Below, piece by piece: positions 1 to 64,000 of a stretch of 64,000 nucleotides of DNA. Source of the DNA: Streptomyces hundungensis (GTDB lineage: Bacteria > Actinomycetota > Actinomycetes > Streptomycetales > Streptomycetaceae); contig NZ_CP032698.1 in assembly GCF_003627815.1 (NCBI RefSeq), positions 2,356,001 to 2,420,000 of the forward strand, given 5' to 3'. A program made the position numbers and the translations under genes. The notes below the pieces were generated by a model. It did not search any database. It had not been told where the DNA came from and saw nothing but the letters and a program-made list of their open reading frames with translations. The stretch's first letter is position 1, and the number at the start of each line of letters is the position of its first letter.

Positions 1-119
1 TCCAGCGCCCGTCGAAGGCCGCGCTCAAGCGGGAGTGGCACCGTTCCGCGGTGGTCGAGCTGGAGGAGCTCGGCGAGCTGTACGGGGTCTCCTCCGATCT
101 GCTGAAGAGGGCGGTCTGA
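1..119 (+). CDS. C-terminal end of unidentified phage gene (partial)
   Basis: An open frame enters the window and stops with TGA at 117-119. That TGA shares its last base with the ATG of the next gene, the tight coupling typical of phage operons. The visible 38 residues are charged and predicted helical (they end in SSDLLKRAV). I do not recognise the family. An HNH endonuclease often precedes the small terminase in related phages, but no HNH motif is visible in this fragment. Confidence 0.5.
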   Translation, partial: QRPSKAALKREWHRSAVVELEELGELYGVSSDLLKRAV

Positions 120-559
120 TGGCGACGCGACGCGGGCCGGCGCCCAACCCCAACGCGGTCCGCCGCAACACAAATCACGCCTTGGGTGAGAAGACCCTCT
201 CCGGTCAGGCCGGTGAGGGCAGGGAGCTGCCGAAGGCCCTGGGGATCTCGACGGCCGGGGCCAAGCGCTTCTGGCGCACGTGGGCTTCCTCCCCTCAGAC
301 CGAGGACTGGTTGGAGACCGACTGGGCCGAGCTGGAGATCGTCACCAAGCTCGTGGATGCGTTCTACCTGGGCGACATGAAGTACGCCGGCGAGATCCGT
401 CAACGCGTCGGCAAGTGGGGTGCCACCACTGAGGATCGCGCCCGCTTGCGCATGTCCTTCGACAAGTCGGTTGAGGTCGAGAAGTCCCAGGACGGGCCCA
501 AGAAGCTCACGGATGAAGACATGGACAAGGAGCTGTTCAAGCTGCTTTCAGAGGGTTAG
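119..559 (+). CDS. terS: Phage terminase small subunit
   Basis: This 146-aa protein is the probable DNA-recognition subunit of the packaging motor. It begins MATRRGPAPNP, the basic proline-rich start common in P27-type actinophage TerS proteins. A helical segment follows in which ALGISTAGAKRFWRTW resembles a helix-turn-helix, and the C-terminus is acidic (DEDMDKELFKLL). The start at 119 overlaps the upstream stop. A longer frame reaches further upstream but lacks a better ribosome site. The large terminase begins 12 bases downstream, which supports the role. The assignment rests on position and general features rather than a strict signature. Confidence 0.75.
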   Translation: MATRRGPAPNPNAVRRNTNHALGEKTLSGQAGEGRELPKALGISTAGAKRFWRTWASSPQTEDWLETDWAELEIVTKLVDAFYLGDMKYAGEIRQRVGKWGATTEDRARLRMSFDKSVEVEKSQDGPKKLTDEDMDKELFKLLSEG

Positions 560-571
560 AGGTGACGTGCC

Positions 572-2134
572 GTGGCTCAAACGGGCAACCTGCCCAGCGG
601 AGTTCCGGCACCGCACGAAACTCTTGGCTACCAGATCATTCGCTGGGCTCAGACGTACATCGTTCAGCCTGACGGGGATTCCGCGGGTGAGCCGTTCAAG
701 TTCACTCCCGAGCAGCTCAAGTTCGTTCTCTGGTACTACGCCATCAATCCGGACGGGACCTGGAAGTACGCGGCCGGCACTCTGCGCCGGGCCAAGGGTT
801 GGGGCAAGACACCGCTGCTCGCCGCGTTGGCGATCGTGGAGTTCATCGGCCCCTGCCGCTTTTCTCACTGGGCCGAGACCGGGATGCCGGTGGCAAAGCG
901 CGTCCCCCTTCCAGTGGTTCAGCTCGGTGCCACGGCGCTAGACCAGACGCAGCAGACCCTCGACATGATCCGCGGAATGCTCTCCGAGTCTCCGGCCGAG
1001 AAGGAATATGGCCTGGAGATCAGCAAGTCCATGGTGCAGTTCAAGTCCGGCAAGCCGGGCTCGATCTCCCCCAAGGCCACTTCCGGTCGAACCAATGAGG
1101 GCAACCGACCCACCTTTATCGTGATGGACGAGGTCCATCACTGGGTCAGCTCCAACGGCGGTCCTGACTTCTATCAGGTCCTCAAACGGAACGTCGAGAA
1201 AACGACGAAGGCCGGCTCGCGCTGGGTGACCACCACCAACGCCTTTAATCCCAACGAGGATTCCGTAGCGCAGATCATCTACGAGTCCGACATGGTCGCG
1301 CAGGGCTTCTGGCTCTATGACTGCCTGGAAGGCTCGATTGAGGTCGAGGACATCCGGGATGAAGAGAAGGTCAAGGCCGCCCTCATCGAGGCGTACGGGG
1401 ACGCTCACTGGGCCGACATCAACGGCCTGACGAAGACGATCCTCTACGACCGCACGACGCCGGACTCTACGTACTGCCGGTTCTTCTTCAATCAGATCGC
1501 TGAGTCCAGCGACGGTTGGATGAACAAGGCCGAGTGGGACGCCTGCGAGAGCGTGAACGACATCAAGCCGGGCGAGCAGATAGCCATTGGCTTCGACGGG
1601 AGTGTCCGCGGAGACGGCACAGCTTTGGTCGGCATCAGGCTTCACGACGCCAAGCTGTTCACGCTCGGCCAGTGGCTCAGGCCCGAACACGCCAAGGACG
1701 ACTGGGAAGTTGATGTCCTCTCCGTAGAGGCCGCGGTGAAAAGGGCCTTTGATACCTACCGGGTCGAGTGGATGTACGCCGACCCTCCCTGGTGGCAGGA
1801 GAACATCGGCCGCTGGGCGGTCGAATGGGGTGACGACTACGTCTTCGAGTACTGGACCAACAAACCTACCCGGATGGTTCAGGCCGTCGAGCGTTTCCGT
1901 ACGGCCGTCATGGTCGGAGACCTCTCCCACGTCGGGGAACCTGAGCTAACTCGCCATGTCCTACAGGCGGTTGTACGTGAGGTGCCACAGGGCGACTTGA
2001 TCACCAAGGACTCGCCACGATCCAAACGAAAAATCGACCTCGCGGTGGCTGCCGTACTTGCACTTGAAGCACGCGCTGACGCGATTGCTGATGGGCGTCT
2101 CCAGATCAAACGGAGGCGGGTAGTCGGTTTCTGA
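572..2134 (+). CDS. terL: Phage terminase large subunit
   Basis: This is the 520-aa ATPase-nuclease that drives DNA into the prohead and cuts it. The ATPase domain shows a Walker A variant KGWGKT at residues 75-80 and a Walker B strand FIVMDEVHHW near residue 185, with the acidic pair D-E. The C-terminal RNase H-like nuclease shows the strand IGFDGSVRGDGTALVG near residue 342, whose Asp is the likely first metal ligand, and a later YADPPWW segment. The start is GTG 572, with GAGGTGA a suitable distance upstream. Length and motif order match HK97-like large terminases. Portal follows directly, as expected. Confidence 0.93.
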   Translation: MAQTGNLPSGVPAPHETLGYQIIRWAQTYIVQPDGDSAGEPFKFTPEQLKFVLWYYAINPDGTWKYAAGTLRRAKGWGKTPLLAALAIVEFIGPCRFSHWAETGMPVAKRVPLPVVQLGATALDQTQQTLDMIRGMLSESPAEKEYGLEISKSMVQFKSGKPGSISPKATSGRTNEGNRPTFIVMDEVHHWVSSNGGPDFYQVLKRNVEKTTKAGSRWVTTTNAFNPNEDSVAQIIYESDMVAQGFWLYDCLEGSIEVEDIRDEEKVKAALIEAYGDAHWADINGLTKTILYDRTTPDSTYCRFFFNQIAESSDGWMNKAEWDACESVNDIKPGEQIAIGFDGSVRGDGTALVGIRLHDAKLFTLGQWLRPEHAKDDWEVDVLSVEAAVKRAFDTYRVEWMYADPPWWQENIGRWAVEWGDDYVFEYWTNKPTRMVQAVERFRTAVMVGDLSHVGEPELTRHVLQAVVREVPQGDLITKDSPRSKRKIDLAVAAVLALEARADAIADGRLQIKRRRVVGF

Positions 2135-2156
2135 GCCCCGCATGAAAGGGGCTCAG
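2131..2156 (+). promoter_or_regulatory. Hairpin spanning terL stop and abutting portal start
   Basis: The perfect 9-bp arms CTGAGCCCC and GGGGCTCAG are separated by eight bases. The left arm contains the terL stop codon and the right arm ends at the base before the portal ATG at 2157. The right arm (AAAGGGG) also carries the only good Shine-Dalgarno for portal, so folding would hide it. There is no U-run, so it is not a classical terminator. A translational control or RNA processing element is plausible. Confidence 0.6.
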
Positions 2157-3671
2157 ATGGTTTCTGCTCTCGACAAGTCCATAGGGCAGGAAGGCGTGAT
2201 GTCGCCTCCGTCCACTCCGCAGATGTGGATGGACTACCTGTCCTCGAAGCTCGCTTCCCGGTCGGGAAACTACAAGCGTTACGGCGAGTACTACGACGGC
2301 AAGCATCAGAGGATGTTGTTCGCCCAGTCCAAGTACCGGACGGAGTTCGCGCACATCTTTGAGCGCTGGAACGACAACTTCTGTGGATTGATCATCGACT
2401 CAGTTAACGAGCGCATGTTCATCGACGGATTCAGGCTCTCGAAGGAGCCCGAGGAAGACGAGCTGGCTCGCGAGATCTGGCAGCGGAACCGGCTCGACTC
2501 CGAGTCCAACTCAGCGCACCTGGACGCGATGATCCAGGGCGCGGCCTACGCAATCGTGTGGGGCGACGAGGAGGGCAAGGCGGTCATCTCCATCGAGTCC
2601 GCGGAACACGTCGCCATCCAGTACAAGCCCGGCTCGCGGCACGACATCGAGGCCGCAGCGAAGTTCTACGTGGATGACTGGGGCCGTGCGTTCTGCACCC
2701 TGTGGTGGAGGGACAAGGTCTACACGGGTGACTGGAAGATCGGTGGTTACTCGATCGACCGGACGGAGCCGAACCCTCTGGGCCGGCCTCCGGTCGTTCC
2801 GATCCAGAACCGTTCCCGGCTCGTTGGTGAACCGATGTCGGACCTGGCCACGGTCATCCCGCTCCAGGACGCGATCAACAAGACGGTCGCTGACTCCCTG
2901 GTGGCGTCTGAGTACGCCGCCTGGCCCCAGCGCTACGTCACGGGTCTGGAAATCCAGGAGGACGAGCACGGCAACCCGGTCGAGCCGTTCAAGGTCGCGG
3001 TGGACAAGTTGCTCCAGGCCGAGGACCCTGCGGCCACCTTCGGGCAGTTCGCCGCCGCTGACCTGAGCAACTATGTGGCCCTCGTTGACATGCTGGTCCA
3101 GCACATGGCGAGCATCAGCCGCATCCCCTTCCACTACATGCTCAAGGGCGGGCAGCCTCCTTCTGGTGACGCGATCACCTCTGCGGAGGCCGGCCTTGTC
3201 AGTAAGACACGGGAACGGATGCTGCACTTCGGTGAGGCGTGGGAGCAGGTCATGAGGTTGGCCATCGCCGTCGAGAACGGCGGCTCGCTCCAGGAGGAGT
3301 ACGAAGCCGCCGAGGTTATCTGGCGCGACCCCGAGAACAGGACCGAGGCACAGCACATCGACTCGTTGCTGAAGCTCCAGCAGCTCTCGGTGCCGAAGCA
3401 GCAGCTCTGGCAGGACGCGGGTTACACCCCGTCCCAGATCGCTCGCTTCGACCAGCTGCTTGAGGAGGAGGCCCGCACCGAAATGGAGCGTGCCGACAAG
3501 TACCAGACTCAGGCGCAGAAGCAGGAGCTTGAGCTTGAGCTTGCGAAGCAGGGTGCTGACTCGAAGCTGGCTGTGGACGAGGCAAGCATCAAGGCCAAGT
3601 CCGCAAAGGACGCTCAGAAGCCCCCGCAGGGCAACTCCGGTAACGCGAACCGGCGACGGTTCGAGAAGTAG
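2157..3671 (+). CDS. Portal protein (SPP1 Gp6-like)
   Basis: This 504-aa protein forms the dodecameric ring at the capsid vertex through which DNA passes. The N-terminal part (YKRYGEYYDGKHQ, then FCGLIIDSVNERMFIDGF) and the central clip/stem helices match the SPP1 Gp6 type of portal seen in many actinophages. The C-terminus is a long charged helix rich in Q, E and K. ATG 2157 is chosen over ATG 2142 because AAAGGGG lies just before it, while 2142 has no ribosome site. It lies between the large terminase and the scaffold, as expected. Confidence 0.9.
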   Translation: MVSALDKSIGQEGVMSPPSTPQMWMDYLSSKLASRSGNYKRYGEYYDGKHQRMLFAQSKYRTEFAHIFERWNDNFCGLIIDSVNERMFIDGFRLSKEPEEDELAREIWQRNRLDSESNSAHLDAMIQGAAYAIVWGDEEGKAVISIESAEHVAIQYKPGSRHDIEAAAKFYVDDWGRAFCTLWWRDKVYTGDWKIGGYSIDRTEPNPLGRPPVVPIQNRSRLVGEPMSDLATVIPLQDAINKTVADSLVASEYAAWPQRYVTGLEIQEDEHGNPVEPFKVAVDKLLQAEDPAATFGQFAAADLSNYVALVDMLVQHMASISRIPFHYMLKGGQPPSGDAITSAEAGLVSKTRERMLHFGEAWEQVMRLAIAVENGGSLQEEYEAAEVIWRDPENRTEAQHIDSLLKLQQLSVPKQQLWQDAGYTPSQIARFDQLLEEEARTEMERADKYQTQAQKQELELELAKQGADSKLAVDEASIKAKSAKDAQKPPQGNSGNANRRRFEK

Positions 3672-3695
3672 CCCCGAAATGGGGCTCTTATTTTT
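3671..3695 (+). terminator. Intrinsic terminator after portal gene
   Basis: The stem GCCCC/GGGGC with loop GAAAT is followed by CTTATTTTT. It lies directly after the portal stop and before a family A repeat. The stem is short, so read-through to the capsid genes is likely. Confidence 0.6.
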
Positions 3696-3702
3696 CCTCC
3701 CG

Positions 3703-3716
3703 AAGTTGGAATGTGA
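3703..3716 (+). repeat. Family A repeat, copy 1 (AAGTTGGAATGTGA)
   Basis: This is one of ten copies of AAGTTGGRATGTGA, oriented with transcription. It is flanked by CGAAGT and ACTTCG, which can pair around it to form a small hairpin. It lies between the terminator after portal and the scaffold start. Confidence 0.85.
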
Positions 3717-3734
3717 GACTTCGGCCGATCCGAA

Positions 3735-4313
3735 ATGGATGATCACGTGGACGAGATGACGAACGACCTGACCACTACCGGACAGGGCAAGGGGGCGGAG
3801 GGCCAGATGCCCGACGCATCCGCACTTCAGGCTGAGATCGACAAGTGGAAGGCGCTGAGCCGTAAGAACGAGGACCGGTTCAAGCAGGCGTCCACAGAAC
3901 TTGAAGGCTTCCGCCAGTCACAGATGTCCGACACCGAGAAGGCCATTGAGGCCGCTCGCCAGGAGGCGCGAACCGCGGCCCTCTCCGAGGTTGGAACCAA
4001 GCTCATCAGCGCCGAGCTGCGTGCCGCTTCCTCTGCGGCCGGCGTCACGCTTCCCGGTGCTGAGTTCCTGAATCTGAACTCCTTCCTTGGCGAAGACGGA
4101 AATCCGGATTCGTCTCGCATCGAAGCGTTCGTCTCGTCGCTTCCGAAGCCGAGCAGCACGCCGCCTTACCCGCAGGATCTCGGCCTCGGTCGTCAGGGAA
4201 GCCCGGCTGCTGGCCAGCTCACCCGTGAGGATCTTGCCCGCATGTCTCCCAGGGAGATCAACGAGGCCCGCGCTGCGGGCAAGTGTGACGCTCTCCTGCG
4301 GGGCGAGGGCTGA
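3735..4313 (+). CDS. Capsid scaffolding protein
   Basis: This 192-aa protein probably guides capsid assembly and is then lost or cleaved. Residues 25-95 are rich in A, E, K, Q and R in heptad-like spacing (ALQAEIDKWKALSRKNEDRFKQ), a predicted coiled coil. The C-terminal third is Pro/Gly-rich and ends in basic helices (REINEARAAGK). The position immediately before the major capsid gene is the classical scaffold slot. The start is uncertain: ATG 3735 or the in-frame ATG at 3756 (MTNDLTTT) are both possible, and neither has a strong ribosome site. The function call rests on position plus coiled coil. Confidence 0.75.
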   Translation: MDDHVDEMTNDLTTTGQGKGAEGQMPDASALQAEIDKWKALSRKNEDRFKQASTELEGFRQSQMSDTEKAIEAARQEARTAALSEVGTKLISAELRAASSAAGVTLPGAEFLNLNSFLGEDGNPDSSRIEAFVSSLPKPSSTPPYPQDLGLGRQGSPAAGQLTREDLARMSPREINEARAAGKCDALLRGEG

Positions 4314-4332
4314 GCTCTCTTTTTTTGCCCCG

Positions 4333-4346
4333 AGGTTGGGATGTGA
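4333..4346 (+). repeat. Family A repeat, copy 2 (AGGTTGGGATGTGA)
   Basis: This variant has one mismatch to the consensus (AGG for AAG). It lies in the gap between scaffold and major capsid genes, just after a T-run and before a second hairpin terminator, and is oriented with transcription. Confidence 0.82.
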
Positions 4347-4365
4347 TACCAGCCTCTCCATCTAC

Positions 4366-4387
4366 AGGCCCTTCGGGGCCTTTTTTT
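4366..4387 (+). terminator. Hairpin with U-run before capsid gene
   Basis: AGGCCC and GGGCCT pair around a TTCG tetraloop and are followed by seven T residues, a textbook intrinsic terminator. It sits 20 bases upstream of the major capsid ATG, so it may attenuate or define the 5' end of a capsid transcript instead of ending the operon. Confidence 0.7.
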
Positions 4388-4407
4388 ATGCCCAAACGAG
4401 GTAATTT

Positions 4408-5514
4408 ATGGCTGGTAACGATTTCACTACTCAGGCAGCTTCGGGCCTTCTGGCTGGAGGCCCGGCCGGCGCCGATCCGGTCCTCAAGGGCAACGGTGTC
4501 TTTGTCCCGGAACTTTGGACTGCCCAGCTCCTCCAGGACCTTGAAGACAATCTGATCCTCGGTTCCGCTGAGATCACCAATCGGAACTACGAGGGCGAGT
4601 TCCGGCGCGAGGGCGACCGCATTCGTATCCCTCACTTCATCGACACCGTTGAGGACAAGGGCCTCATCAAGGCATACGGGGAAATCGGAGACAAGGACCA
4701 CGCAGCCCTTGAGTACATTCCGATGACCGTAGGCAAGGGGTCGAGCTTCCACATCGAGATCGACGCCCTCCACCAGCTCCAGACCAAGAGCGGCATCGAC
4801 CTGATGTCGGAGCTGGTCCGGCAGCGTGGCCGCCAGGCCGCCGTCTCCATCGACAAGATGCTTGCCCAGACCCTGCTCGCGGCCGTCGAGGGCAAGGATC
4901 TCAATGGCTCCGAGTCCGCGCCGGCCGACCTGAAGACCCTGCCTGCACTGCACGGCAAGATCGACACCGTTGAGGCGAACGCCCTGGACACCGAGATCAT
5001 CGGTGTCTATGACTACGTCGTGGCGATGCTGGAGAACCTGGATCTCAAGAACGCGCCGGACTCGCGTTACCTGTTCATCTCCCCGCGCCTGCGTTCACTG
5101 CTCCTGCGGGATGACAAGTTCATCGACACCTCCCACTGGGGCTCGAACGCCGTCATGCCGTCGGGCGTCATCGGCACCATCCTGGGTGTCCCCGTCCGCG
5201 TTTCCAACACCCTTGGTGCTGCAAAGCCGGTCAAGTCCGCGCTTGTCAAGGGCCGGCGTCACGACGAGTTCAACTCGATCGACATGTTCATGGGCGCGAC
5301 TTCCGCAACTTCGCTTGTAATCCCCTTCGCGCAGATGGAGGCGTACAAGCCCGAGAAGTCCTTCACTGACGCCATCAAGTCACGGGTGATCTACGACGCC
5401 AAGGTGATCCGCCCCGAGCAGCTTCTCGTGGCGAAGGGCGTCGAGAAGACGATCCAGGACCACAACCGAGTGGCCGTTGAGAAGAACCGCACTGTCGCTG
5501 TCGCGGCCAAGTAG
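4408..5514 (+). CDS. Major capsid protein
   Basis: This 368-aa protein is the main shell subunit. It has the composition and layout of HK97-fold coat proteins of the P22/N4gp56-like type: VFVPELWTAQLLQDLEDNLIL at the start, a loop rich in charged residues (REGDRIRIPHF), and the long spine helix LMSELVRQRGRQAAVSIDKMLAQ near residue 135. RYLFISPRLRSLLL and the segment from VIGTILGVPVRVSNTLG follow. No separate protease gene is seen nearby. The start ATG 4408 has GAGGTAA upstream. It is flanked by hairpins on both sides, consistent with a heavily expressed single gene. Confidence 0.88.
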   Translation: MAGNDFTTQAASGLLAGGPAGADPVLKGNGVFVPELWTAQLLQDLEDNLILGSAEITNRNYEGEFRREGDRIRIPHFIDTVEDKGLIKAYGEIGDKDHAALEYIPMTVGKGSSFHIEIDALHQLQTKSGIDLMSELVRQRGRQAAVSIDKMLAQTLLAAVEGKDLNGSESAPADLKTLPALHGKIDTVEANALDTEIIGVYDYVVAMLENLDLKNAPDSRYLFISPRLRSLLLRDDKFIDTSHWGSNAVMPSGVIGTILGVPVRVSNTLGAAKPVKSALVKGRRHDEFNSIDMFMGATSATSLVIPFAQMEAYKPEKSFTDAIKSRVIYDAKVIRPEQLLVAKGVEKTIQDHNRVAVEKNRTVAVAAK

Positions 5515-5532
5515 CCCCTCTTTTTTGCCTTT

Positions 5533-5546
5533 AAGTTGGGATGTGA
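5533..5546 (+). repeat. Family A repeat, copy 3 (AAGTTGGGATGTGA)
   Basis: This perfect consensus copy follows the capsid stop and a T-run. Its 3' end overlaps the likely GTG start of the next gene, and its GTTGGGA core is the only purine-rich stretch available as a ribosome site. Confidence 0.88.
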
Positions 5547-5923
5547 CATTGAGCATCGTTGTTCCAGACATTGAGGTCCGGCTTGGGCGGAAGGTCGAGG
5601 GCGACGAGAAGCCGAGGGTGGAGGCGTTCATCACGGACGCCTCCGCCCTCGTGGCGGACTACTGCGGCTCGGGCTACCGCGAGGACTCGCCCGGCATCCG
5701 GGCTGTCATCTGCGCCGAGGTCATCCGCTGGCTAGCCGTATCACCAGGCATCGTGTCGGAAAAGGTGGGAGACGTGGCCGTCGAGTTCGGCTCCTCCGCC
5801 ACCACACAGTCCCTGTCACCCGCCGCCAGGACCTCACTCAAGCGCTACCGGCGCAAGCTGGCAACCATCTCCCTACAGATCGACACCCCAGTCTGGGACG
5901 GGATCGCGATGGAGAGCCCATGA
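5543..5923 (+). CDS. Head-tail adaptor protein
   Basis: This protein of about 126 aa is the likely head-to-tail adaptor that docks under the portal. It begins with an acidic segment (VVPDIEVRLGRKVEGDEKPRVEAFI) and is followed by helices (ASALVADYCGSGYR; GIRAVICAEVIRWLAV) typical of Gp6/Gp15-type adaptors. The C-terminus is basic. The start is GTG 5543 or TTG 5549. GTG 5543 lies inside a family A repeat, so this repeat may supply the ribosome site, an unusual arrangement. It overlaps the next gene by four bases (ATGA). Confidence 0.75.
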   Translation: MTLSIVVPDIEVRLGRKVEGDEKPRVEAFITDASALVADYCGSGYREDSPGIRAVICAEVIRWLAVSPGIVSEKVGDVAVEFGSSATTQSLSPAARTSLKRYRRKLATISLQIDTPVWDGIAMESP

Positions 5924-6252
5924 AGGATCTGTTCACCGATCCGGTTCGCGTCACCCGAGCCGACATCACGCAGGACGGGCCCTACGGCAAGAAGCGCGAC
6001 TGGAAGAACCCTCGGACCGTCTTCGAAGGGCTGGCGTGCGTCCAGCCTGATCGTGCCTTTGAGGTCCGCTCCCCGGAGCGCGAGACCGCCCAGGAGCGAC
6101 TATTCGTCTACCTGCCGGCCGAGACGGACGTGGACTCCGCGGACCGCGTGGAGTACCGCGGCCTGACCTACGAGGTAGACGGCGATCCACTGGAGTGGCG
6201 CCACCTCTCCCTTCAGCACGTACGCATTCGAGCTTGGAGGGTGGAGCACTGA
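5920..6252 (+). CDS. Head-tail stopper/connector protein
   Basis: This 110-aa beta-rich protein follows the adaptor, in the usual slot of the head closure (stopper) protein. Visible features are an N-terminal MKDLFTDPVRVTRAD strand and a central ERETAQERLFVYLPAETDVDSADRVEYRG segment. The pattern V-D-x-x-D-R-V-x-x-x-G-L-x-Y-x-V is characteristic of phage head closure proteins. ATG 5920 overlaps the upstream stop by four bases, and the stop overlaps the next start by one base, indicating coupled translation. Confidence 0.75.
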   Translation: MKDLFTDPVRVTRADITQDGPYGKKRDWKNPRTVFEGLACVQPDRAFEVRSPERETAQERLFVYLPAETDVDSADRVEYRGLTYEVDGDPLEWRHLSLQHVRIRAWRVEH

Positions 6253-6581
6253 TGGCCGCCCGATTCAGGCTCGTCCTTAACGAGTACGCGCTTGCGCACG
6301 CGATGTCCTCCACCGAGACCGCAAAACTCCTGTCCAGGAAGGCTTCCGAAGTCGCTGCCATTGCGCGACACGACGCACCCAAGAACAAGAAGGGCTCGTG
6401 GAACTCCTACGCCCGCTCCCTATCCATCACGGCCTGGGAGGAAAACGGCGTCGTGCGCTCGGCAGTCCAGGCCGACCGCCACGCCCTCCTCATCGAGTAC
6501 GGCTGGCGTGATGGGGGCGGCCGGCGCCATCCGGGCAACCACGTGCTGAAGAACGCGCTGATGAAGGTGAGGGAGCCATGA
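6252..6581 (+). CDS. HK97 gp10-like minor tail/connector protein
   Basis: This 109-aa basic protein in the neck region is probably of the HK97 gp10 family. It has a helical N-terminus (MSSTETAKLLSRKASEVAAIARHDAP), then SYARSLSITAW and a strand with HALLIEYGWR before a glycine-rich GGGRRHPGNHVL ending. The latter resembles the conserved end of gp10-like proteins, where a 'GT..rP...L..A' pattern is seen. ATG 6252 overlaps the preceding TGA. The frame is open further upstream, but that stretch overlaps the previous gene and has no ribosome site. Confidence 0.7.
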   Translation: MAARFRLVLNEYALAHAMSSTETAKLLSRKASEVAAIARHDAPKNKKGSWNSYARSLSITAWEENGVVRSAVQADRHALLIEYGWRDGGGRRHPGNHVLKNALMKVREP

Positions 6582-6961
6582 GGATTGATCCTGTCGCCGT
6601 CGTCTTTGCGTTCCTGTCAGCACGTAAGGACTTGGCTGGCCACGTAACGGGCGACCTGGTCGGCCGGGAACCCAGCGAGACCACGATCTACCTGGAGCAC
6701 GCAGGCGGCCACCGCGTTGTCCGGGACCGCATGGACCGTGCCGACATCACGTACCAGGTGTACGCCGAGGACCGCTCGGTGGCGGCCGAGCTGGCGTACC
6801 GCGTGCGCGAGGCGCTGCTTGAGGAGCTGCCCGGACGGGCCGTTGGCGAGGCCCTGGTACTCGACGCGGCTGAGGCGATCAGCCCCCGCTACTTCCCTGA
6901 CACGACCTCGCGTGAGCACACCTATCAGGGAGAGGTCACGGTCTTCATCACGGATTCGTGA
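6578..6961 (+). CDS. Tail terminator/completion protein
   Basis: This 127-aa protein lies between the gp10-like gene and the major tail protein, the slot of the tail terminator that stops tube growth. It has an N-terminal helix with VAVVFAFLSAR and a DITYQVYAEDRSVAAELAYRVREALLEEL segment typical of this family. That segment is followed by a strand with TSREHTYQGEVTVFI. The pattern of a small-molecule-like ferredoxin fold is inferred. The start ATG overlaps the upstream TGA. A family A repeat follows its stop. Confidence 0.72.
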   Translation: MRIDPVAVVFAFLSARKDLAGHVTGDLVGREPSETTIYLEHAGGHRVVRDRMDRADITYQVYAEDRSVAAELAYRVREALLEELPGRAVGEALVLDAAEAISPRYFPDTTSREHTYQGEVTVFITDS

Positions 6962-6987
6962 GGGGCCGGCCCCCTCTTTCGCCCTCG

Positions 6988-7001
6988 AAGTTGGGATGTG
7001 A
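6988..7001 (+). repeat. Family A repeat, copy 4 (AAGTTGGGATGTGA)
   Basis: This perfect consensus copy lies in the 100-bp gap before the major tail gene and is oriented with transcription. The segment GGGATG just inside it can pair with CATCCC immediately downstream. Confidence 0.88.
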
Positions 7002-7015
7002 TGCATCCCTTTACG

Positions 7016-7039
7016 GCCCCCTCCCCTGGGGGCTTTTTT
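7016..7039 (+). terminator. Hairpin with U-run before major tail gene
   Basis: GCCCCC and GGGGGC pair around TCCCCT and are followed by six T residues. As with the capsid gene, the hairpin sits just upstream of a highly expressed structural gene, following a family A repeat. Confidence 0.7.
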
Positions 7040-7062
7040 CATGCCCAGACACAGGAGGCCCT

Positions 7063-7977
7063 ATGGCTGACCAGACCGCCAACTCCGGTAACGCCAAGAA
7101 GATTCGCTTTGCCCCCCAGGGCGAGATCTACGTGGCAGACGCTCGCGCAGTGAAGGAACTGCCTCGCGACTGCACCCCGATCGCCGCGAACGACGTTTTC
7201 AAGGCGCTCGGTTACGTGGACGAAGGTGGCGTCACCATCACCCCGAGCATCGAGACTGACCCCGTCAACGTCTGGCAGTCGGCGGTACCCGTCCTCTACA
7301 ACGTCAAGTCGGCCTCGTTTCAGATCAAGGCCACCCTCATGGAGACGAACGAATTGACCACTCAGCTCTTCTTCGGCGCCAAGTGGGTGCAGGCGAAGGA
7401 CACCGATGGGTCGGTCATCGACGGCGTGTGGCGCCTCGACCTGAAGTCCACCCCGGAACTGGATGAACTCGCCATCGTCGTGGACTGGTCCCAGACCGTA
7501 GACGGCGTTCCCGTCCGCTACCGCTGCGTTATCGGCCGCGCGATGATCTCCGACCGGGGCGCGATCCAGCTCCAGCGCGCCGAGAACGGAAAGTTCGAGC
7601 TCACCATCGAGGCCCTGGACCACTCCGGTTCCCTCGGATATGTCCTGACGGACGACAAGGTCAAGAGCGACCCGGTGACCATCCCGATCGAGGTCACCCT
7701 CCAGCCCAACCACGCTGCCCAGGGCGGCCACTTCGACGTGGTTGGTCGCGGATTCCCGAAGGGCGAAACCGTCACTGTGACTGTCGCGCCCAACCCCGAG
7801 AAGTTCACCGCCACCGCTAAGGCGGTTGGCGAGGACGGCACGTTCACGATCCCCGTCGTCATCGCTGCCGACGCCGCGGTTGGCACGGACTACGCCGTTT
7901 CCGCGAAGGCCGGCGCCGCCGAGAAGGTCACCGCCGCCGACAAGCTCAAGGTCGAGGCCAAGACGCCCACGGTGTAA
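7063..7977 (+). CDS. Major tail protein with C-terminal Ig-like domain
   Basis: This 304-aa protein is the probable tail tube subunit. Residues 1-205 have the tube-protein pattern: KIRFAPQGEIYVAD, a phi29-like ITPSIETDPVNVWQS segment, then ALDHSGSLGYVLT. Residues 215-300 form a separate beta-rich domain (QAAQGGHFDVVGRGFPKGETVTVTV motif group) resembling an immunoglobulin-like or bacterial surface repeat. Such decorations are common on actinophage tail tubes and can bind cell surfaces. GTVT-type ribosome site AGGAGG precedes ATG 7063; an upstream open frame crosses the terminator and is rejected. Confidence 0.87.
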   Translation: MADQTANSGNAKKIRFAPQGEIYVADARAVKELPRDCTPIAANDVFKALGYVDEGGVTITPSIETDPVNVWQSAVPVLYNVKSASFQIKATLMETNELTTQLFFGAKWVQAKDTDGSVIDGVWRLDLKSTPELDELAIVVDWSQTVDGVPVRYRCVIGRAMISDRGAIQLQRAENGKFELTIEALDHSGSLGYVLTDDKVKSDPVTIPIEVTLQPNHAAQGGHFDVVGRGFPKGETVTVTVAPNPEKFTATAKAVGEDGTFTIPVVIAADAAVGTDYAVSAKAGAAEKVTAADKLKVEAKTPTV

Positions 7978-8084
7978 CGGCCCCATCGCCGGATGCGCCC
8001 GGCCCACAACTGCACTTACCCCCGTGGCGGGGAGGGAGAAATCCCCGCCCACCCTCTTCCCCTTCCCAGTTCCTGGAGTCAGCC

Positions 8085-8372
8085 ATGGCTGCTGCTAAGA
8101 CCACCACCACCGCCAAGTCCGCCGAGGCGAAGGCGACTGCCACCGAGTTCGAGTTCAAGGGCGCAACGTTCGTGATCCCGGCCCCCCTGGACCTCTCCGA
8201 CGATGTACTCGACGTGATCGAGGACGGCGGCGGCGAGCGTGCCATCGCCCGCGCGATCGTCGGCCAGGAGCAGTGGGCCACCTACAAGGGGCTCCGGTGC
8301 ACGATCGGTGAGTTCAACGACTTCCTCGACCTGGTCAGCGAGGCTGCCGGCTTCGGTGACGCGGGAAACTAA
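8085..8372 (+). CDS. Tail assembly chaperone, short form (G-like)
   Basis: This 95-aa product is made when ribosomes do not shift. It starts with a low-complexity Ala/Lys/Thr stretch and continues with the conserved core ATEFEFKGATFVIPAPLDLSDDVLDVIEDGG and a C-terminal ATYKGLRCTIGEFNDFLDLVSEA. It lies between the major tail and tape measure genes, where the chaperone is always found. The stop TAA directly follows a GGGAAAC heptamer. Confidence 0.88.
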   Translation: MAAAKTTTTAKSAEAKATATEFEFKGATFVIPAPLDLSDDVLDVIEDGGGERAIARAIVGQEQWATYKGLRCTIGEFNDFLDLVSEAAGFGDAGN

Positions 8373-8779
8373 TCCAAACCGTTCGCGTCCTTCAGGACCA
8401 CAGCGACCCACTTGAGGCAGACCTTCTGTCCCATTTCAGGGTCGATCTCCTGGATTTGTGGCGCGGACGGATGTCGCTGAGGCGCCTGCACGTTCTCATA
8501 CAGGCCCTGTTCAAGAAGCCCGGTGAATCTCTCCTCCTGATGGACCTCGATGAAGCGACGTCTTGGACCGAGACCAACCACATTCTTGCGCGTATCAGCG
8601 ACGGCCTTGAGCTGTCGAACTACCTCTTCATCAAGGCCAACTCCGCTGAAGATGATGACCTTGAACCTCCGAAGCCACTTCCCCGGCCGGGCCAGGTTGC
8701 TGAGGAGCCGAAACCCCAACTCGCTCTCGCCTCCGGCGAAGAGGTGGCTGATTTTTTCAACCACTTCGGCACCCTTTAG
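8085..8779 (+). CDS. Tail assembly chaperone, frameshifted long form (G-T fusion)
   Basis: A -1 shift at 8363-8369 joins the 95-aa short form to a second frame that is open from 8360 to 8776, giving about 231 aa. The second part reads TVRVLQDHSDPLEADLLSHF and continues with a DLLDLWRGRMSLRRLHVLI segment, the standard T-part signature of actinophage chaperones. That signature starts upstream of any good start codon, so it can only be made by frameshifting. The fusion is known in the family to bind the tape measure protein during tail assembly, while the short form is more abundant. Confidence 0.9.
8363..8369 (+). promoter_or_regulatory. Programmed -1 frameshift site GGGAAAC
   Basis: The heptamer fits X XXY YYZ in the zero frame (G GGA AAC) and is followed at once by TAA. 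Slipping gives GGG AAA then CTA, entering the open -1 frame. A hungry stop codon directly after the heptamer should favour slipping. I see no obvious strong downstream pseudoknot by eye. Confidence 0.9.
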
Positions 8780-8787
8780 GAGGCTGC

Positions 8788-11700
8788 ATGGCTACACGCG
8801 GACGGGCACCGGTCAAGGTCGGATCGGGATACCTCGAAATCTATCCGGAACTGTCTAAGTCAGGTCTGGCAAAGATGCGCGGTGACCTGACTCGCCAGAT
8901 GACCCGCATGGGAGAGCAGGCCGCCAGGTCGTTCTCCGCATCGATCAACAAGGGCTTCTCCACGCTGGCCTCGTCTGCCTCCAAGGCAGCCAAGGCAGCC
9001 AAGGCAGCCAAGGCGGGGACGGAGAAGGAAGCTCTCGACACCTCCAACAAGTTGCGCCAGATCGAGCGTTCACTGACGCGCTTTCACGGCGAGGAGGCCG
9101 GCAAGCAGTTCCGCACCTACCGGAATCTAGCGCGGCAGCGGGAGCAGCTGGAGGAAGGCACCTCGGCGGCCACAAGGAAGGCCATCAGCGACACGGTTCG
9201 GGCAAACCGTGAGGCAACCCAGGAAACCCTTCGGGAAGCACGGCAGCAGGCGCAGGAGAAGGCCCGTCTCCAGAGGGAAGATCTGGCGGAGACTCGTCGG
9301 CGCATCCAGGCCGAGAAGACCGAGGAACGCGCCCTGGCTGCCGAGGTCCGGCAGGTCAAGGCACAGCAGGCGGCAGCCGCCCGCCAGGCCGCTGCTGAGC
9401 AGCGGGCCGCGGAGCGGGAGATGGCTGCCGCCGTGCGTCAGCGTCTGGCCGAGGAGCGCGCCGCGCACCTGGCCCGTCAGGGCTTCCTCCGGGAGGAGCT
9501 TCGTGGTCTCCAGCAGCAGCGTTCCGAGATGGCGGCCACCATCGCCGCCAACCGTCGTCAGATAGCCACGTGGGACCGCGACCATAGGACCGCAACCCGC
9601 TCGGCTAGCTCACAGTGGAAGTCGCTCGGCCAGGCCACCGAGACCTACGGCCAGAACCTTGAGCAGGTTGGCCGCTCGATCAACCAGAACCTCGTGATGC
9701 CTCTCGCTGCGGCTGCGGGCATCATGACCAAGATCGGCGCGACCTCCGCCGACATGCAGTTCTACTCCTCGGAGGGTCTTAACCGGGCAGGCTTCAACCA
9801 GAAGGAAGTCGCCAAGGGAATTCAGTCCATTCAGGACTTCGCCGTCAAGACGCCTTTCTCGCTTGAGGACATGACGGATAAATTTTCGCAAGTGGCTCGC
9901 AACTTCGAGTCATACGGCGACTCGACATCCAAGTCCCTCAAGAAGTCTGAACTGCTCATCAAGGGCATCGCTGACTATGCCGCCTCCTTCGGTGTCACGA
10001 ACCCGGAGAAGGTCAAGGGCGGCATGATGGCCGCCGACATGATGATGGACCAGGGCAAGCTGTCCACCCGCTATCTGCGCCAGTTCGTACGCGGCACCGG
10101 TATCCCGATGAACGAGATCGGGAAGATAGCCGGTTACAAGGGTGGACCCGACTTCCTCAAGGAAGTCCAGGACCCCAAGGGCGGTGTGAACTCCCGCGAC
10201 TTCTTCGACAAGTTCATCAAGGCATACCAGAAGGCTCCGGGAGTCAAGGGCTCCGCGGAGGCGCTGGGCACCGGCTCCATCGGCGGACACTTCACGGCCG
10301 TCAAGGAACAGGCCCAGTTGAACCTGGGCAAGCTGTTCGGCCAGTTCAACGAAGACACAGGCAAGTTCGAGTGGACCGAGCTGGGCCAGAACACGCACAA
10401 GCTCGCTGACCGTCTCGGAAAGCTCGTAGAGGACCCGGATTTCAAGCAACTGTCCGGGGGTCTGACCGGAAACCTTGTCCGAGCCATCAATCTGTTGATC
10501 ACAGGGTTCGAGAAGGTTCAGGGGTTCCTCAACGACCACCCGGCCATCAAGGGTCTCGTGGCCCAGGTCGTGAAACTCGCAGTGGTGCTTGGCCCCCTCG
10601 CAGTGGCGGCCGGCCTCCTTACCAAGACCTTCGGCAAGATCGCGAAGTCCCTCTCCCCACTGGTGAAGGCCGGTAGCGGAGTGCTCAAGGGAGCACGCGG
10701 CGCCTACCGGACCGGCAACCAGGCCCTCGCTGGCGTACGCGCCGGCCGGGGCAACTTCCGTGAGGCATACCGGCAGCGTCGGGCCGACTATCACGACGGC
10801 GACGACCGTTCCGCGGCTCGCCGGGGCCTGGATCGTGTGCGCGGTCAGGACAGTCGCTCGACACAGCTCACGGTGCAGACCAGTGAGGCCGAAGCGGCGC
10901 TTCGGCAAGTGGATCAGAAGATCCAGGAGATTCAGAACCGCATCCACAATCTCAACCAGGAGCGCCTGGCGCAGCTCGCGTCCGAGCTGGGTGGCGAGGG
11001 CGGCGTCCGTGGTCGGGCTAGCAGCGCCGACCGCGAGATTGATCAGGCCCGCCTCTCTGTGGGCGAGTTGAATCAGGCGCAGATTGCGGGGCTGGGACAG
11101 CGGCTGGTCGCGCTCAAGGAAACGGCGGCTACGGCCGAGAGCGGAATCAAGCAGGTCCACCAGGCCGTGAACGCCCTCAACGACGCCAAGGCGGGCATGG
11201 TCCGTCAGCAGGTGCAGTACCTCACGGACAAGGCCGACACTGCTCAACGCCGCGTCGCACAGGTGTCGTCGGAGGTCGGCAGTCTCAACGACCGCAGCCT
11301 GGGCTCGGTCCGGGAGAAGTTCTCTGGGTCGCTGACTCCGGCGATCAAGGGGTCCTACTCGCAGGCGACGGACCTTAACAACCGGATCAAGGACGTCAAC
11401 GGGCGCGGGCTCGGCTCGATCACAGGCAAGGTCCGCACGCTGGGCGACGCCCTAGAGAAGGCCGCGAGCAAGGCTGGTGGCCTTGAGGGCAAGCTCATTG
11501 CGGTCAACGAACTCACCGGCTTCGGCGGGGGCGGCGACGGCAAGGGGAAGAGCAAGGGCAAGAAGCACGCCTTGGGCGGCGTCATCCCCGGCTACGCACC
11601 GGGGGTGGACAACTACCACGCCATCCTCTCCCCCGGTGAAGCAGTTCTCCGCCCGGAGGTAGCCAACGCTCTCGGCTCCGACCGGATCAACGAGTGGAAC

Positions 11701-14592
11701 TCGGCAGCAGCTCGCGGCCGTATATCGCGGCACGCCAAGGGCAAGGCCGGCAAGGGGTCCTCCAAGTCGGGGACTTGGCCGCTGTCGGTCCTGGAAGAGA
11801 TGTACGACATCGTCAACGTCGGACCGGGTATCGGTGCTTTCACGAGCGGCATTGGAATGGCCTCCGCAGGTGCGGGAATCGGCGGCGCAACGGGCTCCAA
11901 TGTCCGGCACTGGGGTGCCCAGGCAGGCGGTGACGGTGCTGGCCGGCTGGTGAACAACCGGTTTGAGAACCTGAAGGAATTCGTCCTTCAACGCGTCCCG
12001 GACTTCCTGACCAAGGCGCCAACCGGCATTGGCAACCTGATCGGTATCGCTGCCGGAGGGATCGCGCCCACCGCTGGAAACCTCTTCTGGGAAGACATCT
12101 GGAAGGGTGACGGAAACATCGCCCAGCGTGGCCTTCAGTTCGGCACCGACTTGGCGAAATCCATCCCCCAGATCCTGAAGGATCTCGTCACCAACCTGTG
12201 GGATTCCGGCGCCGAGATCCTCGGTGCACTCGCAGACGCGATCACCGATCCGGTCGGGTTCCTCGAAGGCGCCTTCCGGTCCGTGAAGGACATGTTCACG
12301 GGCATGGTCGAACAGGTGCGCGAAATGGTCGGTCTGCTGAAGCAGATCTGGTCGTCCCCCTCCGAGTACGCAGCAGAGGTCTTCGAGTCCTTCGTCGAGC
12401 GGGCTAAAGAGCTGATGCCCAACACCCAGGGCCTCTTCGCTTTCGCGGACGGCGGGATCGTCCCCGGCTACTCGCCCGGCAACGACAGGGTTCACGCCCT
12501 GCTGTCTCCCGGCGAAGCCATCCTCCGTCCGGAGGCGGCGCGCCTTCTCGGGCACTCAACGGTTCGACAGCTCAACTCCGGCGCGAAGACCGGCTCCCTT
12601 TTCGCGCCCGCGAAGTTGGGATATGACATTTCGCTGCCGGATGCGGAGGCGTACGAGGCGGCAGTAGCCAAGATCAGGGCCGCCCTCGATTCCCTGAGCG
12701 AGGCGGTACGGGCGCACCGCGGATCGGCTATGGCCGACTGGGACCAGGTGGCGGCGAAGGTCCGTTCGGCTGTGGACGGCGACATCAGGCCCGCTCAGCA
12801 GCGCTGGATTCAGCACACGCAGGGTCCGCTTACGCAGACCGAGCGGAGCTTCCAGAGCACCAACCGAGCTGTGTGGGACGACGTTCAGTCGCAGGTCGGA
12901 TCGTCAGTCTCCTTGGCGTCCGGCTCCCTCGCTCGCCTGCGGTCGAACCTCGACAGCACCAGGCAGTTCTTCGAATCGGCCTCGGGCCGAATCCAGGAAT
13001 TGTGGCGCTCTGCCATGTCCTACGTGGACTCGTCCACCAGGAGTACGGTGAGCGGCCCGTACAACCGGGGCGCGGTCTCAATGATGTCGGCAATGGCGAA
13101 GCTGGCCGGCACTCAGGCCCCGCTCGATCCGGTGCATTTCGCGACGGGCGGTGTCGTGCCGGGCTACCAGCCTGGCGTCGATACGGTCCCGGCAATGCTC
13201 TCCAAGGGCGAAGGCATCCTTCGTCCGGAAGTCGTGCGAGCGCTCGGTGCAGAAACGATCCTGCGCTGGAACGACCAGGCCCGTAAGGGCGGCCACGTCT
13301 ACGCCAACGGCGGCGTCGTCGGCCAGAAGAGCTGGTCGGGCCAGACCGGCGGAGACTGGGTCAGCAAGCACAAGGACGACGACTACGAGGGCTACACGGC
13401 CGCCCTTGCGGCGGGTTGGAACTCCGTCGTCAAGCCGATGCTCGACGCGGTATCCGGCTCCTTCGGCATCGCGGGTGACCTCGACCGGCGGGGCTTCGAG
13501 AAGAGCCTTCCGTGGGCCGAGAAGTGGACCAAGTGGGTTGACGACCACACCTCGGGTGGCGGCCAGGTCGTGAAGGTCGCCCTGGAGGAGTTCCGCACCG
13601 AGGCCCCGATGGTGGGCGGCTCGAAGTACAGCCTCGGCACTGGTGAAGCCTGGTGTGCCGACTTCATCTCGTACGTGGTGGACAAGGCTGGGGCGAACGC
13701 GGCCTACGGGAACTCCCCCAAGGGGGCGCCGCAGAACCGCTGGCCGGCCGTTGCGACTTGGAATGCGGCCATGCGTCACGTACCCATTTCGCAGTCGCAG
13801 CCGGGCGACCTCTTGACCTACCGGGGCAATGGGCACATCAACCTCAAGACGGGCCCGGACGAGACCGTTGGCGGTAACGAATCCAACTCCCTCAAGCGGG
13901 CCCGGGGCTACTGGCGGAACGCCACAGCAGCTCTGCGACCCACGGGCGGCGCAGCCACGTCTGACGGCCCTGTTCTGAACGCATGGCCGGGCAGTGTCCC
14001 GAAGTTCTCCGGAACATTGGGTGGCGGTGTTGATGGCGAGATCGCGCAGGCCATCGCCAAGGCCATGGGCCTCACGGGTGTCAGTGGCTCCAGGTGGGCT
14101 GATGGCATCGCGACGATCATTCGTCGCGAGTCCGGAGGCAATCCGCGGGCCATCAACAACTGGGACTCCAACGCCAAGGCCGGCACGCCGTCCAAGGGCC
14201 TGACCCAGGTGATCGACCCGACCTTCCGTGCGTACCACCAGCCCGGTACGAGCTGGGACATCTTCGATCCGGTGGCGAACATCGCCGCTTCGATCAACTA
14301 CATCCGGGACCGGTACGGCGACATCGGCCGGGTACAGCAGGCCGACCCCAGCAAGCCACCGAAGGGCTATTGGACCGGAACCAACTACGCGTCCCCCGGG
14401 CTCGCCCTCGTAGGCGAGAAGGGGCCAGAGTTGATCAATTTCCGTGGTGGTGAGCGGGTCTACAACAACGGGGAAACCCGAGATCTTCTAGGTCCCCGTT
14501 ACGAGATCCACATCCATGAGGCCAGGAGCGAAGACACCACGCAGGCTGTGATTCGCGGACTCAAGTATGTGGAGACCATGTACGGCATGTAG
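8788..14592 (+). CDS. Tape measure protein with CHAP and transglycosylase domains
   Basis: This 1934-aa protein sets tail length and probably also opens the cell wall. Residues 40-270 are predicted coiled coil (R, E, Q and A-rich). A hydrophobic tape region follows (residues 290-640). Three repeats of GG-x-V/I-PGY-x-PG-x-D with LS-x-GE-x-x-LRPE start near residues 930, 1221 and 1453. A CHAP-like amidase/peptidase domain lies at about 1595-1720, with Cys near 1622 (EAWCADF) and His near 1682 (NGHINL). A lytic transglycosylase (SLT-like) domain lies at about 1755-1850 with the catalytic Glu in RRESGG. ATG 8788 has AGGAGG before it. A family A repeat lies within the reading frame at about residue 1276. 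Confidence 0.93.
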   Translation: MATRGRAPVKVGSGYLEIYPELSKSGLAKMRGDLTRQMTRMGEQAARSFSASINKGFSTLASSASKAAKAAKAAKAGTEKEALDTSNKLRQIERSLTRFHGEEAGKQFRTYRNLARQREQLEEGTSAATRKAISDTVRANREATQETLREARQQAQEKARLQREDLAETRRRIQAEKTEERALAAEVRQVKAQQAAAARQAAAEQRAAEREMAAAVRQRLAEERAAHLARQGFLREELRGLQQQRSEMAATIAANRRQIATWDRDHRTATRSASSQWKSLGQATETYGQNLEQVGRSINQNLVMPLAAAAGIMTKIGATSADMQFYSSEGLNRAGFNQKEVAKGIQSIQDFAVKTPFSLEDMTDKFSQVARNFESYGDSTSKSLKKSELLIKGIADYAASFGVTNPEKVKGGMMAADMMMDQGKLSTRYLRQFVRGTGIPMNEIGKIAGYKGGPDFLKEVQDPKGGVNSRDFFDKFIKAYQKAPGVKGSAEALGTGSIGGHFTAVKEQAQLNLGKLFGQFNEDTGKFEWTELGQNTHKLADRLGKLVEDPDFKQLSGGLTGNLVRAINLLITGFEKVQGFLNDHPAIKGLVAQVVKLAVVLGPLAVAAGLLTKTFGKIAKSLSPLVKAGSGVLKGARGAYRTGNQALAGVRAGRGNFREAYRQRRADYHDGDDRSAARRGLDRVRGQDSRSTQLTVQTSEAEAALRQVDQKIQEIQNRIHNLNQERLAQLASELGGEGGVRGRASSADREIDQARLSVGELNQAQIAGLGQRLVALKETAATAESGIKQVHQAVNALNDAKAGMVRQQVQYLTDKADTAQRRVAQVSSEVGSLNDRSLGSVREKFSGSLTPAIKGSYSQATDLNNRIKDVNGRGLGSITGKVRTLGDALEKAASKAGGLEGKLIAVNELTGFGGGGDGKGKSKGKKHALGGVIPGYAPGVDNYHAILSPGEAVLRPEVANALGSDRINEWNSAAARGRISRHAKGKAGKGSSKSGTWPLSVLEEMYDIVNVGPGIGAFTSGIGMASAGAGIGGATGSNVRHWGAQAGGDGAGRLVNNRFENLKEFVLQRVPDFLTKAPTGIGNLIGIAAGGIAPTAGNLFWEDIWKGDGNIAQRGLQFGTDLAKSIPQILKDLVTNLWDSGAEILGALADAITDPVGFLEGAFRSVKDMFTGMVEQVREMVGLLKQIWSSPSEYAAEVFESFVERAKELMPNTQGLFAFADGGIVPGYSPGNDRVHALLSPGEAILRPEAARLLGHSTVRQLNSGAKTGSLFAPAKLGYDISLPDAEAYEAAVAKIRAALDSLSEAVRAHRGSAMADWDQVAAKVRSAVDGDIRPAQQRWIQHTQGPLTQTERSFQSTNRAVWDDVQSQVGSSVSLASGSLARLRSNLDSTRQFFESASGRIQELWRSAMSYVDSSTRSTVSGPYNRGAVSMMSAMAKLAGTQAPLDPVHFATGGVVPGYQPGVDTVPAMLSKGEGILRPEVVRALGAETILRWNDQARKGGHVYANGGVVGQKSWSGQTGGDWVSKHKDDDYEGYTAALAAGWNSVVKPMLDAVSGSFGIAGDLDRRGFEKSLPWAEKWTKWVDDHTSGGGQVVKVALEEFRTEAPMVGGSKYSLGTGEAWCADFISYVVDKAGANAAYGNSPKGAPQNRWPAVATWNAAMRHVPISQSQPGDLLTYRGNGHINLKTGPDETVGGNESNSLKRARGYWRNATAALRPTGGAATSDGPVLNAWPGSVPKFSGTLGGGVDGEIAQAIAKAMGLTGVSGSRWADGIATIIRRESGGNPRAINNWDSNAKAGTPSKGLTQVIDPTFRAYHQPGTSWDIFDPVANIAASINYIRDRYGDIGRVQQADPSKPPKGYWTGTNYASPGLALVGEKGPELINFRGGERVYNNGETRDLLGPRYEIHIHEARSEDTTQAVIRGLKYVETMYGM
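12613..12626 (+). repeat. Family A repeat inside tape measure gene (AAGTTGGGATATGA)
   Basis: This copy has one mismatch (ATA for ATG) and is read as A-K-L-G-Y-D in the tape measure protein. It has the same flanking CG/ACATT bases as intergenic copy 3 (5531-5550). It sits between the second PGY repeat and a helical linker, a likely module boundary of the protein. Confidence 0.8.
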
Positions 14593-14603
14593 CAGGCGGC
14601 ATG

Positions 14604-14631
14604 AAGGGCCTCGACCTCGGTCGGGGCCCTT
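14604..14631 (+). terminator. GC-rich hairpin after tape measure gene
   Basis: AAGGGCC-TCGACC pairs with GGTCG-GGGCCCTT (13 pairs with one wobble), then TTGTG. It lies in the 66-bp gap before the distal tail gene. The U-run is short, so it may be an RNA processing hairpin rather than a full stop. Confidence 0.55.
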
Positions 14632-14658
14632 TGTGCTGCCCGGATAGCGAGGTACGCG

Positions 14659-15651
14659 ATGCCAATTCCGGGTTACCGGCTCCCCAGTTGGGAGGACAAC
14701 GCCCCGATCGTAGGAGTTCCCCCGGAGCCGGATCGCTGGGGCCACACCAAGGTCACCATCACTGGCGGCAATGGGGAGGAGATCCCCCTCACTGACTTCT
14801 CGGGCCGGGCCTGGCCAGCCATCTTCTTGCAGGACGGCGCGACGGGCCTCGACCTGCCCCCGATGGAAGTGCACTCGGACACGAGCCCCAACCTCGACGG
14901 CGGCTGGTTCCGCTCCACCAGGGCGGCCGAGCGCCCCATCCTCCTGCCCCTCTACCTGTACGGCATCGACCGCCGGACGATCCTGAACCTGAAGCGGAAG
15001 CTGTCACGCACGCTCAATCCCAAGAACGGCGCCTGCATCCTTCGCTTCACCGAGGGAGACAGCACCTCCCGGTACCTCACCGCCTACTACAAGGGCGGCA
15101 TGGAGGGGAACGAAGGCACCGACAACGCGGGGTTCACCTGGTGCCGGTATGGCGTCCAACTGACTGCCTTCGACCCGTGGTTCTACGGAGACCGCGATGT
15201 CGTCGCGGAGTGGAAAACCGGCGCAGGAAAGGTGTTCCTGAAGGGGGCGGGGAAGCCTTTCGTTCCGCTCGACATCAGCACGGGCACCATCTCTTCGCGC
15301 GGCGTCACTGTCTTCAATCCAGGCGACGTTGAAGCCTGGCCCGTCTGGGAGATAGCAGGGCCAGTCCGATCGTTCACAATCTCCGGTCCAGACGGCAGGC
15401 AGTTCGGTATCAACCCGAAGGACACCAGCTCCGACCTGATCGGAACGGGCGAAACACTGACCGTTGACACCCGACCTGGATACAAGACCATCACGCGGAG
15501 CAACGGGGAAAACTTGTGGCCGAAGCTCGATCCGAACCCCTCCATGTTCGAGCTGCCGGCCGGTGAGTCCAGGGTCAATGTCCAAATGAACCCCGGGGCG
15601 TCGAGCGCAGCGCTCCGCCTGTCCATCCGTCCCCGATTCGAGAGCTACTAG
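14659..15651 (+). CDS. Distal tail protein
   Basis: This 330-aa protein is the probable first ring at the tail tip (Dit). Its N-terminal half carries a beta-rich region with GLDLPPMEVHSDTSPNLDGG and the RPILLPLYLYG strand, which resembles phage tail family N-terminal domains. The centre has QLTAFDPWFYGD, a hallmark of Dit proteins of Gram-positive phages, and the C-terminal half has a galectin-like pattern with PVWEIAGPVRSFTISGPDG. Position directly after the tape measure gene supports this. ATG 14659 follows GCGAGGTACGCG. Confidence 0.82.
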   Translation: MPIPGYRLPSWEDNAPIVGVPPEPDRWGHTKVTITGGNGEEIPLTDFSGRAWPAIFLQDGATGLDLPPMEVHSDTSPNLDGGWFRSTRAAERPILLPLYLYGIDRRTILNLKRKLSRTLNPKNGACILRFTEGDSTSRYLTAYYKGGMEGNEGTDNAGFTWCRYGVQLTAFDPWFYGDRDVVAEWKTGAGKVFLKGAGKPFVPLDISTGTISSRGVTVFNPGDVEAWPVWEIAGPVRSFTISGPDGRQFGINPKDTSSDLIGTGETLTVDTRPGYKTITRSNGENLWPKLDPNPSMFELPAGESRVNVQMNPGASSAALRLSIRPRFESY

Positions 15652-15659
15652 GGGGCCAC

Positions 15660-16997
15660 ATGGGGTACAGAATCTTCGTACGGGATGCCCCCGGACCTGA
15701 CGGCAGGATGCCTCTCCTGGGCGAGGTGGACACCTGGATCAAGCTGGACTTCACCGCCCGCTTCAACCAGCCCGGCTCCTGGCAGATGCTCGTCCGTGTC
15801 GGCACCTCGCACGAGCGTCTGCTGAAGCAGGGCCGCGGAATCGTCATCTACCAGGACGGGGTCTCAGACCCCGTCTTCAGCGGTGGCATCGACTCCTTCG
15901 AGAAGTATTGGACGGTCGAGCAACACACCGCCATGGGCTCCGTTTTCGTCGGCGGGAAGTGCGACAACCAGATTCCCTTCAACTACCTCGCCTTTCCATC
16001 CGTCTCAGGCGAGGGCACAGACGCGATGAAGCTCCGACCCATCACGAACCAATGGGAGGGCATCGACCGCAGGCCGGCCGGTGGCTCGGTGGGCCAGGCC
16101 GTGTGGGTCGAGTGTGACTTGGCGTTCGGGGCTCGTGCGCTCCCGGACCGAGCGCTCCCCGGAGTGATGGTGGGGCGTAACCCGGCACTTGGCGACGCGA
16201 TCACAGACACGCTGCGGTACGACAACCTTGGTACGAAGTTCGGTGACTGGCTCCAGGACAAGCAGACCGGCTTCCGGTTCCTCTACAACCCGGCGTCCCA
16301 GAAGATCGAACTGAAGATCACCAACTGTCGTGACCTCGCTGCGACGATCCGTTTCTCCCCCGAGCTGGGCAACATCAAGCAGTACACGTGGCAGCTCAAA
16401 GCACCGACCGTGACCCGCGCCATCGTGGCCTGCCAGGGCGAAGGCAAGGACCGGTACATCTACCAGGCCACCGACGCCGAAGCCGAGAAGGTGTGGGGCT
16501 GCGTAGTCGAGCAGTTCATCGACCGCCGCGACATCCCCCTCAAGACGGTGGACGGCAGGGTCGAGCTGGTCACACGCATCAACGACGACAAGACCGAGGA
16601 CATCGGCACCGGCCCAGACGGAAAACCATGGCCGGGCACGACGCCGGCCGAGCAGAAGTCCGCCGCTCTCAAGCACTACATCGAAGCCGTCCAAAAAGCG
16701 GCTCAGAGCGCCCTCAAGCAGGGCGAGAAGTCGGGCCACTTCCAGGTCTACCCGGTGGACACCCCGCAGTGCATGTACGGCCGGGACTACGTGGTGGGCG
16801 ACATCGTCACCGTGGAAGCCGACGGCCAGACGATCACGGACAAGGTGAATGAAGTCACCATCACCGTGGACGACGGCGGCCAGGCCGAATCTGTGACGCC
16901 GAAGGTCGGTGACCAAGGAACTGGCCAGCCCTTGAACCTTTACAAGCAGGTCTTTGAGATGCGAGAGAAGCTGCGCAAGCTGGAAGCGAGAATGTGA
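15660..16997 (+). CDS. Gp37-like tail hub/baseplate protein
   Basis: This 445-aa protein resembles the Rhodococcus phage ReqiPepy6 Gp37-like tail proteins, the hub-type component found after Dit in many actinophages. Visible features are GYRIFVRDAPGPDG at the start and FTARFNQPGSWQMLV. The block GRGIVIYQDGVSDPVFSGGI is the conserved family core, and YVVGDIVTVEADGQTITDKVNEVTITVDDGG lies near the end. The C-terminus is a short helix (QVFEMREKLRKLEARM). The ATG has GGGGGCCAC upstream, and its stop overlaps the next start (TGATG). Confidence 0.83.
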   Translation: MGYRIFVRDAPGPDGRMPLLGEVDTWIKLDFTARFNQPGSWQMLVRVGTSHERLLKQGRGIVIYQDGVSDPVFSGGIDSFEKYWTVEQHTAMGSVFVGGKCDNQIPFNYLAFPSVSGEGTDAMKLRPITNQWEGIDRRPAGGSVGQAVWVECDLAFGARALPDRALPGVMVGRNPALGDAITDTLRYDNLGTKFGDWLQDKQTGFRFLYNPASQKIELKITNCRDLAATIRFSPELGNIKQYTWQLKAPTVTRAIVACQGEGKDRYIYQATDAEAEKVWGCVVEQFIDRRDIPLKTVDGRVELVTRINDDKTEDIGTGPDGKPWPGTTPAEQKSAALKHYIEAVQKAAQSALKQGEKSGHFQVYPVDTPQCMYGRDYVVGDIVTVEADGQTITDKVNEVTITVDDGGQAESVTPKVGDQGTGQPLNLYKQVFEMREKLRKLEARM

Positions 16998-18094
16998 TGG
17001 CCGAGATCAGTTACCCGTTCGACAAGGACACCAACATAGGCAAGCCCGAAGAGGGCGGTGGCCGGGCAGCCGTCACACAAAACGACTGGCAAAACCTGGC
17101 AACGCAGTTCACTGGCGACCGGATCGACCACGTTCTGAATAGCAGCAACATGGTCACCGAGTCGATGCCTTTCTACGCCGAGGTGTACGACGTAAACACC
17201 ATCAAGGTGCAGCGAGGCGAAGCCATGGTTGGAGGCTTCCACTACAAACTCGACGCACCGACAACTGTCCGCGTGGAGCACAATCTCGACCAGACATACG
17301 ACCGCCAGGACCTCCTTGTGATCCGCGTCGATCTCGCGAAGGGCTACGGGAGGCTGGAGGTCTCCCAGGGGGCGGCCACGGCCAACCCGCAGGTGCCACG
17401 CGTGCTCAAGGAGCGTGGGGGCCGCTGGGAGCTGCCTCTGTATGTGATCCGCGTTCCGAAGAAGCAGGGGCAGCCGGTCATCTCGCCCGTCCACCCGTAC
17501 AAGGCACCGGAGGACGTTTCCGCGGTGGCTCCGGCTCAGGCTGTCGCCGCACACCAGGCGGAAGGCTCCTTCATCCGCAATCTCGCTCCCTCGGCCGGCG
17601 GCGGCCAGTACGAGGCGTTCGCCGGTGCAGACGGTTTCACTATCACACGGGACCTGGGCGACACACGGACCTACACCCCCGAGATTCGGTACACGCGCGT
17701 CGCGCCATCCGGGCTGGTCACTAGGGGGCGCTACCGCCGGATCGCACCCAACCTGGTTTGGTACTCCGTCGATATCAACAACCCCACGAATAACGACTAT
17801 TGGAACGACGCGCAGGACAACTGCATGGCCTTCACTCTCCCCAAGGATGCCCAGCTTCACGGCACTAACGGTCAGGTCTTTACGGGTGTCATGGTGAACG
17901 GTGGTTACGACGCCGGTATGCCGAACTTCGTGGATCTTCGCGGCTACACCTGGGGTGGACATAAGGGCGACTACGTTCGGATGCTTTACCAGAACCCGAA
18001 GTACCTGCACGAGGGGCTTGATTACCTCCGTGTCTTCCCGCGCAAGTCGTACATCCTCTTCTCCGGCGTCTACGAGACGCAGGGCCTTAAGTAG
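16997..18094 (+). CDS. Minor tail protein (baseplate/upper fibre)
   Basis: This 365-aa protein starts MAEISYPFDKDTNIGKPEEG and carries an early conserved block QNDWQNLATQF. A beta-rich stretch follows (YAEVYDVNTIKVQRGEAMVGGFHYKLDAP; the DRQDLLVIRVDL motif). This layout, with a region that includes GGRWELPLYVIRV, is typical of actinophage minor tail proteins located after the Gp37-like gene. The C-terminal half (residues 215-365) is a separate beta domain of unknown type that may contact the host. Start ATG 16997 overlaps the previous stop; a GTG lies one codon before. Confidence 0.75.
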   Translation: MAEISYPFDKDTNIGKPEEGGGRAAVTQNDWQNLATQFTGDRIDHVLNSSNMVTESMPFYAEVYDVNTIKVQRGEAMVGGFHYKLDAPTTVRVEHNLDQTYDRQDLLVIRVDLAKGYGRLEVSQGAATANPQVPRVLKERGGRWELPLYVIRVPKKQGQPVISPVHPYKAPEDVSAVAPAQAVAAHQAEGSFIRNLAPSAGGGQYEAFAGADGFTITRDLGDTRTYTPEIRYTRVAPSGLVTRGRYRRIAPNLVWYSVDINNPTNNDYWNDAQDNCMAFTLPKDAQLHGTNGQVFTGVMVNGGYDAGMPNFVDLRGYTWGGHKGDYVRMLYQNPKYLHEGLDYLRVFPRKSYILFSGVYETQGLK

Positions 18095-18106
18095 CCGGGA
18101 GGGCAC

Positions 18107-18910
18107 ATGGCACGCAATGTATTTGGCGGTACGGCGGCGGACGCCGCCGAGAACGAGTCTGGTGGCCGCCTGCCGAATCTGAAGGGGCGGGTCTACCTCA
18201 CCCAGGAGGACCCGAACGAGGTCAAGGATCTCCTCGACATGGCGGGCAACGCATTGAAGGACGGCTTGCTCACCGACGAGCGAGGCATGATCCCCATGTT
18301 TCAAGGCCCTGACGGCATCGAGCAGATGTGGGTGGACTTCAACGCAGGCCGGGTGATGCTGACCCCCAACGACATCGGCCGGCGCCTCAAGGCACACACC
18401 GAGTCATTCGACCCCCACGGGTCCAAGCAGTACACCGATGGCCGCCTGGACGGTTTCCTTGCGAAGGACAAGAACCAGGTGAACCTGCCCGTCAACACTC
18501 GATGGCTCGGACTGATGAACACGGTCCCGCGGCCTGACGGGGACACCATCTACCAGAGCAACGGCGTCGCGACGTACAACTTCGCCCTCCGCCAGAACGG
18601 CTCTGCCACCTTCTATCAGCACACCAACACGCACATCCCCGTCGAGATTCGAGCCGGGGCAGAAGTGAACGCGAACGCCTTCGTCATCAACGGCAACACC
18701 TTCGCCAACGGCAAGGGCCCCTTCAAAATCAACTGGGAAGGCGCCATCGACACGGGGGGCGACATCACCACGCGCGGCAACGTGAACGTGAGTGGCACTG
18801 TCAGCGCAAGCAACATCGGCAGCGCCCGCGTCTTCTCCGGAACGGTCGATCCGGCGACTCAGGGAGTAACACTGAAGCCTGGCGACATCTGGGTGCAATA
18901 TGGCAGCTAG
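18107..18910 (+). CDS. Tail fibre-like minor tail protein
   Basis: This 267-aa protein has LLTDERGMIPMFQGPDG and a central SNGVATYNFALRQNGSATFYQ segment, then short repeated strands ending NVNVSGTVSASNIGSARVFSGT. The Gly/Ser/Asn-rich strands in the second half look like a trimeric beta-helix fibre shaft. A helical part around residues 90-115 may be the trimer neck. It is preceded by a GGGAGGGCAC ribosome site and overlaps the next gene by eleven bases. The exact role is inferred from composition and location. Confidence 0.7.
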   Translation: MARNVFGGTAADAAENESGGRLPNLKGRVYLTQEDPNEVKDLLDMAGNALKDGLLTDERGMIPMFQGPDGIEQMWVDFNAGRVMLTPNDIGRRLKAHTESFDPHGSKQYTDGRLDGFLAKDKNQVNLPVNTRWLGLMNTVPRPDGDTIYQSNGVATYNFALRQNGSATFYQHTNTHIPVEIRAGAEVNANAFVINGNTFANGKGPFKINWEGAIDTGGDITTRGNVNVSGTVSASNIGSARVFSGTVDPATQGVTLKPGDIWVQYGS

Positions 18911-19751
18911 TTACAACAAGGTCGTGCTCTGGGACGGAACACGATGGACTGAACTGCCCAAGAAGATGTGGGACGGGAATCAGTGGACGGCTAAGCCCAA
19001 GTTCAAGGTCTGGGACGGCGCCGAGTGGATGACCAAATATCCCGACCCCGTGTACTACCCGTCGTGGGTGGACGCCAACGGTGGGATCAAGGACGGAGAA
19101 TTCCGCACCTTCAGGCTGCCGCAGGGAATGCGCCTGGGCGACTTCGTCGTCACGGTCTGCGTCTCCCGCGAGTCCATGCCACAGCTCCTCAACCCGTCAG
19201 GGAACCTCACCGCCACGAAGCAGCTCGCCTCCGGCACCTGGGTCTCGGCCATCATGTTCCGTTACGACGGCGAGTGGGGCCTCCGGGCCGGTAACTCGGT
19301 GCGTTGGAGAGTGCCAGGCGGCGGAATCTCCACCATCGCGAACTACGTCTACCGGGGCGCCGAGGCTCGCAACATTCCGATCACCCCGTTCTATGAGGTG
19401 AAGGAGTACGCGAACGTCAGCGAAGTTCCCCTCAGCTCTCCAGCCGGGAACACGACGCTATTCCTCGCGCTGACCGAGGCGAAGAACCTCACGAACGTGC
19501 AGTTCCCCGAGGGCGTCACCACCCACCGCCCCGCCATCCAGGGCCAGTTCGGTCAGTCCCAACTCCTCCTCCACTCAGGCGACATGCCCGGAACCGGCAG
19601 CGGCGGCTTCGACAAGATCCTGTTCGACACCACGGTGCCGGCCGCGGCCGTCATCACCATCAAGATTCCTGGCGACCCCACCAGCCCTGGCGTCTGGGTC
19701 CTAGGCGATCCTTCGGCCTCTGTACTCGGCAAGACGACCTATCTCCTGTGA
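18900..19751 (+). CDS. Tail appendage protein with WDG repeats
   Basis: This 283-aa protein starts with three short repeats of the form K-V/M-x-WDG-x-x-W (LWDGTRWTE, MWDGNQWTA, VWDGAEWMT). Such Trp-Asp-Gly repeats occur in phage tail proteins and are suggestive of glycan or interface binding. The rest is a beta-rich domain with DGEFRTFRLPQGMRLGDFVV and aromatic strands. I do not recognise a named family for that part. It starts within the end of the previous gene, which implies coupled translation. Confidence 0.68.
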   Translation: MAASYNKVVLWDGTRWTELPKKMWDGNQWTAKPKFKVWDGAEWMTKYPDPVYYPSWVDANGGIKDGEFRTFRLPQGMRLGDFVVTVCVSRESMPQLLNPSGNLTATKQLASGTWVSAIMFRYDGEWGLRAGNSVRWRVPGGGISTIANYVYRGAEARNIPITPFYEVKEYANVSEVPLSSPAGNTTLFLALTEAKNLTNVQFPEGVTTHRPAIQGQFGQSQLLLHSGDMPGTGSGGFDKILFDTTVPAAAVITIKIPGDPTSPGVWVLGDPSASVLGKTTYLL

Positions 19752-19759
19752 GGTGATCC

Positions 19760-20983
19760 ATGCCCAAACCCACCTTGACCCGATGGGGGAAGCGGGAAGT
19801 GGTAGCCCCTAAGACCATGCAGGAGCGCATCACTGCCCCGCAGAGGTACTACGGCAAGATGCCATTTTTCGCCGCCCAGGGATGTACCAGTAACACCACC
19901 AATCCGCGCAGTGGCACCGCCCTCTACAAGGGCCAGTTCGTGGAGTTGACGTGGCCCTCGACCAACGTGAAGAAGTCCGGCTTTACAACCTCCGATGACG
20001 GGAAGTACTTCATCGTCCCCGAGGACGGCGTCTACCACATGCACTTCCAGGCTTCCGTCTACGGGACCAAGAACCGCTCCGTAGGTACCAATCTGAATGT
20101 CTACATAGAAGCCGAGAACAACGCGTCGGGGAACGGCGCGGTTGGCGAACTCGGCGCAGTAATTCAGCAGCACGTCACCACAGCCTTCTACCACACGGTC
20201 CCGGTAGGGGTGACCGAGTACCTGACCAAGGGCACCAAGCTGAAGGCGAAGGTGTACCTCGACGGCGGCGCCGATGGGAGCTGGGTAGTCGCTGACGGAG
20301 CGGTCGATACCGCCCTGTACGCGTTCATGGTCGCCCCTAGCTCCGAGGGCTGGCACTACGCCACTCCTGGCCCAGCGCCCGCTATGAAGAGCTGGGCCGA
20401 CACAGAGTTCCTTGACGAGAAGCGCATGAACGAACAGACCATTGACCAGTTCAACGCCCTGGAGAATCGAGGACGCGTGACTGGCCGCGGGGTCGACTTC
20501 AACTGGAAGGGCCAGACCGACAGTAAGAGCGCTGTCACCTGGGCCGGCGTCTACCGAAACAGCACCCTCCCAGGATGGTTCCAAGAGACGGAAGCCGCTC
20601 CCGGATGGGGCGCCAAGACGGCCATAACGATCCCATGGGACGGCATCTACCTGGTGTCCGTCATCGGCAATGCCAGGCACAGCGCACAGCCCATTGCGGA
20701 CGTCCAGTACGTCTACCAGATCGGGGTCTACGGCAACGGTGGCACGGATGCCAAGCCCCTTCTGCTCAGCCAGGGCGGAAACGCACGGACAGGTCACGAG
20801 TCGGGGCAGGTCATCAGCGACGTGCTTCCTCTCAAAGCAGGGGACGCGTTGAACGTCCGCTTCTGGGGTGTCAACAGCGCTACGAACTGGGACTCGGGCC
20901 GCAGTGATCCAGGGAGCACCACTCGCTGGTGGAACTTCGCGGTCACCTATCTCGGGAGGGGGACCTATGGCAGCGGTGGATGA
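19760..20983 (+). CDS. Tail appendage protein with two C1q-like modules
   Basis: This 407-aa protein shows two similar beta modules. The first has YFIVPEDGVYHMHFQASVYG near residue 76 and the second has ITIPWDGIYLVSVIGNARHS near residue 290. The pattern of hydrophobic strand, P-x-x-G-x-Y, then strand is that of C1q/TNF-like jelly rolls, which form trimers on phage fibres. A helical linker (LDEKRMNEQTIDQFNALENRG) separates them. The ribosome site GAGGTGATCC precedes ATG 19760. It overlaps the next gene by 17 bases. Confidence 0.7.
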   Translation: MPKPTLTRWGKREVVAPKTMQERITAPQRYYGKMPFFAAQGCTSNTTNPRSGTALYKGQFVELTWPSTNVKKSGFTTSDDGKYFIVPEDGVYHMHFQASVYGTKNRSVGTNLNVYIEAENNASGNGAVGELGAVIQQHVTTAFYHTVPVGVTEYLTKGTKLKAKVYLDGGADGSWVVADGAVDTALYAFMVAPSSEGWHYATPGPAPAMKSWADTEFLDEKRMNEQTIDQFNALENRGRVTGRGVDFNWKGQTDSKSAVTWAGVYRNSTLPGWFQETEAAPGWGAKTAITIPWDGIYLVSVIGNARHSAQPIADVQYVYQIGVYGNGGTDAKPLLLSQGGNARTGHESGQVISDVLPLKAGDALNVRFWGVNSATNWDSGRSDPGSTTRWWNFAVTYLGRGTYGSGG

Positions 20984-21521
20984 GAAGTGGACCAGTCGTC
21001 AGAAGGTGGACGCGGCCACTATGAATCGGGCCAGTTACACGCCGATTCAGGTACTTGCCAACCCTCCGAGCCTGCGGGCGGCCGGCGTCACCAATGACAA
21101 CGTGAGCGGGCAAGCACCGATCGTCTGGAAGGAAGCGAGTACCGCAGGCGGGTTCACCACCCAGGATCGGGTGAACTTCAAGCCCCCTGTCTCGGGTCTG
21201 TACTGGGTGACTTGTACCGCCACGATGTCCACCCCGGCCACCTGGGACGGACTCACCAATACTGGGACGTTGCTCGTGCAGGTGGGCACGTCTTCAGGGT
21301 CTTCGAGCCAGACGCTTTTGAAGGGCTTCACCTCGACCAAGGTGAAGGGCAGCTACCAGGCAGCCCACACATCCGGCCTGGTGATCCTCAACTCCGAGCA
21401 GACGATATGGACTTCGATCCAAGGTTACGGCGGGACCTGGACGAAGGCGAAGACCGGAAATCCCGATGAATCTCTCTCTGCGCTTTCCGCAGTTCTAATA
21501 TCCCCTGACGCGACCAGCTAG
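20967..21521 (+). CDS. Tail appendage protein with one C1q-like module
   Basis: This 184-aa protein begins MAAVDEKWTSRQKVDAATMNR. It then carries a third version of the jelly-roll pattern (RVNFKPPVSGLYWVTCTATM), matching the two modules of the upstream gene. The start ATG 20967 has GGGAGGGGG just before it and lies within the end of the upstream gene. A longer open frame exists but has no ribosome site. Likely a fibre tip or accessory protein, possibly a duplication product of the upstream gene. Confidence 0.7.
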   Translation: MAAVDEKWTSRQKVDAATMNRASYTPIQVLANPPSLRAAGVTNDNVSGQAPIVWKEASTAGGFTTQDRVNFKPPVSGLYWVTCTATMSTPATWDGLTNTGTLLVQVGTSSGSSSQTLLKGFTSTKVKGSYQAAHTSGLVILNSEQTIWTSIQGYGGTWTKAKTGNPDESLSALSAVLISPDATS

Positions 21522-21530
21522 TGAGGCCGC

Positions 21531-21809
21531 ATGAGTACAACCACCTTCATATTGGATCTCTTCGGGATCGCAGGAATCTTGGCCACCGTGATTGGTGGCT
21601 TTGTCGTTGTCCGGGCAGCCAAGGAAGCCAAGACGGCCGAGGTGTGGAAGGCCGAGGCCGAAGCACAGAAGGCTCGTGCTGACCGCCTCCAGGAGGACCT
21701 GACTGAGATCAAGGACCGCCTTGGCCGCATCGAGGAGGAGAACAAGCGCCTCGTGCAGCTGGTCTCCACCATCGACCCCGCCCGGTTGAACATCTTCCGC
21801 ACCCACTGA
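21531..21809 (+). CDS. Small membrane protein with coiled coil
   Basis: This 92-aa protein has one predicted membrane segment (residues 5-27, ILDLFGIAGILATVIGGFVVV). A charged coiled coil follows (residues 30-80, KAEAEAQKARADRLQEDLTEIKDRL). Placed directly before the endolysin, it may be a second holin-like or spanin-like lysis protein, or an anchor. The topology (short outside, long helix inside) would follow the positive-inside rule. No sequence family is recognised. Confidence 0.7.
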   Translation: MSTTTFILDLFGIAGILATVIGGFVVVRAAKEAKTAEVWKAEAEAQKARADRLQEDLTEIKDRLGRIEEENKRLVQLVSTIDPARLNIFRTH

Positions 21810-21815
21810 ACGAAC

Positions 21816-21839
21816 GAACTAACCGGCCCCGGTTAGTTC
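21816..21839. promoter_or_regulatory. Perfect 11-bp inverted repeat (family B, palindromic copy)
   Basis: The arms GAACTAACCGG and CCGGTTAGTTC are separated by two C residues. The left arm is the family B half site GAACTAACC. It lies seven bases after the small membrane gene stop and upstream of the endolysin. It lacks a following U-run, so an operator is more likely than a terminator. Confidence 0.75.
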
Positions 21840-21893
21840 ATGCAGGGGCCGTCCTACTGGGCGGCCCCTTTCCCATGCCCGAAAGGGGGCAAC

Positions 21894-23210
21894 ATGAGTC
21901 AGGTTTCCAACGTCCTATCCATAGCCAAGGCAGAGGTCGGCTATCAGGCAGAGCGAGCACCAGGCGAGCGTCCCAGCGGTCACCAGAAGTACTCCGGGCA
22001 GGTCCCGGGCCTTGAGTGGTCGAACTACCAGCCGTGGTGCGCCACTTGGGTGAGCTGGGTCGCCATGAAGGCCGGCGTCGCTAGCCTCTACCCGCGCACC
22101 GCAAGCGTGTGGACCGCGATGCAGTGGTTCAAGCAGCGGTCGCGATGGAGCGAGTTCCCCGCTGTCGGTGCGCAGGTCATCTACGGCACGAGCGGCAGCA
22201 CGCACACGGGAATCTGTTACGCCTTCGATGAGACGTGGATCTACGTCTACGAGGGGAACACCTCCCTGGAGAACAATGCCAACGGCAACAAGGTGATGGC
22301 TCGCCAGCGCCGACGCCGGGACGCCTACGTGCACGGCTACGGCCTGCCCGAGTTCACCGAGGGCATCGTTACCGCGGACCCGTCCAAGAAGGGCCAGGCG
22401 GGATACACCTACGCGGCGAAGGCTTCCGGACCGGCCAGCGACACGGACGGCTCGGCGGGCACGACCAAGTACAAGATCAAGAAGGGGCAGACGCTCGCGG
22501 GCATCGCCGCCCTCCTGGGCGTGAGCCTCGCTGGCCTCCTGGCGCTCAACCCGCAGATCAAGAACCCGGACGTGATCCACCCTGACCAGGAGATCAACGT
22601 CCCGCAGGAGCAGGAAAAGCCGAAGCCTCCGCCCGAGAAGCCGAAGCCCAACCCAGAGCCGTCGAAGCCGCCGACCGAGACCAGCTCTGGCATCTATGTG
22701 GTGAAGCCCGGCGACACCCTTGGGTCCATCGCGAACCGACACGGAGTCTCGCTCGCCCAGCTCCTCGCATGGAACCCGAAGTACCAGGCGAATCCCAACC
22801 TCGTCGTTGTGGGGCAGGTCGTCTCTCTGAGGGGGAGCACCGCCCCGACCACCTCTCCGCGGCTGACCTCTCTGCCGGCAACCGTCAAGCCGAGCAAGCC
22901 GATTGCTCAGCGGCCGGCCAACGCCAAGCACGGCCAGCACTGCGAGTGCTGCGGCCAGCTCGACGGGATCACGAAGGAGCTGCGGGCTATCAAGGCGGAA
23001 CTCAAGGAGATCAAGGACGCGGTGAAGTCGAAGCCGACTTCTCCTCCGACCCCGGCTCCGAAGCCCGAGCATCCGGCCGAGCCGAAGGTTCCGGCTGAGC
23101 CGACATCCCCGGCGCCGGTGCACCCCGAGCAGTCCAAGCCGACCGACATCCCGGTTGTGCCGCAGCAGATCATTCCCACCCCGGCCCCGGAGGTCCACCT
23201 TGTTCCGTAA
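21894..23210 (+). CDS. Endolysin: CHAP domain plus two LysM domains
   Basis: This 438-aa enzyme degrades peptidoglycan at lysis. A CHAP-type domain occupies residues 1-150, with the catalytic Cys at 49 (NYQPWCATWVSW) and His at 104 (STHTGICYAF). Two LysM wall-binding domains follow at about 190-235 (YKIKKGQTLAGIAALLG) and 265-312 (YVVKPGDTLGSIANRHG), joined by a Pro/Lys/Glu linker. The C-terminal part is unusual: HCECCGQLDG near residue 346, a short coiled coil, then a Pro-rich tail of about 60 residues. No signal peptide, so release depends on the holin. ATG 21894 follows GAAAGGGGGC. Confidence 0.92.
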   Translation: MSQVSNVLSIAKAEVGYQAERAPGERPSGHQKYSGQVPGLEWSNYQPWCATWVSWVAMKAGVASLYPRTASVWTAMQWFKQRSRWSEFPAVGAQVIYGTSGSTHTGICYAFDETWIYVYEGNTSLENNANGNKVMARQRRRRDAYVHGYGLPEFTEGIVTADPSKKGQAGYTYAAKASGPASDTDGSAGTTKYKIKKGQTLAGIAALLGVSLAGLLALNPQIKNPDVIHPDQEINVPQEQEKPKPPPEKPKPNPEPSKPPTETSSGIYVVKPGDTLGSIANRHGVSLAQLLAWNPKYQANPNLVVVGQVVSLRGSTAPTTSPRLTSLPATVKPSKPIAQRPANAKHGQHCECCGQLDGITKELRAIKAELKEIKDAVKSKPTSPPTPAPKPEHPAEPKVPAEPTSPAPVHPEQSKPTDIPVVPQQIIPTPAPEVHLVP

Positions 23211-23472
23211 TCACATCGTCCGAATCCTGGGTGTCCTTGCGGCATTCACCCCGCTCCTGGTCTCCCTGGTCCCCCAGGTGGACTGGGTGACCCTGATCCC
23301 CCTGTCCATCGCCCTCCTGGGTGGTGCCGAGGCAGCCCAGCGCCTGGAGAACCAGAAGACCGCGAATGCGCTCGCTGAGCCCTCCCCGGACCTGGCCGCC
23401 GAGCTTGCTCAGGCACGACTTGCGCTCCGAGAGGTCGAACACGCTTCCACCGTGGCGACCGCGAAGGAGTAG
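23200..23472 (+). CDS. Holin
   Basis: This 90-aa protein has two predicted membrane segments (residues 7-25 and 29-45) with a short DW turn. A charged helical tail follows (AAQRLENQKTANALAEPSPDLAAELAQARLAL). The small size, two membrane spans and place directly after the endolysin support a class II-type holin. The start is TTG 23200, with GGAGGT a good distance upstream inside the endolysin gene. The genes overlap by eleven bases. No ATG start is available in frame. Confidence 0.8.
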   Translation: MFRNHIVRILGVLAAFTPLLVSLVPQVDWVTLIPLSIALLGGAEAAQRLENQKTANALAEPSPDLAAELAQARLALREVEHASTVATAKE

Positions 23473-23487
23473 ACGACACCGCCCGCG

Positions 23488-23526
23488 AATGAATGAACTA
23501 ACCGCAGCACAATGGTTGGTACAATG
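23488..23526 (+). promoter_or_regulatory. Family B dyad with adjoining terminator (left copy)
   Basis: GAACTAACC is followed after ten bases by GGTTGGTAC, an imperfect inverted repeat (7 of 9 positions). The same arrangement recurs at 32,785 as a near-direct repeat, also followed by A-rich bases and a GC-rich hairpin. It marks the junction of the late and early modules. A TACAAT hexamer overlaps its right half, so a promoter cannot be excluded. Confidence 0.7.
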
Positions 23527-23541
23527 TGGGCACAAAAAATA

Positions 23542-23566
23542 GCCGGGGCCCCTAGCGGGCCCCGGC
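23542..23566. terminator. Terminator at late/early junction
   Basis: GCCGGGGCCC and GGGCCCCGGC pair around CTAGC. On the plus strand CTTTCG follows; on the minus strand TATTTTTT follows. It can end both the rightward lysis transcript and the leftward early transcript. Confidence 0.8.
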
Positions 23567-23601
23567 CTTTCGCGTTTCTGCTTCTCTATCGAGACAACGA
23601 A

Positions 23602-23626
23602 AGGGCCCCTCCGCTGGATGGGCCCT
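23602..23626. terminator. Terminator at end of leftward early operon
   Basis: AGGGCCC and GGGCCCT pair around an eleven-base loop; on the minus strand the stem is followed by TTTCG. It lies 17 bases beyond the stop of the last leftward gene. Confidence 0.65.
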
Positions 23627-23642
23627 CACCCCAAAGCTGAGA

Positions 23643-23843
23643 CTACTTGGCGAGGCACCCCAGCTTCACGACCTTCACCGGACGGCCAGCTTCGACCGTT
23701 CGCCTGGTTCCGACCGTGGCTCCGATACGCGCTGCCGCGGATTCAACCTCTGCCGACCGCACCCCGAGTTGCCGAAGCACGAACGACCAGGAGACTTCGC
23801 CCCCGGCCTCGATCAGAACCTTCCTCAACTGCGTGTCCAACAT
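23643..23843 (-). CDS. Small helix-turn-helix-like early protein
   Basis: This 66-aa protein (MLDTQLRKVLIEAGGEVSWSFVLRQLGVRSAEVESAAARIG) looks like a small winged-helix or helix-turn-helix domain. A DNA-binding role is inferred; no exact family is recognised. It is the last gene of the leftward operon, and its ATG overlaps the stop of the preceding 35-aa gene (TGATG). A double terminator follows. Confidence 0.6.
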   Translation of the reverse strand: MLDTQLRKVLIEAGGEVSWSFVLRQLGVRSAEVESAAARIGATVGTRRTVEAGRPVKVVKLGCLAK

Positions 23844-23950
23844 CAGCCTTCCTCCTCCTCATCCATGTTGATCCAGACACCTCGTGCCCAGCGTCGCGCT
23901 AGGGCCGCGTACCGCCCCCGCACGATGCGGTTGGGTCGCCTCTGCGGCAT
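23843..23950 (-). CDS. Very small basic/acidic protein (35 aa)
   Basis: Read on the minus strand, this frame begins MPQRRPNRIVRGRYAALARR and ends in four Glu and a Gly. It fills the gap between two real genes, and its stop overlaps the next ATG, both signs of a genuine coupled gene. The charge split (Arg-rich N-terminus, Glu-rich C-terminus) is notable. Function unknown. The start lies eleven bases past the previous stop, without a strong ribosome site. Confidence 0.5.
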   Translation of the reverse strand: MPQRRPNRIVRGRYAALARRWARGVWINMDEEEEG

Positions 23951-23961
23951 CTGATTTGGGT

Positions 23962-25392
23962 TCACAGCAGATCAGCCATTGGGTTCTTAGGCGTCTCTTC
24001 CTTCTGCCTCACGAGCGCCGCCTTCTTGGCGGGTACCTTCTTGGCAGCCGGCCGCTTGGGCCCTGTGCCGACCGCCCTCTTCCGTGGCGCCGGCCGTTCC
24101 CTCTGGGCGGGGACGACTGCGAGCTTCGGCCGCTCCTCGGGCTCCTCCTGGCGCTCGTCCTCGCCTTCCCTCTTGGCATCGGTGAAGCGCACGTACACGG
24201 GCCGCGGACCGCCCTTGGCCGCGCCCTGCCTGGTCTCCATCACCACGTCCGGCATCTTCTCGATGGCGGCCGTCAGCGAATCGGCGTTGCCGCGCGTGCC
24301 AAGCGACCGCAGGATGAGGGTTCGAGTTGCCTCGCCTCCGAAGCGCTGAAGCGACTCCCGAATGATCTGCTCGACAGACTTCATCTGTCGGCCCGTACCC
24401 GACTGAGCCTCGTTGATCAGCTTCTCAGTGCAGGCCATCGAGTACTCGATCATTGCGTGCGCGGCCTTCCAGGCCCGCACAGGAATCATCGTCTTCCGTT
24501 CCGCGGCCGTCAGCAGACACGCGATGCGAAGCAGGTTCTCGTCTCCCCGCTCGATGAAGCACGAGACGTTTTCAGGCAGTGCTGCGCAGCGGTCATCGAA
24601 CTCCAGCCTGTAGGCGTCGTGCATCTTCGCCGCCTCCGGCGACAGCTCCATTTCCCTGACCTTCTCCCGAGCCCACCGGTACGCCTTAGTCAGGGCCGGC
24701 GTCTCCTTCACCGCGTCAAGGGGCTTCTTGACGTTCGACGGTAGAGACTTGCTCTGGCTGACCAGAAAGTGTGGGATGCGGTTGAAGGCGCCACCAAGTG
24801 CGAACTCAGGCTTGACCAAGGGTGCCCACCGGCCCGGTTGGATGTGGACGTGGTAGCCGAGGAGGGGTACGTCGATCCGCTGCTCCTCCCTCTTCCCTCC
24901 CTTACCCTTCGTCGTGTTGACGACAGCTTCGCCGTCCCAAGCGTTAATGAGCTGGTCGTGGTACGTGGCGTCCCGGTTGGCCCTCTTGAGCACCGAGGCC
25001 CATTCGCCTTCTGCGATCATTACGCGACCATCCCGACCGTCCTCTGAGGTCAAGGATTCCTGCTCGACCTCGAAGAGGGTCGTCACCAGGGAAGGGCCGC
25101 TGCTGATGCCCTTGCGCATCCGCGTGTTGAGAAAGCCACCGATGGACGGGTCAAGGATCGCCCGCGCGGTCCCCAGCGCGAAGCCCTTGCGCCCCACCCT
25201 TGATCGGCCCACCAGCGCCGACCAAAAGAGGGTGGGCCGACCGGAGGGTTGGAAAACCTTTCCGGCGACCGCAGCGGACCAGAGCGACAACGTTGCGGCG
25301 TACACGCCGATCGGGTCTGCTTCGCTGTGCGGCATCGCCGCCTCGACCGCCTTCCCCAGAGGGCCGTACTGCATCTCCTTGAACGTGCTCAT
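23962..25392 (-). CDS. DUF3987-like replication-associated protein
   Basis: This 476-aa protein resembles the DUF3987 group of phage and plasmid replication proteins, which share the layout of primase-linked helicases. The N-terminal region has FWSALVGRSRVGRKGFALG at residues 56-74, where a P-loop would be expected. The Lys-Thr/Ser of a true Walker A is replaced by RKGF, as in other streptomycete members. Later features include EGEWASVLKRANRD and DVPLLGYHVHIQP, then a winged-helix-like segment (LQRFGGEATRTLILRSLG) and a Lys/Pro/Ala-rich tail. Start ATG 25392 has AGAGGAGA before it; a longer open frame upstream overlaps the neighbouring gene and is rejected. Confidence 0.72.
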   Translation of the reverse strand: MSTFKEMQYGPLGKAVEAAMPHSEADPIGVYAATLSLWSAAVAGKVFQPSGRPTLFWSALVGRSRVGRKGFALGTARAILDPSIGGFLNTRMRKGISSGPSLVTTLFEVEQESLTSEDGRDGRVMIAEGEWASVLKRANRDATYHDQLINAWDGEAVVNTTKGKGGKREEQRIDVPLLGYHVHIQPGRWAPLVKPEFALGGAFNRIPHFLVSQSKSLPSNVKKPLDAVKETPALTKAYRWAREKVREMELSPEAAKMHDAYRLEFDDRCAALPENVSCFIERGDENLLRIACLLTAAERKTMIPVRAWKAAHAMIEYSMACTEKLINEAQSGTGRQMKSVEQIIRESLQRFGGEATRTLILRSLGTRGNADSLTAAIEKMPDVVMETRQGAAKGGPRPVYVRFTDAKREGEDERQEEPEERPKLAVVPAQRERPAPRKRAVGTGPKRPAAKKVPAKKAALVRQKEETPKNPMADLL

Positions 25393-25406
25393 TGATACGT
25401 CTCCTC

Positions 25407-25598
25407 TCAGGCCGCGGCAGCGGCAATCGTGGTGGGGGTGAACAGATCGGCGAAGTACGCAGCGAAGCGGGCAGCGTGCTCCTGGCACAGGTCGTAGGTG
25501 TCCGTGCCGACCGTCAGTTCTGTGACTGCCTCGACGCTCAAACCCGTCTTGGCCATGCACCCGTCGCAGGTGATTTGCTCGATCATCTTCCGTGCCAT
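25407..25598 (-). CDS. Small zinc-finger-like early protein
   Basis: This 63-aa protein starts MARKMIEQITCDGCMAKTG and has the pair C11-x2-C14 followed by C38-x2-H41, spaced as in a small zinc ribbon. The tail is Ala-rich. It sits between the Lsr2-like gene and the DUF3987-like gene. Proteins of this shape often accompany Lsr2-like genes in actinophages. DNA or protein binding is inferred. Confidence 0.62.
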   Translation of the reverse strand: MARKMIEQITCDGCMAKTGLSVEAVTELTVGTDTYDLCQEHAARFAAYFADLFTPTTIAAAAA

Positions 25599-25632
25599 CG
25601 TGTGATCCCCTTCCTCCGATGGGCCATGAAGA

Positions 25633-25654
25633 AGGGGCCGCCGTAGCGGCCCCT
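25633..25654 (-). terminator. Terminator after Lsr2-like gene
   Basis: AGGGGCCGC pairs with GCGGCCCCT around TACG-type bases and is followed by TCTTC on the minus strand. It separates the Lsr2-like gene from the downstream zinc-finger and DUF3987 genes. Confidence 0.6.
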
Positions 25655-25681
25655 CAACAGAGCTGATCGGTTGCGTGTGTG

Positions 25682-26392
25682 TTAGCTGCGGACCGCGTAG
25701 GCGTACCGTCCGAACGCGGTGATCTCGTCGTCGTCGTCGATGAACTCGAAGTTCCGCAACCGGACAGCGGAGGTACCAAGACCGCTGATCTTTCCGCCCT
25801 TGCCGGTCGGGCGGTCGCCGGTCATCTGACCGAGCACGTTCAGGTTGAAGGCGGTCAGAGTGTGTACGCGCTCAAGGAGCGTCATGTCCTCGATGCGATT
25901 GGTGCGTTCGCAGCCGGACCCCGTGCGCTTGTGCCACCTCTTCTCGTGGCCCTCGGGAGCGGGCAGCGCCTCGTAGTGCTTGGCTGCCTCTTCCTCGCTC
26001 TCGATGACATCAGCGCGCGAAATCGTGGCCGGAGTGGCGACCGCAGCAGAGCCATCCATTGCCTTGAGGTAGGCAACCTGGATGGACTCGGGGACGCGGC
26101 CTCGGTCGTTGACCTCGTAACCGTGCTCTCGCGCCCAAGCCCTCACCGAGGACGTGACCGAGGTCTTCCTGGGCCTGGCGGTCGTCAAACCGCCGGCCTG
26201 CCCCTGGGTCCTCCGGCCGGCCGCCATGTACGGGGCCAGGAGCGTACGGAGCTCCGCCTCGTTCTCTCCCGTCAAGTCGATCTCGAACGATGCTCCGTCG
26301 AGTCCGAACGTGATGGTCCGGATGGTGCCGGGCTCGGCACTCTCCGTGCCGTCGAGGTCGTCAACGTGAACAACGAGAACCTTGCGCGCCAT
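25682..26392 (-). CDS. Lsr2-like nucleoid protein with C-terminal extension
   Basis: This 236-aa protein has an Lsr2 core in residues 1-115. The N-terminal dimer domain begins MARKVLVVHVDDLDG and contains TFGLDGASFEIDLTGENEAELR. A basic linker follows, then the DNA-binding domain RAWAREHGYEVNDRGRVPESI with the RGR minor-groove motif at 98-100. Host Lsr2 proteins end near residue 110. Here a further 120 residues follow, with Asp/Glu stretches and HKRTGSGCERTNR. Lsr2 bridges AT-rich DNA and silences foreign genes; a phage copy may protect the phage or interfere with host silencing. It is flanked by terminators, so it is probably expressed on its own. Confidence 0.88.
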   Translation of the reverse strand: MARKVLVVHVDDLDGTESAEPGTIRTITFGLDGASFEIDLTGENEAELRTLLAPYMAAGRRTQGQAGGLTTARPRKTSVTSSVRAWAREHGYEVNDRGRVPESIQVAYLKAMDGSAAVATPATISRADVIESEEEAAKHYEALPAPEGHEKRWHKRTGSGCERTNRIEDMTLLERVHTLTAFNLNVLGQMTGDRPTGKGGKISGLGTSAVRLRNFEFIDDDDEITAFGRYAYAVRS

Positions 26393-26447
26393 GATTGAAC
26401 TGCCTTTCTGTATAGGTGTGTTGGTGTGACCGACAGGCCATGGAAAA

Positions 26448-26469
26448 GGCCCCAACCGAAGTTGGGGCC
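26448..26469 (-). terminator. Terminator upstream of Lsr2-like gene
   Basis: GGCCCCAAC and GTTGGGGCC pair around a tetraloop and TTTTCC follows on the minus strand. It ends the transcript of the preceding 92-aa gene and isolates the Lsr2-like gene. Confidence 0.72.
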
Positions 26470-26507
26470 AGACCAAAGCCCTACGGGCTAGCGGGCGGTG
26501 GGGGCGC

Positions 26508-26786
26508 TCACCGCCGGTTCCCCCGGTAGATGTCGCCTTCTATGTAGGTGATCGCCGATCCATCCGGCGCCTGCATCGCGTAGTAGTAGTCCGCCTCCGC
26601 CCACAGGAACGACCACCCTGCGGCAAGGAGGGCGTCGTACACGGTCTCGTCGCCGCCAGACCCGTGGAAGAACCCATCCCCTACACACGATTCGCTTGCC
26701 AGGATGCGGATCACGTCGTCCGCTCCCTTAGCGCTCTCCAGCTCCTTGAGCTGCGCGTCGATCAGCTTCCAGAACCCGTCAAACAT
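26508..26786 (-). CDS. Hypothetical early protein (92 aa)
   Basis: This protein begins MFDGFWKLIDAQLKELESAKG, has an amphipathic N-terminal helix and an aromatic region (AGWSFLWAEADYYYAMQAPDGS), and ends in YIEGDIYRGNRR. It has no recognised family, but the acidic aromatic pattern is common among small actinophage early proteins. ATG 26786 is preferred because AAAGGG lies nine bases before it; an upstream ATG at 26795 is directly against that site. It is bounded by hairpin terminators on both sides, so it may be a single-gene transcript. Confidence 0.62.
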   Translation of the reverse strand: MFDGFWKLIDAQLKELESAKGADDVIRILASESCVGDGFFHGSGGDETVYDALLAAGWSFLWAEADYYYAMQAPDGSAITYIEGDIYRGNRR

Positions 26787-26813
26787 CTTCAGCATCCCTT
26801 TCGTGGATACAAC

Positions 26814-26838
26814 AAAGGCCGGGAAGCATCCCGGCCTT
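26814..26838 (-). terminator. Terminator between small early genes
   Basis: AAGGCCGGGA and TCCCGGCCTT pair around AGCA; TTGT follows on the minus strand. It lies between the 92-aa and 66-aa genes. Confidence 0.68.
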
Positions 26839-26860
26839 GGCCTTGCGAACCGACTAGCCT

Positions 26861-27061
26861 TCAACCGGCCGTCCTGCTAGATCCCCAACTGTTCTGCGGA
26901 TGTACTTCCAAGCGTCCAGAGGTCACAGTGATCACCTGGTTCGATCCGGCCTTACGCACCTTGTAGCGGCCGTCCGGGCGACGCCTCTGGACTCGTCCGG
27001 CCGTCAGCACCGACCCGTCACCCCTCTTGATGAAGACGTAATCGCCCTTCGCGTAGGTCAC
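26861..27061 (-). CDS. Small SH3-like early protein
   Basis: This 66-aa protein reads MTYAKGDYVFIKRGDGSVLTAG then RVQRRRPDGRYKVRKAGSNQ and ends in a Gly/Ser tail. The strand-turn-strand pattern with KGDYVFIKRG resembles KOW or SH3-like barrels that bind nucleic acids. The GTG start overlaps the stop of the upstream gene by four bases and has AGAGGTG before it. Function is inferred only from fold-like pattern. Confidence 0.6.
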   Translation of the reverse strand: MTYAKGDYVFIKRGDGSVLTAGRVQRRRPDGRYKVRKAGSNQVITVTSGRLEVHPQNSWGSSRTAG

Positions 27062-27504
27062 AGCCCCACCTCTTCCGGCTTGGCCTTGAAGAAGTTCATG
27101 AACAGGGCTTTGATCCGCGTGCGACGCGCCCACCGATCAGGCTGGTTAAGAGTGCCAGGAATTACTTGGAGCGCACGCTCGATCAAGAGGTGCGGTGAGC
27201 GTCTGCGGATATGCACGGCACACCGCCGACAGGCGGACCACGGCTCCGAGAACTCGTGGATGGACAGACCGTCAAACATCACGATCATTTTTTCAGTCTC
27301 GAACGCGGTCACGGGGTGGTCCGACGAGCAGAAGTCACAGACCCCCCGAAGCCGGCCGGGGTCTGGGGGTACCGGCACAGGCACGTGGTCCCACTCCACC
27401 CCGACCCAAGCGGGATGCCTGTACTCAACCTCCCGTGAGATGAACAGCATGAAGGGGTCAAGCGGAATACAGCAGGTGTCACACATCCTCGGTTCGAACA
27501 TCAC
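27058..27504 (-). CDS. Cys-rich zinc-binding-like early protein
   Basis: This 148-aa protein carries three CxxC knuckles: CDTC near residue 8, CDFC near 56 and CRRC near 91. A His-rich ending follows (RRRSPHLLIERAL). The spacing suggests two or more zinc sites. A GTG at 27504 and an ATG one codon later are both possible starts; they overlap the stop of the upstream gene. No named family is recognised. Confidence 0.6.
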   Translation of the reverse strand: MMFEPRMCDTCCIPLDPFMLFISREVEYRHPAWVGVEWDHVPVPVPPDPGRLRGVCDFCSSDHPVTAFETEKMIVMFDGLSIHEFSEPWSACRRCAVHIRRRSPHLLIERALQVIPGTLNQPDRWARRTRIKALFMNFFKAKPEEVGL

Positions 27505-27752
27505 GCCACCGCCCGCATGTCCGCGATGACCTCGCGTCTGGCGTGGACGTAGGACTCGGAGGCACGACGAACGAGGACGGCCAAGACCATCGGCTTGTCG
27601 TGGAAACGGGAGCGGCCGACCTGCTCGCCAATGGCGTGGAACAGGTGGGATATCGCTCGCATGCGGATCACCGGGTCATCGAGATGGGCAACACTTGCCG
27701 CCGTGCACAGCACGGAGTTCTCAAGCTCGATGAAGTCATTGGTCTTGCTCAC
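27501..27752 (-). CDS. Hypothetical early protein (83 aa)
   Basis: The protein begins MSKTNDFIELENSVLCTAASVAHLDDP and is mostly helical, with a basic second half (RSRFHDKPMVLAVLVRRASESYVHARREV). The GTG start overlaps the upstream stop by four bases (GTGA), a pattern repeated through this operon. Nothing identifies a function. Confidence 0.58.
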   Translation of the reverse strand: MSKTNDFIELENSVLCTAASVAHLDDPVIRMRAISHLFHAIGEQVGRSRFHDKPMVLAVLVRRASESYVHARREVIADMRAVA

Positions 27753-28054
27753 TTGCTGTCCCCGATGCTCCACGCGTTGAACTGCCCCTGCACGTTTGCC
27801 ATCACATACGTCATGGTCATTTCGTCGCGCCAGTACTCGGGGCGGCTTGCCTTGCCGATCCAGTACAGGTCGCGGGCTGTAAGGAAAAACGACCCGTCAG
27901 AGTCGGCTGCCGCTACGGACTGGGAGGCGTCCCACAAGCCGTCCGCTGCCTGCTTCGTTGTGCTGGCCCGCCGAGCGGCCGCAAGCGCGCCATTGAGGCA
28001 ATCTCGCGATCCATCTGCGAGCGTGAAGCGAATCTTTTCCTGGGCGGTCATCAT
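27749..28054 (-). CDS. Hypothetical early protein (101 aa)
   Basis: This protein reads MMTAQEKIRFTLADGSRDCLNG and continues with a helical middle. A DGSFFLTARDLYWIGKASRPEYW strand region follows. ATG 28054 has GGAAGG five bases upstream. The open frame continues further upstream through a family A hairpin and is rejected there. It is the first gene after that hairpin. No family is recognised. Confidence 0.6.
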   Translation of the reverse strand: MMTAQEKIRFTLADGSRDCLNGALAAARRASTTKQAADGLWDASQSVAAADSDGSFFLTARDLYWIGKASRPEYWRDEMTMTYVMANVQGQFNAWSIGDSK

Positions 28055-28100
28055 TCGTTCCTTCCTGTTGAGCTCTAGGGGTGTCCTAGAAGCTCGAAAC

Positions 28101-28130
28101 CAGGGGCTCACATCCCAACTTGAGCCCCTG
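28101..28130 (-). repeat. Family A repeat in perfect hairpin (28108-28121)
   Basis: On the minus strand the motif AAGTTGGGATGTGA is framed by 10-bp perfect arms (CAGGGGCTCA and TGAGCCCCTG), so most of the motif forms the loop. It lies between the ardA stop and the next gene and points along transcription. Confidence 0.88.
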
Positions 28131-28148
28131 ATGTCCAGCCGCTAAGCG

Positions 28149-28682
28149 TCAGTAGTTGCTCACGAAGTGCCAGGTACCGGCGCCCTCGTAGAGGGCGGTC
28201 ACCTCGCAATTGAGCAGTCGGTCAAGCGCCTCGCTACGGGCGATGGCCCGCATGTGGCCCCGGTATTGCTGCGGTAGCTCCTCCCAGAAGTGGTCTTCCT
28301 CCGCGAGGATGTAGGCCGCATAGGCGTTCACTTCCCCGCTCTCTTCTGCCACGCTCCCGATGTAGTGACCCTGGCACGTCTCCAAGAGATCTTGCGCGTC
28401 CACCTGTCCATGGAAGTGCGCGACCACCACGGCAGGGAAATCGTCCAGTGCAAGGGCAATGGCGTTGAGGTCATCCAGGGACTCGTACTCTCCGAGGTCC
28501 AGGCCCCCGAAGCCGTCGTAATCATGAATCGCGTACTCTTCCGCACCCGGTATCGGAGACCGCTCCAACATGAGCCGAATCTCATGGCCGATGCTGTCCG
28601 GGTCCTGGGTGGCGTCGATCCACTCACCGTGCAAGATGCCGTTGTTGTATGCGGCGAGGCAGGCCGCGTATATCTGCTGCAT
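28149..28682 (-). CDS. ardA: ArdA family antirestriction protein
   Basis: This 177-aa acidic protein matches ArdA: an N-terminal IYAACLAAYNNGILHGEWIDA block, then PGAEEYAIHDYDGF, LDLGEYESLDDLNAIA and a Glu/Asp-rich C-terminal half (GHYIGSVAEESGEV). ArdA proteins mimic bent B-form DNA and inhibit type I restriction enzymes. In this early operon it would protect incoming phage DNA. The length fits the family. It is followed by a family A hairpin, and the next gene upstream ends three bases away, so it is part of the leftward operon. Confidence 0.93.
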   Translation of the reverse strand: MQQIYAACLAAYNNGILHGEWIDATQDPDSIGHEIRLMLERSPIPGAEEYAIHDYDGFGGLDLGEYESLDDLNAIALALDDFPAVVVAHFHGQVDAQDLLETCQGHYIGSVAEESGEVNAYAAYILAEEDHFWEELPQQYRGHMRAIARSEALDRLLNCEVTALYEGAGTWHFVSNY

Positions 28683-28685
28683 GGG

Positions 28686-28922
28686 TTAGCTCCGTTCCTT
28701 GCGTACGTCGTGAAGCGGAATGATTGCGGGAGCCGTGATGTCGTGCGGCTGCACACCTTTGCCCACCGAGTACCAGTCCTGAACGACCACGTGAGTGATG
28801 TTGGCGCGCTTCATTTTTGGTTCGCCGTAGACAACGCCGATGATCTTTCCTCGCGACCAGCGGCGTACGTGACGGGTCCTGTACTGAACCCAAATCCCGA
28901 TCTCGACGGCGGCCGGGGCCAT
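28686..28922 (-). CDS. Hypothetical early protein (78 aa)
   Basis: This protein begins MAPAAVEIGIWVQYRTRHVRRWSRG and continues with KIIGVVYGEPKMKRANITHVVV before a basic ending (IIPLHDVRKERS). The strands with basic residues suggest nucleic acid or protein binding, which is inference only. The ATG shares bases with the upstream stop (TGATG). It lies directly upstream of ardA. Confidence 0.58.
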   Translation of the reverse strand: MAPAAVEIGIWVQYRTRHVRRWSRGKIIGVVYGEPKMKRANITHVVVQDWYSVGKGVQPHDITAPAIIPLHDVRKERS

Positions 28923-29254
28923 CAGATCCACCCCGTCCACCACGAGCGGACCTCTTCGGGGTCCTCGTCGTAGCACTCCTGGATCACTTCGTCCAAGGTG
29001 TAATGCGGGTTCTCCAAGAGGGTCATGACCGCGTTTACAACGATGTTCATCAAGTCCGTGTCGCGTTCGCTCCCGAGTTCATCGTTCACCAGGTCTACGC
29101 CGTTGTTGACCGCATTGGAGATGTCCTCTCGGGTCCACACGTAGACAGGTTCACGTATGTCCCCTCCCCTGTCTCCGGCCACCGCCGCCGCGCGCTCGCC
29201 CATCTTCACCACGTCGGAACCGATTACGCGGATGATTTCTTGAGTTGTCGTCAT
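28922..29254 (-). CDS. Hypothetical early protein (110 aa)
   Basis: This acidic protein begins MTTTQEIIRVIGSDVVKMGERAA and ends TLDEVIQECYDEDPEEVRSWWTGWI. It is largely helical, with a middle VWTREDISNAVNNGVDLVND segment. ATG 29254 is preferred over the GTG at 29263, because GGAGAG is eight bases upstream. No family is recognised. Confidence 0.58.
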   Translation of the reverse strand: MTTTQEIIRVIGSDVVKMGERAAAVAGDRGGDIREPVYVWTREDISNAVNNGVDLVNDELGSERDTDLMNIVVNAVMTLLENPHYTLDEVIQECYDEDPEEVRSWWTGWI

Positions 29255-29259
29255 TGAGT

Positions 29260-29667
29260 TCACTCTCCGTCTCGAACGAGGGGGGCATGTCCGTGCTGAA
29301 TCGCAACGTGATTGAGGTAGGCCGCCGCACCTTCACCGAAGGTTTCAACCGCCAAGCGGTCAGCTTCATCAGAGGCATCAGACGCGCAGGGGGCCGATAC
29401 GTGGAACACAACTGGATCGTCTTGACCGCCGCTTACGTCGTCGGCTCCTGACTCCCACCAGTCCGATTCCCAGTCCATGACGACCGTGTACGGACGGTCA
29501 CCCCCCAAGCCGGCTTGGGCCTGGGCCTGGAACTCCCCCAGGAGTGCTCGCAGCAGCTCGCGATGGTCCGGGCCGCTTCCCTTCATGCGCCACTGGAACT
29601 CGTGCCACTTGATGCGTTCAATCGCATCACGGAGCACCTTGGCCGACACCGATTCATTGACCTTCAT
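29260..29667 (-). CDS. Hypothetical early protein (135 aa)
   Basis: The protein begins MKVNESVSAKVLRDAIERIKWHEFQW and contains a Gln-rich stretch (LLGEFQAQAQAGLGGD) and an acidic segment (MDWESDWWESGADDVSGG). The C-terminal part has DEADRLAVETFGEGAAAYLNHVAIQHG. It overlaps its upstream neighbour at the start codon. No function can be assigned. Confidence 0.57.
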   Translation of the reverse strand: MKVNESVSAKVLRDAIERIKWHEFQWRMKGSGPDHRELLRALLGEFQAQAQAGLGGDRPYTVVMDWESDWWESGADDVSGGQDDPVVFHVSAPCASDASDEADRLAVETFGEGAAAYLNHVAIQHGHAPLVRDGE

Positions 29668-29858
29668 CACTTGTCATCCTTGGCAGTCACCTTGTCTACG
29701 ATCGAGTCCTGGACGTCGTCCAGATACTTGGCTTCTTCTGCGGAAGAGAGCTCACCCCAGAACTCGTAGGCCGCATCCTGTGCCGCCTGTTCATCCTCCG
29801 CCTTGATTTCGAACCGGTAGGTGGCTGTCTGGTAGATCTCAATTGCATACGTCTGCAT
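29667..29858 (-). CDS. Hypothetical early protein (63 aa)
   Basis: This small acidic protein begins MQTYAIEIYQTATYRFEIKAED and ends DSIVDKVTAKDDK, with two strands and then a helix (EQAAQDAAYEFWGELSSAEEAK). The pattern resembles the small amphipathic ferredoxin-like proteins common in phage early regions. ATG 29858 is the first in-frame start after the upstream gene. It is one base from the next stop. Confidence 0.58.
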   Translation of the reverse strand: MQTYAIEIYQTATYRFEIKAEDEQAAQDAAYEFWGELSSAEEAKYLDDVQDSIVDKVTAKDDK

Positions 29859-29859
29859 G

Positions 29860-30105
29860 TCAGCGCCCCGCAATCAGTACGCCGTTATCGGTAATCCGGG
29901 CGGCGCCTGTCAGGAATCCGTTGTCATCTCCGTAGCCGTTAAAGCTCATCCAAACCCCCACGTGATTGCCCTTGACGTAGTCCACGGTTCCCCGATAAAC
30001 ACCGGCCGCACGACGGCTGTACGGGCACGCGGGAAGCGCCACCTGCACACGCTTTCCAATCCGAAACTCCTTCATGTCAATCTCTGTGATGTGTCGAGTC
30101 GTCAT
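29860..30105 (-). CDS. Hypothetical SH3-like early protein (81 aa)
   Basis: This protein reads MTTRHITEIDMKEFRIGKRVQVALPACPYSRRAAG and has a strand-rich core (VYRGTVDYVKGNHVGVWMSFNGYGDD). The KRV-Q-V-A and YRGTVDYVKG pattern resembles KOW/SH3 folds. GTG 30108 and ATG 30105 both fit the ribosome site AAAGGTGAGG. A family A hairpin lies 55 bases upstream. Confidence 0.58.
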   Translation of the reverse strand: MTTRHITEIDMKEFRIGKRVQVALPACPYSRRAAGVYRGTVDYVKGNHVGVWMSFNGYGDDNGFLTGAARITDNGVLIAGR

Positions 30106-30159
30106 CACGCCTCACCTTTCCTGTGTTCACTCTCTTCGGTTCTGAGAGCCCATAGACAA

Positions 30160-30181
30160 GCTCACATTCCAACTTGTGAGC
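30160..30181 (-). repeat. Family A repeat in hairpin (30162-30175)
   Basis: On the minus strand the motif reads AAGTTGGAATGTGA, framed by the arms GCTCACA and TGTGAGC (7 bp). It lies between the 74-aa gene and the 81-aa gene, in the direction of transcription. Confidence 0.87.
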
Positions 30182-30195
30182 CTGCCTAAAGTCGC

Positions 30196-30420
30196 TCAGT
30201 CTTTGATCCCACGGACTCGCATCGTGTGATGCGGGTCGCTCAGCTCCCAATCACCGTGGCCGTCGCAGTACGCCGTAGACAGCCAACGGCGGTCGCCATA
30301 GCGCTCCGTATCAATCCAGCGAGTTGCCACGTTCATACAGCCAAGCGTTCGGCAACCGATACGGCCATCCAAGAGCGCCCCCGTGTGCTGGATCCCGCCC
30401 CTGTTCGTCTGCTTTCCCAT
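30196..30420 (-). CDS. Hypothetical early protein (74 aa)
   Basis: This protein begins MGKQTNRGGIQHTGALLDGRIGC and has Cys and His residues spaced as a possible zinc site (C23, C28, then YCDGHGD). The ATG lies one base before the upstream stop, a tight junction. Unknown function; zinc binding is inferred only from residues. Confidence 0.55.
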   Translation of the reverse strand: MGKQTNRGGIQHTGALLDGRIGCRTLGCMNVATRWIDTERYGDRRWLSTAYCDGHGDWELSDPHHTMRVRGIKD

Positions 30421-30421
30421 G

Positions 30422-31213
30422 TCAGATACCCAGCTTTGCGCCGCCGTGCGGCCAGCGCACCGGATAGCACGTCTCACAGCCGCGCTGTGTATCTCGGAGA
30501 TCAGACACCGTCGGGTAGAGGCTCATGTGCCGGAGTCCATCAATGTAGTTCGGAATGCATTCACATTCCCCCGCTTGCTCACTCTCAGCACAGTCCCAGC
30601 AAACACGATCACTCAGGTATTCACCCGTCTTGATCCATGCAGAACAGTCCATGCACCGACTGTATTCAAGCTTCGCCAAAGCTTCTTCAACGTCGCAGAA
30701 TGAACAGTTCGAGCAATACGGCACTTCATCCATTTCCCGGATCACGTCGGAGGCTTCTACCCCTTCGGGCAGGGTGTAGAGATCATCAATCAGAGAACAA
30801 GCGTTATCCCATTCAAGTTCGGACATTCGCTCATCATCAAGGATTGGGTAATCTGCGAGGCTGCTTCCGATGCTGCGGGCAATCTCGCGCCCTGCACGGT
30901 TCGATGCATCCCACACGATCCAGCCGCGCCATTCGAACGTTTCAACACCGGCACTCTTGAAGGCGGCGCGAGTAGCTTCCGCATTGACCCGGATTCGAGT
31001 CTCACGGCAGTCGCAGTTGTAGTACCAGCCATCGGTCCAGTCTTCCAATGGTTCTCCGGTTCCGTCGTCAACCAATCCGAAACCTGCCCACGCGAAGTCA
31101 CGGGCGGCGTCCGCCATGTCTTCCAGTACGCTCCTAGAGCTGTATCCCCTATCGCGCTCCGCAAATTCCTTGGCGAAGTCGCTGAACTTAATGTCAATGA
31201 TTGCGCCACTCAT
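30422..31213 (-). CDS. Cys-rich early protein with multiple knuckles
   Basis: This 263-aa acidic protein has an N-terminal helical domain (MSGAIIDIKFSDFAKEFAERD) and a WIVWDASNRAGREIARSIG segment. The C-terminal third carries many CxxC/CxC pairs: CSNCSFC, CMDC, CWDC, CEC and CETC. This suggests two or three zinc sites. The codon use is less GC-biased than in the structural genes, as in the other genes at this end of the prophage. No family is recognised. It may be the largest member of the Cys-rich early set. Confidence 0.6.
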   Translation of the reverse strand: MSGAIIDIKFSDFAKEFAERDRGYSSRSVLEDMADAARDFAWAGFGLVDDGTGEPLEDWTDGWYYNCDCRETRIRVNAEATRAAFKSAGVETFEWRGWIVWDASNRAGREIARSIGSSLADYPILDDERMSELEWDNACSLIDDLYTLPEGVEASDVIREMDEVPYCSNCSFCDVEEALAKLEYSRCMDCSAWIKTGEYLSDRVCWDCAESEQAGECECIPNYIDGLRHMSLYPTVSDLRDTQRGCETCYPVRWPHGGAKLGI

Positions 31214-31260
31214 TGCATTTACCTTTCGCTTGACTTCCGCGCCACTAGCGCGCCACAGAA

Positions 31261-31286
31261 AGGCTCACATTCCAACTTGTGAGCCT
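31261..31286 (-). repeat. Family A repeat in 9-bp hairpin (31265-31278)
   Basis: On the minus strand the motif AAGTTGGAATGTGA is framed by the perfect 9-bp arms AGGCTCACA and TGTGAGCCT. It lies between a 36-aa zinc-ribbon gene and the 263-aa Cys-rich gene and points along transcription. Confidence 0.88.
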
Positions 31287-31298
31287 GCCTGAAGCGTC

Positions 31299-31409
31299 CT
31301 AGAGGGCGTCAAGAATGCCCATGAACTCGCAGGTCGCGCAGAGTACGCGTTCCCCTACCAGCCATACAAACCGCGTCTGACCACACTTTTCACACGTTTC
31401 GATTGACAT
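31299..31409 (-). CDS. Tiny zinc-ribbon protein (36 aa)
   Basis: This short frame reads MSIETCEKCGQTRFVWLVGE then RVLCATCEFMGILDAL. Two CxxC pairs 16 residues apart form a complete minimal zinc ribbon. Its ATG overlaps the upstream stop (TAATG), and GGGAGAG is placed as a ribosome site. The tight coupling and intact ligands make it a likely real gene despite its size. Function unknown. Confidence 0.62.
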   Translation of the reverse strand: MSIETCEKCGQTRFVWLVGERVLCATCEFMGILDAL

Positions 31410-31570
31410 TACTCTCCCTCGTTCTTAATCAGCGCGAACCCTTTGCGTTCACGATTGACGCCACCCATGCACGCGTCACACCGGCCATGCATCTTTCTCG
31501 AATCAGACCACGGGCCTATGTATCGAGCCTGACGTTGAATACCCCACATCTCACATACGGCGCACTGCAT
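31409..31570 (-). CDS. Tiny zinc-ribbon protein (53 aa)
   Basis: This frame reads MQCAVCEMWGIQRQARYIGPW and continues SDSRKMHGRCDACMGGVNRE to KNEGE. It has C3-x2-C6 and C32-x2-C35, again a minimal zinc ribbon, here in the first gene of the leftward operon. A GAAAGG ribosome site lies about ten bases upstream. Together with the 36-aa neighbour and the Cys-rich 263-aa protein it forms a cluster of zinc-type early proteins. Confidence 0.62.
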   Translation of the reverse strand: MQCAVCEMWGIQRQARYIGPWSDSRKMHGRCDACMGGVNRERKGFALIKNEGE

Positions 31571-31591
31571 CCTGTATGCCTTTCTCTCGCG

Positions 31592-31612
31592 GTATCAGAA
31601 CCTCTCTGATAC
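31592..31612 (-). promoter_or_regulatory. 8-bp palindromic hairpin in leader of early operon
   Basis: GTATCAGA and TCTGATAC are perfect arms around a five-base loop, 22 bases upstream of the first early gene. It could be an operator or a leader RNA hairpin. Confidence 0.55.
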
Positions 31613-31966
31613 TCACCCCCACACAGCCACTCTCAGACGCTTAGAGACACGCTGAGCCCCGTTACTCATGGCTTAGGGGCTACGCGCTGGATGCGTCGTG
31701 TTGATTGGGTGTGTGAGAGTCAATCTCAGATGGTTTCGCTAGTCATACCTAGCCACCTTTCCACTCTCCTATGGCGTGCTCCGTTGCTTCGCTTCCCAGC
31801 AATGCACGGGCGCTCTAGGGTCATCCCTTGTCTATTCGCTTCAAAGGGTGTGTTCAGGCTTTGGTATTAGCGGCGTGCCGGTCACTGCCGGGCCGTTGCA
31901 ACCCCCACACGGCGCTTTGACGCCTCTCCGTGCGGTTCGTGCTTGGTGTTGCTAAGGGTTTGGGTT

Positions 31967-31983
31967 CGGCCCTTAGAGGGCCG
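31967..31983. other. Short perfect hairpin in control region
   Basis: CGGCCCT and AGGGCCG pair around TAG. It is one of several compact stems in the non-coding control region; a further one (CTCGC/GCGAG around TTA) lies at 32,033-32,045. No U-run follows. Confidence 0.45.
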
Positions 31984-32097
31984 TTCCTATCGCCGTTCGC
32001 ATCCCTGGTGTGCTGATCTCCCGTTCCGCATTCTCGCTTAGCGAGTGGTACTAGGGGCGCTTTCCTGTGGGGCGTTCCTTGCGATGACCTAAAGGTG

Positions 32098-32111
32098 TCA
32101 CATCCCAACTT
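32098..32111 (-). repeat. Family A repeat in control region (AAGTTGGGATGTGA)
   Basis: A perfect consensus copy on the minus strand, without flanking stem, followed by CACC. It lies upstream of the leftward early operon. Confidence 0.85.
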
Positions 32112-32234
32112 GAAGCGCAACCCCACGCCGAGACATCTCGAAGCGACTCCGTGGACTCGAACCTTTGATCTCAATGGAGACGCACGCGTGCCATATGGCA
32201 CCCAAAGAGTCAATATCCAAAACTGTTGCATGTG

Positions 32235-32248
32235 TCACATTCCAACCT
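32235..32248 (-). repeat. Family A repeat in control region (AGGTTGGAATGTGA)
   Basis: This is the outermost early copy, with one mismatch. GTGACA at its end is followed after 17 bases by TATTGA, a weak promoter-like pair for the leftward operon that other copies do not share. Confidence 0.8.
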
Positions 32249-32332
32249 GACTGGAGTGGTCGTTGCGACCACCCGAAGAGGGTCAAGAGAGCTTCATGAC
32301 GCTCTGGAATGGTCTCGCTACATAGCGGATTC

Positions 32333-32346
32333 AGTTCGTTCATTCA
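32333..32346 (-). promoter_or_regulatory. Family B half site, minus orientation
   Basis: On the minus strand TGAATGAACGAACT matches the first part of the 32,785 copy base for base, pointing the other way. It lies just upstream of the leftward early leader. Confidence 0.65.
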
Positions 32347-32416
32347 TCCCGAAAGGTATTCAGCGCTAGTCAGAAGCCCTCTCGGATTCACGGGTTCATT
32401 CAAACCGCAATCCAGG

Positions 32417-32449
32417 CATGAACTAACGCTAATACAATGCCTGATACAT
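32417..32449 (+). promoter_or_regulatory. Family B dyad, variant copy
   Basis: GAACTAACG is followed after ten bases by GCCTGATAC, aligned with GGTTGGTAC of the consensus at 6 of 9 positions. A TACAAT lies in the spacer. The AATGCCTG segment recurs 25 bases downstream. Confidence 0.6.
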
Positions 32450-32520
32450 AGATGGGGGTAATGCCTGTACATTCATTCAAAGGACCCACCAGGGGTGCCT
32501 TCCTTCCAGCATGTACGGGT

Positions 32521-32531
32521 ATGAACTAACC
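32521..32531 (+). promoter_or_regulatory. Family B half site
   Basis: ATGAACTAACC without an evident second half, in the control region. It may be a weak or half operator. Confidence 0.5.
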
Positions 32532-32678
32532 GCCCCTCGGGCAGACGCGCCGGCCGCGGAACCCCGGCGACCCCCGTTCGGAGGTAATCAGGAGGTCGAA
32601 ACACCCTCTTCGGGTGACCTGAGCCACTTTTCAGAGGGATCTCGTCCCTGGAAGGGGCAGGTGACGCCGACATTATTA

Positions 32679-32704
32679 GTGAGGGGGGTTATATACCCCC
32701 TCAC
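32679..32704. promoter_or_regulatory. Hairpin with AT-rich loop in control region
   Basis: GTGAGGGGG and CCCCCTCAC are perfect 9-bp arms around an eight-base loop containing TTATATA. A strong stem with a TA-rich loop next to family B sites; a terminator, operator or processing site are all possible. Confidence 0.6.
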
Positions 32705-32784
32705 CTCTCGCTGGCTCTGGCCTCCTTGGTCAGGTTCGGGACTCGACCGCCCCCAGGAGCGGGCGTCGGTGCGTGCATTAAGGC

Positions 32785-32823
32785 GTGAATGAACGAACTA
32801 ACCCTGCTACAGAGGTAGGTACA
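32785..32823 (+). promoter_or_regulatory. Family B dyad with adjoining terminator (right copy)
   Basis: GAACTAACC is followed after ten bases by GGTAGGTAC. With its TGAATGAAC leader and the A-run and hairpin behind it, it is a near-direct repeat of the block at 23,488. The two copies bracket the leftward early module. Confidence 0.7.
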
Positions 32824-32828
32824 AAAAA

Positions 32829-32852
32829 GAGGGGCCCCGTCAGGGGCCCCTC
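32829..32852 (-). terminator. Terminator of the AI-2E/phage fusion gene
   Basis: GAGGGGCCCC and GGGGCCCCTC are 10-bp arms around four bases, followed on the minus strand by TTTTTT. It lies 13 bases past the stop of the leftward chimeric gene. Confidence 0.82.
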
Positions 32853-32864
32853 CTCGCGAGTAGG

Positions 32865-33056
32865 TCAGCAGCTCTCGACCACCACGGGTCGGAACGGGTC
32901 CCTTCGTGGCTTGGGAAGTGGTGTGCTGGACCTCGGACGGTCCCGTGCCGGCCGGGGGCCGTCGCCCAGCGCCGCTAGGAGCTTGCCTCTGTCCTCGGGG
33001 CTGGCCTCAGCCATCATCGCAGCAAGCTCACGGTACGTTTCCCCAGGTGAGACCAT
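32865..33056 (-). CDS. Small phage gene adjoining the attachment site
   Basis: This 63-codon frame begins MVSPGETYRELAAMMAEA and continues SPEDRGKLLAALGDG before a basic Pro/Arg tail. ATG 33056 has GAAAGGA eight bases upstream, so it is likely a separate gene in the free phage, later joined in frame to the host AI-2E gene. The helical N-terminal half and basic tail would fit a small DNA-binding protein such as an excisionase, but I see no proof. A terminator follows its stop. Confidence 0.55.
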   Translation of the reverse strand: MVSPGETYRELAAMMAEASPEDRGKLLAALGDGPRPARDRPRSSTPLPKPRRDPFRPVVVESC

Positions 33057-34058
33057 GTTTAGTGTCCTTTCAACTTGCTGGTAGATCACCACGAATCCGA
33101 GCACCCACACCGCGTACCAGGGGTTCACGGTGAACGCGAGCAGCATGGGCAGGGCGCCCGCCAAGTAGGTGCCGATGGTGGGGATGAACTGGGAGACCAG
33201 GCCCACCCAGACCGCCAGCGCCGGCGCGTAGGGCACGCCGAGGATCTGGAGCAGGACGTAGTGGGCGATGCCGGAGATGAGCGCCATGAGGCCGCGCGAG
33301 TAGAGGTAGCCACCGGTCTTGTCGACCGCGATCTCCCAGGCCCGCAGCACCTCGGCCTGCCGGGCGGGTGGCAGCACGGAGCAGATGGTCCGGCGCAGCC
33401 GGGGCCCGTCGGCGGCGAAGTAGAACGCGAACAGGAAGATCGTCAGCAGCCGGAAGAGGCCGCCGAGGACGGTCGCGGAGACGTCGAGCACGCCGGTGGC
33501 GCTGTTCTGGACGTACTTCTGCAACCAGTCGGAGTGGAGCAGGCTGTCCTGGACCTCGACCCGGGAGAGCTCGGTGTGGAAGCTGTGGTTGACCCAGTTG
33601 ATCACCGAGTCGAGGTACTTGGGGAACTGCTCGACCATGTCGACGATCTGACCCGCCAGCATCGAACCGAGCAGCACGACGAAGCCGACCGTCGCGATCA
33701 TCAGGGCGAGGAAGACCAGGAAGGTCGCCAGGCCCCGGCGCATGCCGCGAGCCGCCATCCGGCCGACGGCGGGCTCCATGGCGAGCGCGACGAAGAAGGC
33801 GATCAGGATGTTGATCAGTAGCCCGATGAGCTGGTGGAAGGCCCAGCTGCCCAGCTGGAAGCAGGCGTACAGGGCGAGCACGAGCACCACGGCGCGCGGC
33901 AGCCAGCGGGGCATGCGGGCGGGGCCGCCGACTCCCAGGGGGTGCGTCGGGGGCCGCCCGGAGCCGGGCGAACCGCCGCGCGGACGGTCCGCCCCGTCGG
34001 CTTCGCGGTCGTCGGTGTTGATCTCATCAGTCGGGGCCACGGGGCAAGTCTCGCCCAT
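32865..34058 (-). CDS. AI-2E family transporter, C-terminus replaced by phage sequence
   Basis: This 397-aa frame is the host AI-2E (PerM/YdiK type) membrane protein up to about residue 330, with an acidic N-terminus and then eight or so membrane segments (FQLGSWAFHQLIGLLINILIAF; PGSRWVLG-type loops; VWVLGFVVIYQQVE). The conserved last part of this family, a lumen-facing loop and final membrane segments, is missing. In its place residues 331-397 are phage-like. The function of the host protein is unknown in detail; its loss or change here is likely a result of prophage insertion. Confidence 0.8.
   Translation of the reverse strand: MGETCPVAPTDEINTDDREADGADRPRGGSPGSGRPPTHPLGVGGPARMPRWLPRAVVLVLALYACFQLGSWAFHQLIGLLINILIAFFVALAMEPAVGRMAARGMRRGLATFLVFLALMIATVGFVVLLGSMLAGQIVDMVEQFPKYLDSVINWVNHSFHTELSRVEVQDSLLHSDWLQKYVQNSATGVLDVSATVLGGLFRLLTIFLFAFYFAADGPRLRRTICSVLPPARQAEVLRAWEIAVDKTGGYLYSRGLMALISGIAHYVLLQILGVPYAPALAVWVGLVSQFIPTIGTYLAGALPMLLAFTVNPWYAVWVLGFVVIYQQVERTLNMVSPGETYRELAAMMAEASPEDRGKLLAALGDGPRPARDRPRSSTPLPKPRRDPFRPVVVESC
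33065..33095. other. Probable right attachment site (attR) region
   Basis: On the minus strand GTGATCTACCAGCA is normal host AI-2E coding sequence (VIYQQ). Immediately afterwards come CAA, GTT and GAA codons unlike host usage, then the phage ribosome site GAAAGGA. The exchange point therefore lies between about 33,070 and 33,090. The exact core cannot be fixed without the left end. Confidence 0.5.
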
Positions 34059-34114
34059 GCCTGCGACAGGAGCCGCCGAGCCCCTCCCGTCCTGCGGTCA
34101 AAGGACCGGAGCGG

Positions 34115-34309
34115 TCACCGCCGGTCGGCGGGCACGTCCATGGCCGCGCAGACCGCCCGCCAGACGTCCTTGGCCTCCCAGCCGGCGTCGAGAGCCTGAT
34201 GCACGGTGCGTCCACCCAGTTCCGTCATCACGTGGTCGCGCGCGAAGGAGTCCGCATAGGCGGCGCCGAAGTGGTCGGCCATCCGCTCCCAGAAAATCGT
34301 CAACCGCAT
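34115..34309 (-). CDS. DUF3046 family protein
   Basis: This 64-aa protein reads MRLTIFWERMADHFGAAYADSFA then TELGGRTVHQALDAGWEAKDVWRAVC, the full DUF3046 pattern found only in actinobacteria. In streptomycetes the gene is near recA, consistent with a core location. A short sequence, a single helical bundle domain; function unknown. It is transcribed towards the AI-2E gene, with which it may share a transcript. Confidence 0.88.
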   Translation of the reverse strand: MRLTIFWERMADHFGAAYADSFARDHVMTELGGRTVHQALDAGWEAKDVWRAVCAAMDVPADRR

Positions 34310-34389
34310 GACTCCAGTATCCCGCCCCTGAGAGTGCAGCCCCGTCCGTCGGGCTTGTGCGCGGCTCTGTGGGCCCTACCGTCTGAAAC

Positions 34390-35322
34390 ATGGCTGGTTC
34401 AGGAGCATCCCCGCACTCCCCCGACTCCCCGCTGGCGCGCGCCGAGCACTTCATCTGGCTCACGGCCAGGGTGCTCGAACAGCGCCGGTTCGCCTACCAC
34501 TTCCTCGGCCGGGGCGCCGACGCCGTCGAGGCGGCGCTCTACGCCTACGAAGGCGACGACGGAGGCTATGGTCACGCCCTCGAACCCGATCTGCGCGGCC
34601 CCGTCAGCCAGCCCCTGCACACCGCGCACGCGCTGCGGGTCCTGGACTCGGTGGGGCGGCTCGGCGGGCAGCGCGTGGAGCGAGTGTGCCGCTATCTGAC
34701 GGAGGTCTCCACCAAGGACGGCGCGCTGCCCGCGCTGCACCCCTCGCAGCGCGGCTATCCGGCGGCGCCGTTCGTCCCCGTCGTGGACGATCCGCCCAGC
34801 GCCCTGTTGACCACCGGTCCCGTGGTGGGGCTGCTCCACCGCAACCAGGTGTGGCACGCGTGGCTGTTCCGGGCCACCGACTTCTGCTGGGCGGCGGTGG
34901 ACGCGCTGGAGACGTCGCATCCGTACGAGGTGCAGGCCGCCGTCGCCTTCCTGAACGGCGTCCCGGACCGTGCGCGCGCGCAGGCGGCGGCGGACCGGCT
35001 GGGCCGGCTGGTCAGGGAGCAGGGGCTCGCGGTGCTCGATCCGGAGCGGCTCGACGACTATCCGGTCGCCGAGGGGTACGCCCCGGGTGAGCACCACTTC
35101 CCGCACGACTACGCGCCCGCTCCCGAGTCGGCGGCGCGGCGCTGGTTCACCGACGAGGAGATGGGGCGCTCCCTGGACCATTTGGAGGCGGAGCAGCGCG
35201 AGGACGGCGGCTGGCCGATCCGTTGGCGGGCGTGGGCGCCCGGCACGGCCCTGGAGTGCCGTCCGATGGTGACGATCGAGGCGTTGCGCACGTTGCGCGC
35301 CTACGGCCGCGCCATCGGGTGA
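34390..35322 (+). CDS. Alpha-toroid-like hypothetical protein
   Basis: This 310-aa protein has repeated helical pairs of the kind seen in terpene cyclase and prenyltransferase alpha-toroids: YEGDDGGYGHALEPDLRGP near residue 52 and REDGGWPIRWRAWAPG near residue 272 are QW-like motifs. There is no catalytic Asp-rich motif for cyclisation. Members of this streptomycete family have no known function. It is divergent from DUF3046, with an intergenic space of about 80 bases. Confidence 0.78.
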   Translation: MAGSGASPHSPDSPLARAEHFIWLTARVLEQRRFAYHFLGRGADAVEAALYAYEGDDGGYGHALEPDLRGPVSQPLHTAHALRVLDSVGRLGGQRVERVCRYLTEVSTKDGALPALHPSQRGYPAAPFVPVVDDPPSALLTTGPVVGLLHRNQVWHAWLFRATDFCWAAVDALETSHPYEVQAAVAFLNGVPDRARAQAAADRLGRLVREQGLAVLDPERLDDYPVAEGYAPGEHHFPHDYAPAPESAARRWFTDEEMGRSLDHLEAEQREDGGWPIRWRAWAPGTALECRPMVTIEALRTLRAYGRAIG

Positions 35323-35346
35323 CGTCGGCGCGCCGGCGGGCGCCCC

Positions 35347-35655
35347 TCAGCCGCCCAGGGCCCGTACGCCGGCCGTGACGAGTACGGCCGCCCCGACGAT
35401 CACCAGGAACGGGGCGCGGACAGCCAGGGCGAGGGCCGCCGCCGCGAGCCCGGCGCCCCGGGCGTCGAGCAGGACCTGGTGGCCGGTGCTGAAGGTCTGC
35501 TGCGCGGTGAGCGCGGCCAGCAGGGCCACCGGCAGCAGCGCTGAGAGCCGCTTGACGAGGGGCCGTTCCAGGGCGCCGGCGGGGACGAGCAGGCCCAGGA
35601 GTTTGACGAGGTAGCAGCCGAGGGCGGTGGCCGCGATGGCGATCCAGACGTTCAA
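35347..35655 (-). CDS. azlD: AzlD-like branched-chain amino acid transport subunit
   Basis: This 102-aa protein has four predicted membrane segments, starting NVWIAIAATALGCYLVKLLGLLVP and continuing through VALLAALTAQQTF. It is the small partner of AzlC in an export system for branched-chain amino acids and analogues. The TTG start overlaps the TGA of azlC (TTGA), and a plausible AAGGGA site lies upstream. Length and topology match the family. Confidence 0.85.
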   Translation of the reverse strand: MNVWIAIAATALGCYLVKLLGLLVPAGALERPLVKRLSALLPVALLAALTAQQTFSTGHQVLLDARGAGLAAAALALAVRAPFLVIVGAAVLVTAGVRALGG

Positions 35656-36488
35656 CGTGCTTGTCCCTTCGGGGAGTTCCCGGTGGTGTCCGATCGCCCC
35701 GGATCGGTGATGTCGTGGGCGCGGGCCGTCCGCGGCACATCGCCCTCGACCGCCGGGTGCCTGTCGCGTCCCTTCAGGAAGAGGACGGCGGGCGCGGCCA
35801 GCGCCGCGACCAGGACGGGTGCGCCGGCGGGCAGCACCGGGAGCAGCCCGAGGACGAGGAGGACGGCGAGGGCGGCCGTGATGCGCTCGGTGGCGCTGGT
35901 GAGCATGGGCGCGAGGAGGGCGAGGAAGACGGCGGGGCTCGCGGCGTCGAGTCCCCAGGCGTCGGTGTCGCCCAGGGCGCGCGCTCCGAGCGCACCGGCG
36001 AGGGTGGTCAGGTTCCACAGCACGTACAGGGTGAGGCCGGTGACGGTGAAGCCGATCCGCGCGGCCCGGCGGGTGGGCTGGGCCAGGGTGACGGCGGTCG
36101 TCTCGTCGATGACCCACTGGGCGGCGAAGGGGCGCACCGCCTTTGGCAGCGCGAGGAGTTGGGACAGGCGCAGTCCGTAGAAGGCGTTGCGTACGCCGAG
36201 GAAGAAGGCGCCGGCCGCCGCGGTGAAGGGGTTTCCGCCGGCGGCGAGCGCGCCGACGAGCGCGAACTGGGACGCGCCGGTGAAGACGAGCAGGCTGAGC
36301 GCGCACGTCTGGAGGAGGCCGAGTCCCGATCCGGCGGAGGTCACTCCGAAGGCGAAGCCGGAGAGTCCCACGGCGACGCCGACGCCCAGGGCGTCGCGGA
36401 CGACGGCCGCGTCGGGCCTGTCCTCGGCCTGGGTGACCTCGGTGGGTATGTCTGGGGGTGCTGTCTGTTCCGTTGCCACGTGGTGCAC
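35652..36488 (-). CDS. azlC: AzlC-like branched-chain amino acid transport subunit
   Basis: This 278-aa membrane protein has the AzlC pattern: GVGVAVGLSGFAFGV, then LSLLVFTGASQFALVGALAAGGN and the hallmark FFLGVRNAFYGLRLS. It should form the export pair with the downstream AzlD. The C-terminus is a long hydrophilic tail. An AraC-type regulator gene lies just upstream in the same orientation and may control it. Confidence 0.88.
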   Translation of the reverse strand: MHHVATEQTAPPDIPTEVTQAEDRPDAAVVRDALGVGVAVGLSGFAFGVTSAGSGLGLLQTCALSLLVFTGASQFALVGALAAGGNPFTAAAGAFFLGVRNAFYGLRLSQLLALPKAVRPFAAQWVIDETTAVTLAQPTRRAARIGFTVTGLTLYVLWNLTTLAGALGARALGDTDAWGLDAASPAVFLALLAPMLTSATERITAALAVLLVLGLLPVLPAGAPVLVAALAAPAVLFLKGRDRHPAVEGDVPRTARAHDITDPGRSDTTGNSPKGQAR

Positions 36489-36566
36489 GGTAGAAGAGGG
36501 GCGCGCCCCGGTTCTTGTACGTTCTTGCGCGCGCGGGTGCCGCGGGCCCGCCCGCCGTCTCGGCGG

Positions 36567-37421
36567 TTATGTTCCGGCGCGCTCGCGGCGGTAGGCGCCG
36601 GGGGTGACGCCGACGATGCGGGTGAAGTGGCGGTTGAGGTGCGGCTGGTCGCTGAACCCGACCGCGACGGCGGCTTCGGCGGGTGGTGTTCCGCCGTCCA
36701 GGAGGCGGCAGGCCCGGCGGACCCGTTCGCCGGTGAGCCACGCGTGCGGTGGCAGCCCGTACTCCGCCTTGAAGGCGCGCAGCAGCGCGAACGGGCTGGT
36801 GTCCAGCTCCTTGGCCAGTTGTTCCAGGGACGGCGGCTCGTTCAGTCGTTGCGTCAGGAGGAGGCGTGCGGAGGCCGCGGCGCGCGCCCCCGCCGACCGC
36901 ACGGTGCGTTCGGGCAGGGCGTGGCCGTGCCGGCGCAGCAGGCGGGAGACGGCGACGCGGAACACGGTGTCGGCGGCGAGCGCGTTGCCCTGTTCGGCCG
37001 CGCGGTGGACGTCCTGGATGAGCAGGGCGGTGTCGGGGTCCTCGACGATGCTCTCGGCGAATCCGGCGGTGCCGCGCAGGGTGGTGGTGTCGGCCGCGAT
37101 GTCGGCGACCAGGTGCGCCGAGGGGTAGAGCGTCGCGTACGTCCAGCCCTCGGGGGTTCCGGCGTGGGCGGCGTGCGGCACCTCGGGGTTGATCATGACG
37201 ACGGTGCCGGGGCGCGCCCGGATGGTCCCGCCGGACATGACCACGTCCTCTATTCCGGTGCGTACCGCGCCGAGCACGAACCCCTCATGGGCGTGGCGCG
37301 GGAAGGAGTGGCTGACGTATCGGGCGCGGAGCAGGTCGAGGCCGGGCAGCTCGGGATACTGCCAGTGCCGCGCCCATTCCCCGATCCCTTCCACGCTCCC
37401 ATTCTCGCAGCTCCGGGCCAT
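36567..37421 (-). CDS. AraC family transcriptional regulator
   Basis: This 284-aa protein has an N-terminal cupin-like ligand domain (SFPRHAHEGFVLGAVRTG; PGTVVMINPEVPHAAHAG) and a C-terminal double helix-turn-helix: SLEQLAKELDTSPFALLRAF followed by AAVAVGFSDQPHLNRHFTRIVG and TPGAYRR. The cupin arrangement matches regulators that sense small effectors. It lies 78 bases upstream of azlC in the same direction and divergent from lhr, so control of azlCD is plausible. The start may be ATG 37421 or a GTG near 37,394. Confidence 0.88.
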   Translation of the reverse strand: MARSCENGSVEGIGEWARHWQYPELPGLDLLRARYVSHSFPRHAHEGFVLGAVRTGIEDVVMSGGTIRARPGTVVMINPEVPHAAHAGTPEGWTYATLYPSAHLVADIAADTTTLRGTAGFAESIVEDPDTALLIQDVHRAAEQGNALAADTVFRVAVSRLLRRHGHALPERTVRSAGARAAASARLLLTQRLNEPPSLEQLAKELDTSPFALLRAFKAEYGLPPHAWLTGERVRRACRLLDGGTPPAEAAVAVGFSDQPHLNRHFTRIVGVTPGAYRRERAGT

Positions 37422-37450
37422 TGTCAGTGGGTGGGTGCACGATGGGGACC

Positions 37451-40400
37451 ATGGCACGGACAGCGCTGGATTCCTTCTCGCCCGCGACGCGCGGCTGGTT
37501 CACGGGGGCTTTCACCGCGCCCACCGCGGCGCAGGAGGGCGCCTGGCGGGCGATCGCGGAGGGCTCCGACGTGCTGGTCGTCGCCCCGACCGGCTCGGGC
37601 AAGACACTCGCCGCCTTCCTCGCCGCGCTCGACCGGCTGGCCGCCACCCCGCCGCCCGCCGAGGCGAAGAAGCGTTGCCGGGTGCTGTACGTGTCGCCGC
37701 TCAAGGCCCTCGCGGTCGATGTGGAGCGCAATCTGCGCTCTCCGCTGACCGGGATCCGTCAGGAGTCGGTGCGGCTCGGGCTGCCCGAGCCGGAGGTCCG
37801 GGTCGGTATCCGTTCCGGTGACACTCCGCCCGCCGAGCGCCGGGCGTTGACCACGCGCCCGCCGGACATTTTGATCACGACGCCCGAGTCGCTGTTCCTG
37901 ATGCTCACCTCCGCCGCGCGTGAGGCGCTCGCGGGCGTCGAGACGGTGATCCTGGACGAGGTGCACGCGGTCGCCGGCACCAAGCGGGGCGCCCATCTGG
38001 CGCTGTCCCTCGAGCGGTTGGACGAGCTGCTGCCGAGGCCGGCCCGCAGGATCGGCCTGTCGGCGACGGTGCGTCCGGTGGACGAGGTGGCGCGTTATCT
38101 CTCCCCGCAGCGCAAGGTCGAGATCGTTCAGCCGCCGTCCACCAAGGAGTTCGACCTGTCGGTGGTCGTGCCGGTGGAGGACATGGGCGAGCTGGCCGGC
38201 TCGCCCGCGGCCGACGCGAAGGAGGGCGCCGAGAAGCCGTCGATCTGGCCGCATGTCGAGGAGCGCATCGTCGATCTGGTGCAGGCACACCGTTCGACGA
38301 TCGTGTTCGCCAACTCCCGGCGCCTGGCCGAGCGGTTGTGCAACCGGCTCAATGAGATCGCGTACGAGCGCGCCATGGGTGAGCCGCTGCCCGAGACGCA
38401 CGCGCCGGCGGATCTGATGGGCGGTTCGGGGGCGGCCGCGGGCGCCCCCGCGCTGCTCGCCAAGGCGCACCACGGTTCGGTGTCCAAGGAGCAGCGGGCG
38501 ATCGTGGAGGAGGACCTGAAGGCGGGCCGGCTCCCCGCGGTGGTGGCCACCTCCAGTCTTGAGCTGGGCATCGACATGGGTGCGGTGGATCTGGTGGTCC
38601 AGGTCGAGTCGCCGCCGTCCGTCGCCTCGGGGCTTCAGCGCGTGGGCCGCGCGGGGCATCAGGTGGGCGCGGTCTCCACCGGGGTGGTCTTCCCCAAGTA
38701 CCGCGGTGACCTGGTCCAGTCGGCGGTGGTCACCGAGCGGATGCGCACGGGGGCGATCGAAGCGCTGCGCATCCCGTCCAATCCGCTGGACGTGCTGGCT
38801 CAGCAGCTGGTCGCGATGACCGCGCTCGACACCTGGCAGGTCGACGACCTCATGGCGCTGGTGCGGCGGGCCGCGCCGTTCGCAGCCCTTCCGGAGTCGG
38901 CGTTCACCGCGGTTTTGGACATGCTGGCGGGCCGCTATCCCTCCGATGCCTTCGCGGAGCTGCGCCCGCGCGTGGTGTGGGACCGGATCGCGGGCACCGT
39001 CACCGGCCGCCCCGGCGCCCAGCGGCTCGCCGTCACCTCGGGCGGCACCATCCCCGACCGGGGCCTGTTCGGCGTCTTCCTGGCGGGGGCCGACCCGAAG
39101 AAGGGCGGCGGCCGGGTCGGTGAGCTCGACGAAGAGATGGTGTACGAGTCGCGCGTGGGTGATGTCTTCACTCTGGGCACCACGTCGTGGCGGATCGAGG
39201 ACATCACCCGCGACCGGGTCCTCGTCTCGCCCGCGCCCGGGGTGCCCGGCCGGCTGCCGTTCTGGAAGGGCGACCAGCTGGGCCGCCCGCTCGAACTGGG
39301 CCGTGCGCTCGGCGCGTTCCTGCGCGAGGTCGGCGCGCTCTCCCCCGACGACGCCCGGTCGCGTCTGCGGAACGCGGGCCTCGATGCCTGGGCGGCGGAC
39401 AATGTGATCGCCTATCTCGACGAGCAGCGCCAGGCCTGCGGTCATCTGCCGGACGACCGCACGATCCTGGTCGAGCGGTTCCGGGACGAGCTCGGCGACT
39501 GGCGGGTGGTCATCCACTCCCCCTTCGGCGCTCAGGTGCACGCCCCGTGGGCGCTGGCGCTCGGCGCCCGCCTGGCCGAGCGGTACGGCATGGACGCGCA
39601 GGTCATGCATGCCGACGACGGCATCGTGCTGCGGCTGCCCGACGCGGACCTGATGGGTCTGGATCTGCTGGACCAGGACCCGGCCGCCCTCGATGCGGCG
39701 TTCGACAGTGAGCAGGCCCCGGTGGGGGCCGCCGACGCGGTCTTCGACAAGGGGGAGATCGAGCAGATCGTCACCGATCAGGTGGGCAGTTCCGCGCTGT
39801 TCGCCTCGCGTTTTCGCGAGTGCGCGGCGCGCGCCCTGCTGCTGCCCCGGCGCTCCCCGGGCAAGCGCACCCCGCTGTGGCAGCAGCGCCAGCGGGCGGC
39901 CCAACTGCTCCAGGTGGCCAGCGAGTTCGGGTCGTTCCCGATCGTCCTCGAAGCCGTCCGCGAGTGTCTCCAGGACGTGTTCGACGTCCCGGGCCTCACG
40001 GAGCTGATGGGCGACCTGGAGGCGCGCAGGGTGCGTCTGGTGGAGGTCACCACGGCGGAGCCGTCCCCCTTCGCCCGCTCTCTGCTGTTCGGCTATGTCG
40101 CGCAGTTCCTCTACGAGGGAGACTCGCCGCTCGCCGAGCGGCGGGCCGCGGCCCTCTCCCTCGACTCGCGTCTGCTGGCGGAGTTGCTCGGCCAGGCCGA
40201 GCTGCGCGAACTGCTCGACGCGGAGGTACTGAGCGAGCTGGAGCAGGAGCTCCAGTGGCTCACCGAGGACCGCCGCATCAAGGACGTCGAGGGCGTAGCG
40301 GACCTGCTGCGGGTCCTGGGGCCGCTCACCGAGGCCGAGTTGGCGCGGCGCGGCGCCGAGCCGGGCTGGGCCGCGGAGCTGGAGGGGGCGCGCCGCGCCA

Positions 40401-42076
40401 TCCGGGTCCGCATCGCCGGAGCGGACCACTGGGCGGCGATCGAGGACGCGGGACGACTGCGCGACGCGCTCGGCACAGCCCTGCCGGTCGGTGTGCCCGA
40501 GGCCTTCACCGAGCCGGTGAAGGACCCGCTCAGCGACCTGCTGTCCCGGTTCGCGCGCACGCACGGCCCGTTCACCTCGGCGACCGCCGCGGCCCGGTTC
40601 GGGCTCGGCGCCTCGGTCACGGACGGGGCGCTTCAGCGCCTCGCGGCCTCGGGCCGGGTCGTCCAGGGCGAGTTCCATCCGGCGGGCATCGGCCAGGAGT
40701 GGTGCGACGCGACGATCCTGCGCAGGTTGCGGCGGCGTTCGCTCGCCGCGCTGCGCCAGGAACTGGAGCCGGTGCCGCCGGCCGCGCTCGCCACCTTCCT
40801 GCCCCAGTGGCAGCACCTGGGGGCCAACAGGCTGCGCGGCATCGACGGACTGGCCCGCGCGGTGGAGCAGTTGCAAGGTGCCGCCGTGCCCGCCTCCGCC
40901 CTGGAGAGGCTGGTCTTGCCGTCCCGGGTGTCGGACTACGGTCCGGCGTTCCTGGACGAGCTGACCACGACCGGCGAGGTCGTCTGGGCAGGGGCGGGAG
41001 CGCTGGCCGGCAAGGACGGGTGGGTCTCCCTGTATGTCGCCGACGCGGCGCCGCTCCTGTTGCCGCCGCCCCATCCGCTGGAACTGACCGCGCTCCACGA
41101 GTCGGTGCTCACGGCGCTGGCCCCCGGCTACGGCCTGTTCTTCCGTCAGCTCGCCGATCAGGTCCGGGCCACCACCCACCCGGAGGCCAACGACGCCCAA
41201 CTCGCCGACGCCGTATGGGATTTGGCGTGGTCGGGGCGGCTCACCAACGACACCCTGGCGCCGTTGCGCGCCCTGCTCGGGTCGGGCCGTACCGCGGGGT
41301 CCACCGCACACCGCGCCAAGCGGCCCGTGCCCCGGGGCCGGTACGGCACCCTGACGGGCGCGGCCCGCCCGGTCTCGCGCACCGGCCCGCCGACCGTCTC
41401 GGGCCGCTGGTCCCTGCTGCCCGCCCCCGAGCCCGATCCCACCCATCGCGCCCACGCCCTGGCCCGTACGCTCCTGGATCGGCACGGCGTGGTCACCCGG
41501 GGTGCGGTGCAGGCCGAGGGCGTCGAGGGCGGCTTCTCGGCGACGTACCGGATCCTCGCCGCCTTCGAGGACAGCGGGCAGGCCCGGCGCGGCTATGTCG
41601 TCGAGGGGCTGGGCGCGGCCCAGTTCGCGATGGACGGCGCCGTGGACCGGCTGCGGGCGGCCGCCACCGCCCGGGACCGGGGGGCCGACGCGAACAGCGC
41701 CCCGCAGGCGATCGTCCTGGCGGCCGCCGACCCCGCGAACGCCTATGGCGCGGCGCTGCCCTGGCCGGAGCCGCCCAATGGCGCGGGGCACAAGCCGGGC
41801 CGCAAGGCGGGCTCCGTGGTCGTGCTGGTCGACGGCGAGCTCGTGCTGTATCTGGAGCGCGGCGGCAAGTCCCTGCTCGCCTGGGCCGCCGAGCCCGACG
41901 ATCCTGCGCTGACGGCCGCCTCGGGGGCCCTCGCCGGAGCGGCGCGGGCCGGTCGGCTCGGCACGATCACCGTGGAGCGCGCCAACGGCGACCCCGCCCT
42001 GACCTCGCCGCTCGCCCGCGCCCTGGAGACAGCGGGCTTCGTCCCCACCCCCAGGGGGCTGCGCCTGAGACCCTGA
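37451..42076 (+). CDS. lhr: Lhr-type DEAD/DEAH box helicase
   Basis: This 1541-aa helicase has the full Lhr layout: the Walker A VVAPTGSGKTLAAFLAAL near residue 45, DEVH (VILDEVHAVAG), SAT (GLSATVRP), then the motif VGRAGHQVG. A long Lhr-specific C-terminal region follows, including the winged-helix and ERCC4-like parts (FLPQWQHLGANRLRGIDGLARAVEQLQG). Lhr is an ATP-dependent DNA/RNA helicase implicated in repair, notably of cross-links. ATG 37451 is preferred over two in-frame starts upstream. It is divergent from the AraC gene. Confidence 0.95.
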   Translation: MARTALDSFSPATRGWFTGAFTAPTAAQEGAWRAIAEGSDVLVVAPTGSGKTLAAFLAALDRLAATPPPAEAKKRCRVLYVSPLKALAVDVERNLRSPLTGIRQESVRLGLPEPEVRVGIRSGDTPPAERRALTTRPPDILITTPESLFLMLTSAAREALAGVETVILDEVHAVAGTKRGAHLALSLERLDELLPRPARRIGLSATVRPVDEVARYLSPQRKVEIVQPPSTKEFDLSVVVPVEDMGELAGSPAADAKEGAEKPSIWPHVEERIVDLVQAHRSTIVFANSRRLAERLCNRLNEIAYERAMGEPLPETHAPADLMGGSGAAAGAPALLAKAHHGSVSKEQRAIVEEDLKAGRLPAVVATSSLELGIDMGAVDLVVQVESPPSVASGLQRVGRAGHQVGAVSTGVVFPKYRGDLVQSAVVTERMRTGAIEALRIPSNPLDVLAQQLVAMTALDTWQVDDLMALVRRAAPFAALPESAFTAVLDMLAGRYPSDAFAELRPRVVWDRIAGTVTGRPGAQRLAVTSGGTIPDRGLFGVFLAGADPKKGGGRVGELDEEMVYESRVGDVFTLGTTSWRIEDITRDRVLVSPAPGVPGRLPFWKGDQLGRPLELGRALGAFLREVGALSPDDARSRLRNAGLDAWAADNVIAYLDEQRQACGHLPDDRTILVERFRDELGDWRVVIHSPFGAQVHAPWALALGARLAERYGMDAQVMHADDGIVLRLPDADLMGLDLLDQDPAALDAAFDSEQAPVGAADAVFDKGEIEQIVTDQVGSSALFASRFRECAARALLLPRRSPGKRTPLWQQRQRAAQLLQVASEFGSFPIVLEAVRECLQDVFDVPGLTELMGDLEARRVRLVEVTTAEPSPFARSLLFGYVAQFLYEGDSPLAERRAAALSLDSRLLAELLGQAELRELLDAEVLSELEQELQWLTEDRRIKDVEGVADLLRVLGPLTEAELARRGAEPGWAAELEGARRAIRVRIAGADHWAAIEDAGRLRDALGTALPVGVPEAFTEPVKDPLSDLLSRFARTHGPFTSATAAARFGLGASVTDGALQRLAASGRVVQGEFHPAGIGQEWCDATILRRLRRRSLAALRQELEPVPPAALATFLPQWQHLGANRLRGIDGLARAVEQLQGAAVPASALERLVLPSRVSDYGPAFLDELTTTGEVVWAGAGALAGKDGWVSLYVADAAPLLLPPPHPLELTALHESVLTALAPGYGLFFRQLADQVRATTHPEANDAQLADAVWDLAWSGRLTNDTLAPLRALLGSGRTAGSTAHRAKRPVPRGRYGTLTGAARPVSRTGPPTVSGRWSLLPAPEPDPTHRAHALARTLLDRHGVVTRGAVQAEGVEGGFSATYRILAAFEDSGQARRGYVVEGLGAAQFAMDGAVDRLRAAATARDRGADANSAPQAIVLAAADPANAYGAALPWPEPPNGAGHKPGRKAGSVVVLVDGELVLYLERGGKSLLAWAAEPDDPALTAASGALAGAARAGRLGTITVERANGDPALTSPLARALETAGFVPTPRGLRLRP

Positions 42077-42425
42077 CGCGCCCCCGCGGGCTCGCCCGGG
42101 CTTCCGAGGGCCGGGCCCCGGCCGGTGACACCCGACCCACCCAGTCCGGGCCACCCCGGCCCGCACCCCGATCAGCGCGCCCAGCCAAACCGCACCACGG
42201 CACCCTCCGGCTGGCCCAGCCGCACCGCCCGGCCGGACCGCAGCGCAGCCCCGCCTTGCCGCCCCGCCAAACCGCAATAGCCCCGCCCCGCCGCCCACCC
42301 AAACCGCACCACAGCCTCGCCCCTCCGGCAGGCCCAGCCCCGCCGCCCAGCCAAACCGCCCCTCAGCCCGCCCCACCCCACCCCACCCGGCGGCAATCCG
42401 CCGCCACCCCCGGCAGAATTGGCTC
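42077..42425. other. C-rich intergenic stretch with degenerate repeats
   Basis: The 349-bp gap between lhr and nei is very rich in C on the plus strand. It contains AAACCGC followed by A/C-rich bases four times (about 42,188; 42,269; 42,301; 42,355) within loose repeats of CCCAGCC or CCCGCC. No gene with good codon use is seen. Strand asymmetry suggests G-runs on the minus strand that could form G-quadruplexes. Confidence 0.6.
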
Positions 42426-43192
42426 ATGCCCGAAGGTGACACCGTCTATCAGGCCGCGCGGCGGCTGCACACGGCGCTGGCCGGTCAGGTCCTCACCCGG
42501 TCCGATCTGCGGGTGCCGCGGTTCGCCACGGCCGACCTGACCGGGTCGTCGGTGCTTGAGGTGACCCCGCGCGGAAAGCACCTCCTGACCCGTATCGAGG
42601 GCGGCCTCACTCTCCACTCCCATCTGCGGATGGACGGGTCCTGGCGGATCTTCGAGCCCGGGCAGCGCTGGAACGGGGGCCCCTCCCACCAGATCCGGGC
42701 GATCCTGGGCAACGCCACACACACGGCCGTCGGGTATCGGCTGCCCGTGCTCGAACTGGTCCGTACGCAGGACGAGTCGAAGGTGGTCGGCCATCTGGGC
42801 CCCGATCTGCTGGGCCCCGACTGGGACGCGGAGGTCGCCCTGCGCAATCTCCTCCAGGACCCCGCGCGCCCCATCGGCGAAGCCCTGCTCGACCAGCGCA
42901 ACCTCGCCGGGGTCGGCAATGTGTTCAAGTCGGAGATCTGCTTCGCCGTCCGGGTCGTCCCCTGGCTGGCGATCGGTGACTGCCCCGCCCCGAGCGCCTG
43001 GTGGCCACCGCGAAGCGGCTCCTGGAAGCCAACAAGGACCGCCCGGTCCGTCAGGCGTACATCTACGGCCGGGCCGGCCGGCCGTGTCCGCGCTGCCGCA
43101 CCACCATCCGTACCGCCGCGCAGCGCGACCCCTCGGGCCGTGAGCGGCCGACGTACTGGTGCCCCACGTGCCAGCCGGCGCCCGCTCTGTGA
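42426..43192 (+). pseudogene. nei: Endonuclease VIII-like glycosylase, apparent frameshift
   Basis: The protein begins MPEGDTVYQAARRLH, with the catalytic Pro2-Glu3 of Fpg/Nei DNA glycosylases, and continues normally to WLAIGD. From about 42,980 the frame yields nonsense, while another frame from 43,001 gives LVATAKRLLEANKDRP and the zinc finger CPRCRTT...YWCPTC. One missing C after GAC at 42,978-42,980 would restore a 255-aa enzyme ending at the TGA 43,190. It is either a real inactivating mutation or a sequencing error in a C-rich run. Nei repairs oxidised pyrimidines. It is followed by a 14-bp tandem repeat. Confidence 0.87.
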
Positions 43193-43260
43193 GCCGGCAC
43201 GCATGAGCCCGCACGCATGAGCCCGCACGCATGAGCCCGCACGCAAGAGCCCGCACGCAT
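43191..43260. repeat. Five tandem copies of a 14-bp repeat
   Basis: GAGCCCGCACGCAT is repeated five times in a row (the first copy has GG for CC, the fourth ends in A). The array starts at the nei stop codon, which supplies its first two bases. Short arrays of this kind vary between strains by slippage. Confidence 0.9.
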
Positions 43261-43321
43261 CCCCCCACCGGTCCCCCACCAGTTATTGACGACCCGTCAG
43301 ATCCGGTCGTACCGTCCCGGT

Positions 43322-44086
43322 ATGCCCCTCACGGCGTACGACCTCGGTGAGCGCACGGCCTTCGTCACGGGCGCGGCCGGCGGGATCGGCCGGGCCAGTG
43401 CCCTGCTGCTCGCGGAGGCCGGTGCCACGGTGCACTGCGCGGACCGCGACGAGGCGGGCCTGGGCGAAACCGGGGCGCTGATCGCCAAGGCGGGCGGCAG
43501 CGCGCAGCTGCACCGGCTCGACGTCTCGGACCGCGCGCAGGTGAAGGCGGCGCTGGAAGCCGCCGGGCCGGTGCACATCCTGGCCGCGATCGCGGGCGTG
43601 ATGCACACCAGCTCGGTCCTGGACACCGAGGACGCCGACCTCGACCGGGTCCTGGCGGTCAACTTCAGGGGCGTGCTCCACGCCTGCCAGGAAGCGGCCC
43701 GCTCGATGATCGCCCGTGGCATACGGGGCTCGCTCGTCACCATGGCCTCGGGCGCCGTGGACGCCGGACGGCCGGGCCTGTTCTGCTACAGCGTCTCGAA
43801 GGTCGCGGTCGTCCAGCTCACCAGGACGCTCGCCTGCGAGCTGGGGCCGCACGGCATCCGGGTCAACGCCGTGGCCCCCGGCTGGGTCCGCACCCCCATG
43901 ACCGCTCAGCACGCGGCCGAGGAACAGGGGCGGATCGAGTCGATGATGCTGCGGCTCTCCCCGCTCGGCCGTCTCGGCAGGCCCGAGGACGTCGCCCAGG
44001 CGGTGCTGTATCTCGCCGCGGACTCCTCGGAGTTCATGACGGGCCAGATCCTCCGTCCGAACGGCGGCGTCTCGATGCCCTGGTAG
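43322..44086 (+). CDS. Short-chain dehydrogenase/reductase
   Basis: This 254-aa NAD(P)-dependent oxidoreductase has the cofactor motif GAAGGIGRA near residue 16, a DVSD site, NxxG (VNFRG) and the active-site pattern with Tyr-x3-Lys (YSVSK) near 160. The ending GGVSMPW is typical. The substrate is unknown. The N-terminal start ATG 43322 follows a GGT-type region; an upstream in-frame start exists but is not needed. It converges with a small membrane protein gene, overlapping by 53 bases. Confidence 0.92.
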   Translation: MPLTAYDLGERTAFVTGAAGGIGRASALLLAEAGATVHCADRDEAGLGETGALIAKAGGSAQLHRLDVSDRAQVKAALEAAGPVHILAAIAGVMHTSSVLDTEDADLDRVLAVNFRGVLHACQEAARSMIARGIRGSLVTMASGAVDAGRPGLFCYSVSKVAVVQLTRTLACELGPHGIRVNAVAPGWVRTPMTAQHAAEEQGRIESMMLRLSPLGRLGRPEDVAQAVLYLAADSSEFMTGQILRPNGGVSMPW

Positions 44087-44279
44087 CGCGGCCGGTCCCT
44101 GGCGGCGCGCTCGACACGGACGCCACGTGCACCGGCAGCAGGCTCAGCCCCCAGCCGCCCGCGACCACGGCCCCCTCGACCAGTCCCGTATGGCCGGGGA
44201 CCAGCACCAGGCGCAGCACGGCCCACCACCACAGCGCCGCTACCAGCAGCGCGGGCACCCAACGCACCGCCACCGTCAT
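44034..44279 (-). CDS. Small membrane protein (81 aa)
   Basis: This protein begins MTVAVRWVPALLVAALWWWAVL and has two predicted membrane segments, then a Ser/Arg/Pro-rich tail. Its 3' end overlaps the SDR gene on the other strand. The family is unknown. Codon use in the first 60 residues looks genuine, but the tail lies in the overlap and is less certain. Confidence 0.6.
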   Translation of the reverse strand: MTVAVRWVPALLVAALWWWAVLRLVLVPGHTGLVEGAVVAGGWGLSLLPVHVASVSSAPPGTGRATRASRRRRSDGGSGPS

Positions 44280-44445
44280 GGCCGCCTCCTCGGGCCGACC
44301 ACGCTAGACCGCCGGAAAACCCGCCGGGAGGGCGCACCGGGAACGGCCCCGGCGCGCTCCAAGCCCCGCGCGCGTCATCGCGTACGACCCGGCCCGTTCA
44401 CGGGGTATTCGCGCGCGGCGCGACGGGGGCGCGTACATCGCGGGC

Positions 44446-44916
44446 TCAGACCGTCTCGGCCTGGAACATCCAGGCGTGCTTTTCGAGGTCGGCGGTGAGT
44501 CCGATGATGATGTCCTGGCTGATGGGGTCCGGTTCCGCGGTGGCCTCGATGCGTTCCCGCATCCGGGCGACGACCGCTCCGAGTGCGTCCACGAGGACCT
44601 TCACCGCGTCGGTGTCCTTGATCCAGCCGTCCGGGACCGAGCCGATCGCGCTGGTCTTCGCCACGGTGGCGGCGCGCCCGTCCGGGCTGACGCCCACGGC
44701 GGAGGCCCGCTCGGCCACCGTGTCCGAATGGAGCCGCGCGGTGTCGACGACGTCGTCGAGCTGGAGGTGTACGGACCTGAAGCGCGGGCCGACCACGTTC
44801 CAGTGCACCTGCTTGGCGACCAGGGAGAGGTCCACGAGATCGACGAGCGCGCCCTGGAGAGCGTCGCCGACCACCTTGAGGTCGGCGTCGGACAGCGGGC
44901 TCTTGATGTAGGACAT
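44446..44916 (-). CDS. dps: Dps family DNA-binding ferritin-like protein
   Basis: This 156-aa protein has the four-helix Dps pattern, with the iron-binding residues in VAKQVHWNVVGPRFRSVHLQLDDVVD (His and Asp/Glu at the dimer interface). It continues to a C-terminal helix with HAWMFQAET. It stores iron, protects DNA and helps condense the nucleoid during sporulation in streptomycetes. ATG 44916 (MSYIKSPLS) is preferred to a longer frame. Three dps genes are known in S. coelicolor; this one resembles the copy found near clgR and ftsK. Confidence 0.93.
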   Translation of the reverse strand: MSYIKSPLSDADLKVVGDALQGALVDLVDLSLVAKQVHWNVVGPRFRSVHLQLDDVVDTARLHSDTVAERASAVGVSPDGRAATVAKTSAIGSVPDGWIKDTDAVKVLVDALGAVVARMRERIEATAEPDPISQDIIIGLTADLEKHAWMFQAETV

Positions 44917-45048
44917 GCGGTTCCTCCACTCGGACGGAACGCCCGCGACGTCACCCACGAAGGAACACCCGTGCGACGAATGCGGACGTATGCGCGATCT
45001 CCTACCACCCTGCCACAGAAGCCCCGAATCGGGCGCGGCGGAAAAGGG

Positions 45049-45089
45049 CTGAGCCCCGGCCGGTCATCTGGTGACCGGCCGGGGCTCAG
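45049..45089 (-). terminator. Perfect 18-bp hairpin after clgR
   Basis: CTGAGCCCCGGCCGGTCA pairs perfectly with its reverse complement around a five-base loop. It lies 27 bases beyond the clgR stop. There is no long U-run, as is common for streptomycete terminators. Confidence 0.8.
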
Positions 45090-45115
45090 TACAAGCCTGG
45101 GTGCGCGCCCGAGTG

Positions 45116-45499
45116 TCAGGCGGCGACGACGTCCACCGCTTCGGCGGGCGCCTTGATCGTCACTCGCTCCGTCGGGACACCGGTCACCGACGTCACGGAG
45201 ATCGAATTGAGCATCGGACGTACCGGCGCACGCACCGGGTCGCTCGCTGCCGCAGACGCAGCGAGCTCGGCCAGTGCCAGCTCGTCGCTCACTTCCCGCA
45301 TGAGCTCGGACATCCGTACGTCAAGCGCGTCGCAGATCGCGGAGAGCAGCTCGGAGGATGCCTCCTTCTGCCCCCGCTCCACCTCGGAGAGATAGCCGAG
45401 TGAGACTCGGGCGGACGAGGAGACTTCGCGCAGAGTACGGCCCTGGCGCTGGCGCTGCCGACGCAGCACGTCACCCAGCAGGCGACGGAGCAGAATCAT
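45116..45499 (-). CDS. clgR: ClgR-type helix-turn-helix regulator
   Basis: This 127-aa protein has an XRE-type helix-turn-helix ([22 protein letters not shown]) followed by a helical middle and a basic tail ending in V-V-A-A. ClgR activates clp protease and lon genes in streptomycetes, and its last two alanines mark it for ClpP degradation; the ending here fits. ATG 45499 has GAGGAGGGAGCC upstream. A perfect hairpin terminator follows. It is separated from the cinA gene by about 110 bases. Confidence 0.9.
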
Positions 45500-45608
45500 C
45501 GGTGGCTCCCTCCTCGGACCGCGTAGCCGCATCCTTCTCGCCCCACCGTACCGCCTCGCGACGCGGCCGTGCGGGGAGCGATGTCGTGTTCACTCAGGGC
45601 TGCAAACA

Positions 45609-46118
45609 TCAAATCCCCCCGTTCTGTTCCGTATCCTGTGCCCGCTCATCCTTGCGCAGTTCACTGGAGAGCAGTTCGAGCACGCTGCGTACACTCTCTT
45701 TACGGATTTCCGCCCGGTCGCCGTTCAACCGCAACGCGACGGTTTTGTTCGATCCCGAGGGGCCAACGGCCGAAACGTATACCGTTCCCACCGGCTTTCC
45801 GTCCTGGGGATCGGGTCCCGCGACGCCGGTGGTGGCGATCCCCCAACTCGCGCCGAGCACGTCCCGGACCCCCGCCGCCATCTGCTGCGCGACCTCCGCG
45901 TCGACGGCTCCGCGCTCGGCCAGAAGAGTCCCGTCCACCCCGAGGACGACCCGCTTCAGTTCGGTCGCGTACGCCGTCACCGAGCCGCGGAAGACGCGCG
46001 AGGCGCCGGGCACCGACGTCAGCTCCGCGGCCACCAGGCCGCCCGTCAGGGACTCCGCCACCGCCAGGGTCTGCTCACGCTCCGTGAGCAGTCGGATGAG
46101 CCGGGCCGCCTCGTTCAC
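45609..46118 (-). CDS. cinA: CinA C-terminal domain protein (nicotinamide-nucleotide amidase)
   Basis: This 169-aa protein covers only the amidase domain of CinA: AVAESLTGGLVAAELTSVPG near the start with the catalytic Ser, RVFRGSVTAYATELK, and TGVAGPDPQDGKPVGTVYV. It deamidates NMN to NaMN. The GTG start overlaps the pgsA stop by four bases, so it is translated with pgsA. Streptomycetes usually carry this short form. Confidence 0.92.
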   Translation of the reverse strand: MNEAARLIRLLTEREQTLAVAESLTGGLVAAELTSVPGASRVFRGSVTAYATELKRVVLGVDGTLLAERGAVDAEVAQQMAAGVRDVLGASWGIATTGVAGPDPQDGKPVGTVYVSAVGPSGSNKTVALRLNGDRAEIRKESVRSVLELLSSELRKDERAQDTEQNGGI

Positions 46119-46783
46119 GACGCGGGCCCCCCGGCGGCACGCTGCGCCGCGAGCCCCTGGCGCCTCAGCACGATCGCCTGGCGCACGTAGTCGAGCCCCG
46201 TGACGACCGTGAGCACCACGGCCAGCGCCATCACCCAGAACCTGAGCGTGGCCAGCGGGCCGGTCAGCGCCAGCACGTACATGCCGGTCGCGGTGCCCTG
46301 GGCGAGGGTCTTGAGCTTGCCACCGCGGCTGGCCGGAATCACTCCGTGCCGGATGACCCAGAAACGCAGGAGCGTGATGCCCAGTTCCCGGAAGAGGATG
46401 ACGCCGGTGACCCACCACGGCAGATCGCCGAGGAGCGAGAGACAGATCAGCGCGGCCCCCATGATCGCCTTGTCGGCGATCGGGTCGGCGATCTTCCCGA
46501 AGTCGGTGACCAGGTTGTACGTGCGTGCCAGATGCCCGTCGAAGATGTCGGTGATCATGGCGACGGCGAAGGCCGCCCACGCCCAGGCCCGCATCGCGGG
46601 GTCATAGCCGCCGTCGGCGAGCAGCAGCATGACGAAGCCCGGCACGAGCACGAGCCGGATCATGGTGAGGATGTTGGCGATGTTCCAGAGGCTGGCCTGG
46701 TTGACGGCCGCAGCACCCAGCTTGCCGCCGGGCGCCGGCGTCCGGCCGGTACCGCCCGCCGTCGATGCCGGGACTCCGGTCAT
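46115..46783 (-). CDS. pgsA: CDP-diacylglycerol--glycerol-3-phosphate phosphatidyltransferase
   Basis: This 222-aa membrane enzyme carries the CDP-alcohol phosphatidyltransferase signature D-x2-DG-x2-AR-x8-G-x3-D-x3-D at about residues 79-101 (DIFDGHLAR...[10 protein letters not shown]). It has six predicted membrane segments and an extra Pro/Gly-rich N-terminus. It makes phosphatidylglycerolphosphate, a step to phosphatidylglycerol and cardiolipin. It lies between rimO and cinA, with overlapping starts and stops, forming one operon. Confidence 0.93.
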
Positions 46784-48249
46784 CTGCCCGCCTCCTCAAC
46801 CCCGCCAACGAGCTCGACCACGAGGTCGACGCCTTCGGTGGCGACGACCTTGGCCTCGACCATAAGGCCGGGCGCGAGTCCGGCGCTTTCGGTGAAGACG
46901 ACCTGGCCGTCGGTCTCGGGGGCCTGGTGCTCGGCGCGGCCGACCGCCCCGTCCTCGTCGTCGACGCTCTCGACCAGGACGCGCACGGTGTCGCCGATGC
47001 GCTCCTCGGCGCGCTGCGCGGTGAGCTCCTCGGCGAGGCGCGAGAGGTGGGCGAGCCGTTCGGCGATGGTGTCCTCGTCGAGCTTGCCCTCGTAGCCGAC
47101 CGCTTCGGTGCCCTCCTCGTCGGAGTAGCCGAAGACGCCGATGGCGTCGAGGCGGGCCGCGGTGAGGAAGCGTTCCAGCTCCTTGAAGTCCTCCTCGGTC
47201 TCGCCCGGGAAGCCGACGATGAAGTTGGACCGCACACCGGCCGTGGGGGCCTTGGCGCGGATCGTGTCGAGCAGTTCGAGGAACCGCTCGGTGTCACCGA
47301 AGCGCCGCATCGCGCGCAGCACGCCGGGCGCCGAGTGCTGGAAGGACAGGTCGAAGTAGGGCACGACCTTGTCGGTCGACGTCAGTACGTCGATGAGGCC
47401 CGGCCGCATCTCGGCGGGCTGGAGGTAGCTGACCCGGACCCGCTCGATGCCCTCGACCTCGGCGAGCTCGGGCAGCAGCGTCTCCAGGAGCCGGATGTCG
47501 CCGAGGTCCTTGCCGTAGGAGGTGTTGTTCTCGGAGACCAGCATGACCTCCTTGACGCCCTGCTCGGCCAGCCAGCGGGTCTCGCCGAGCACATCGCTGG
47601 GGCGGCGCGAGATGAAGGAGCCGCGGAAGGAGGGGATGGCGCAGAACGAGCAGCGACGGTCGCAGCCGGAGGCCAGCTTCACGGAGGCGACCGGACTGGT
47701 GTCGAGCCTGCGCCGCAGCGGGGCACGCGGCCCGGAGGCCGGTGCGACGCCTTCGGGGAGGTCCTCGGGCGGGGTGTCCTGGGCGTGTCCGGGCAGCGCC
47801 ACCTCGGGGGCGCCCTGGCGCTCGGCCGGGCTGATCGGCAGCAGCTTGCGCCGGTCGCGCGGGGTGTGCGAGGCGTGGATGCCGCCGTTGAGGATGGTCT
47901 GGAGGCGGTCGGAGATGTCGGCGTAGTCGTCGAAGCCGAGGACGCCGTCGGCCTCCGGGAGCGCCTCGGCGAGATCCTTGCCGTAGCGCTCGGCCATGCA
48001 GCCGACCGCGACGACGGCCTGGGTCTTGCCGTGATCCTTCAGATCGTTGGCTTCGAGGAGGGCGTCGACGGAGTCCTTCTTGGCGGCTTCGACGAATCCA
48101 CAGGTGTTGACGACGGCGACGTCCGCGTCCGATGCGTCCTCGACGAGCTCCCAGCCGTCCGCTGCCAAGCGGCCTGCGAGCTCCTCCGAGTCCACCTCGT
48201 TACGGGCGCAGCCAAGAGTGACAAGGGCGACGGTGCGGCGTTCGGGCAT
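46780..48249 (-). CDS. rimO: Ribosomal protein S12 methylthiotransferase
   Basis: This 489-aa radical SAM enzyme has the N-terminal UPF0004 domain ([18 protein letters not shown] with the first Cys), further cluster Cys residues ([13 protein letters not shown]), and the radical SAM motif CDRRCSFC at about residue 197. A TRAM domain follows ([14 protein letters not shown]). It methylthiolates Asp of ribosomal protein S12. Between the domains lies a Pro/Ala-rich insertion. Start ATG 48249. It overlaps pgsA by four bases. Confidence 0.95.
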
Positions 48250-48323
48250 GGACTCAAGACTACTTTGTCCTGGCCCACGCCCCCGCCGCGAGGGTCGTGG
48301 GCGCGGGCCCGGGGGCGGGCGGC

Positions 48324-49166
48324 TCAGCCGACCTGGGGGTCGCCCTTGGTGTAGCTCAGGCGCTCGACCTGGCCGTCCTCGAATTTGCTGTCGATCTTCT
48401 TGCCGTTGACGTAGAGCTCGATGGCCCCGGCATTGCCGAGGATCAGGTCGACCTGCTGGCCGTCCTGGAAGGTCTGGGCCTCGCCCTTCTGGAGCAGGCC
48501 GTCGAAGAGCATCTTGCCGTTGTGGTCCTTGGCCGAGATCCAGCTCTTGTCGTTGATCGCGGTGACCTTGACGGTGACCTTGTCGGCGGGGACGGCGGCG
48601 ATGGCGCTGTCCGAGGGGGAGGGGGTCGGCTTGGGTTCGGCCGGCTTGGAGGGAAGGGGGCTGGGGTTGGCCGGGGCCTGCGACGGGGGCTTCTGCTGGG
48701 CGGGGCCCTCGGCGACGGAGGTGTTCTTCTTGTCGCTGCCGCCGCTGAACATGGTGAAGCCGACGAAGCCGACGACCACGACGATCGCGGCCACCATCGC
48801 GGCGGTCCAGTTGGGCCGGCGCGCCTCGGGGCGGATGCGTTCCGCCTCGAAGAGAGGGGCCGCCGGGGTCGGTGCGGGACGGCCGCCGTGGTCGGCGTCG
48901 TACTGCTCGACCAGCGGAGCCGGATCCAGGCCCACGGCCTGGGCGAAGATGCGGACGTGGCCGCGCGCGTACACGTCGCCGCCGCACCGCGAGAAGTCGT
49001 CCTGCTCGATCGCGTGCACGATGGGGATGCGCACCCGCGTGGTGGAACTGACCTCGTCGACCGTCAGTCCGGCGGCGATACGGGCCTGCTGAAGTACACG
49101 ACCGATCGATGGCCCGTCGTCTGCGATCGAAGGCCGGTCGTCTTCGGGAGAGTTGCCGATGGACAC
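48324..49166 (-). CDS. RodZ-like membrane protein with helix-turn-helix
   Basis: This 280-aa protein has an N-terminal helix-turn-helix ([24 protein letters not shown] then [35 protein letters not shown]). One membrane segment follows (residues 130-150), then a Pro/Ser/Ala linker and a C-terminal beta domain (DUF4115-like; [23 protein letters not shown]). This is the RodZ layout. In actinobacteria the gene is often next to rimO and ftsK and probably links cell shape or division to the cytoskeleton. Confidence 0.87.
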
Positions 49167-49456
49167 GGGGGCGCCTTTCGAGCGTGAGCCACCTGCTGGA
49201 TGTTCAGTCTAGGGGGGGTACGAAAGAGTGGGGCAACCGGTGGAGCGGAGTTTGTACGCCATCGGTATGGCCGTACCCCGCACAACGGAACACAGACCAC
49301 ACTTGCTTCCACCTCTCCCTCAACTTGACGTACGACCAAGGGAAACGGTTGCTCGGGGATCCCGTACGAGTGCTGTTTGGGCCGGATGGCGGTCAGCCGG
49401 CGCCGTACCCCCCCGACCGCTCCCCCGCCCCCGCCGCGGCCGGCTCCCCGGCACGC

Positions 49457-52207
49457 TCAGGGAGTCTCCCCCCGGATCACCGCCAGCACTCCGTCGAGTT
49501 CGTCCGGTTTGACCAGGACGTCGCGCGCCTTGGAGCCCTCGCTCGGCCCGACGATGTTCCGCGACTCCATCAGGTCCATCAGCCGGCCCGCCTTGGCGAA
49601 GCCGACCCGGAGCTTGCGCTGGAGCATCGACGTCGAGCCGAACTGGGTGGAGACCACCAGCTCGGCGGCCTGGCACAGCAGGTCGAGGTCGTCGCCGATC
49701 TCCTCGTCGATCTCCTTCTTCTGCTTGGTCCCCACGGTGACGTCGTCCCGGAAGACGGGGGCCATCTGGTCCTTGCAGTGCTGGACCACGGCCTGGATCT
49801 CGCCCTCGGTGACGAAGGCGCCCTGGAGGCGGACCGGCTTGTTCGCGCCCATCGGCAGGAAGAGACCGTCGCCCTTGCCGATCAGCTTCTCGGCGCCCGG
49901 CTGGTCGAGGATGACCCGGCTGTCGGCGAGCGAGGAGGTGGCGAACGCGAGCCGCGAGGGGACGTTCGCCTTGATCAGGCCGGTGACGACATCGACCGAG
50001 GGCCGCTGGGTGGCAAGCACCAGGTGGATGCCGGCGGCGCGGGCGAGCTGGGTGATGCGGACGATCGCGTCCTCCACGTCACGCGGCGCGACCATCATCA
50101 GGTCGGCGAGCTCGTCCACGATCACCAGCAGGTACGGGTACGGCGTCAGCTCACGCTCGCTGCCCTCGGGCAGCTTCACCTTGCCGTTGCGGATGGCCTC
50201 GTTGAAGTCGTCGATGTGACGGAAGCCGAACGCGGCGAGGTCGTCGTAGCGCAGGTCCATCTCGCGCACGACCCACTGGAGCGCCTCGGCGGCCCGCTTC
50301 GGGTTGGTGATGATCGGCGTGATGAGGTGCGGAATGCCCTCGTACGCCGTCAGCTCCACCCGCTTGGGGTCGACGAGCACCATACGGACGTCCTCGGGGG
50401 TCGCCCGCACCATCACCGAGGTGATGAGGCAGTTGATGCACGAGGACTTTCCGGAACCGGTGGCTCCGGCCACCAGGACGTGCGGCATCTTGGCGAGGTT
50501 GGCCATGACATAGCCGCCCTCGACGTCCTTGCCGAGCGCCACCAGCATCGGATGGTCGTCCTCGGCCGCGTCCGCGAGGCGCAGCACGTCACCGAGGTTG
50601 ACCATCTCGCGGTCGGTGTTGGGGATCTCGATGCCCACGGCCGACTTACCCGGGATCGGGGAGATGATCCGCACGTCGGGGCTGGCGACGGCGTACGCGA
50701 TGTTCTTGGCGAGGGCGGTGATGCGCTCGACCTTGACGGCCGGCCCGAGCTCGACCTCGTAGCGCGTGACCGTCGGGCCGCGGGTGAAGCCGGTGACGTT
50801 CGCGTCGACCTTGAACTCCATGAAGACGTTCTGCAAGGAGGCGACGACCGCGTCGTTGGCGGCGCTGCGCGTCTTGCCGGGGCCGCCCTTCTCCAGGAGG
50901 TCGAGCGAGGGCAGCGCGTAGGTGATGTCCCCGGCGAGCTGGAGCTGTTCGGCGCGCGGCGGCAGCGGCTCGGTGGCCTCGCGCGGCGGCTTCGTCAGGT
51001 CCGGGACGACCGGGGGCGCGCCCGGTGTGGCCTTCGGCGCCTTGGGCGGCGCGGTCTCGGCGGCCCGGGCGGTCGGCAGCGGGGTGGGCTCCTTCTCCCG
51101 TTCGCCGGTGACGCCCTGCGTGAGGTCGGCGACGACGGGCGAGGGGGGCAGGCCGTTGAGGACGGCGCCGTCCAGGGCGGCGGCCGCTGCGGCGGCCACG
51201 TCGACGGGGTCGAGCCCGTTCTCGAACGCGGGCTGCACGGAGGACCGCCGGGGCTTGCGGCGCCGCGACAGCGCCTGCTCCTCGGCGTCTGCCGGGTCGT
51301 GCTCGACGGGGCCCACCGGGCGGCGCCGGGTGCGCGGGGCGGGCTCGGCCTCGCGCCACTCGTCGTCGTACAGCTCCTCCTCGGCCAGCTCGTGCGGGAG
51401 GGGTTCGATGACGCCGAGGCGGACGCCGAGCAGCCGCAGGCGTTGCGGGATGGCGTTGACCGGTGTCGCGGTGACCACGAGCAGACCGAAGACGGTGAGC
51501 AGGACCAGCATGGGTACGGCGAGCACGTCGCCCAGGGTGAATTCGAGCGGCTTGGACGCGGTCCAGCCGATCAGACCGCCCGCGTCCTGCATGGCGTCGG
51601 TGCCGTCGTTGCGGCCCGGTGAGCCGCACGCGATGTGGACCTGGCCGAGCACGCCGAGCACGAGGGCGGACAGACCGATGACGATCCGGCCGTTGGCCTC
51701 GGGTTTTTCGGGATAGAGGATGAGCCGGATCGCGATGGCGCCGAGCAGCAGCGGCACCACCACGTCGAGCCGGCCGAAGGCGCCGGTCACCAGCATCTGC
51801 ACGAGCTCTCCGACCGGTCCGCGCAGGTTGGACCAGGTGCCGGCTGCGACGATCAGCGCGAGGCCGAGCAGCAGCAGCGCGACGCCGTCCTTGCGGTGGG
51901 CGGGGTCGAGTCCCTTCGCGCCGCGTCCTATGCCGCGGAACAGCGCGCCGACCGCGTGGGCCGCGCCGAGCCAGACGGCGCGCGCGAGCCGGTACACGCC
52001 CCCGGTGGGGGACGCTGCGGCTTTGGGTGCGGGCCTTGCGGCGGCCGCCTTCTTCGCGGGCGCCCTCCTGGGGGCGGTCTTCTTGACGGGCGCTTTGGGG
52101 GCCGCGGCTTTCTTCGCGGGCGCGACCTTCTTCGCCGGGGTACGGCCGGTGCGCTTCGCGGTGCCCGCCGTGCCCTGGGAACCCTTGCCGGACGTACGTG
52201 AGGCCAT
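49457..52207 (-). CDS. ftsK: DNA translocase FtsK/SpoIIIE
   Basis: This 916-aa protein has a basic Ala/Lys/Pro-rich N-terminus, four or five membrane segments (ALLLLGLALIVAAGTW and later VPMLVLLTVFGLLVVTA), and a long Pro-rich linker. The motor domain carries Walker A AGATGSGKSSCIN near residue 590 and LVIVDELADLMM near residue 705. The C-terminal gamma winged helix follows (STSMLQRKLRVGFAKAGRLMDLM). It pumps chromosomes through sporulation septa. The start ATG 52207 is better placed than an upstream in-frame start. Confidence 0.96.
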   Translation of the reverse strand: MASRTSGKGSQGTAGTAKRTGRTPAKKVAPAKKAAAPKAPVKKTAPRRAPAKKAAAARPAPKAAASPTGGVYRLARAVWLGAAHAVGALFRGIGRGAKGLDPAHRKDGVALLLLGLALIVAAGTWSNLRGPVGELVQMLVTGAFGRLDVVVPLLLGAIAIRLILYPEKPEANGRIVIGLSALVLGVLGQVHIACGSPGRNDGTDAMQDAGGLIGWTASKPLEFTLGDVLAVPMLVLLTVFGLLVVTATPVNAIPQRLRLLGVRLGVIEPLPHELAEEELYDDEWREAEPAPRTRRRPVGPVEHDPADAEEQALSRRRKPRRSSVQPAFENGLDPVDVAAAAAAALDGAVLNGLPPSPVVADLTQGVTGEREKEPTPLPTARAAETAPPKAPKATPGAPPVVPDLTKPPREATEPLPPRAEQLQLAGDITYALPSLDLLEKGGPGKTRSAANDAVVASLQNVFMEFKVDANVTGFTRGPTVTRYEVELGPAVKVERITALAKNIAYAVASPDVRIISPIPGKSAVGIEIPNTDREMVNLGDVLRLADAAEDDHPMLVALGKDVEGGYVMANLAKMPHVLVAGATGSGKSSCINCLITSVMVRATPEDVRMVLVDPKRVELTAYEGIPHLITPIITNPKRAAEALQWVVREMDLRYDDLAAFGFRHIDDFNEAIRNGKVKLPEGSERELTPYPYLLVIVDELADLMMVAPRDVEDAIVRITQLARAAGIHLVLATQRPSVDVVTGLIKANVPSRLAFATSSLADSRVILDQPGAEKLIGKGDGLFLPMGANKPVRLQGAFVTEGEIQAVVQHCKDQMAPVFRDDVTVGTKQKKEIDEEIGDDLDLLCQAAELVVSTQFGSTSMLQRKLRVGFAKAGRLMDLMESRNIVGPSEGSKARDVLVKPDELDGVLAVIRGETP

Positions 52208-52353
52208 GGTGCTGAGGTTACCTGGGTCGGCGCCGGTGGACACGTGTGCCTACGGCTTCACCCGTCCGTGTCGTGCGCCCCACCCGTTGGGTGCCGTACG
52301 CACCAAGGGCGCTGACGCCACGTCAGGAGAACGCGGCGTCAGGTCCTGGGCCG

Positions 52354-53028
52354 TCAGTTCTGCGAGGGGAGGGTGGGCGCGCCGCCGGTGCCGGGCTCCA
52401 GGGCGTCCAACGCCCGCCGCAGGCCGGTGAGCTTGCGCTCCAGGTGGGCGGCGGTGGCGACCGCCACGGCGTCCGCCGAGTCGTCGTCGAGCTGCTTGGA
52501 CAGCGCCTCGGCCTGTTCCTCAACTGCCGCGAGCCGTGCGGAGAGTTCGGCGAGCAGGCCCGCCGACTCCTTGGCCGCGCCGCCCTGGGCGCCGCCCTCC
52601 AGCTGGAGCCGCAGCAGGGCCGCCTGCTCACGCAGTTGGCAGTTCTTCATGTACAGCTCGACGAAGACGGACACCTTGGCGCGCAGCACCCAGGGGTCGA
52701 ACGGCTTCGAGATGTAGTCCACGGCGCCCGCCGCGTAACCGCGGAAGGTGTGGTGGGGGCCGTGGTTGATGGCCGTGAGGAAGATGATCGGGATGTCCCG
52801 CGTGCGCTCGCGCCGCTTGATGTGCGCGGCGGTCTCGAACCCGTCCATTCCCGGCATTTGGACGTCCAGCAGAATGACCGCGAAATCGTCCGTAAGCAGC
52901 GCTTTGAGCGCTTCCTCCCCTGACGATGCCCGCACCAGTGTCTGATCGAGCGCAGAGAGGATGGCCTCCAGCGCCAGCAGATTCTCCGGCCGGTCATCGA
53001 CCAGGAGGATCTTGGCCTTCTGCACCAT
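52354..53028 (-). CDS. osaB: OsaB-like orphan response regulator
   Basis: This 224-aa protein has a receiver domain in residues 1-120, with DD at 11-12, the phosphorylated Asp at 55 (LLDVQMPG), Thr 85 and Lys 108 (YISKPFD). In place of a DNA-binding domain it has a helical coiled coil (LLAELSARLAAVEEQAEALSKQL). In S. coelicolor OsaB, encoded next to osaA, is required for development under osmotic stress. The hybrid kinase gene lies directly upstream in the same direction, consistent with signalling to OsaB. ATG 53028 gives a normal start. Confidence 0.88.
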   Translation of the reverse strand: MVQKAKILLVDDRPENLLALEAILSALDQTLVRASSGEEALKALLTDDFAVILLDVQMPGMDGFETAAHIKRRERTRDIPIIFLTAINHGPHHTFRGYAAGAVDYISKPFDPWVLRAKVSVFVELYMKNCQLREQAALLRLQLEGGAQGGAAKESAGLLAELSARLAAVEEQAEALSKQLDDDSADAVAVATAAHLERKLTGLRRALDALEPGTGGAPTLPSQN

Positions 53029-53274
53029 GGCCCGCCCTCCTCGTCCCGGCAGTGCACCGGGCGCCGCCCCAGGGGACGACTCCCTTGCGCCGCCCGCCCT
53101 TGTGCCGGTCATGGTAGCCGCACCCCGCCGGTCGCCACACCCTGTCACCGCGATGTCACTGTGCACGTAGCAGAAACGTAGTGGGAGACCAGAAGGTTCC
53201 CCGAATACCTTCGGCTCACACGCTCCCGGACACGGTCGGTCAGCACCGCCGCGGTGGTGCCGACCGACCGGCGT

Positions 53275-58800
<5,526 letters not shown>

Positions 58801-59070
58801 CGGGCTGTCTCCGGAAGCATGCCCAGTGTTTCACCATGGCCGAACCAGGCCATAACAGTTCGGCAGCTTCGCATATCCGTCCCCGCACACGGAGGGCGGA
58901 AACACTGGTGACCGGCATCCGCTCGGACGCTGAAGGTAAGTAACCTGGCTTCCGGCTGTCCAGCCGCCCCGGTCCGCCCGGCAAGAGGGCGGATCGTACC
59001 CTTTGACCGGTTTGGCACGGGGTGGGCGGCACCGAGGACGACCAGGGGACACCGGAGGGGGCGGGCCGAC

Positions 59071-61773
59071 GTGGGACTGTTGATTCCCGGAGGGCACGTT
59101 CCGGAGCCCCGGCAAGGAAATCCGGGCGTCGAGACGCGTACGAGGAGTTCTGTGATCACCGCGCGGGCGGCAGCCAGCTTCGACCCTGTCGGGCGGTCGG
59201 TCGCGATCGCCCGCGCCTTCGTCCGGGACACCCTCCAGGGCTGGGGGTACGCGGACGTCGTGGACGACGCCGTCGTCCTGACCAGCGAGCTCGTCACCAA
59301 CGCGGTGGTCCACGCCGGCACCAAGGCGGACGTCCTGTGCCTGCGCGCCGACGACGGCGTACGCGTCGAGGTCGCCGACCGCTACCCCGAACGTGAGGTT
59401 CCGCTCCTCGGCTCCCCCGCCGACATCGCCGGACCCGACCGCGAGAACGGCCGCGGCCTGCTGCTCTGCGCCGCCCTCGCCTCCCGCTGGGGCGTCGAGT
59501 ACACCCCGACCAGGAAGAACGTCTGGTTCCAACTCGACCTGCCCAACCGGGCGGTGGGCACCCGCTCGGCCGGTCCCGCCCTGCCGACCGCACTGCTGCC
59601 CGTCACCGACGGCCGGGTCCGGGTCGCGGTCGTACAGATCGACCGGGCCGGCGCGGTCCGCGCCTGGAACGAGGACGCCGAGGAACTCTTCGGCTACGCC
59701 GCCGAGCAGGTCACCGGCAAGGCGCTCACCGACTTCGCGGCCTGGCCGCACACCCCCGGCACCTCCACCGGCATCGTCGAGGCCCTCCAACTCTCGCGCT
59801 GGGAAGGCACATACGGGATAAGGGGCGCCGACGGCCGCGTCGTTCCGGTGTACGCCTCGCACCTGCGCGTCCGCGACACCGAGGGCGAGCCCTCCACGGT
59901 CTGTCTGCTGGTACGCGACGACGAGCGGGCGGTCCTCCAGACCCCGGTGCGCCCGCCCGCCGCCGACCCGGCCGCCCTGGGCGAGAACCGCAGCGCCGAC
60001 CCGTTCGAGGTCTTCATCGGCTCCCCCGCCCCCGACGACCTCGACGGCCTGCTCCAGCGCACCGTGGAGCGCGCCCGCGACATGCTGGACGGCGACTCGG
60101 CCTTCCTGCTCCTCGCCACCGACGACGAGACCGAGCTGGAGGTGCGGGCCACCACGGGCCTGCCCTCCGCCCGCCAGCGATTCGCCCGTGTCCCCGTCGA
60201 AGCCGGCACCGGCCGGTACGGCTCGGCGCGCATGCCCGCCGTCCACGAGGACCTCGCGGCGGTCCCCGGAGCCGTGCCGCTCCTGGACAGCACCGGCATG
60301 CGCTCCGTCGTCACCGTCCCGCTGAAGGTCGAGGGCCGCCTCACCGGCTCCCTCGGCGTCGCCGCCGAATCGCCTGGGCGCTACTCCAACGAGGAGGCCC
60401 TGCGCCTCCAGTTCGCCGCCGACCGGATCGCGCTCGCCGTCGAATCGGCCCGCCTGGGCGAGCTGGAACGCCTGCGCAGGGGCTCGTTGAGCTTCCTCGT
60501 CGAAGCCTCCGACCTGCTGGCCGGCACCCTGGACCGCGACCAGACGCTCGCCCTCATGGCCCAGATGACCGTTCCCACCCTGGCCACCTGGTGTGCCGTC
60601 TACACCATCGCCGACCAGGCCTCCGACCCGTACCTCTCCTATGTGCTCCACGAGGACGAGGAACGCATCGACGGCCTCAAGGCCCTGCTGTCCAAGATCA
60701 ACCCGCCGGAGCCCGTTCCCACCCCCGGAGCGCGCGTCTGGGCCGCGCCGGGCGAAGCCGCGCACCAGGCGGCGCTGCGCATCTCCATGCGCGACCTCGG
60801 CCGCAACGGCAGCCCGCACACCGGCGGCGGCCTCGGCACGACACTGTCGACGGCGGCCGCGGTCGGCGGCGAGACCGTCGTCCTGCCGCTCGTCGCCCGC
60901 AACCGCGTCATCGGCATGCTGACCCTGGGCAAGCCCTCGGACGACCACTTCCGCCAGGAGATCCTCGAACTCGCCGAGGACCTCTCCCGCCGCGCCGCCC
61001 TCGCCCTGGACAACGCAAGGCTGTACTCCGAGCGCATGGCCATCAGCCGCTCCCTCCAGCGCTCCCTGCTGCCGCCCGGCCTGCCCCAGATCCCGGGCGT
61101 CGAGGTGGAGGTCATCTACCGCGCCGCCGGCGAGGGCAACGAGGTGGGCGGCGACTTCTACGACCTCTTCCCCATCCGGGACGGGGCGTACGGCTTCGCC
61201 ATCGGCGACGTCTGCGGTACGGGCCCGGAGGCCGCCGCGGTCACCGGGCTCGCCCGGCACGCCCTGCGCCTGCTCGCCCGCGAGGGTTTCGGCGGGCCCG
61301 CCGTCCTGGAGCGCCTCAACGCGGCGATCCTCGACGAGGGCGCCCGCAGCCGCTTCCTGACGCTCCTGTACGGGGAGTTGTGGCCCCAGGAGGACGGCAG
61401 TGCCATCCTGAAGATCGTGTGTGCCGGCCACCCGCTCCCGCTGCGCCTGCGCCAGGACGGTTCGGTGGAGCCGGCCGCGGACCCGCAGCCCCTGTTGGGC
61501 GTGATGGACGACCTGGAGCTGTACGAGCAGACGATCACCCTCGACCCGGGCGACGTCCTGCTGTGCGTCACGGACGGCATCACCGAGCGCCGCGAGGGCA
61601 CGCGCATGCTCGGCGACGACGGTCTGGCCGATGTCCTCGCCACGTGCACGGGTCTGACGGCGGGCGCGGTCGCGGCCCGTGTCCTGCGAGCAGTCGAGCG
61701 GTTCGCCGCCGAACCGGCCTCCGACGACATGGCGATCCTGACCATGCGCATCCCCGAGCAGGACAAGCGATAA
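59071..61773 (+). CDS. osaC: OsaC-like multidomain phosphatase/anti-sigma protein
   Basis: This 900-aa protein is divergent from osaA. It has an RsbW-like ATPase domain (residues 35-160, with ELVTNAVVHAG and GRGLLL) and a PAS domain (190-285). Two GAF-like regions follow (about 310-455 and 490-640), then a PP2C SpoIIE/RsbU phosphatase (665-895, with GGDFYDLF and GDVCGTG). In S. coelicolor OsaC helps to switch off the osmotic stress sigma factor SigB. All three modules needed for a partner-switching role are intact. The ribosome site is weak, and a start further downstream (near ITARAAASFD) is possible. Confidence 0.9.
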   Translation: MGLLIPGGHVPEPRQGNPGVETRTRSSVITARAAASFDPVGRSVAIARAFVRDTLQGWGYADVVDDAVVLTSELVTNAVVHAGTKADVLCLRADDGVRVEVADRYPEREVPLLGSPADIAGPDRENGRGLLLCAALASRWGVEYTPTRKNVWFQLDLPNRAVGTRSAGPALPTALLPVTDGRVRVAVVQIDRAGAVRAWNEDAEELFGYAAEQVTGKALTDFAAWPHTPGTSTGIVEALQLSRWEGTYGIRGADGRVVPVYASHLRVRDTEGEPSTVCLLVRDDERAVLQTPVRPPAADPAALGENRSADPFEVFIGSPAPDDLDGLLQRTVERARDMLDGDSAFLLLATDDETELEVRATTGLPSARQRFARVPVEAGTGRYGSARMPAVHEDLAAVPGAVPLLDSTGMRSVVTVPLKVEGRLTGSLGVAAESPGRYSNEEALRLQFAADRIALAVESARLGELERLRRGSLSFLVEASDLLAGTLDRDQTLALMAQMTVPTLATWCAVYTIADQASDPYLSYVLHEDEERIDGLKALLSKINPPEPVPTPGARVWAAPGEAAHQAALRISMRDLGRNGSPHTGGGLGTTLSTAAAVGGETVVLPLVARNRVIGMLTLGKPSDDHFRQEILELAEDLSRRAALALDNARLYSERMAISRSLQRSLLPPGLPQIPGVEVEVIYRAAGEGNEVGGDFYDLFPIRDGAYGFAIGDVCGTGPEAAAVTGLARHALRLLAREGFGGPAVLERLNAAILDEGARSRFLTLLYGELWPQEDGSAILKIVCAGHPLPLRLRQDGSVEPAADPQPLLGVMDDLELYEQTITLDPGDVLLCVTDGITERREGTRMLGDDGLADVLATCTGLTAGAVAARVLRAVERFAAEPASDDMAILTMRIPEQDKR

Positions 61774-61787
61774 CCCCGAGGGGATAC

Positions 61788-61822
61788 GTGAAAGGCCCCG
61801 CCCAATGGGCGGGGCCTTTCAC
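61788..61822. terminator. Bidirectional terminator between osaC and tRNA-Thr
   Basis: The perfect 16-bp arms GTGAAAGGCCCCGCCC and GGGCGGGGCCTTTCAC enclose AAT. The stem ends in AAAGG/CCTTT on both sides, so it can serve osaC and the leftward tRNA transcript. Confidence 0.88.
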
Positions 61823-61826
61823 TTGC

Positions 61827-61902
61827 TGGAGCCCCCATGCGGAATCGAACCGCAGACCTTCTCCTTACCATGGAGACGCTCTACCGACTGAGCTATAGGG
61901 GC
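61827..61902 (-). tRNA. tRNA-Thr (anticodon GGT)
   Basis: A complete 76-nt cloverleaf on the minus strand, with acceptor stem GCCCCTA/TGGGGGC, anticodon stem TCTCC/GGAGA with loop ATGGTAA, T-stem TGCGG/CCGCA, and an encoded CCA end. The anticodon GGT reads ACC and ACU. Confidence 0.97.
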
Positions 61903-61991
61903 CGGTTGTTGTTTCGGGGTTTCCCCCTCACCAACGAGATAAAGCATACCCCGAACCAGACGGCGTTCCGAACCACGGTCACGCGTTCCGG

Positions 61992-62675
61992 CTATGCGGG
62001 TTGCAGCAGCCCGCCCAGTTCGTCGCAGACGGAGACCAACCGCCGCAATTCCGCGGGGGAAAGCCGGTCGAGCGGGGGCAGCGCGAGCGTCTCGTCCGCG
62101 GCCCGCTCGGTCTCCGCCAGCACAAGTCCGTCCCGCCGGAACTCCCGCATCCTGTGTACGGGAATGGGCACGGGCACCTCGCACCCGACCCCGCGCCGCC
62201 GCAACCACCGTGCGAGCGCGTCCCGATCGGGCCGGCCATTGCCGGGCACCCGCACGACATACCGCTGATAGCGATGGCCCTCGACGGGCACGGGGGTGCG
62301 CACCCCGACGAGCCGACGGTCCAAGTACCGCGCCCGCTCACGCCTTTGGGCGAGGTCACCGCCAGCCTCAGCACCATCCTGCTCTTCGACTTCGAGAAGC
62401 AACACCCCGTGTCCGGCGGCCAGTTCAGCGCAGGCGGCGGTGTCGGCCGGATGCCCGAAACGGTGGACGAGCACGACAGCGGCGGTCCTGGACGTGACGG
62501 CCCGGCCTATCGCGGCGGGGGCCAGACAGTAGGTCAGCGGATCTATGTCGGCGAACACCGGGGCGGCCCCGGCGGCGACGACAGCCCGGGCCAACTCGCC
62601 GGTGTCGTACGCCGGCACGATCACCTCGGCACCGTTCGCGACTCCGGCGGCCTTGAGCGCTCCTGTCATTCCCAT
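61992..62675 (-). CDS. DegT/DnrJ-like protein lacking the catalytic lysine region
   Basis: This 227-aa protein matches the start of DegT/DnrJ/EryC1 sugar aminotransferases (GALKAAGVANGAEVIVPAYDT, then PVFADIDPLTYCLAPAAIGRAVTSRTAAVVLVHRFG) and their final part (YQRYVVRVPG; PPLDRLSPAELRRLVSVC). The stretch that should hold the PLP-binding lysine is replaced by a short charged segment (LLEVEEQDGAEAGGDLAQRR). It is thus unlikely to be an aminotransferase and may be a regulatory or structural relative. It lies between the tRNA and the rRNA operon end. Confidence 0.82.
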   Translation of the reverse strand: MGMTGALKAAGVANGAEVIVPAYDTGELARAVVAAGAAPVFADIDPLTYCLAPAAIGRAVTSRTAAVVLVHRFGHPADTAACAELAAGHGVLLLEVEEQDGAEAGGDLAQRRERARYLDRRLVGVRTPVPVEGHRYQRYVVRVPGNGRPDRDALARWLRRRGVGCEVPVPIPVHRMREFRRDGLVLAETERAADETLALPPLDRLSPAELRRLVSVCDELGGLLQPA

Positions 62676-62722
62676 GACTGCGGATCGTCCCAGTGCCAGA
62701 TGAACGCCGGGTGAGCGGGCAC

Positions 62723-62768
62723 AAAAAAACGCTGGCCCCCGAACCGAAGTTCAGGGACCAGCGTTGAA
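62723..62768 (-). terminator. Terminator of the rRNA operon
   Basis: On the minus strand AACGCTGG-CCC-GAAC type arms pair around TTCG with minor bulges, followed by seven T residues. It lies six bases beyond the 5S gene. Confidence 0.85.
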
Positions 62769-62773
62769 AGATT

Positions 62774-62892
62774 GTTCGGCGGCGTCCTACTCTCCCACAG
62801 GGTCCCCCCTGAAGTACCATCGGCGCTGAAAGGCTTAGCTTCCGGGTTCGGAATGTAACCGGGCGTTTCCCTAACGCTATGACCACCGAAAC
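62774..62892 (-). rRNA. rrf: 5S ribosomal RNA
   Basis: About 119 nt on the minus strand, beginning GTTTCGGTGGTCATAGCG and containing CCGAACCCGGAAGCTAAG. Its ends pair (TTCGGTGG with CCGCCGAA). The sequence is close to known streptomycete 5S genes. Confidence 0.97.
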
Positions 62893-62984
62893 ACTATGAA
62901 GTTGAACTCAACCGGCACACACCCCAACAGGGGCATGCGGGAGTTCATTGCTTCAGAACAAACACAGTGGACGCGAGCAACTGA

Positions 62985-64000
<1,016 letters not shown>

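Follow-up and report, generated by a model that had tools for sequence, protein, structure and literature searches.

Strand-oriented repeats in a Streptomyces hundungensis prophage: predicted operators and stoperators of an L5/R4-type immunity repressor

Introduction

Repressor-stoperator systems are described, in excerpts of the respective papers, for the cluster A mycobacteriophages L5 and TipsytheTRex (PMC9283540, PMC6550527), for the BD Streptomyces phages of R4 type (PMC10276819) and for cluster CA phages of Rhodococcus (PMC5721134, PMC13313380). How a bound repressor stops an elongating polymerase in one direction only is posed as an open question in a passage of PMC9283540.

Here we analysed a window of 64,000 nt of the Streptomyces hundungensis chromosome, which contains the ten sites that a sequence-only reading had likened to L5 stoperators and to start-associated sequences of other actinophages. 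Among the systems compared below, the R4-type one was reportedly first described by Smith et al. in 2013.

Results

A site family confined to the prophage

The sequence-only reading had listed ten copies of a 14-base motif, and all ten were found where and on the strand it placed them: seven are exact matches to AAGTTGGRATGTGA, and three (4333, 12613 and 32235) carry one mismatch. The copies, labelled by their predicted role, and their context are as follows.

2142..3671, plus strand: portal gene, late operon context
3703..3716, plus: predicted stoperator copy, portal/scaffold gap, AAGTTGGAATGTGA; equivalent gap in G146
4333..4346, plus: predicted stoperator copy, scaffold/capsid gap, AGGTTGGGATGTGA; equivalent gap in G146 and G025
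5533..5546, plus: predicted stoperator copy, gap between the capsid gene and the next head gene, immediately 5' of a likely TTG start
6988..7001, plus: predicted stoperator copy, upstream of the major tail protein gene
8788..14592, plus: tape-measure gene holding the intragenic copy, named by size and place, not by family search
12613..12626, plus: predicted stoperator copy within the tape-measure gene; position kept in three prophages, other frame in G146
28108..28121, minus: predicted stoperator copy, gap separating the ArdA-like gene from the next one; in a hairpin (by eye)
28149..28682, minus: ArdA-like antirestriction gene, right-arm context
30162..30175, minus: predicted stoperator copy, intergenic, right arm
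31265..31278, minus: predicted stoperator copy, intergenic, right arm
32098..32111, minus: predicted operator/stoperator copy, right-end control region
32235..32248, minus: predicted operator/stoperator copy, right-end control region
32663..32683, minus: second conserved element, CTCACTAnnnATGTCGGnGTC; other copy immediately 5' of the repressor gene, beyond the window

When the window was shuffled 100 times with dinucleotides preserved, the exact motif never appeared (maximum 0), and the two further matches in the window, with three mismatches at 16984 and 27058, were as numerous as expected by chance. Scanning the whole 8.39-Mb genome with at most one mismatch to ARGTTGGRATGTGA gave 20 matches, 19 of which were located inside the 55-kb prophage (C1:2333522-2388248), while the single match outside, at 4275539, carried one mismatch; the reversed pattern gave 0 matches under the same conditions. 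All 14 exact matches to ARGTTGGRATGTGA fell inside the prophage. Thus, the host chromosome does not hold counts similar to those of the prophage, which the sequence-only reading had named as an argument against a phage control role.

Because the window cuts the prophage, which extends ~23 kb further to the left, the family is larger than the ten copies reported. A weight matrix run over 58 kb recovered 23 sites, counting a weak one at window -14688 (15.2 bits), with the consensus A-AGTTGGRATGTGA-CAY, and the motif was the first-ranked de novo family of the prophage. A search for an att core by exact words found none, the longest shared word being the motif itself. No phage title was among the matches listed in a literature text search with three pieces of the motif.

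Sites lie mostly in gaps and along transcription

Eighteen of the 23 sites were intergenic, three were at gene ends and two were intragenic, and the 21 intergenic or gene-end sites fall in 19.5% of the sequence (P 2e-13). The gene caller used placed the copy at 5533 at a gene end, albeit related prophages show the next gene starting just after it. The placement proposed earlier for the ten copies (seven between genes, two in the control region and one inside a gene) agrees with this map.

As for orientation, 18 sites point along both neighbouring genes, five lie in gaps called divergent and none points against both, so that the equal numbers in both orientations, likewise named as a contrary sign, do not apply here. 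Three of the five sites in called-divergent gaps lead into a same-strand operon. The other two, at -22478 and -22398 left of the window, have nothing ahead of them but a doubtful 93-nt ORF, and the larger genes flanking them (for an integrase and an epimerase-like protein) run the opposite way. These two left-end sites qualify the co-directional layout, and we counted them against the interpretation preferred below.

Start-associated sequences of cluster K phages lie at a fixed short distance from the start codon and include a ribosome-binding part. The suggested likeness to them is not supported, because the sites stand anywhere between 16 nt and more than 100 nt from the next called start.

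An L5-type repressor is encoded next to the window

Just left of the window, a gene on the minus strand (C1:2354485-2354997, window -1515..-1003) encodes a relative of the L5/TipsytheTRex immunity repressor of 170 aa, or 160 aa from a second start. The protein matched PDB 7r6r/7tz1 in a sequence search (E 7.5e-4) and PHROG 357 'transcriptional repressor' (E 1.4e-8), and the best Foldseek match was 7r6r_A (E 2.1e-4, probability 1.00), the sole one under 1e-3. It is homologous to L5 gp71 and the TipsytheTRex repressor (HTH plus Stoperator domain), with an alignment covering most of its length and a modest fold match. The AlphaFold model of the protein is of mediocre quality, with a mean pLDDT of 66.3, and its superposition on 7r6r is poor (TM 0.45, rmsd 17), a point that was also counted against the preferred interpretation. 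Relatives detected by tblastn (E up to 0.01) occurred in 82 phage records, namely 44 from Mycobacterium, 25 from Rhodococcus and 13 from Streptomyces. The repressor family is unannotated: of the ten database proteins found, eight bear the source name 'hypothetical protein', and the remaining two include that of the prophage itself.

The motif matched exactly in eight of 295 Streptomyces genomes, three with 9-14 copies and five with one copy, and 11 of the 392 genomes searched for the repressor held relatives (E 1e-6), with 99, 79 and 56% identity for the closest three. The three many-copy genomes among the 295 are the same three that hold the closest repressors among the 392. Between the three prophages, sites in equivalent gaps formed 16 groups and 42 pairs, across which identity was 0.90 in the core, a value inflated because the compared sites were picked for matching, and 0.52 and 0.44 in the upstream and downstream flanks, respectively. 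The copy in the tape-measure gene is kept at one place in all three prophages; since G146 reads it in another frame, it was probably selected as DNA.

A phase-locked T-rich lead-in

A T-rich stretch precedes the sites at a fixed distance (-17 to -9), often followed by G at -8, a C-rich run at -7 to -4 and A at -1, and outside the core, CAY and this lead-in the flanking sequence is almost uninformative. The site sets used here comprised 22 own sites, 23 of G146 and 22 of G025, with the weak sites at window -14688 and G025 52292 (14.9 bits) excluded. The first five lead-ins in the window are listed below.

3687..3695, plus strand: lead-in of copy 3703, 7/9 T; directly 3' of a terminator-like hairpin (3670-3686)
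4317..4325, plus: lead-in of copy 4333, 7/9 T
5517..5525, plus: lead-in of copy 5533, 6/9 T
6972..6980, plus: lead-in of copy 6988, 4/9 T
12597..12605, plus: lead-in of the tape-measure copy, 4/9 T

The lead-in at a fixed distance is a new feature, and Streptomyces phages whose sites differ in sequence have it too; in these tests the Ibantik, G259, phiHau3 and R4 sets were pattern matches in either orientation. We rejected a T-tract universal to such systems, as it is absent in two of three mycobacteriophages: it is strong in the present prophage, weak in TipsytheTRex (n=24, one site against transcription excluded) and absent in DarthPhader (mean T per 9 nt 1.71 vs 1.08-1.83 in controls) and Salz (1.88 vs 1.29-1.92). 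We also rejected a general composite terminator made of a hairpin and the T-tract, as the hairpin energy just 5' of the T-tract showed no difference from flank controls (Wilcoxon p 0.41 for own sites, 0.69 for Ibantik, 0.67 for G259 and 0.75 for phiHau3).

Comparison with described systems

The cluster A system resembles the present one in a homologous repressor and in about 25 asymmetric sites along transcription; the TipsytheTRex site, read along transcription, is CTTGACANCCACC, with 24 of 25 along. Cluster CA phages likewise carry many co-directional sites (28 of 28 along in CosmicSans, up to 3 mismatches), and the CosmicSans site CTTGACAATAGACA and the present one both fit TTGnnAnnnGACA. 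The earlier statement that the sequence differs from known ones thus holds for the letters, but not for the TTGnnA register (read along transcription and chosen by eye), which the present site shares with cluster A and cluster CA sites. The present site differs from that of L5/TipsytheTRex in its letters and its longer conserved block (about 17 bp), and from that of cluster CA in the letters at variable positions; the T lead-in of CosmicSans is only slight.

R4 and phiHau3 share with the prophage a Streptomyces host, an L5-type repressor (annotated 'similar to L5 gp71' in both phages; 31 and 27% identity over the aligned part, respectively) and repeated sites mostly in gaps. Their de novo families, ACTGTGCAAGTGT in R4 and TGTGATAGACTGA in phiHau3, were not first-ranked in that search (that of phiHau3 was first in another), and both differ from the present motif. 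The nearest relatives of the head genes are in the Streptomyces phages Success, Ibantik and Ponzi, which have a similar gene layout and a distant L5-type repressor. None of them carries the exact motif, the best match being one mismatch, once, in Ibantik. That phage carries a directional family of its own, GGTTGnYACGAGACAT, preceded by the same T-rich lead-in. The Ibantik, phiHau3, R4 and DarthPhader families were picked from below the first rank of whole-genome word counts.

De novo searches of G035a, G035b, G024, G240, G031 and G291 brought up no clear site family, and that of G303 one of only 4-5 copies. Weak candidate families appeared in Success (one of nine sites, all along; one of 14 sites, nine along and five against) and in Ponzi (nine sites, six along), and the R4 family is only partly co-directional (n=25; 13 along, seven against, five divergent). 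These were counted against the preferred interpretation.

Discussion

Very probably, the repeats serve the L5/R4-type immunity repressor of the prophage itself as asymmetric binding sites, both operators and stoperators. The proposed likeness to stoperators gains support from the L5-type repressor encoded nearby, from sites that are asymmetric, mostly intergenic and co-directional, and from their co-occurrence with close relatives of the repressor; a repressor of L5/R4 type with a new specificity is the best explanation.

A second HTH protein, MmyB-like and encoded near the repressor (L142:8114-8959), could in principle be the binder, which we counted against the repressor, and it is conserved there in G146 (75%) and G025 (56%). 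Nevertheless, among 16 stretches compared by tblastn (E 1e-3) it was found only in the own one, G146, G025 and G035a. The Ibantik, G259 and phiHau3 stretches lack it, yet have L5-type repressors and directional site families of their own, as R4 has a weaker one, whereas no such family was found in G035a. On this distribution we rejected it as the main binder, and sites for such another phage DNA-binding protein appear very unlikely.

An element acting in the transcript (antitermination, processing or a start-associated sequence) would account for the co-directionality, and by eye the right-arm copies 28108, 30162 and 31265 lie in hairpins. Terminator-like hairpins also adjoin 3703, 4333 and 6988, although the 12 counted in 17 kb represent no excess over the shuffle expectation of 11.1. 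Such an element is very unlikely indeed, and its hairpin form was rejected: Rfam at the gathering threshold gave no match near sites in the window, the flanks are almost uninformative, and hairpins are not enriched just upstream of own, Ibantik, G259 and phiHau3 sites. In addition, start distance varies widely, and site presence tracks the DNA-binding repressor family. Compact, directional sites mostly upstream of genes might also suggest promoter elements, of sigma type or for a phage RNA polymerase. We rejected these as extremely unlikely, as none of 22 sites (-14688 excluded) had a -35/-10 pair within 100 nt at a strict threshold and no fixed second block lies downstream; moreover, terminator-like hairpins follow 4333 and 6988 by 13-19 nt. 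No single-subunit RNA polymerase gene was matched, in a search whose control matched nowhere either.

If the repeats are operators and stoperators, the repressor in the lysogen would occupy about two dozen sites as a monomer, blocking initiation in the control regions and, where it sits between co-transcribed genes or at the one tape-measure site, stopping RNA polymerase arriving from upstream. The analysis shows the sites, their orientation, location and confinement to the prophage, the homology of the repressor and the co-occurrence of its family with the sites; binding, silencing and elongation block are inferred. The T-rich lead-in may help the halted polymerase to release: in a polymerase halted by the repressor with the RNA end near -9, the RNA-DNA hybrid would be U-rich, weak and about as long as the T-stretch. 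It is attractive to speculate, though we incline slightly against it, that the stoperator of Streptomyces phages is a composite of the phase-locked T-rich stretch (-17 to -9) and the repressor site, at which bound repressor triggers hairpin-independent termination rather than forming a mere roadblock. Direction would matter if the repressor triggers termination through the T-rich stretch.

The repressor roadblock is known from mycobacterial phages, and what is new here is the proposed DNA address and the unusual T-rich lead-in. The prophage would add to the repressor-stoperator systems a further Streptomyces lineage, whose repressor family is unannotated and whose DNA address is new. Its tape-measure copy suggests that an intragenic site can be retained for its DNA, and the phase-locked lead-in may provide a concrete, testable sequence handle on the one-direction stop in Streptomyces phages.

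Motif copies in the prophage and the host genome

All ten copies of the 14-base motif claimed by the sequence-only reading are present in the window, seven of them exact and three with one mismatch, and 100 shuffled versions of the window contained no exact copy. Across the whole genome (8,393,044 bases), ARGTTGGRATGTGA with at most one mismatch gave 20 matches, 19 of which fall between C1:2333522 and 2388248 (C1, contig NZ_CP032698.1) and one elsewhere, and a reversed control pattern gave none in the same genome. The matches thus belong to the prophage stretch; similar counts in the host chromosome, which the earlier reading had named as evidence against a phage role, did not occur. Because the window begins at C1:2356001, only the right part of the prophage lies inside it; two genes outside it are relevant here.

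C1:2332112-2333356, serine-recombinase-domain gene (PF07508), left of the first motif copies
C1:2354485-2354997, minus strand, candidate repressor gene (170 aa), flanked by the replication arm and the late operon

The motif family ranks first in the prophage by plain word count, and a weight matrix derived from the sites found 23 sites in the 58 kb scanned (consensus A-AGTTGGRATGTGA-CAY). Eighteen are intergenic, three lie at gene ends and two inside genes; 21 of the 23 fall in the 19.5% of the stretch that is non-coding or within 30 nt of a gene end (P 2e-13, with gene calls from a simple home-made caller). Equal numbers in both orientations had likewise been named as counter-evidence; 18 sites point the same way as both neighbouring genes, five are in gaps with divergent gene calls and none opposes both genes. 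Two of those five, at the left end, face only a doubtful ORF of 93 nt, however, and would oppose both neighbours if that ORF were discounted. The other three point into operons on their own strand: two stand ahead of the repressor gene and one ahead of the exonuclease operon.

The candidate repressor

By sequence, the 170-aa protein matches the immunity repressor of the cluster A mycobacteriophage TipsytheTRex (PDB 7r6r/7tz1; E 7.5e-4) and PHROG 357 'transcriptional repressor' (E 1.4e-8). Its relatives occur in 82 phage records (tblastn, E up to 0.01), and many among the matches listed (60 of the 82) are annotated as immunity or transcriptional repressor. Of the ten database proteins that match it, eight are named at source, in each case 'hypothetical protein', and the remaining two include the protein of this prophage. 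With an AlphaFold model built from ten homologues (mean pLDDT 66.3), Foldseek returned 7r6r_A as the top match (E 2.1e-4, probability 1.00) and the sole one below 1e-3, the superposition giving a TM of 0.45 and an rmsd of 17.

Exact motif copies were found in eight of 295 Streptomyces genomes: 14 in S. hundungensis, 13 in G146, nine in G025 and one in each of five others. Repressor relatives (E 1e-6) occur in 11 of 392 genomes, the closest after the protein itself being those of G146 (79%) and G025 (56%), both of which carry related prophages. Seven of the other eight repressor-bearing genomes were in the motif search, six without an exact copy and G167 with one; G303 was outside that set.

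Across the three prophages, sites occupy the same gaps (16 groups, 42 pairs), with mean identities of 0.90 in the core, inflated because the compared sites were picked by matching, 0.52 upstream and 0.44 downstream. Measured from the end of the tape-measure gene, the copy inside it stands at 1980 nt in S. hundungensis, 1981 nt in G146 and 1983 nt in G025. It translates as KLGYDI in the first and KLESDT in the last, and it falls in a different frame (TSWDVT) in G146, which protein conservation would hardly account for. The copy at 28108-28121 lies within an inverted repeat recognised by eye, CAGGGGCTCA ... TGAGCCCCTG, which is kept in all three prophages.

Several other features were noted. The element CTCACTAnnnATGTCGGnGTC occurs at window 32663-32683 (minus) and, left of the window, at C1:2355173-2355186 (minus); its core ACTAnnnATGTCGG has exactly two genome copies, one upstream of the repressor gene, the other at the right-arm start. 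Both copies are exact in G146, and G025 has one exact and one with two mismatches. In the phages Success and Ponzi and in G035a, G035b, G303 and G031, copies carrying 0-2 mismatches precede the repressor relative by ~150-220 nt, and the exact pattern occurs in 29 IMG/VR stretches; the element is a candidate phage promoter or control element common to different stoperator types. The repeats TGAATGAA / TTAGTTCATTC are clustered at the right end (window 32346-32790) and scattered elsewhere; similar ones in phage Ibantik lie near both genome ends and also internally. The right-end repeats are possibly close to the packaging ends. A tRNA-like T-loop sequence, ggttcgagtcc, is found in the control region (window about 32150-32180, minus), with no ARAGORN call. 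The left arm has a plus-strand gene pair (L142:8114-9363; window -2886 to -1637) of an MmyB-like HTH regulator (PF17765), kept in G146 and G025, and a gene labelled thioesterase-like by appearance.

Site families of other phages

The nearest relatives by head genes, Success, Ibantik and Ponzi, lack an exact copy of the motif. De novo families, several of the compared ones hand-picked below the first rank of word counts, were GGTTGnYACGAGACAT in Ibantik, AGTTGCCAAGAGG in G259 (a Streptomyces genomic stretch that surrounds a repressor relative), TGTGATAGACTGA in phiHau3 and ACTGTGCAAGTGT in R4. In the mycobacteriophages DarthPhader (CTTGACACTCACT) and Salz (CTTGACATCCACC), 24 of 24 sites each run along transcription, and a slightly different Salz word has one of 25 against. 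The comparison with known systems drew on PMC9283540, PMC6550527, PMC10276819, PMC5721134, PMC13313380 and PMC10310618. Read along transcription, CosmicSans (a cluster CA Rhodococcus phage) has CTTGACAATAGACA (28/28 along) and TipsytheTRex CTTGACANCCACC (24/25). TTGnnAnnnGACA fits the present site, Ibantik and CosmicSans, and TTGnnA fits G259, TipsytheTRex, DarthPhader and Salz, whereas phiHau3 and R4 fit neither. The common register was picked by eye and is no more than suggestive.

The T-rich lead-in

Among 67 partly orthologous sites (22 own, 23 G146, 22 G025), T reaches 28-52% at -16 to -9, against ~20% further out, followed by G at -8 (63%), C at -7 to -4 (near 50%) and A at -1 (85%). A four-T run within -30..-6 occurs at 22% of sites versus 1.1% of 265 control positions, which are repeated draws from fewer gaps. 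We compared the mean T count in the nine positions -17..-9 with own-flank controls, obtaining 3.73 vs 1.78 for the prophage itself (p 0.0007) and, in three sets independent of the discovery, 4.86 vs 1.96 for Ibantik (p 0.003), 3.79 vs 2.18 for G259 (p 0.002) and 2.67 vs 1.19 for phiHau3 (p 0.0005). In R4 (2.12), TipsytheTRex (2.62) and CosmicSans (2.61), the count weakly exceeds that of every one of four shifted windows; it does not do so in DarthPhader and Salz. The right-arm copies in the window are T-poor (0-3 of 9).

No hairpin enrichment was found just upstream of the lead-in. One paper on stoperators argues against a purely steric block, since reversed sites fail. The passages of PMC9283540 and PMC6550527 that were searched do not speak of T-rich sequence or of pausing at the sites. 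The geometry of a halted polymerase relative to the lead-in is one that we infer.

The stoperator comparison of the sequence-only reading proved right in kind, given the L5-type repressor homologue, the directional, mostly intergenic sites and the co-occurrence of site and repressor. The candidate repressor-site system joins the L5/R4 repressor-stoperator family as a new member whose predicted specificity is also new, and the T-rich lead-in is a trait of the present and other Streptomyces lineages.
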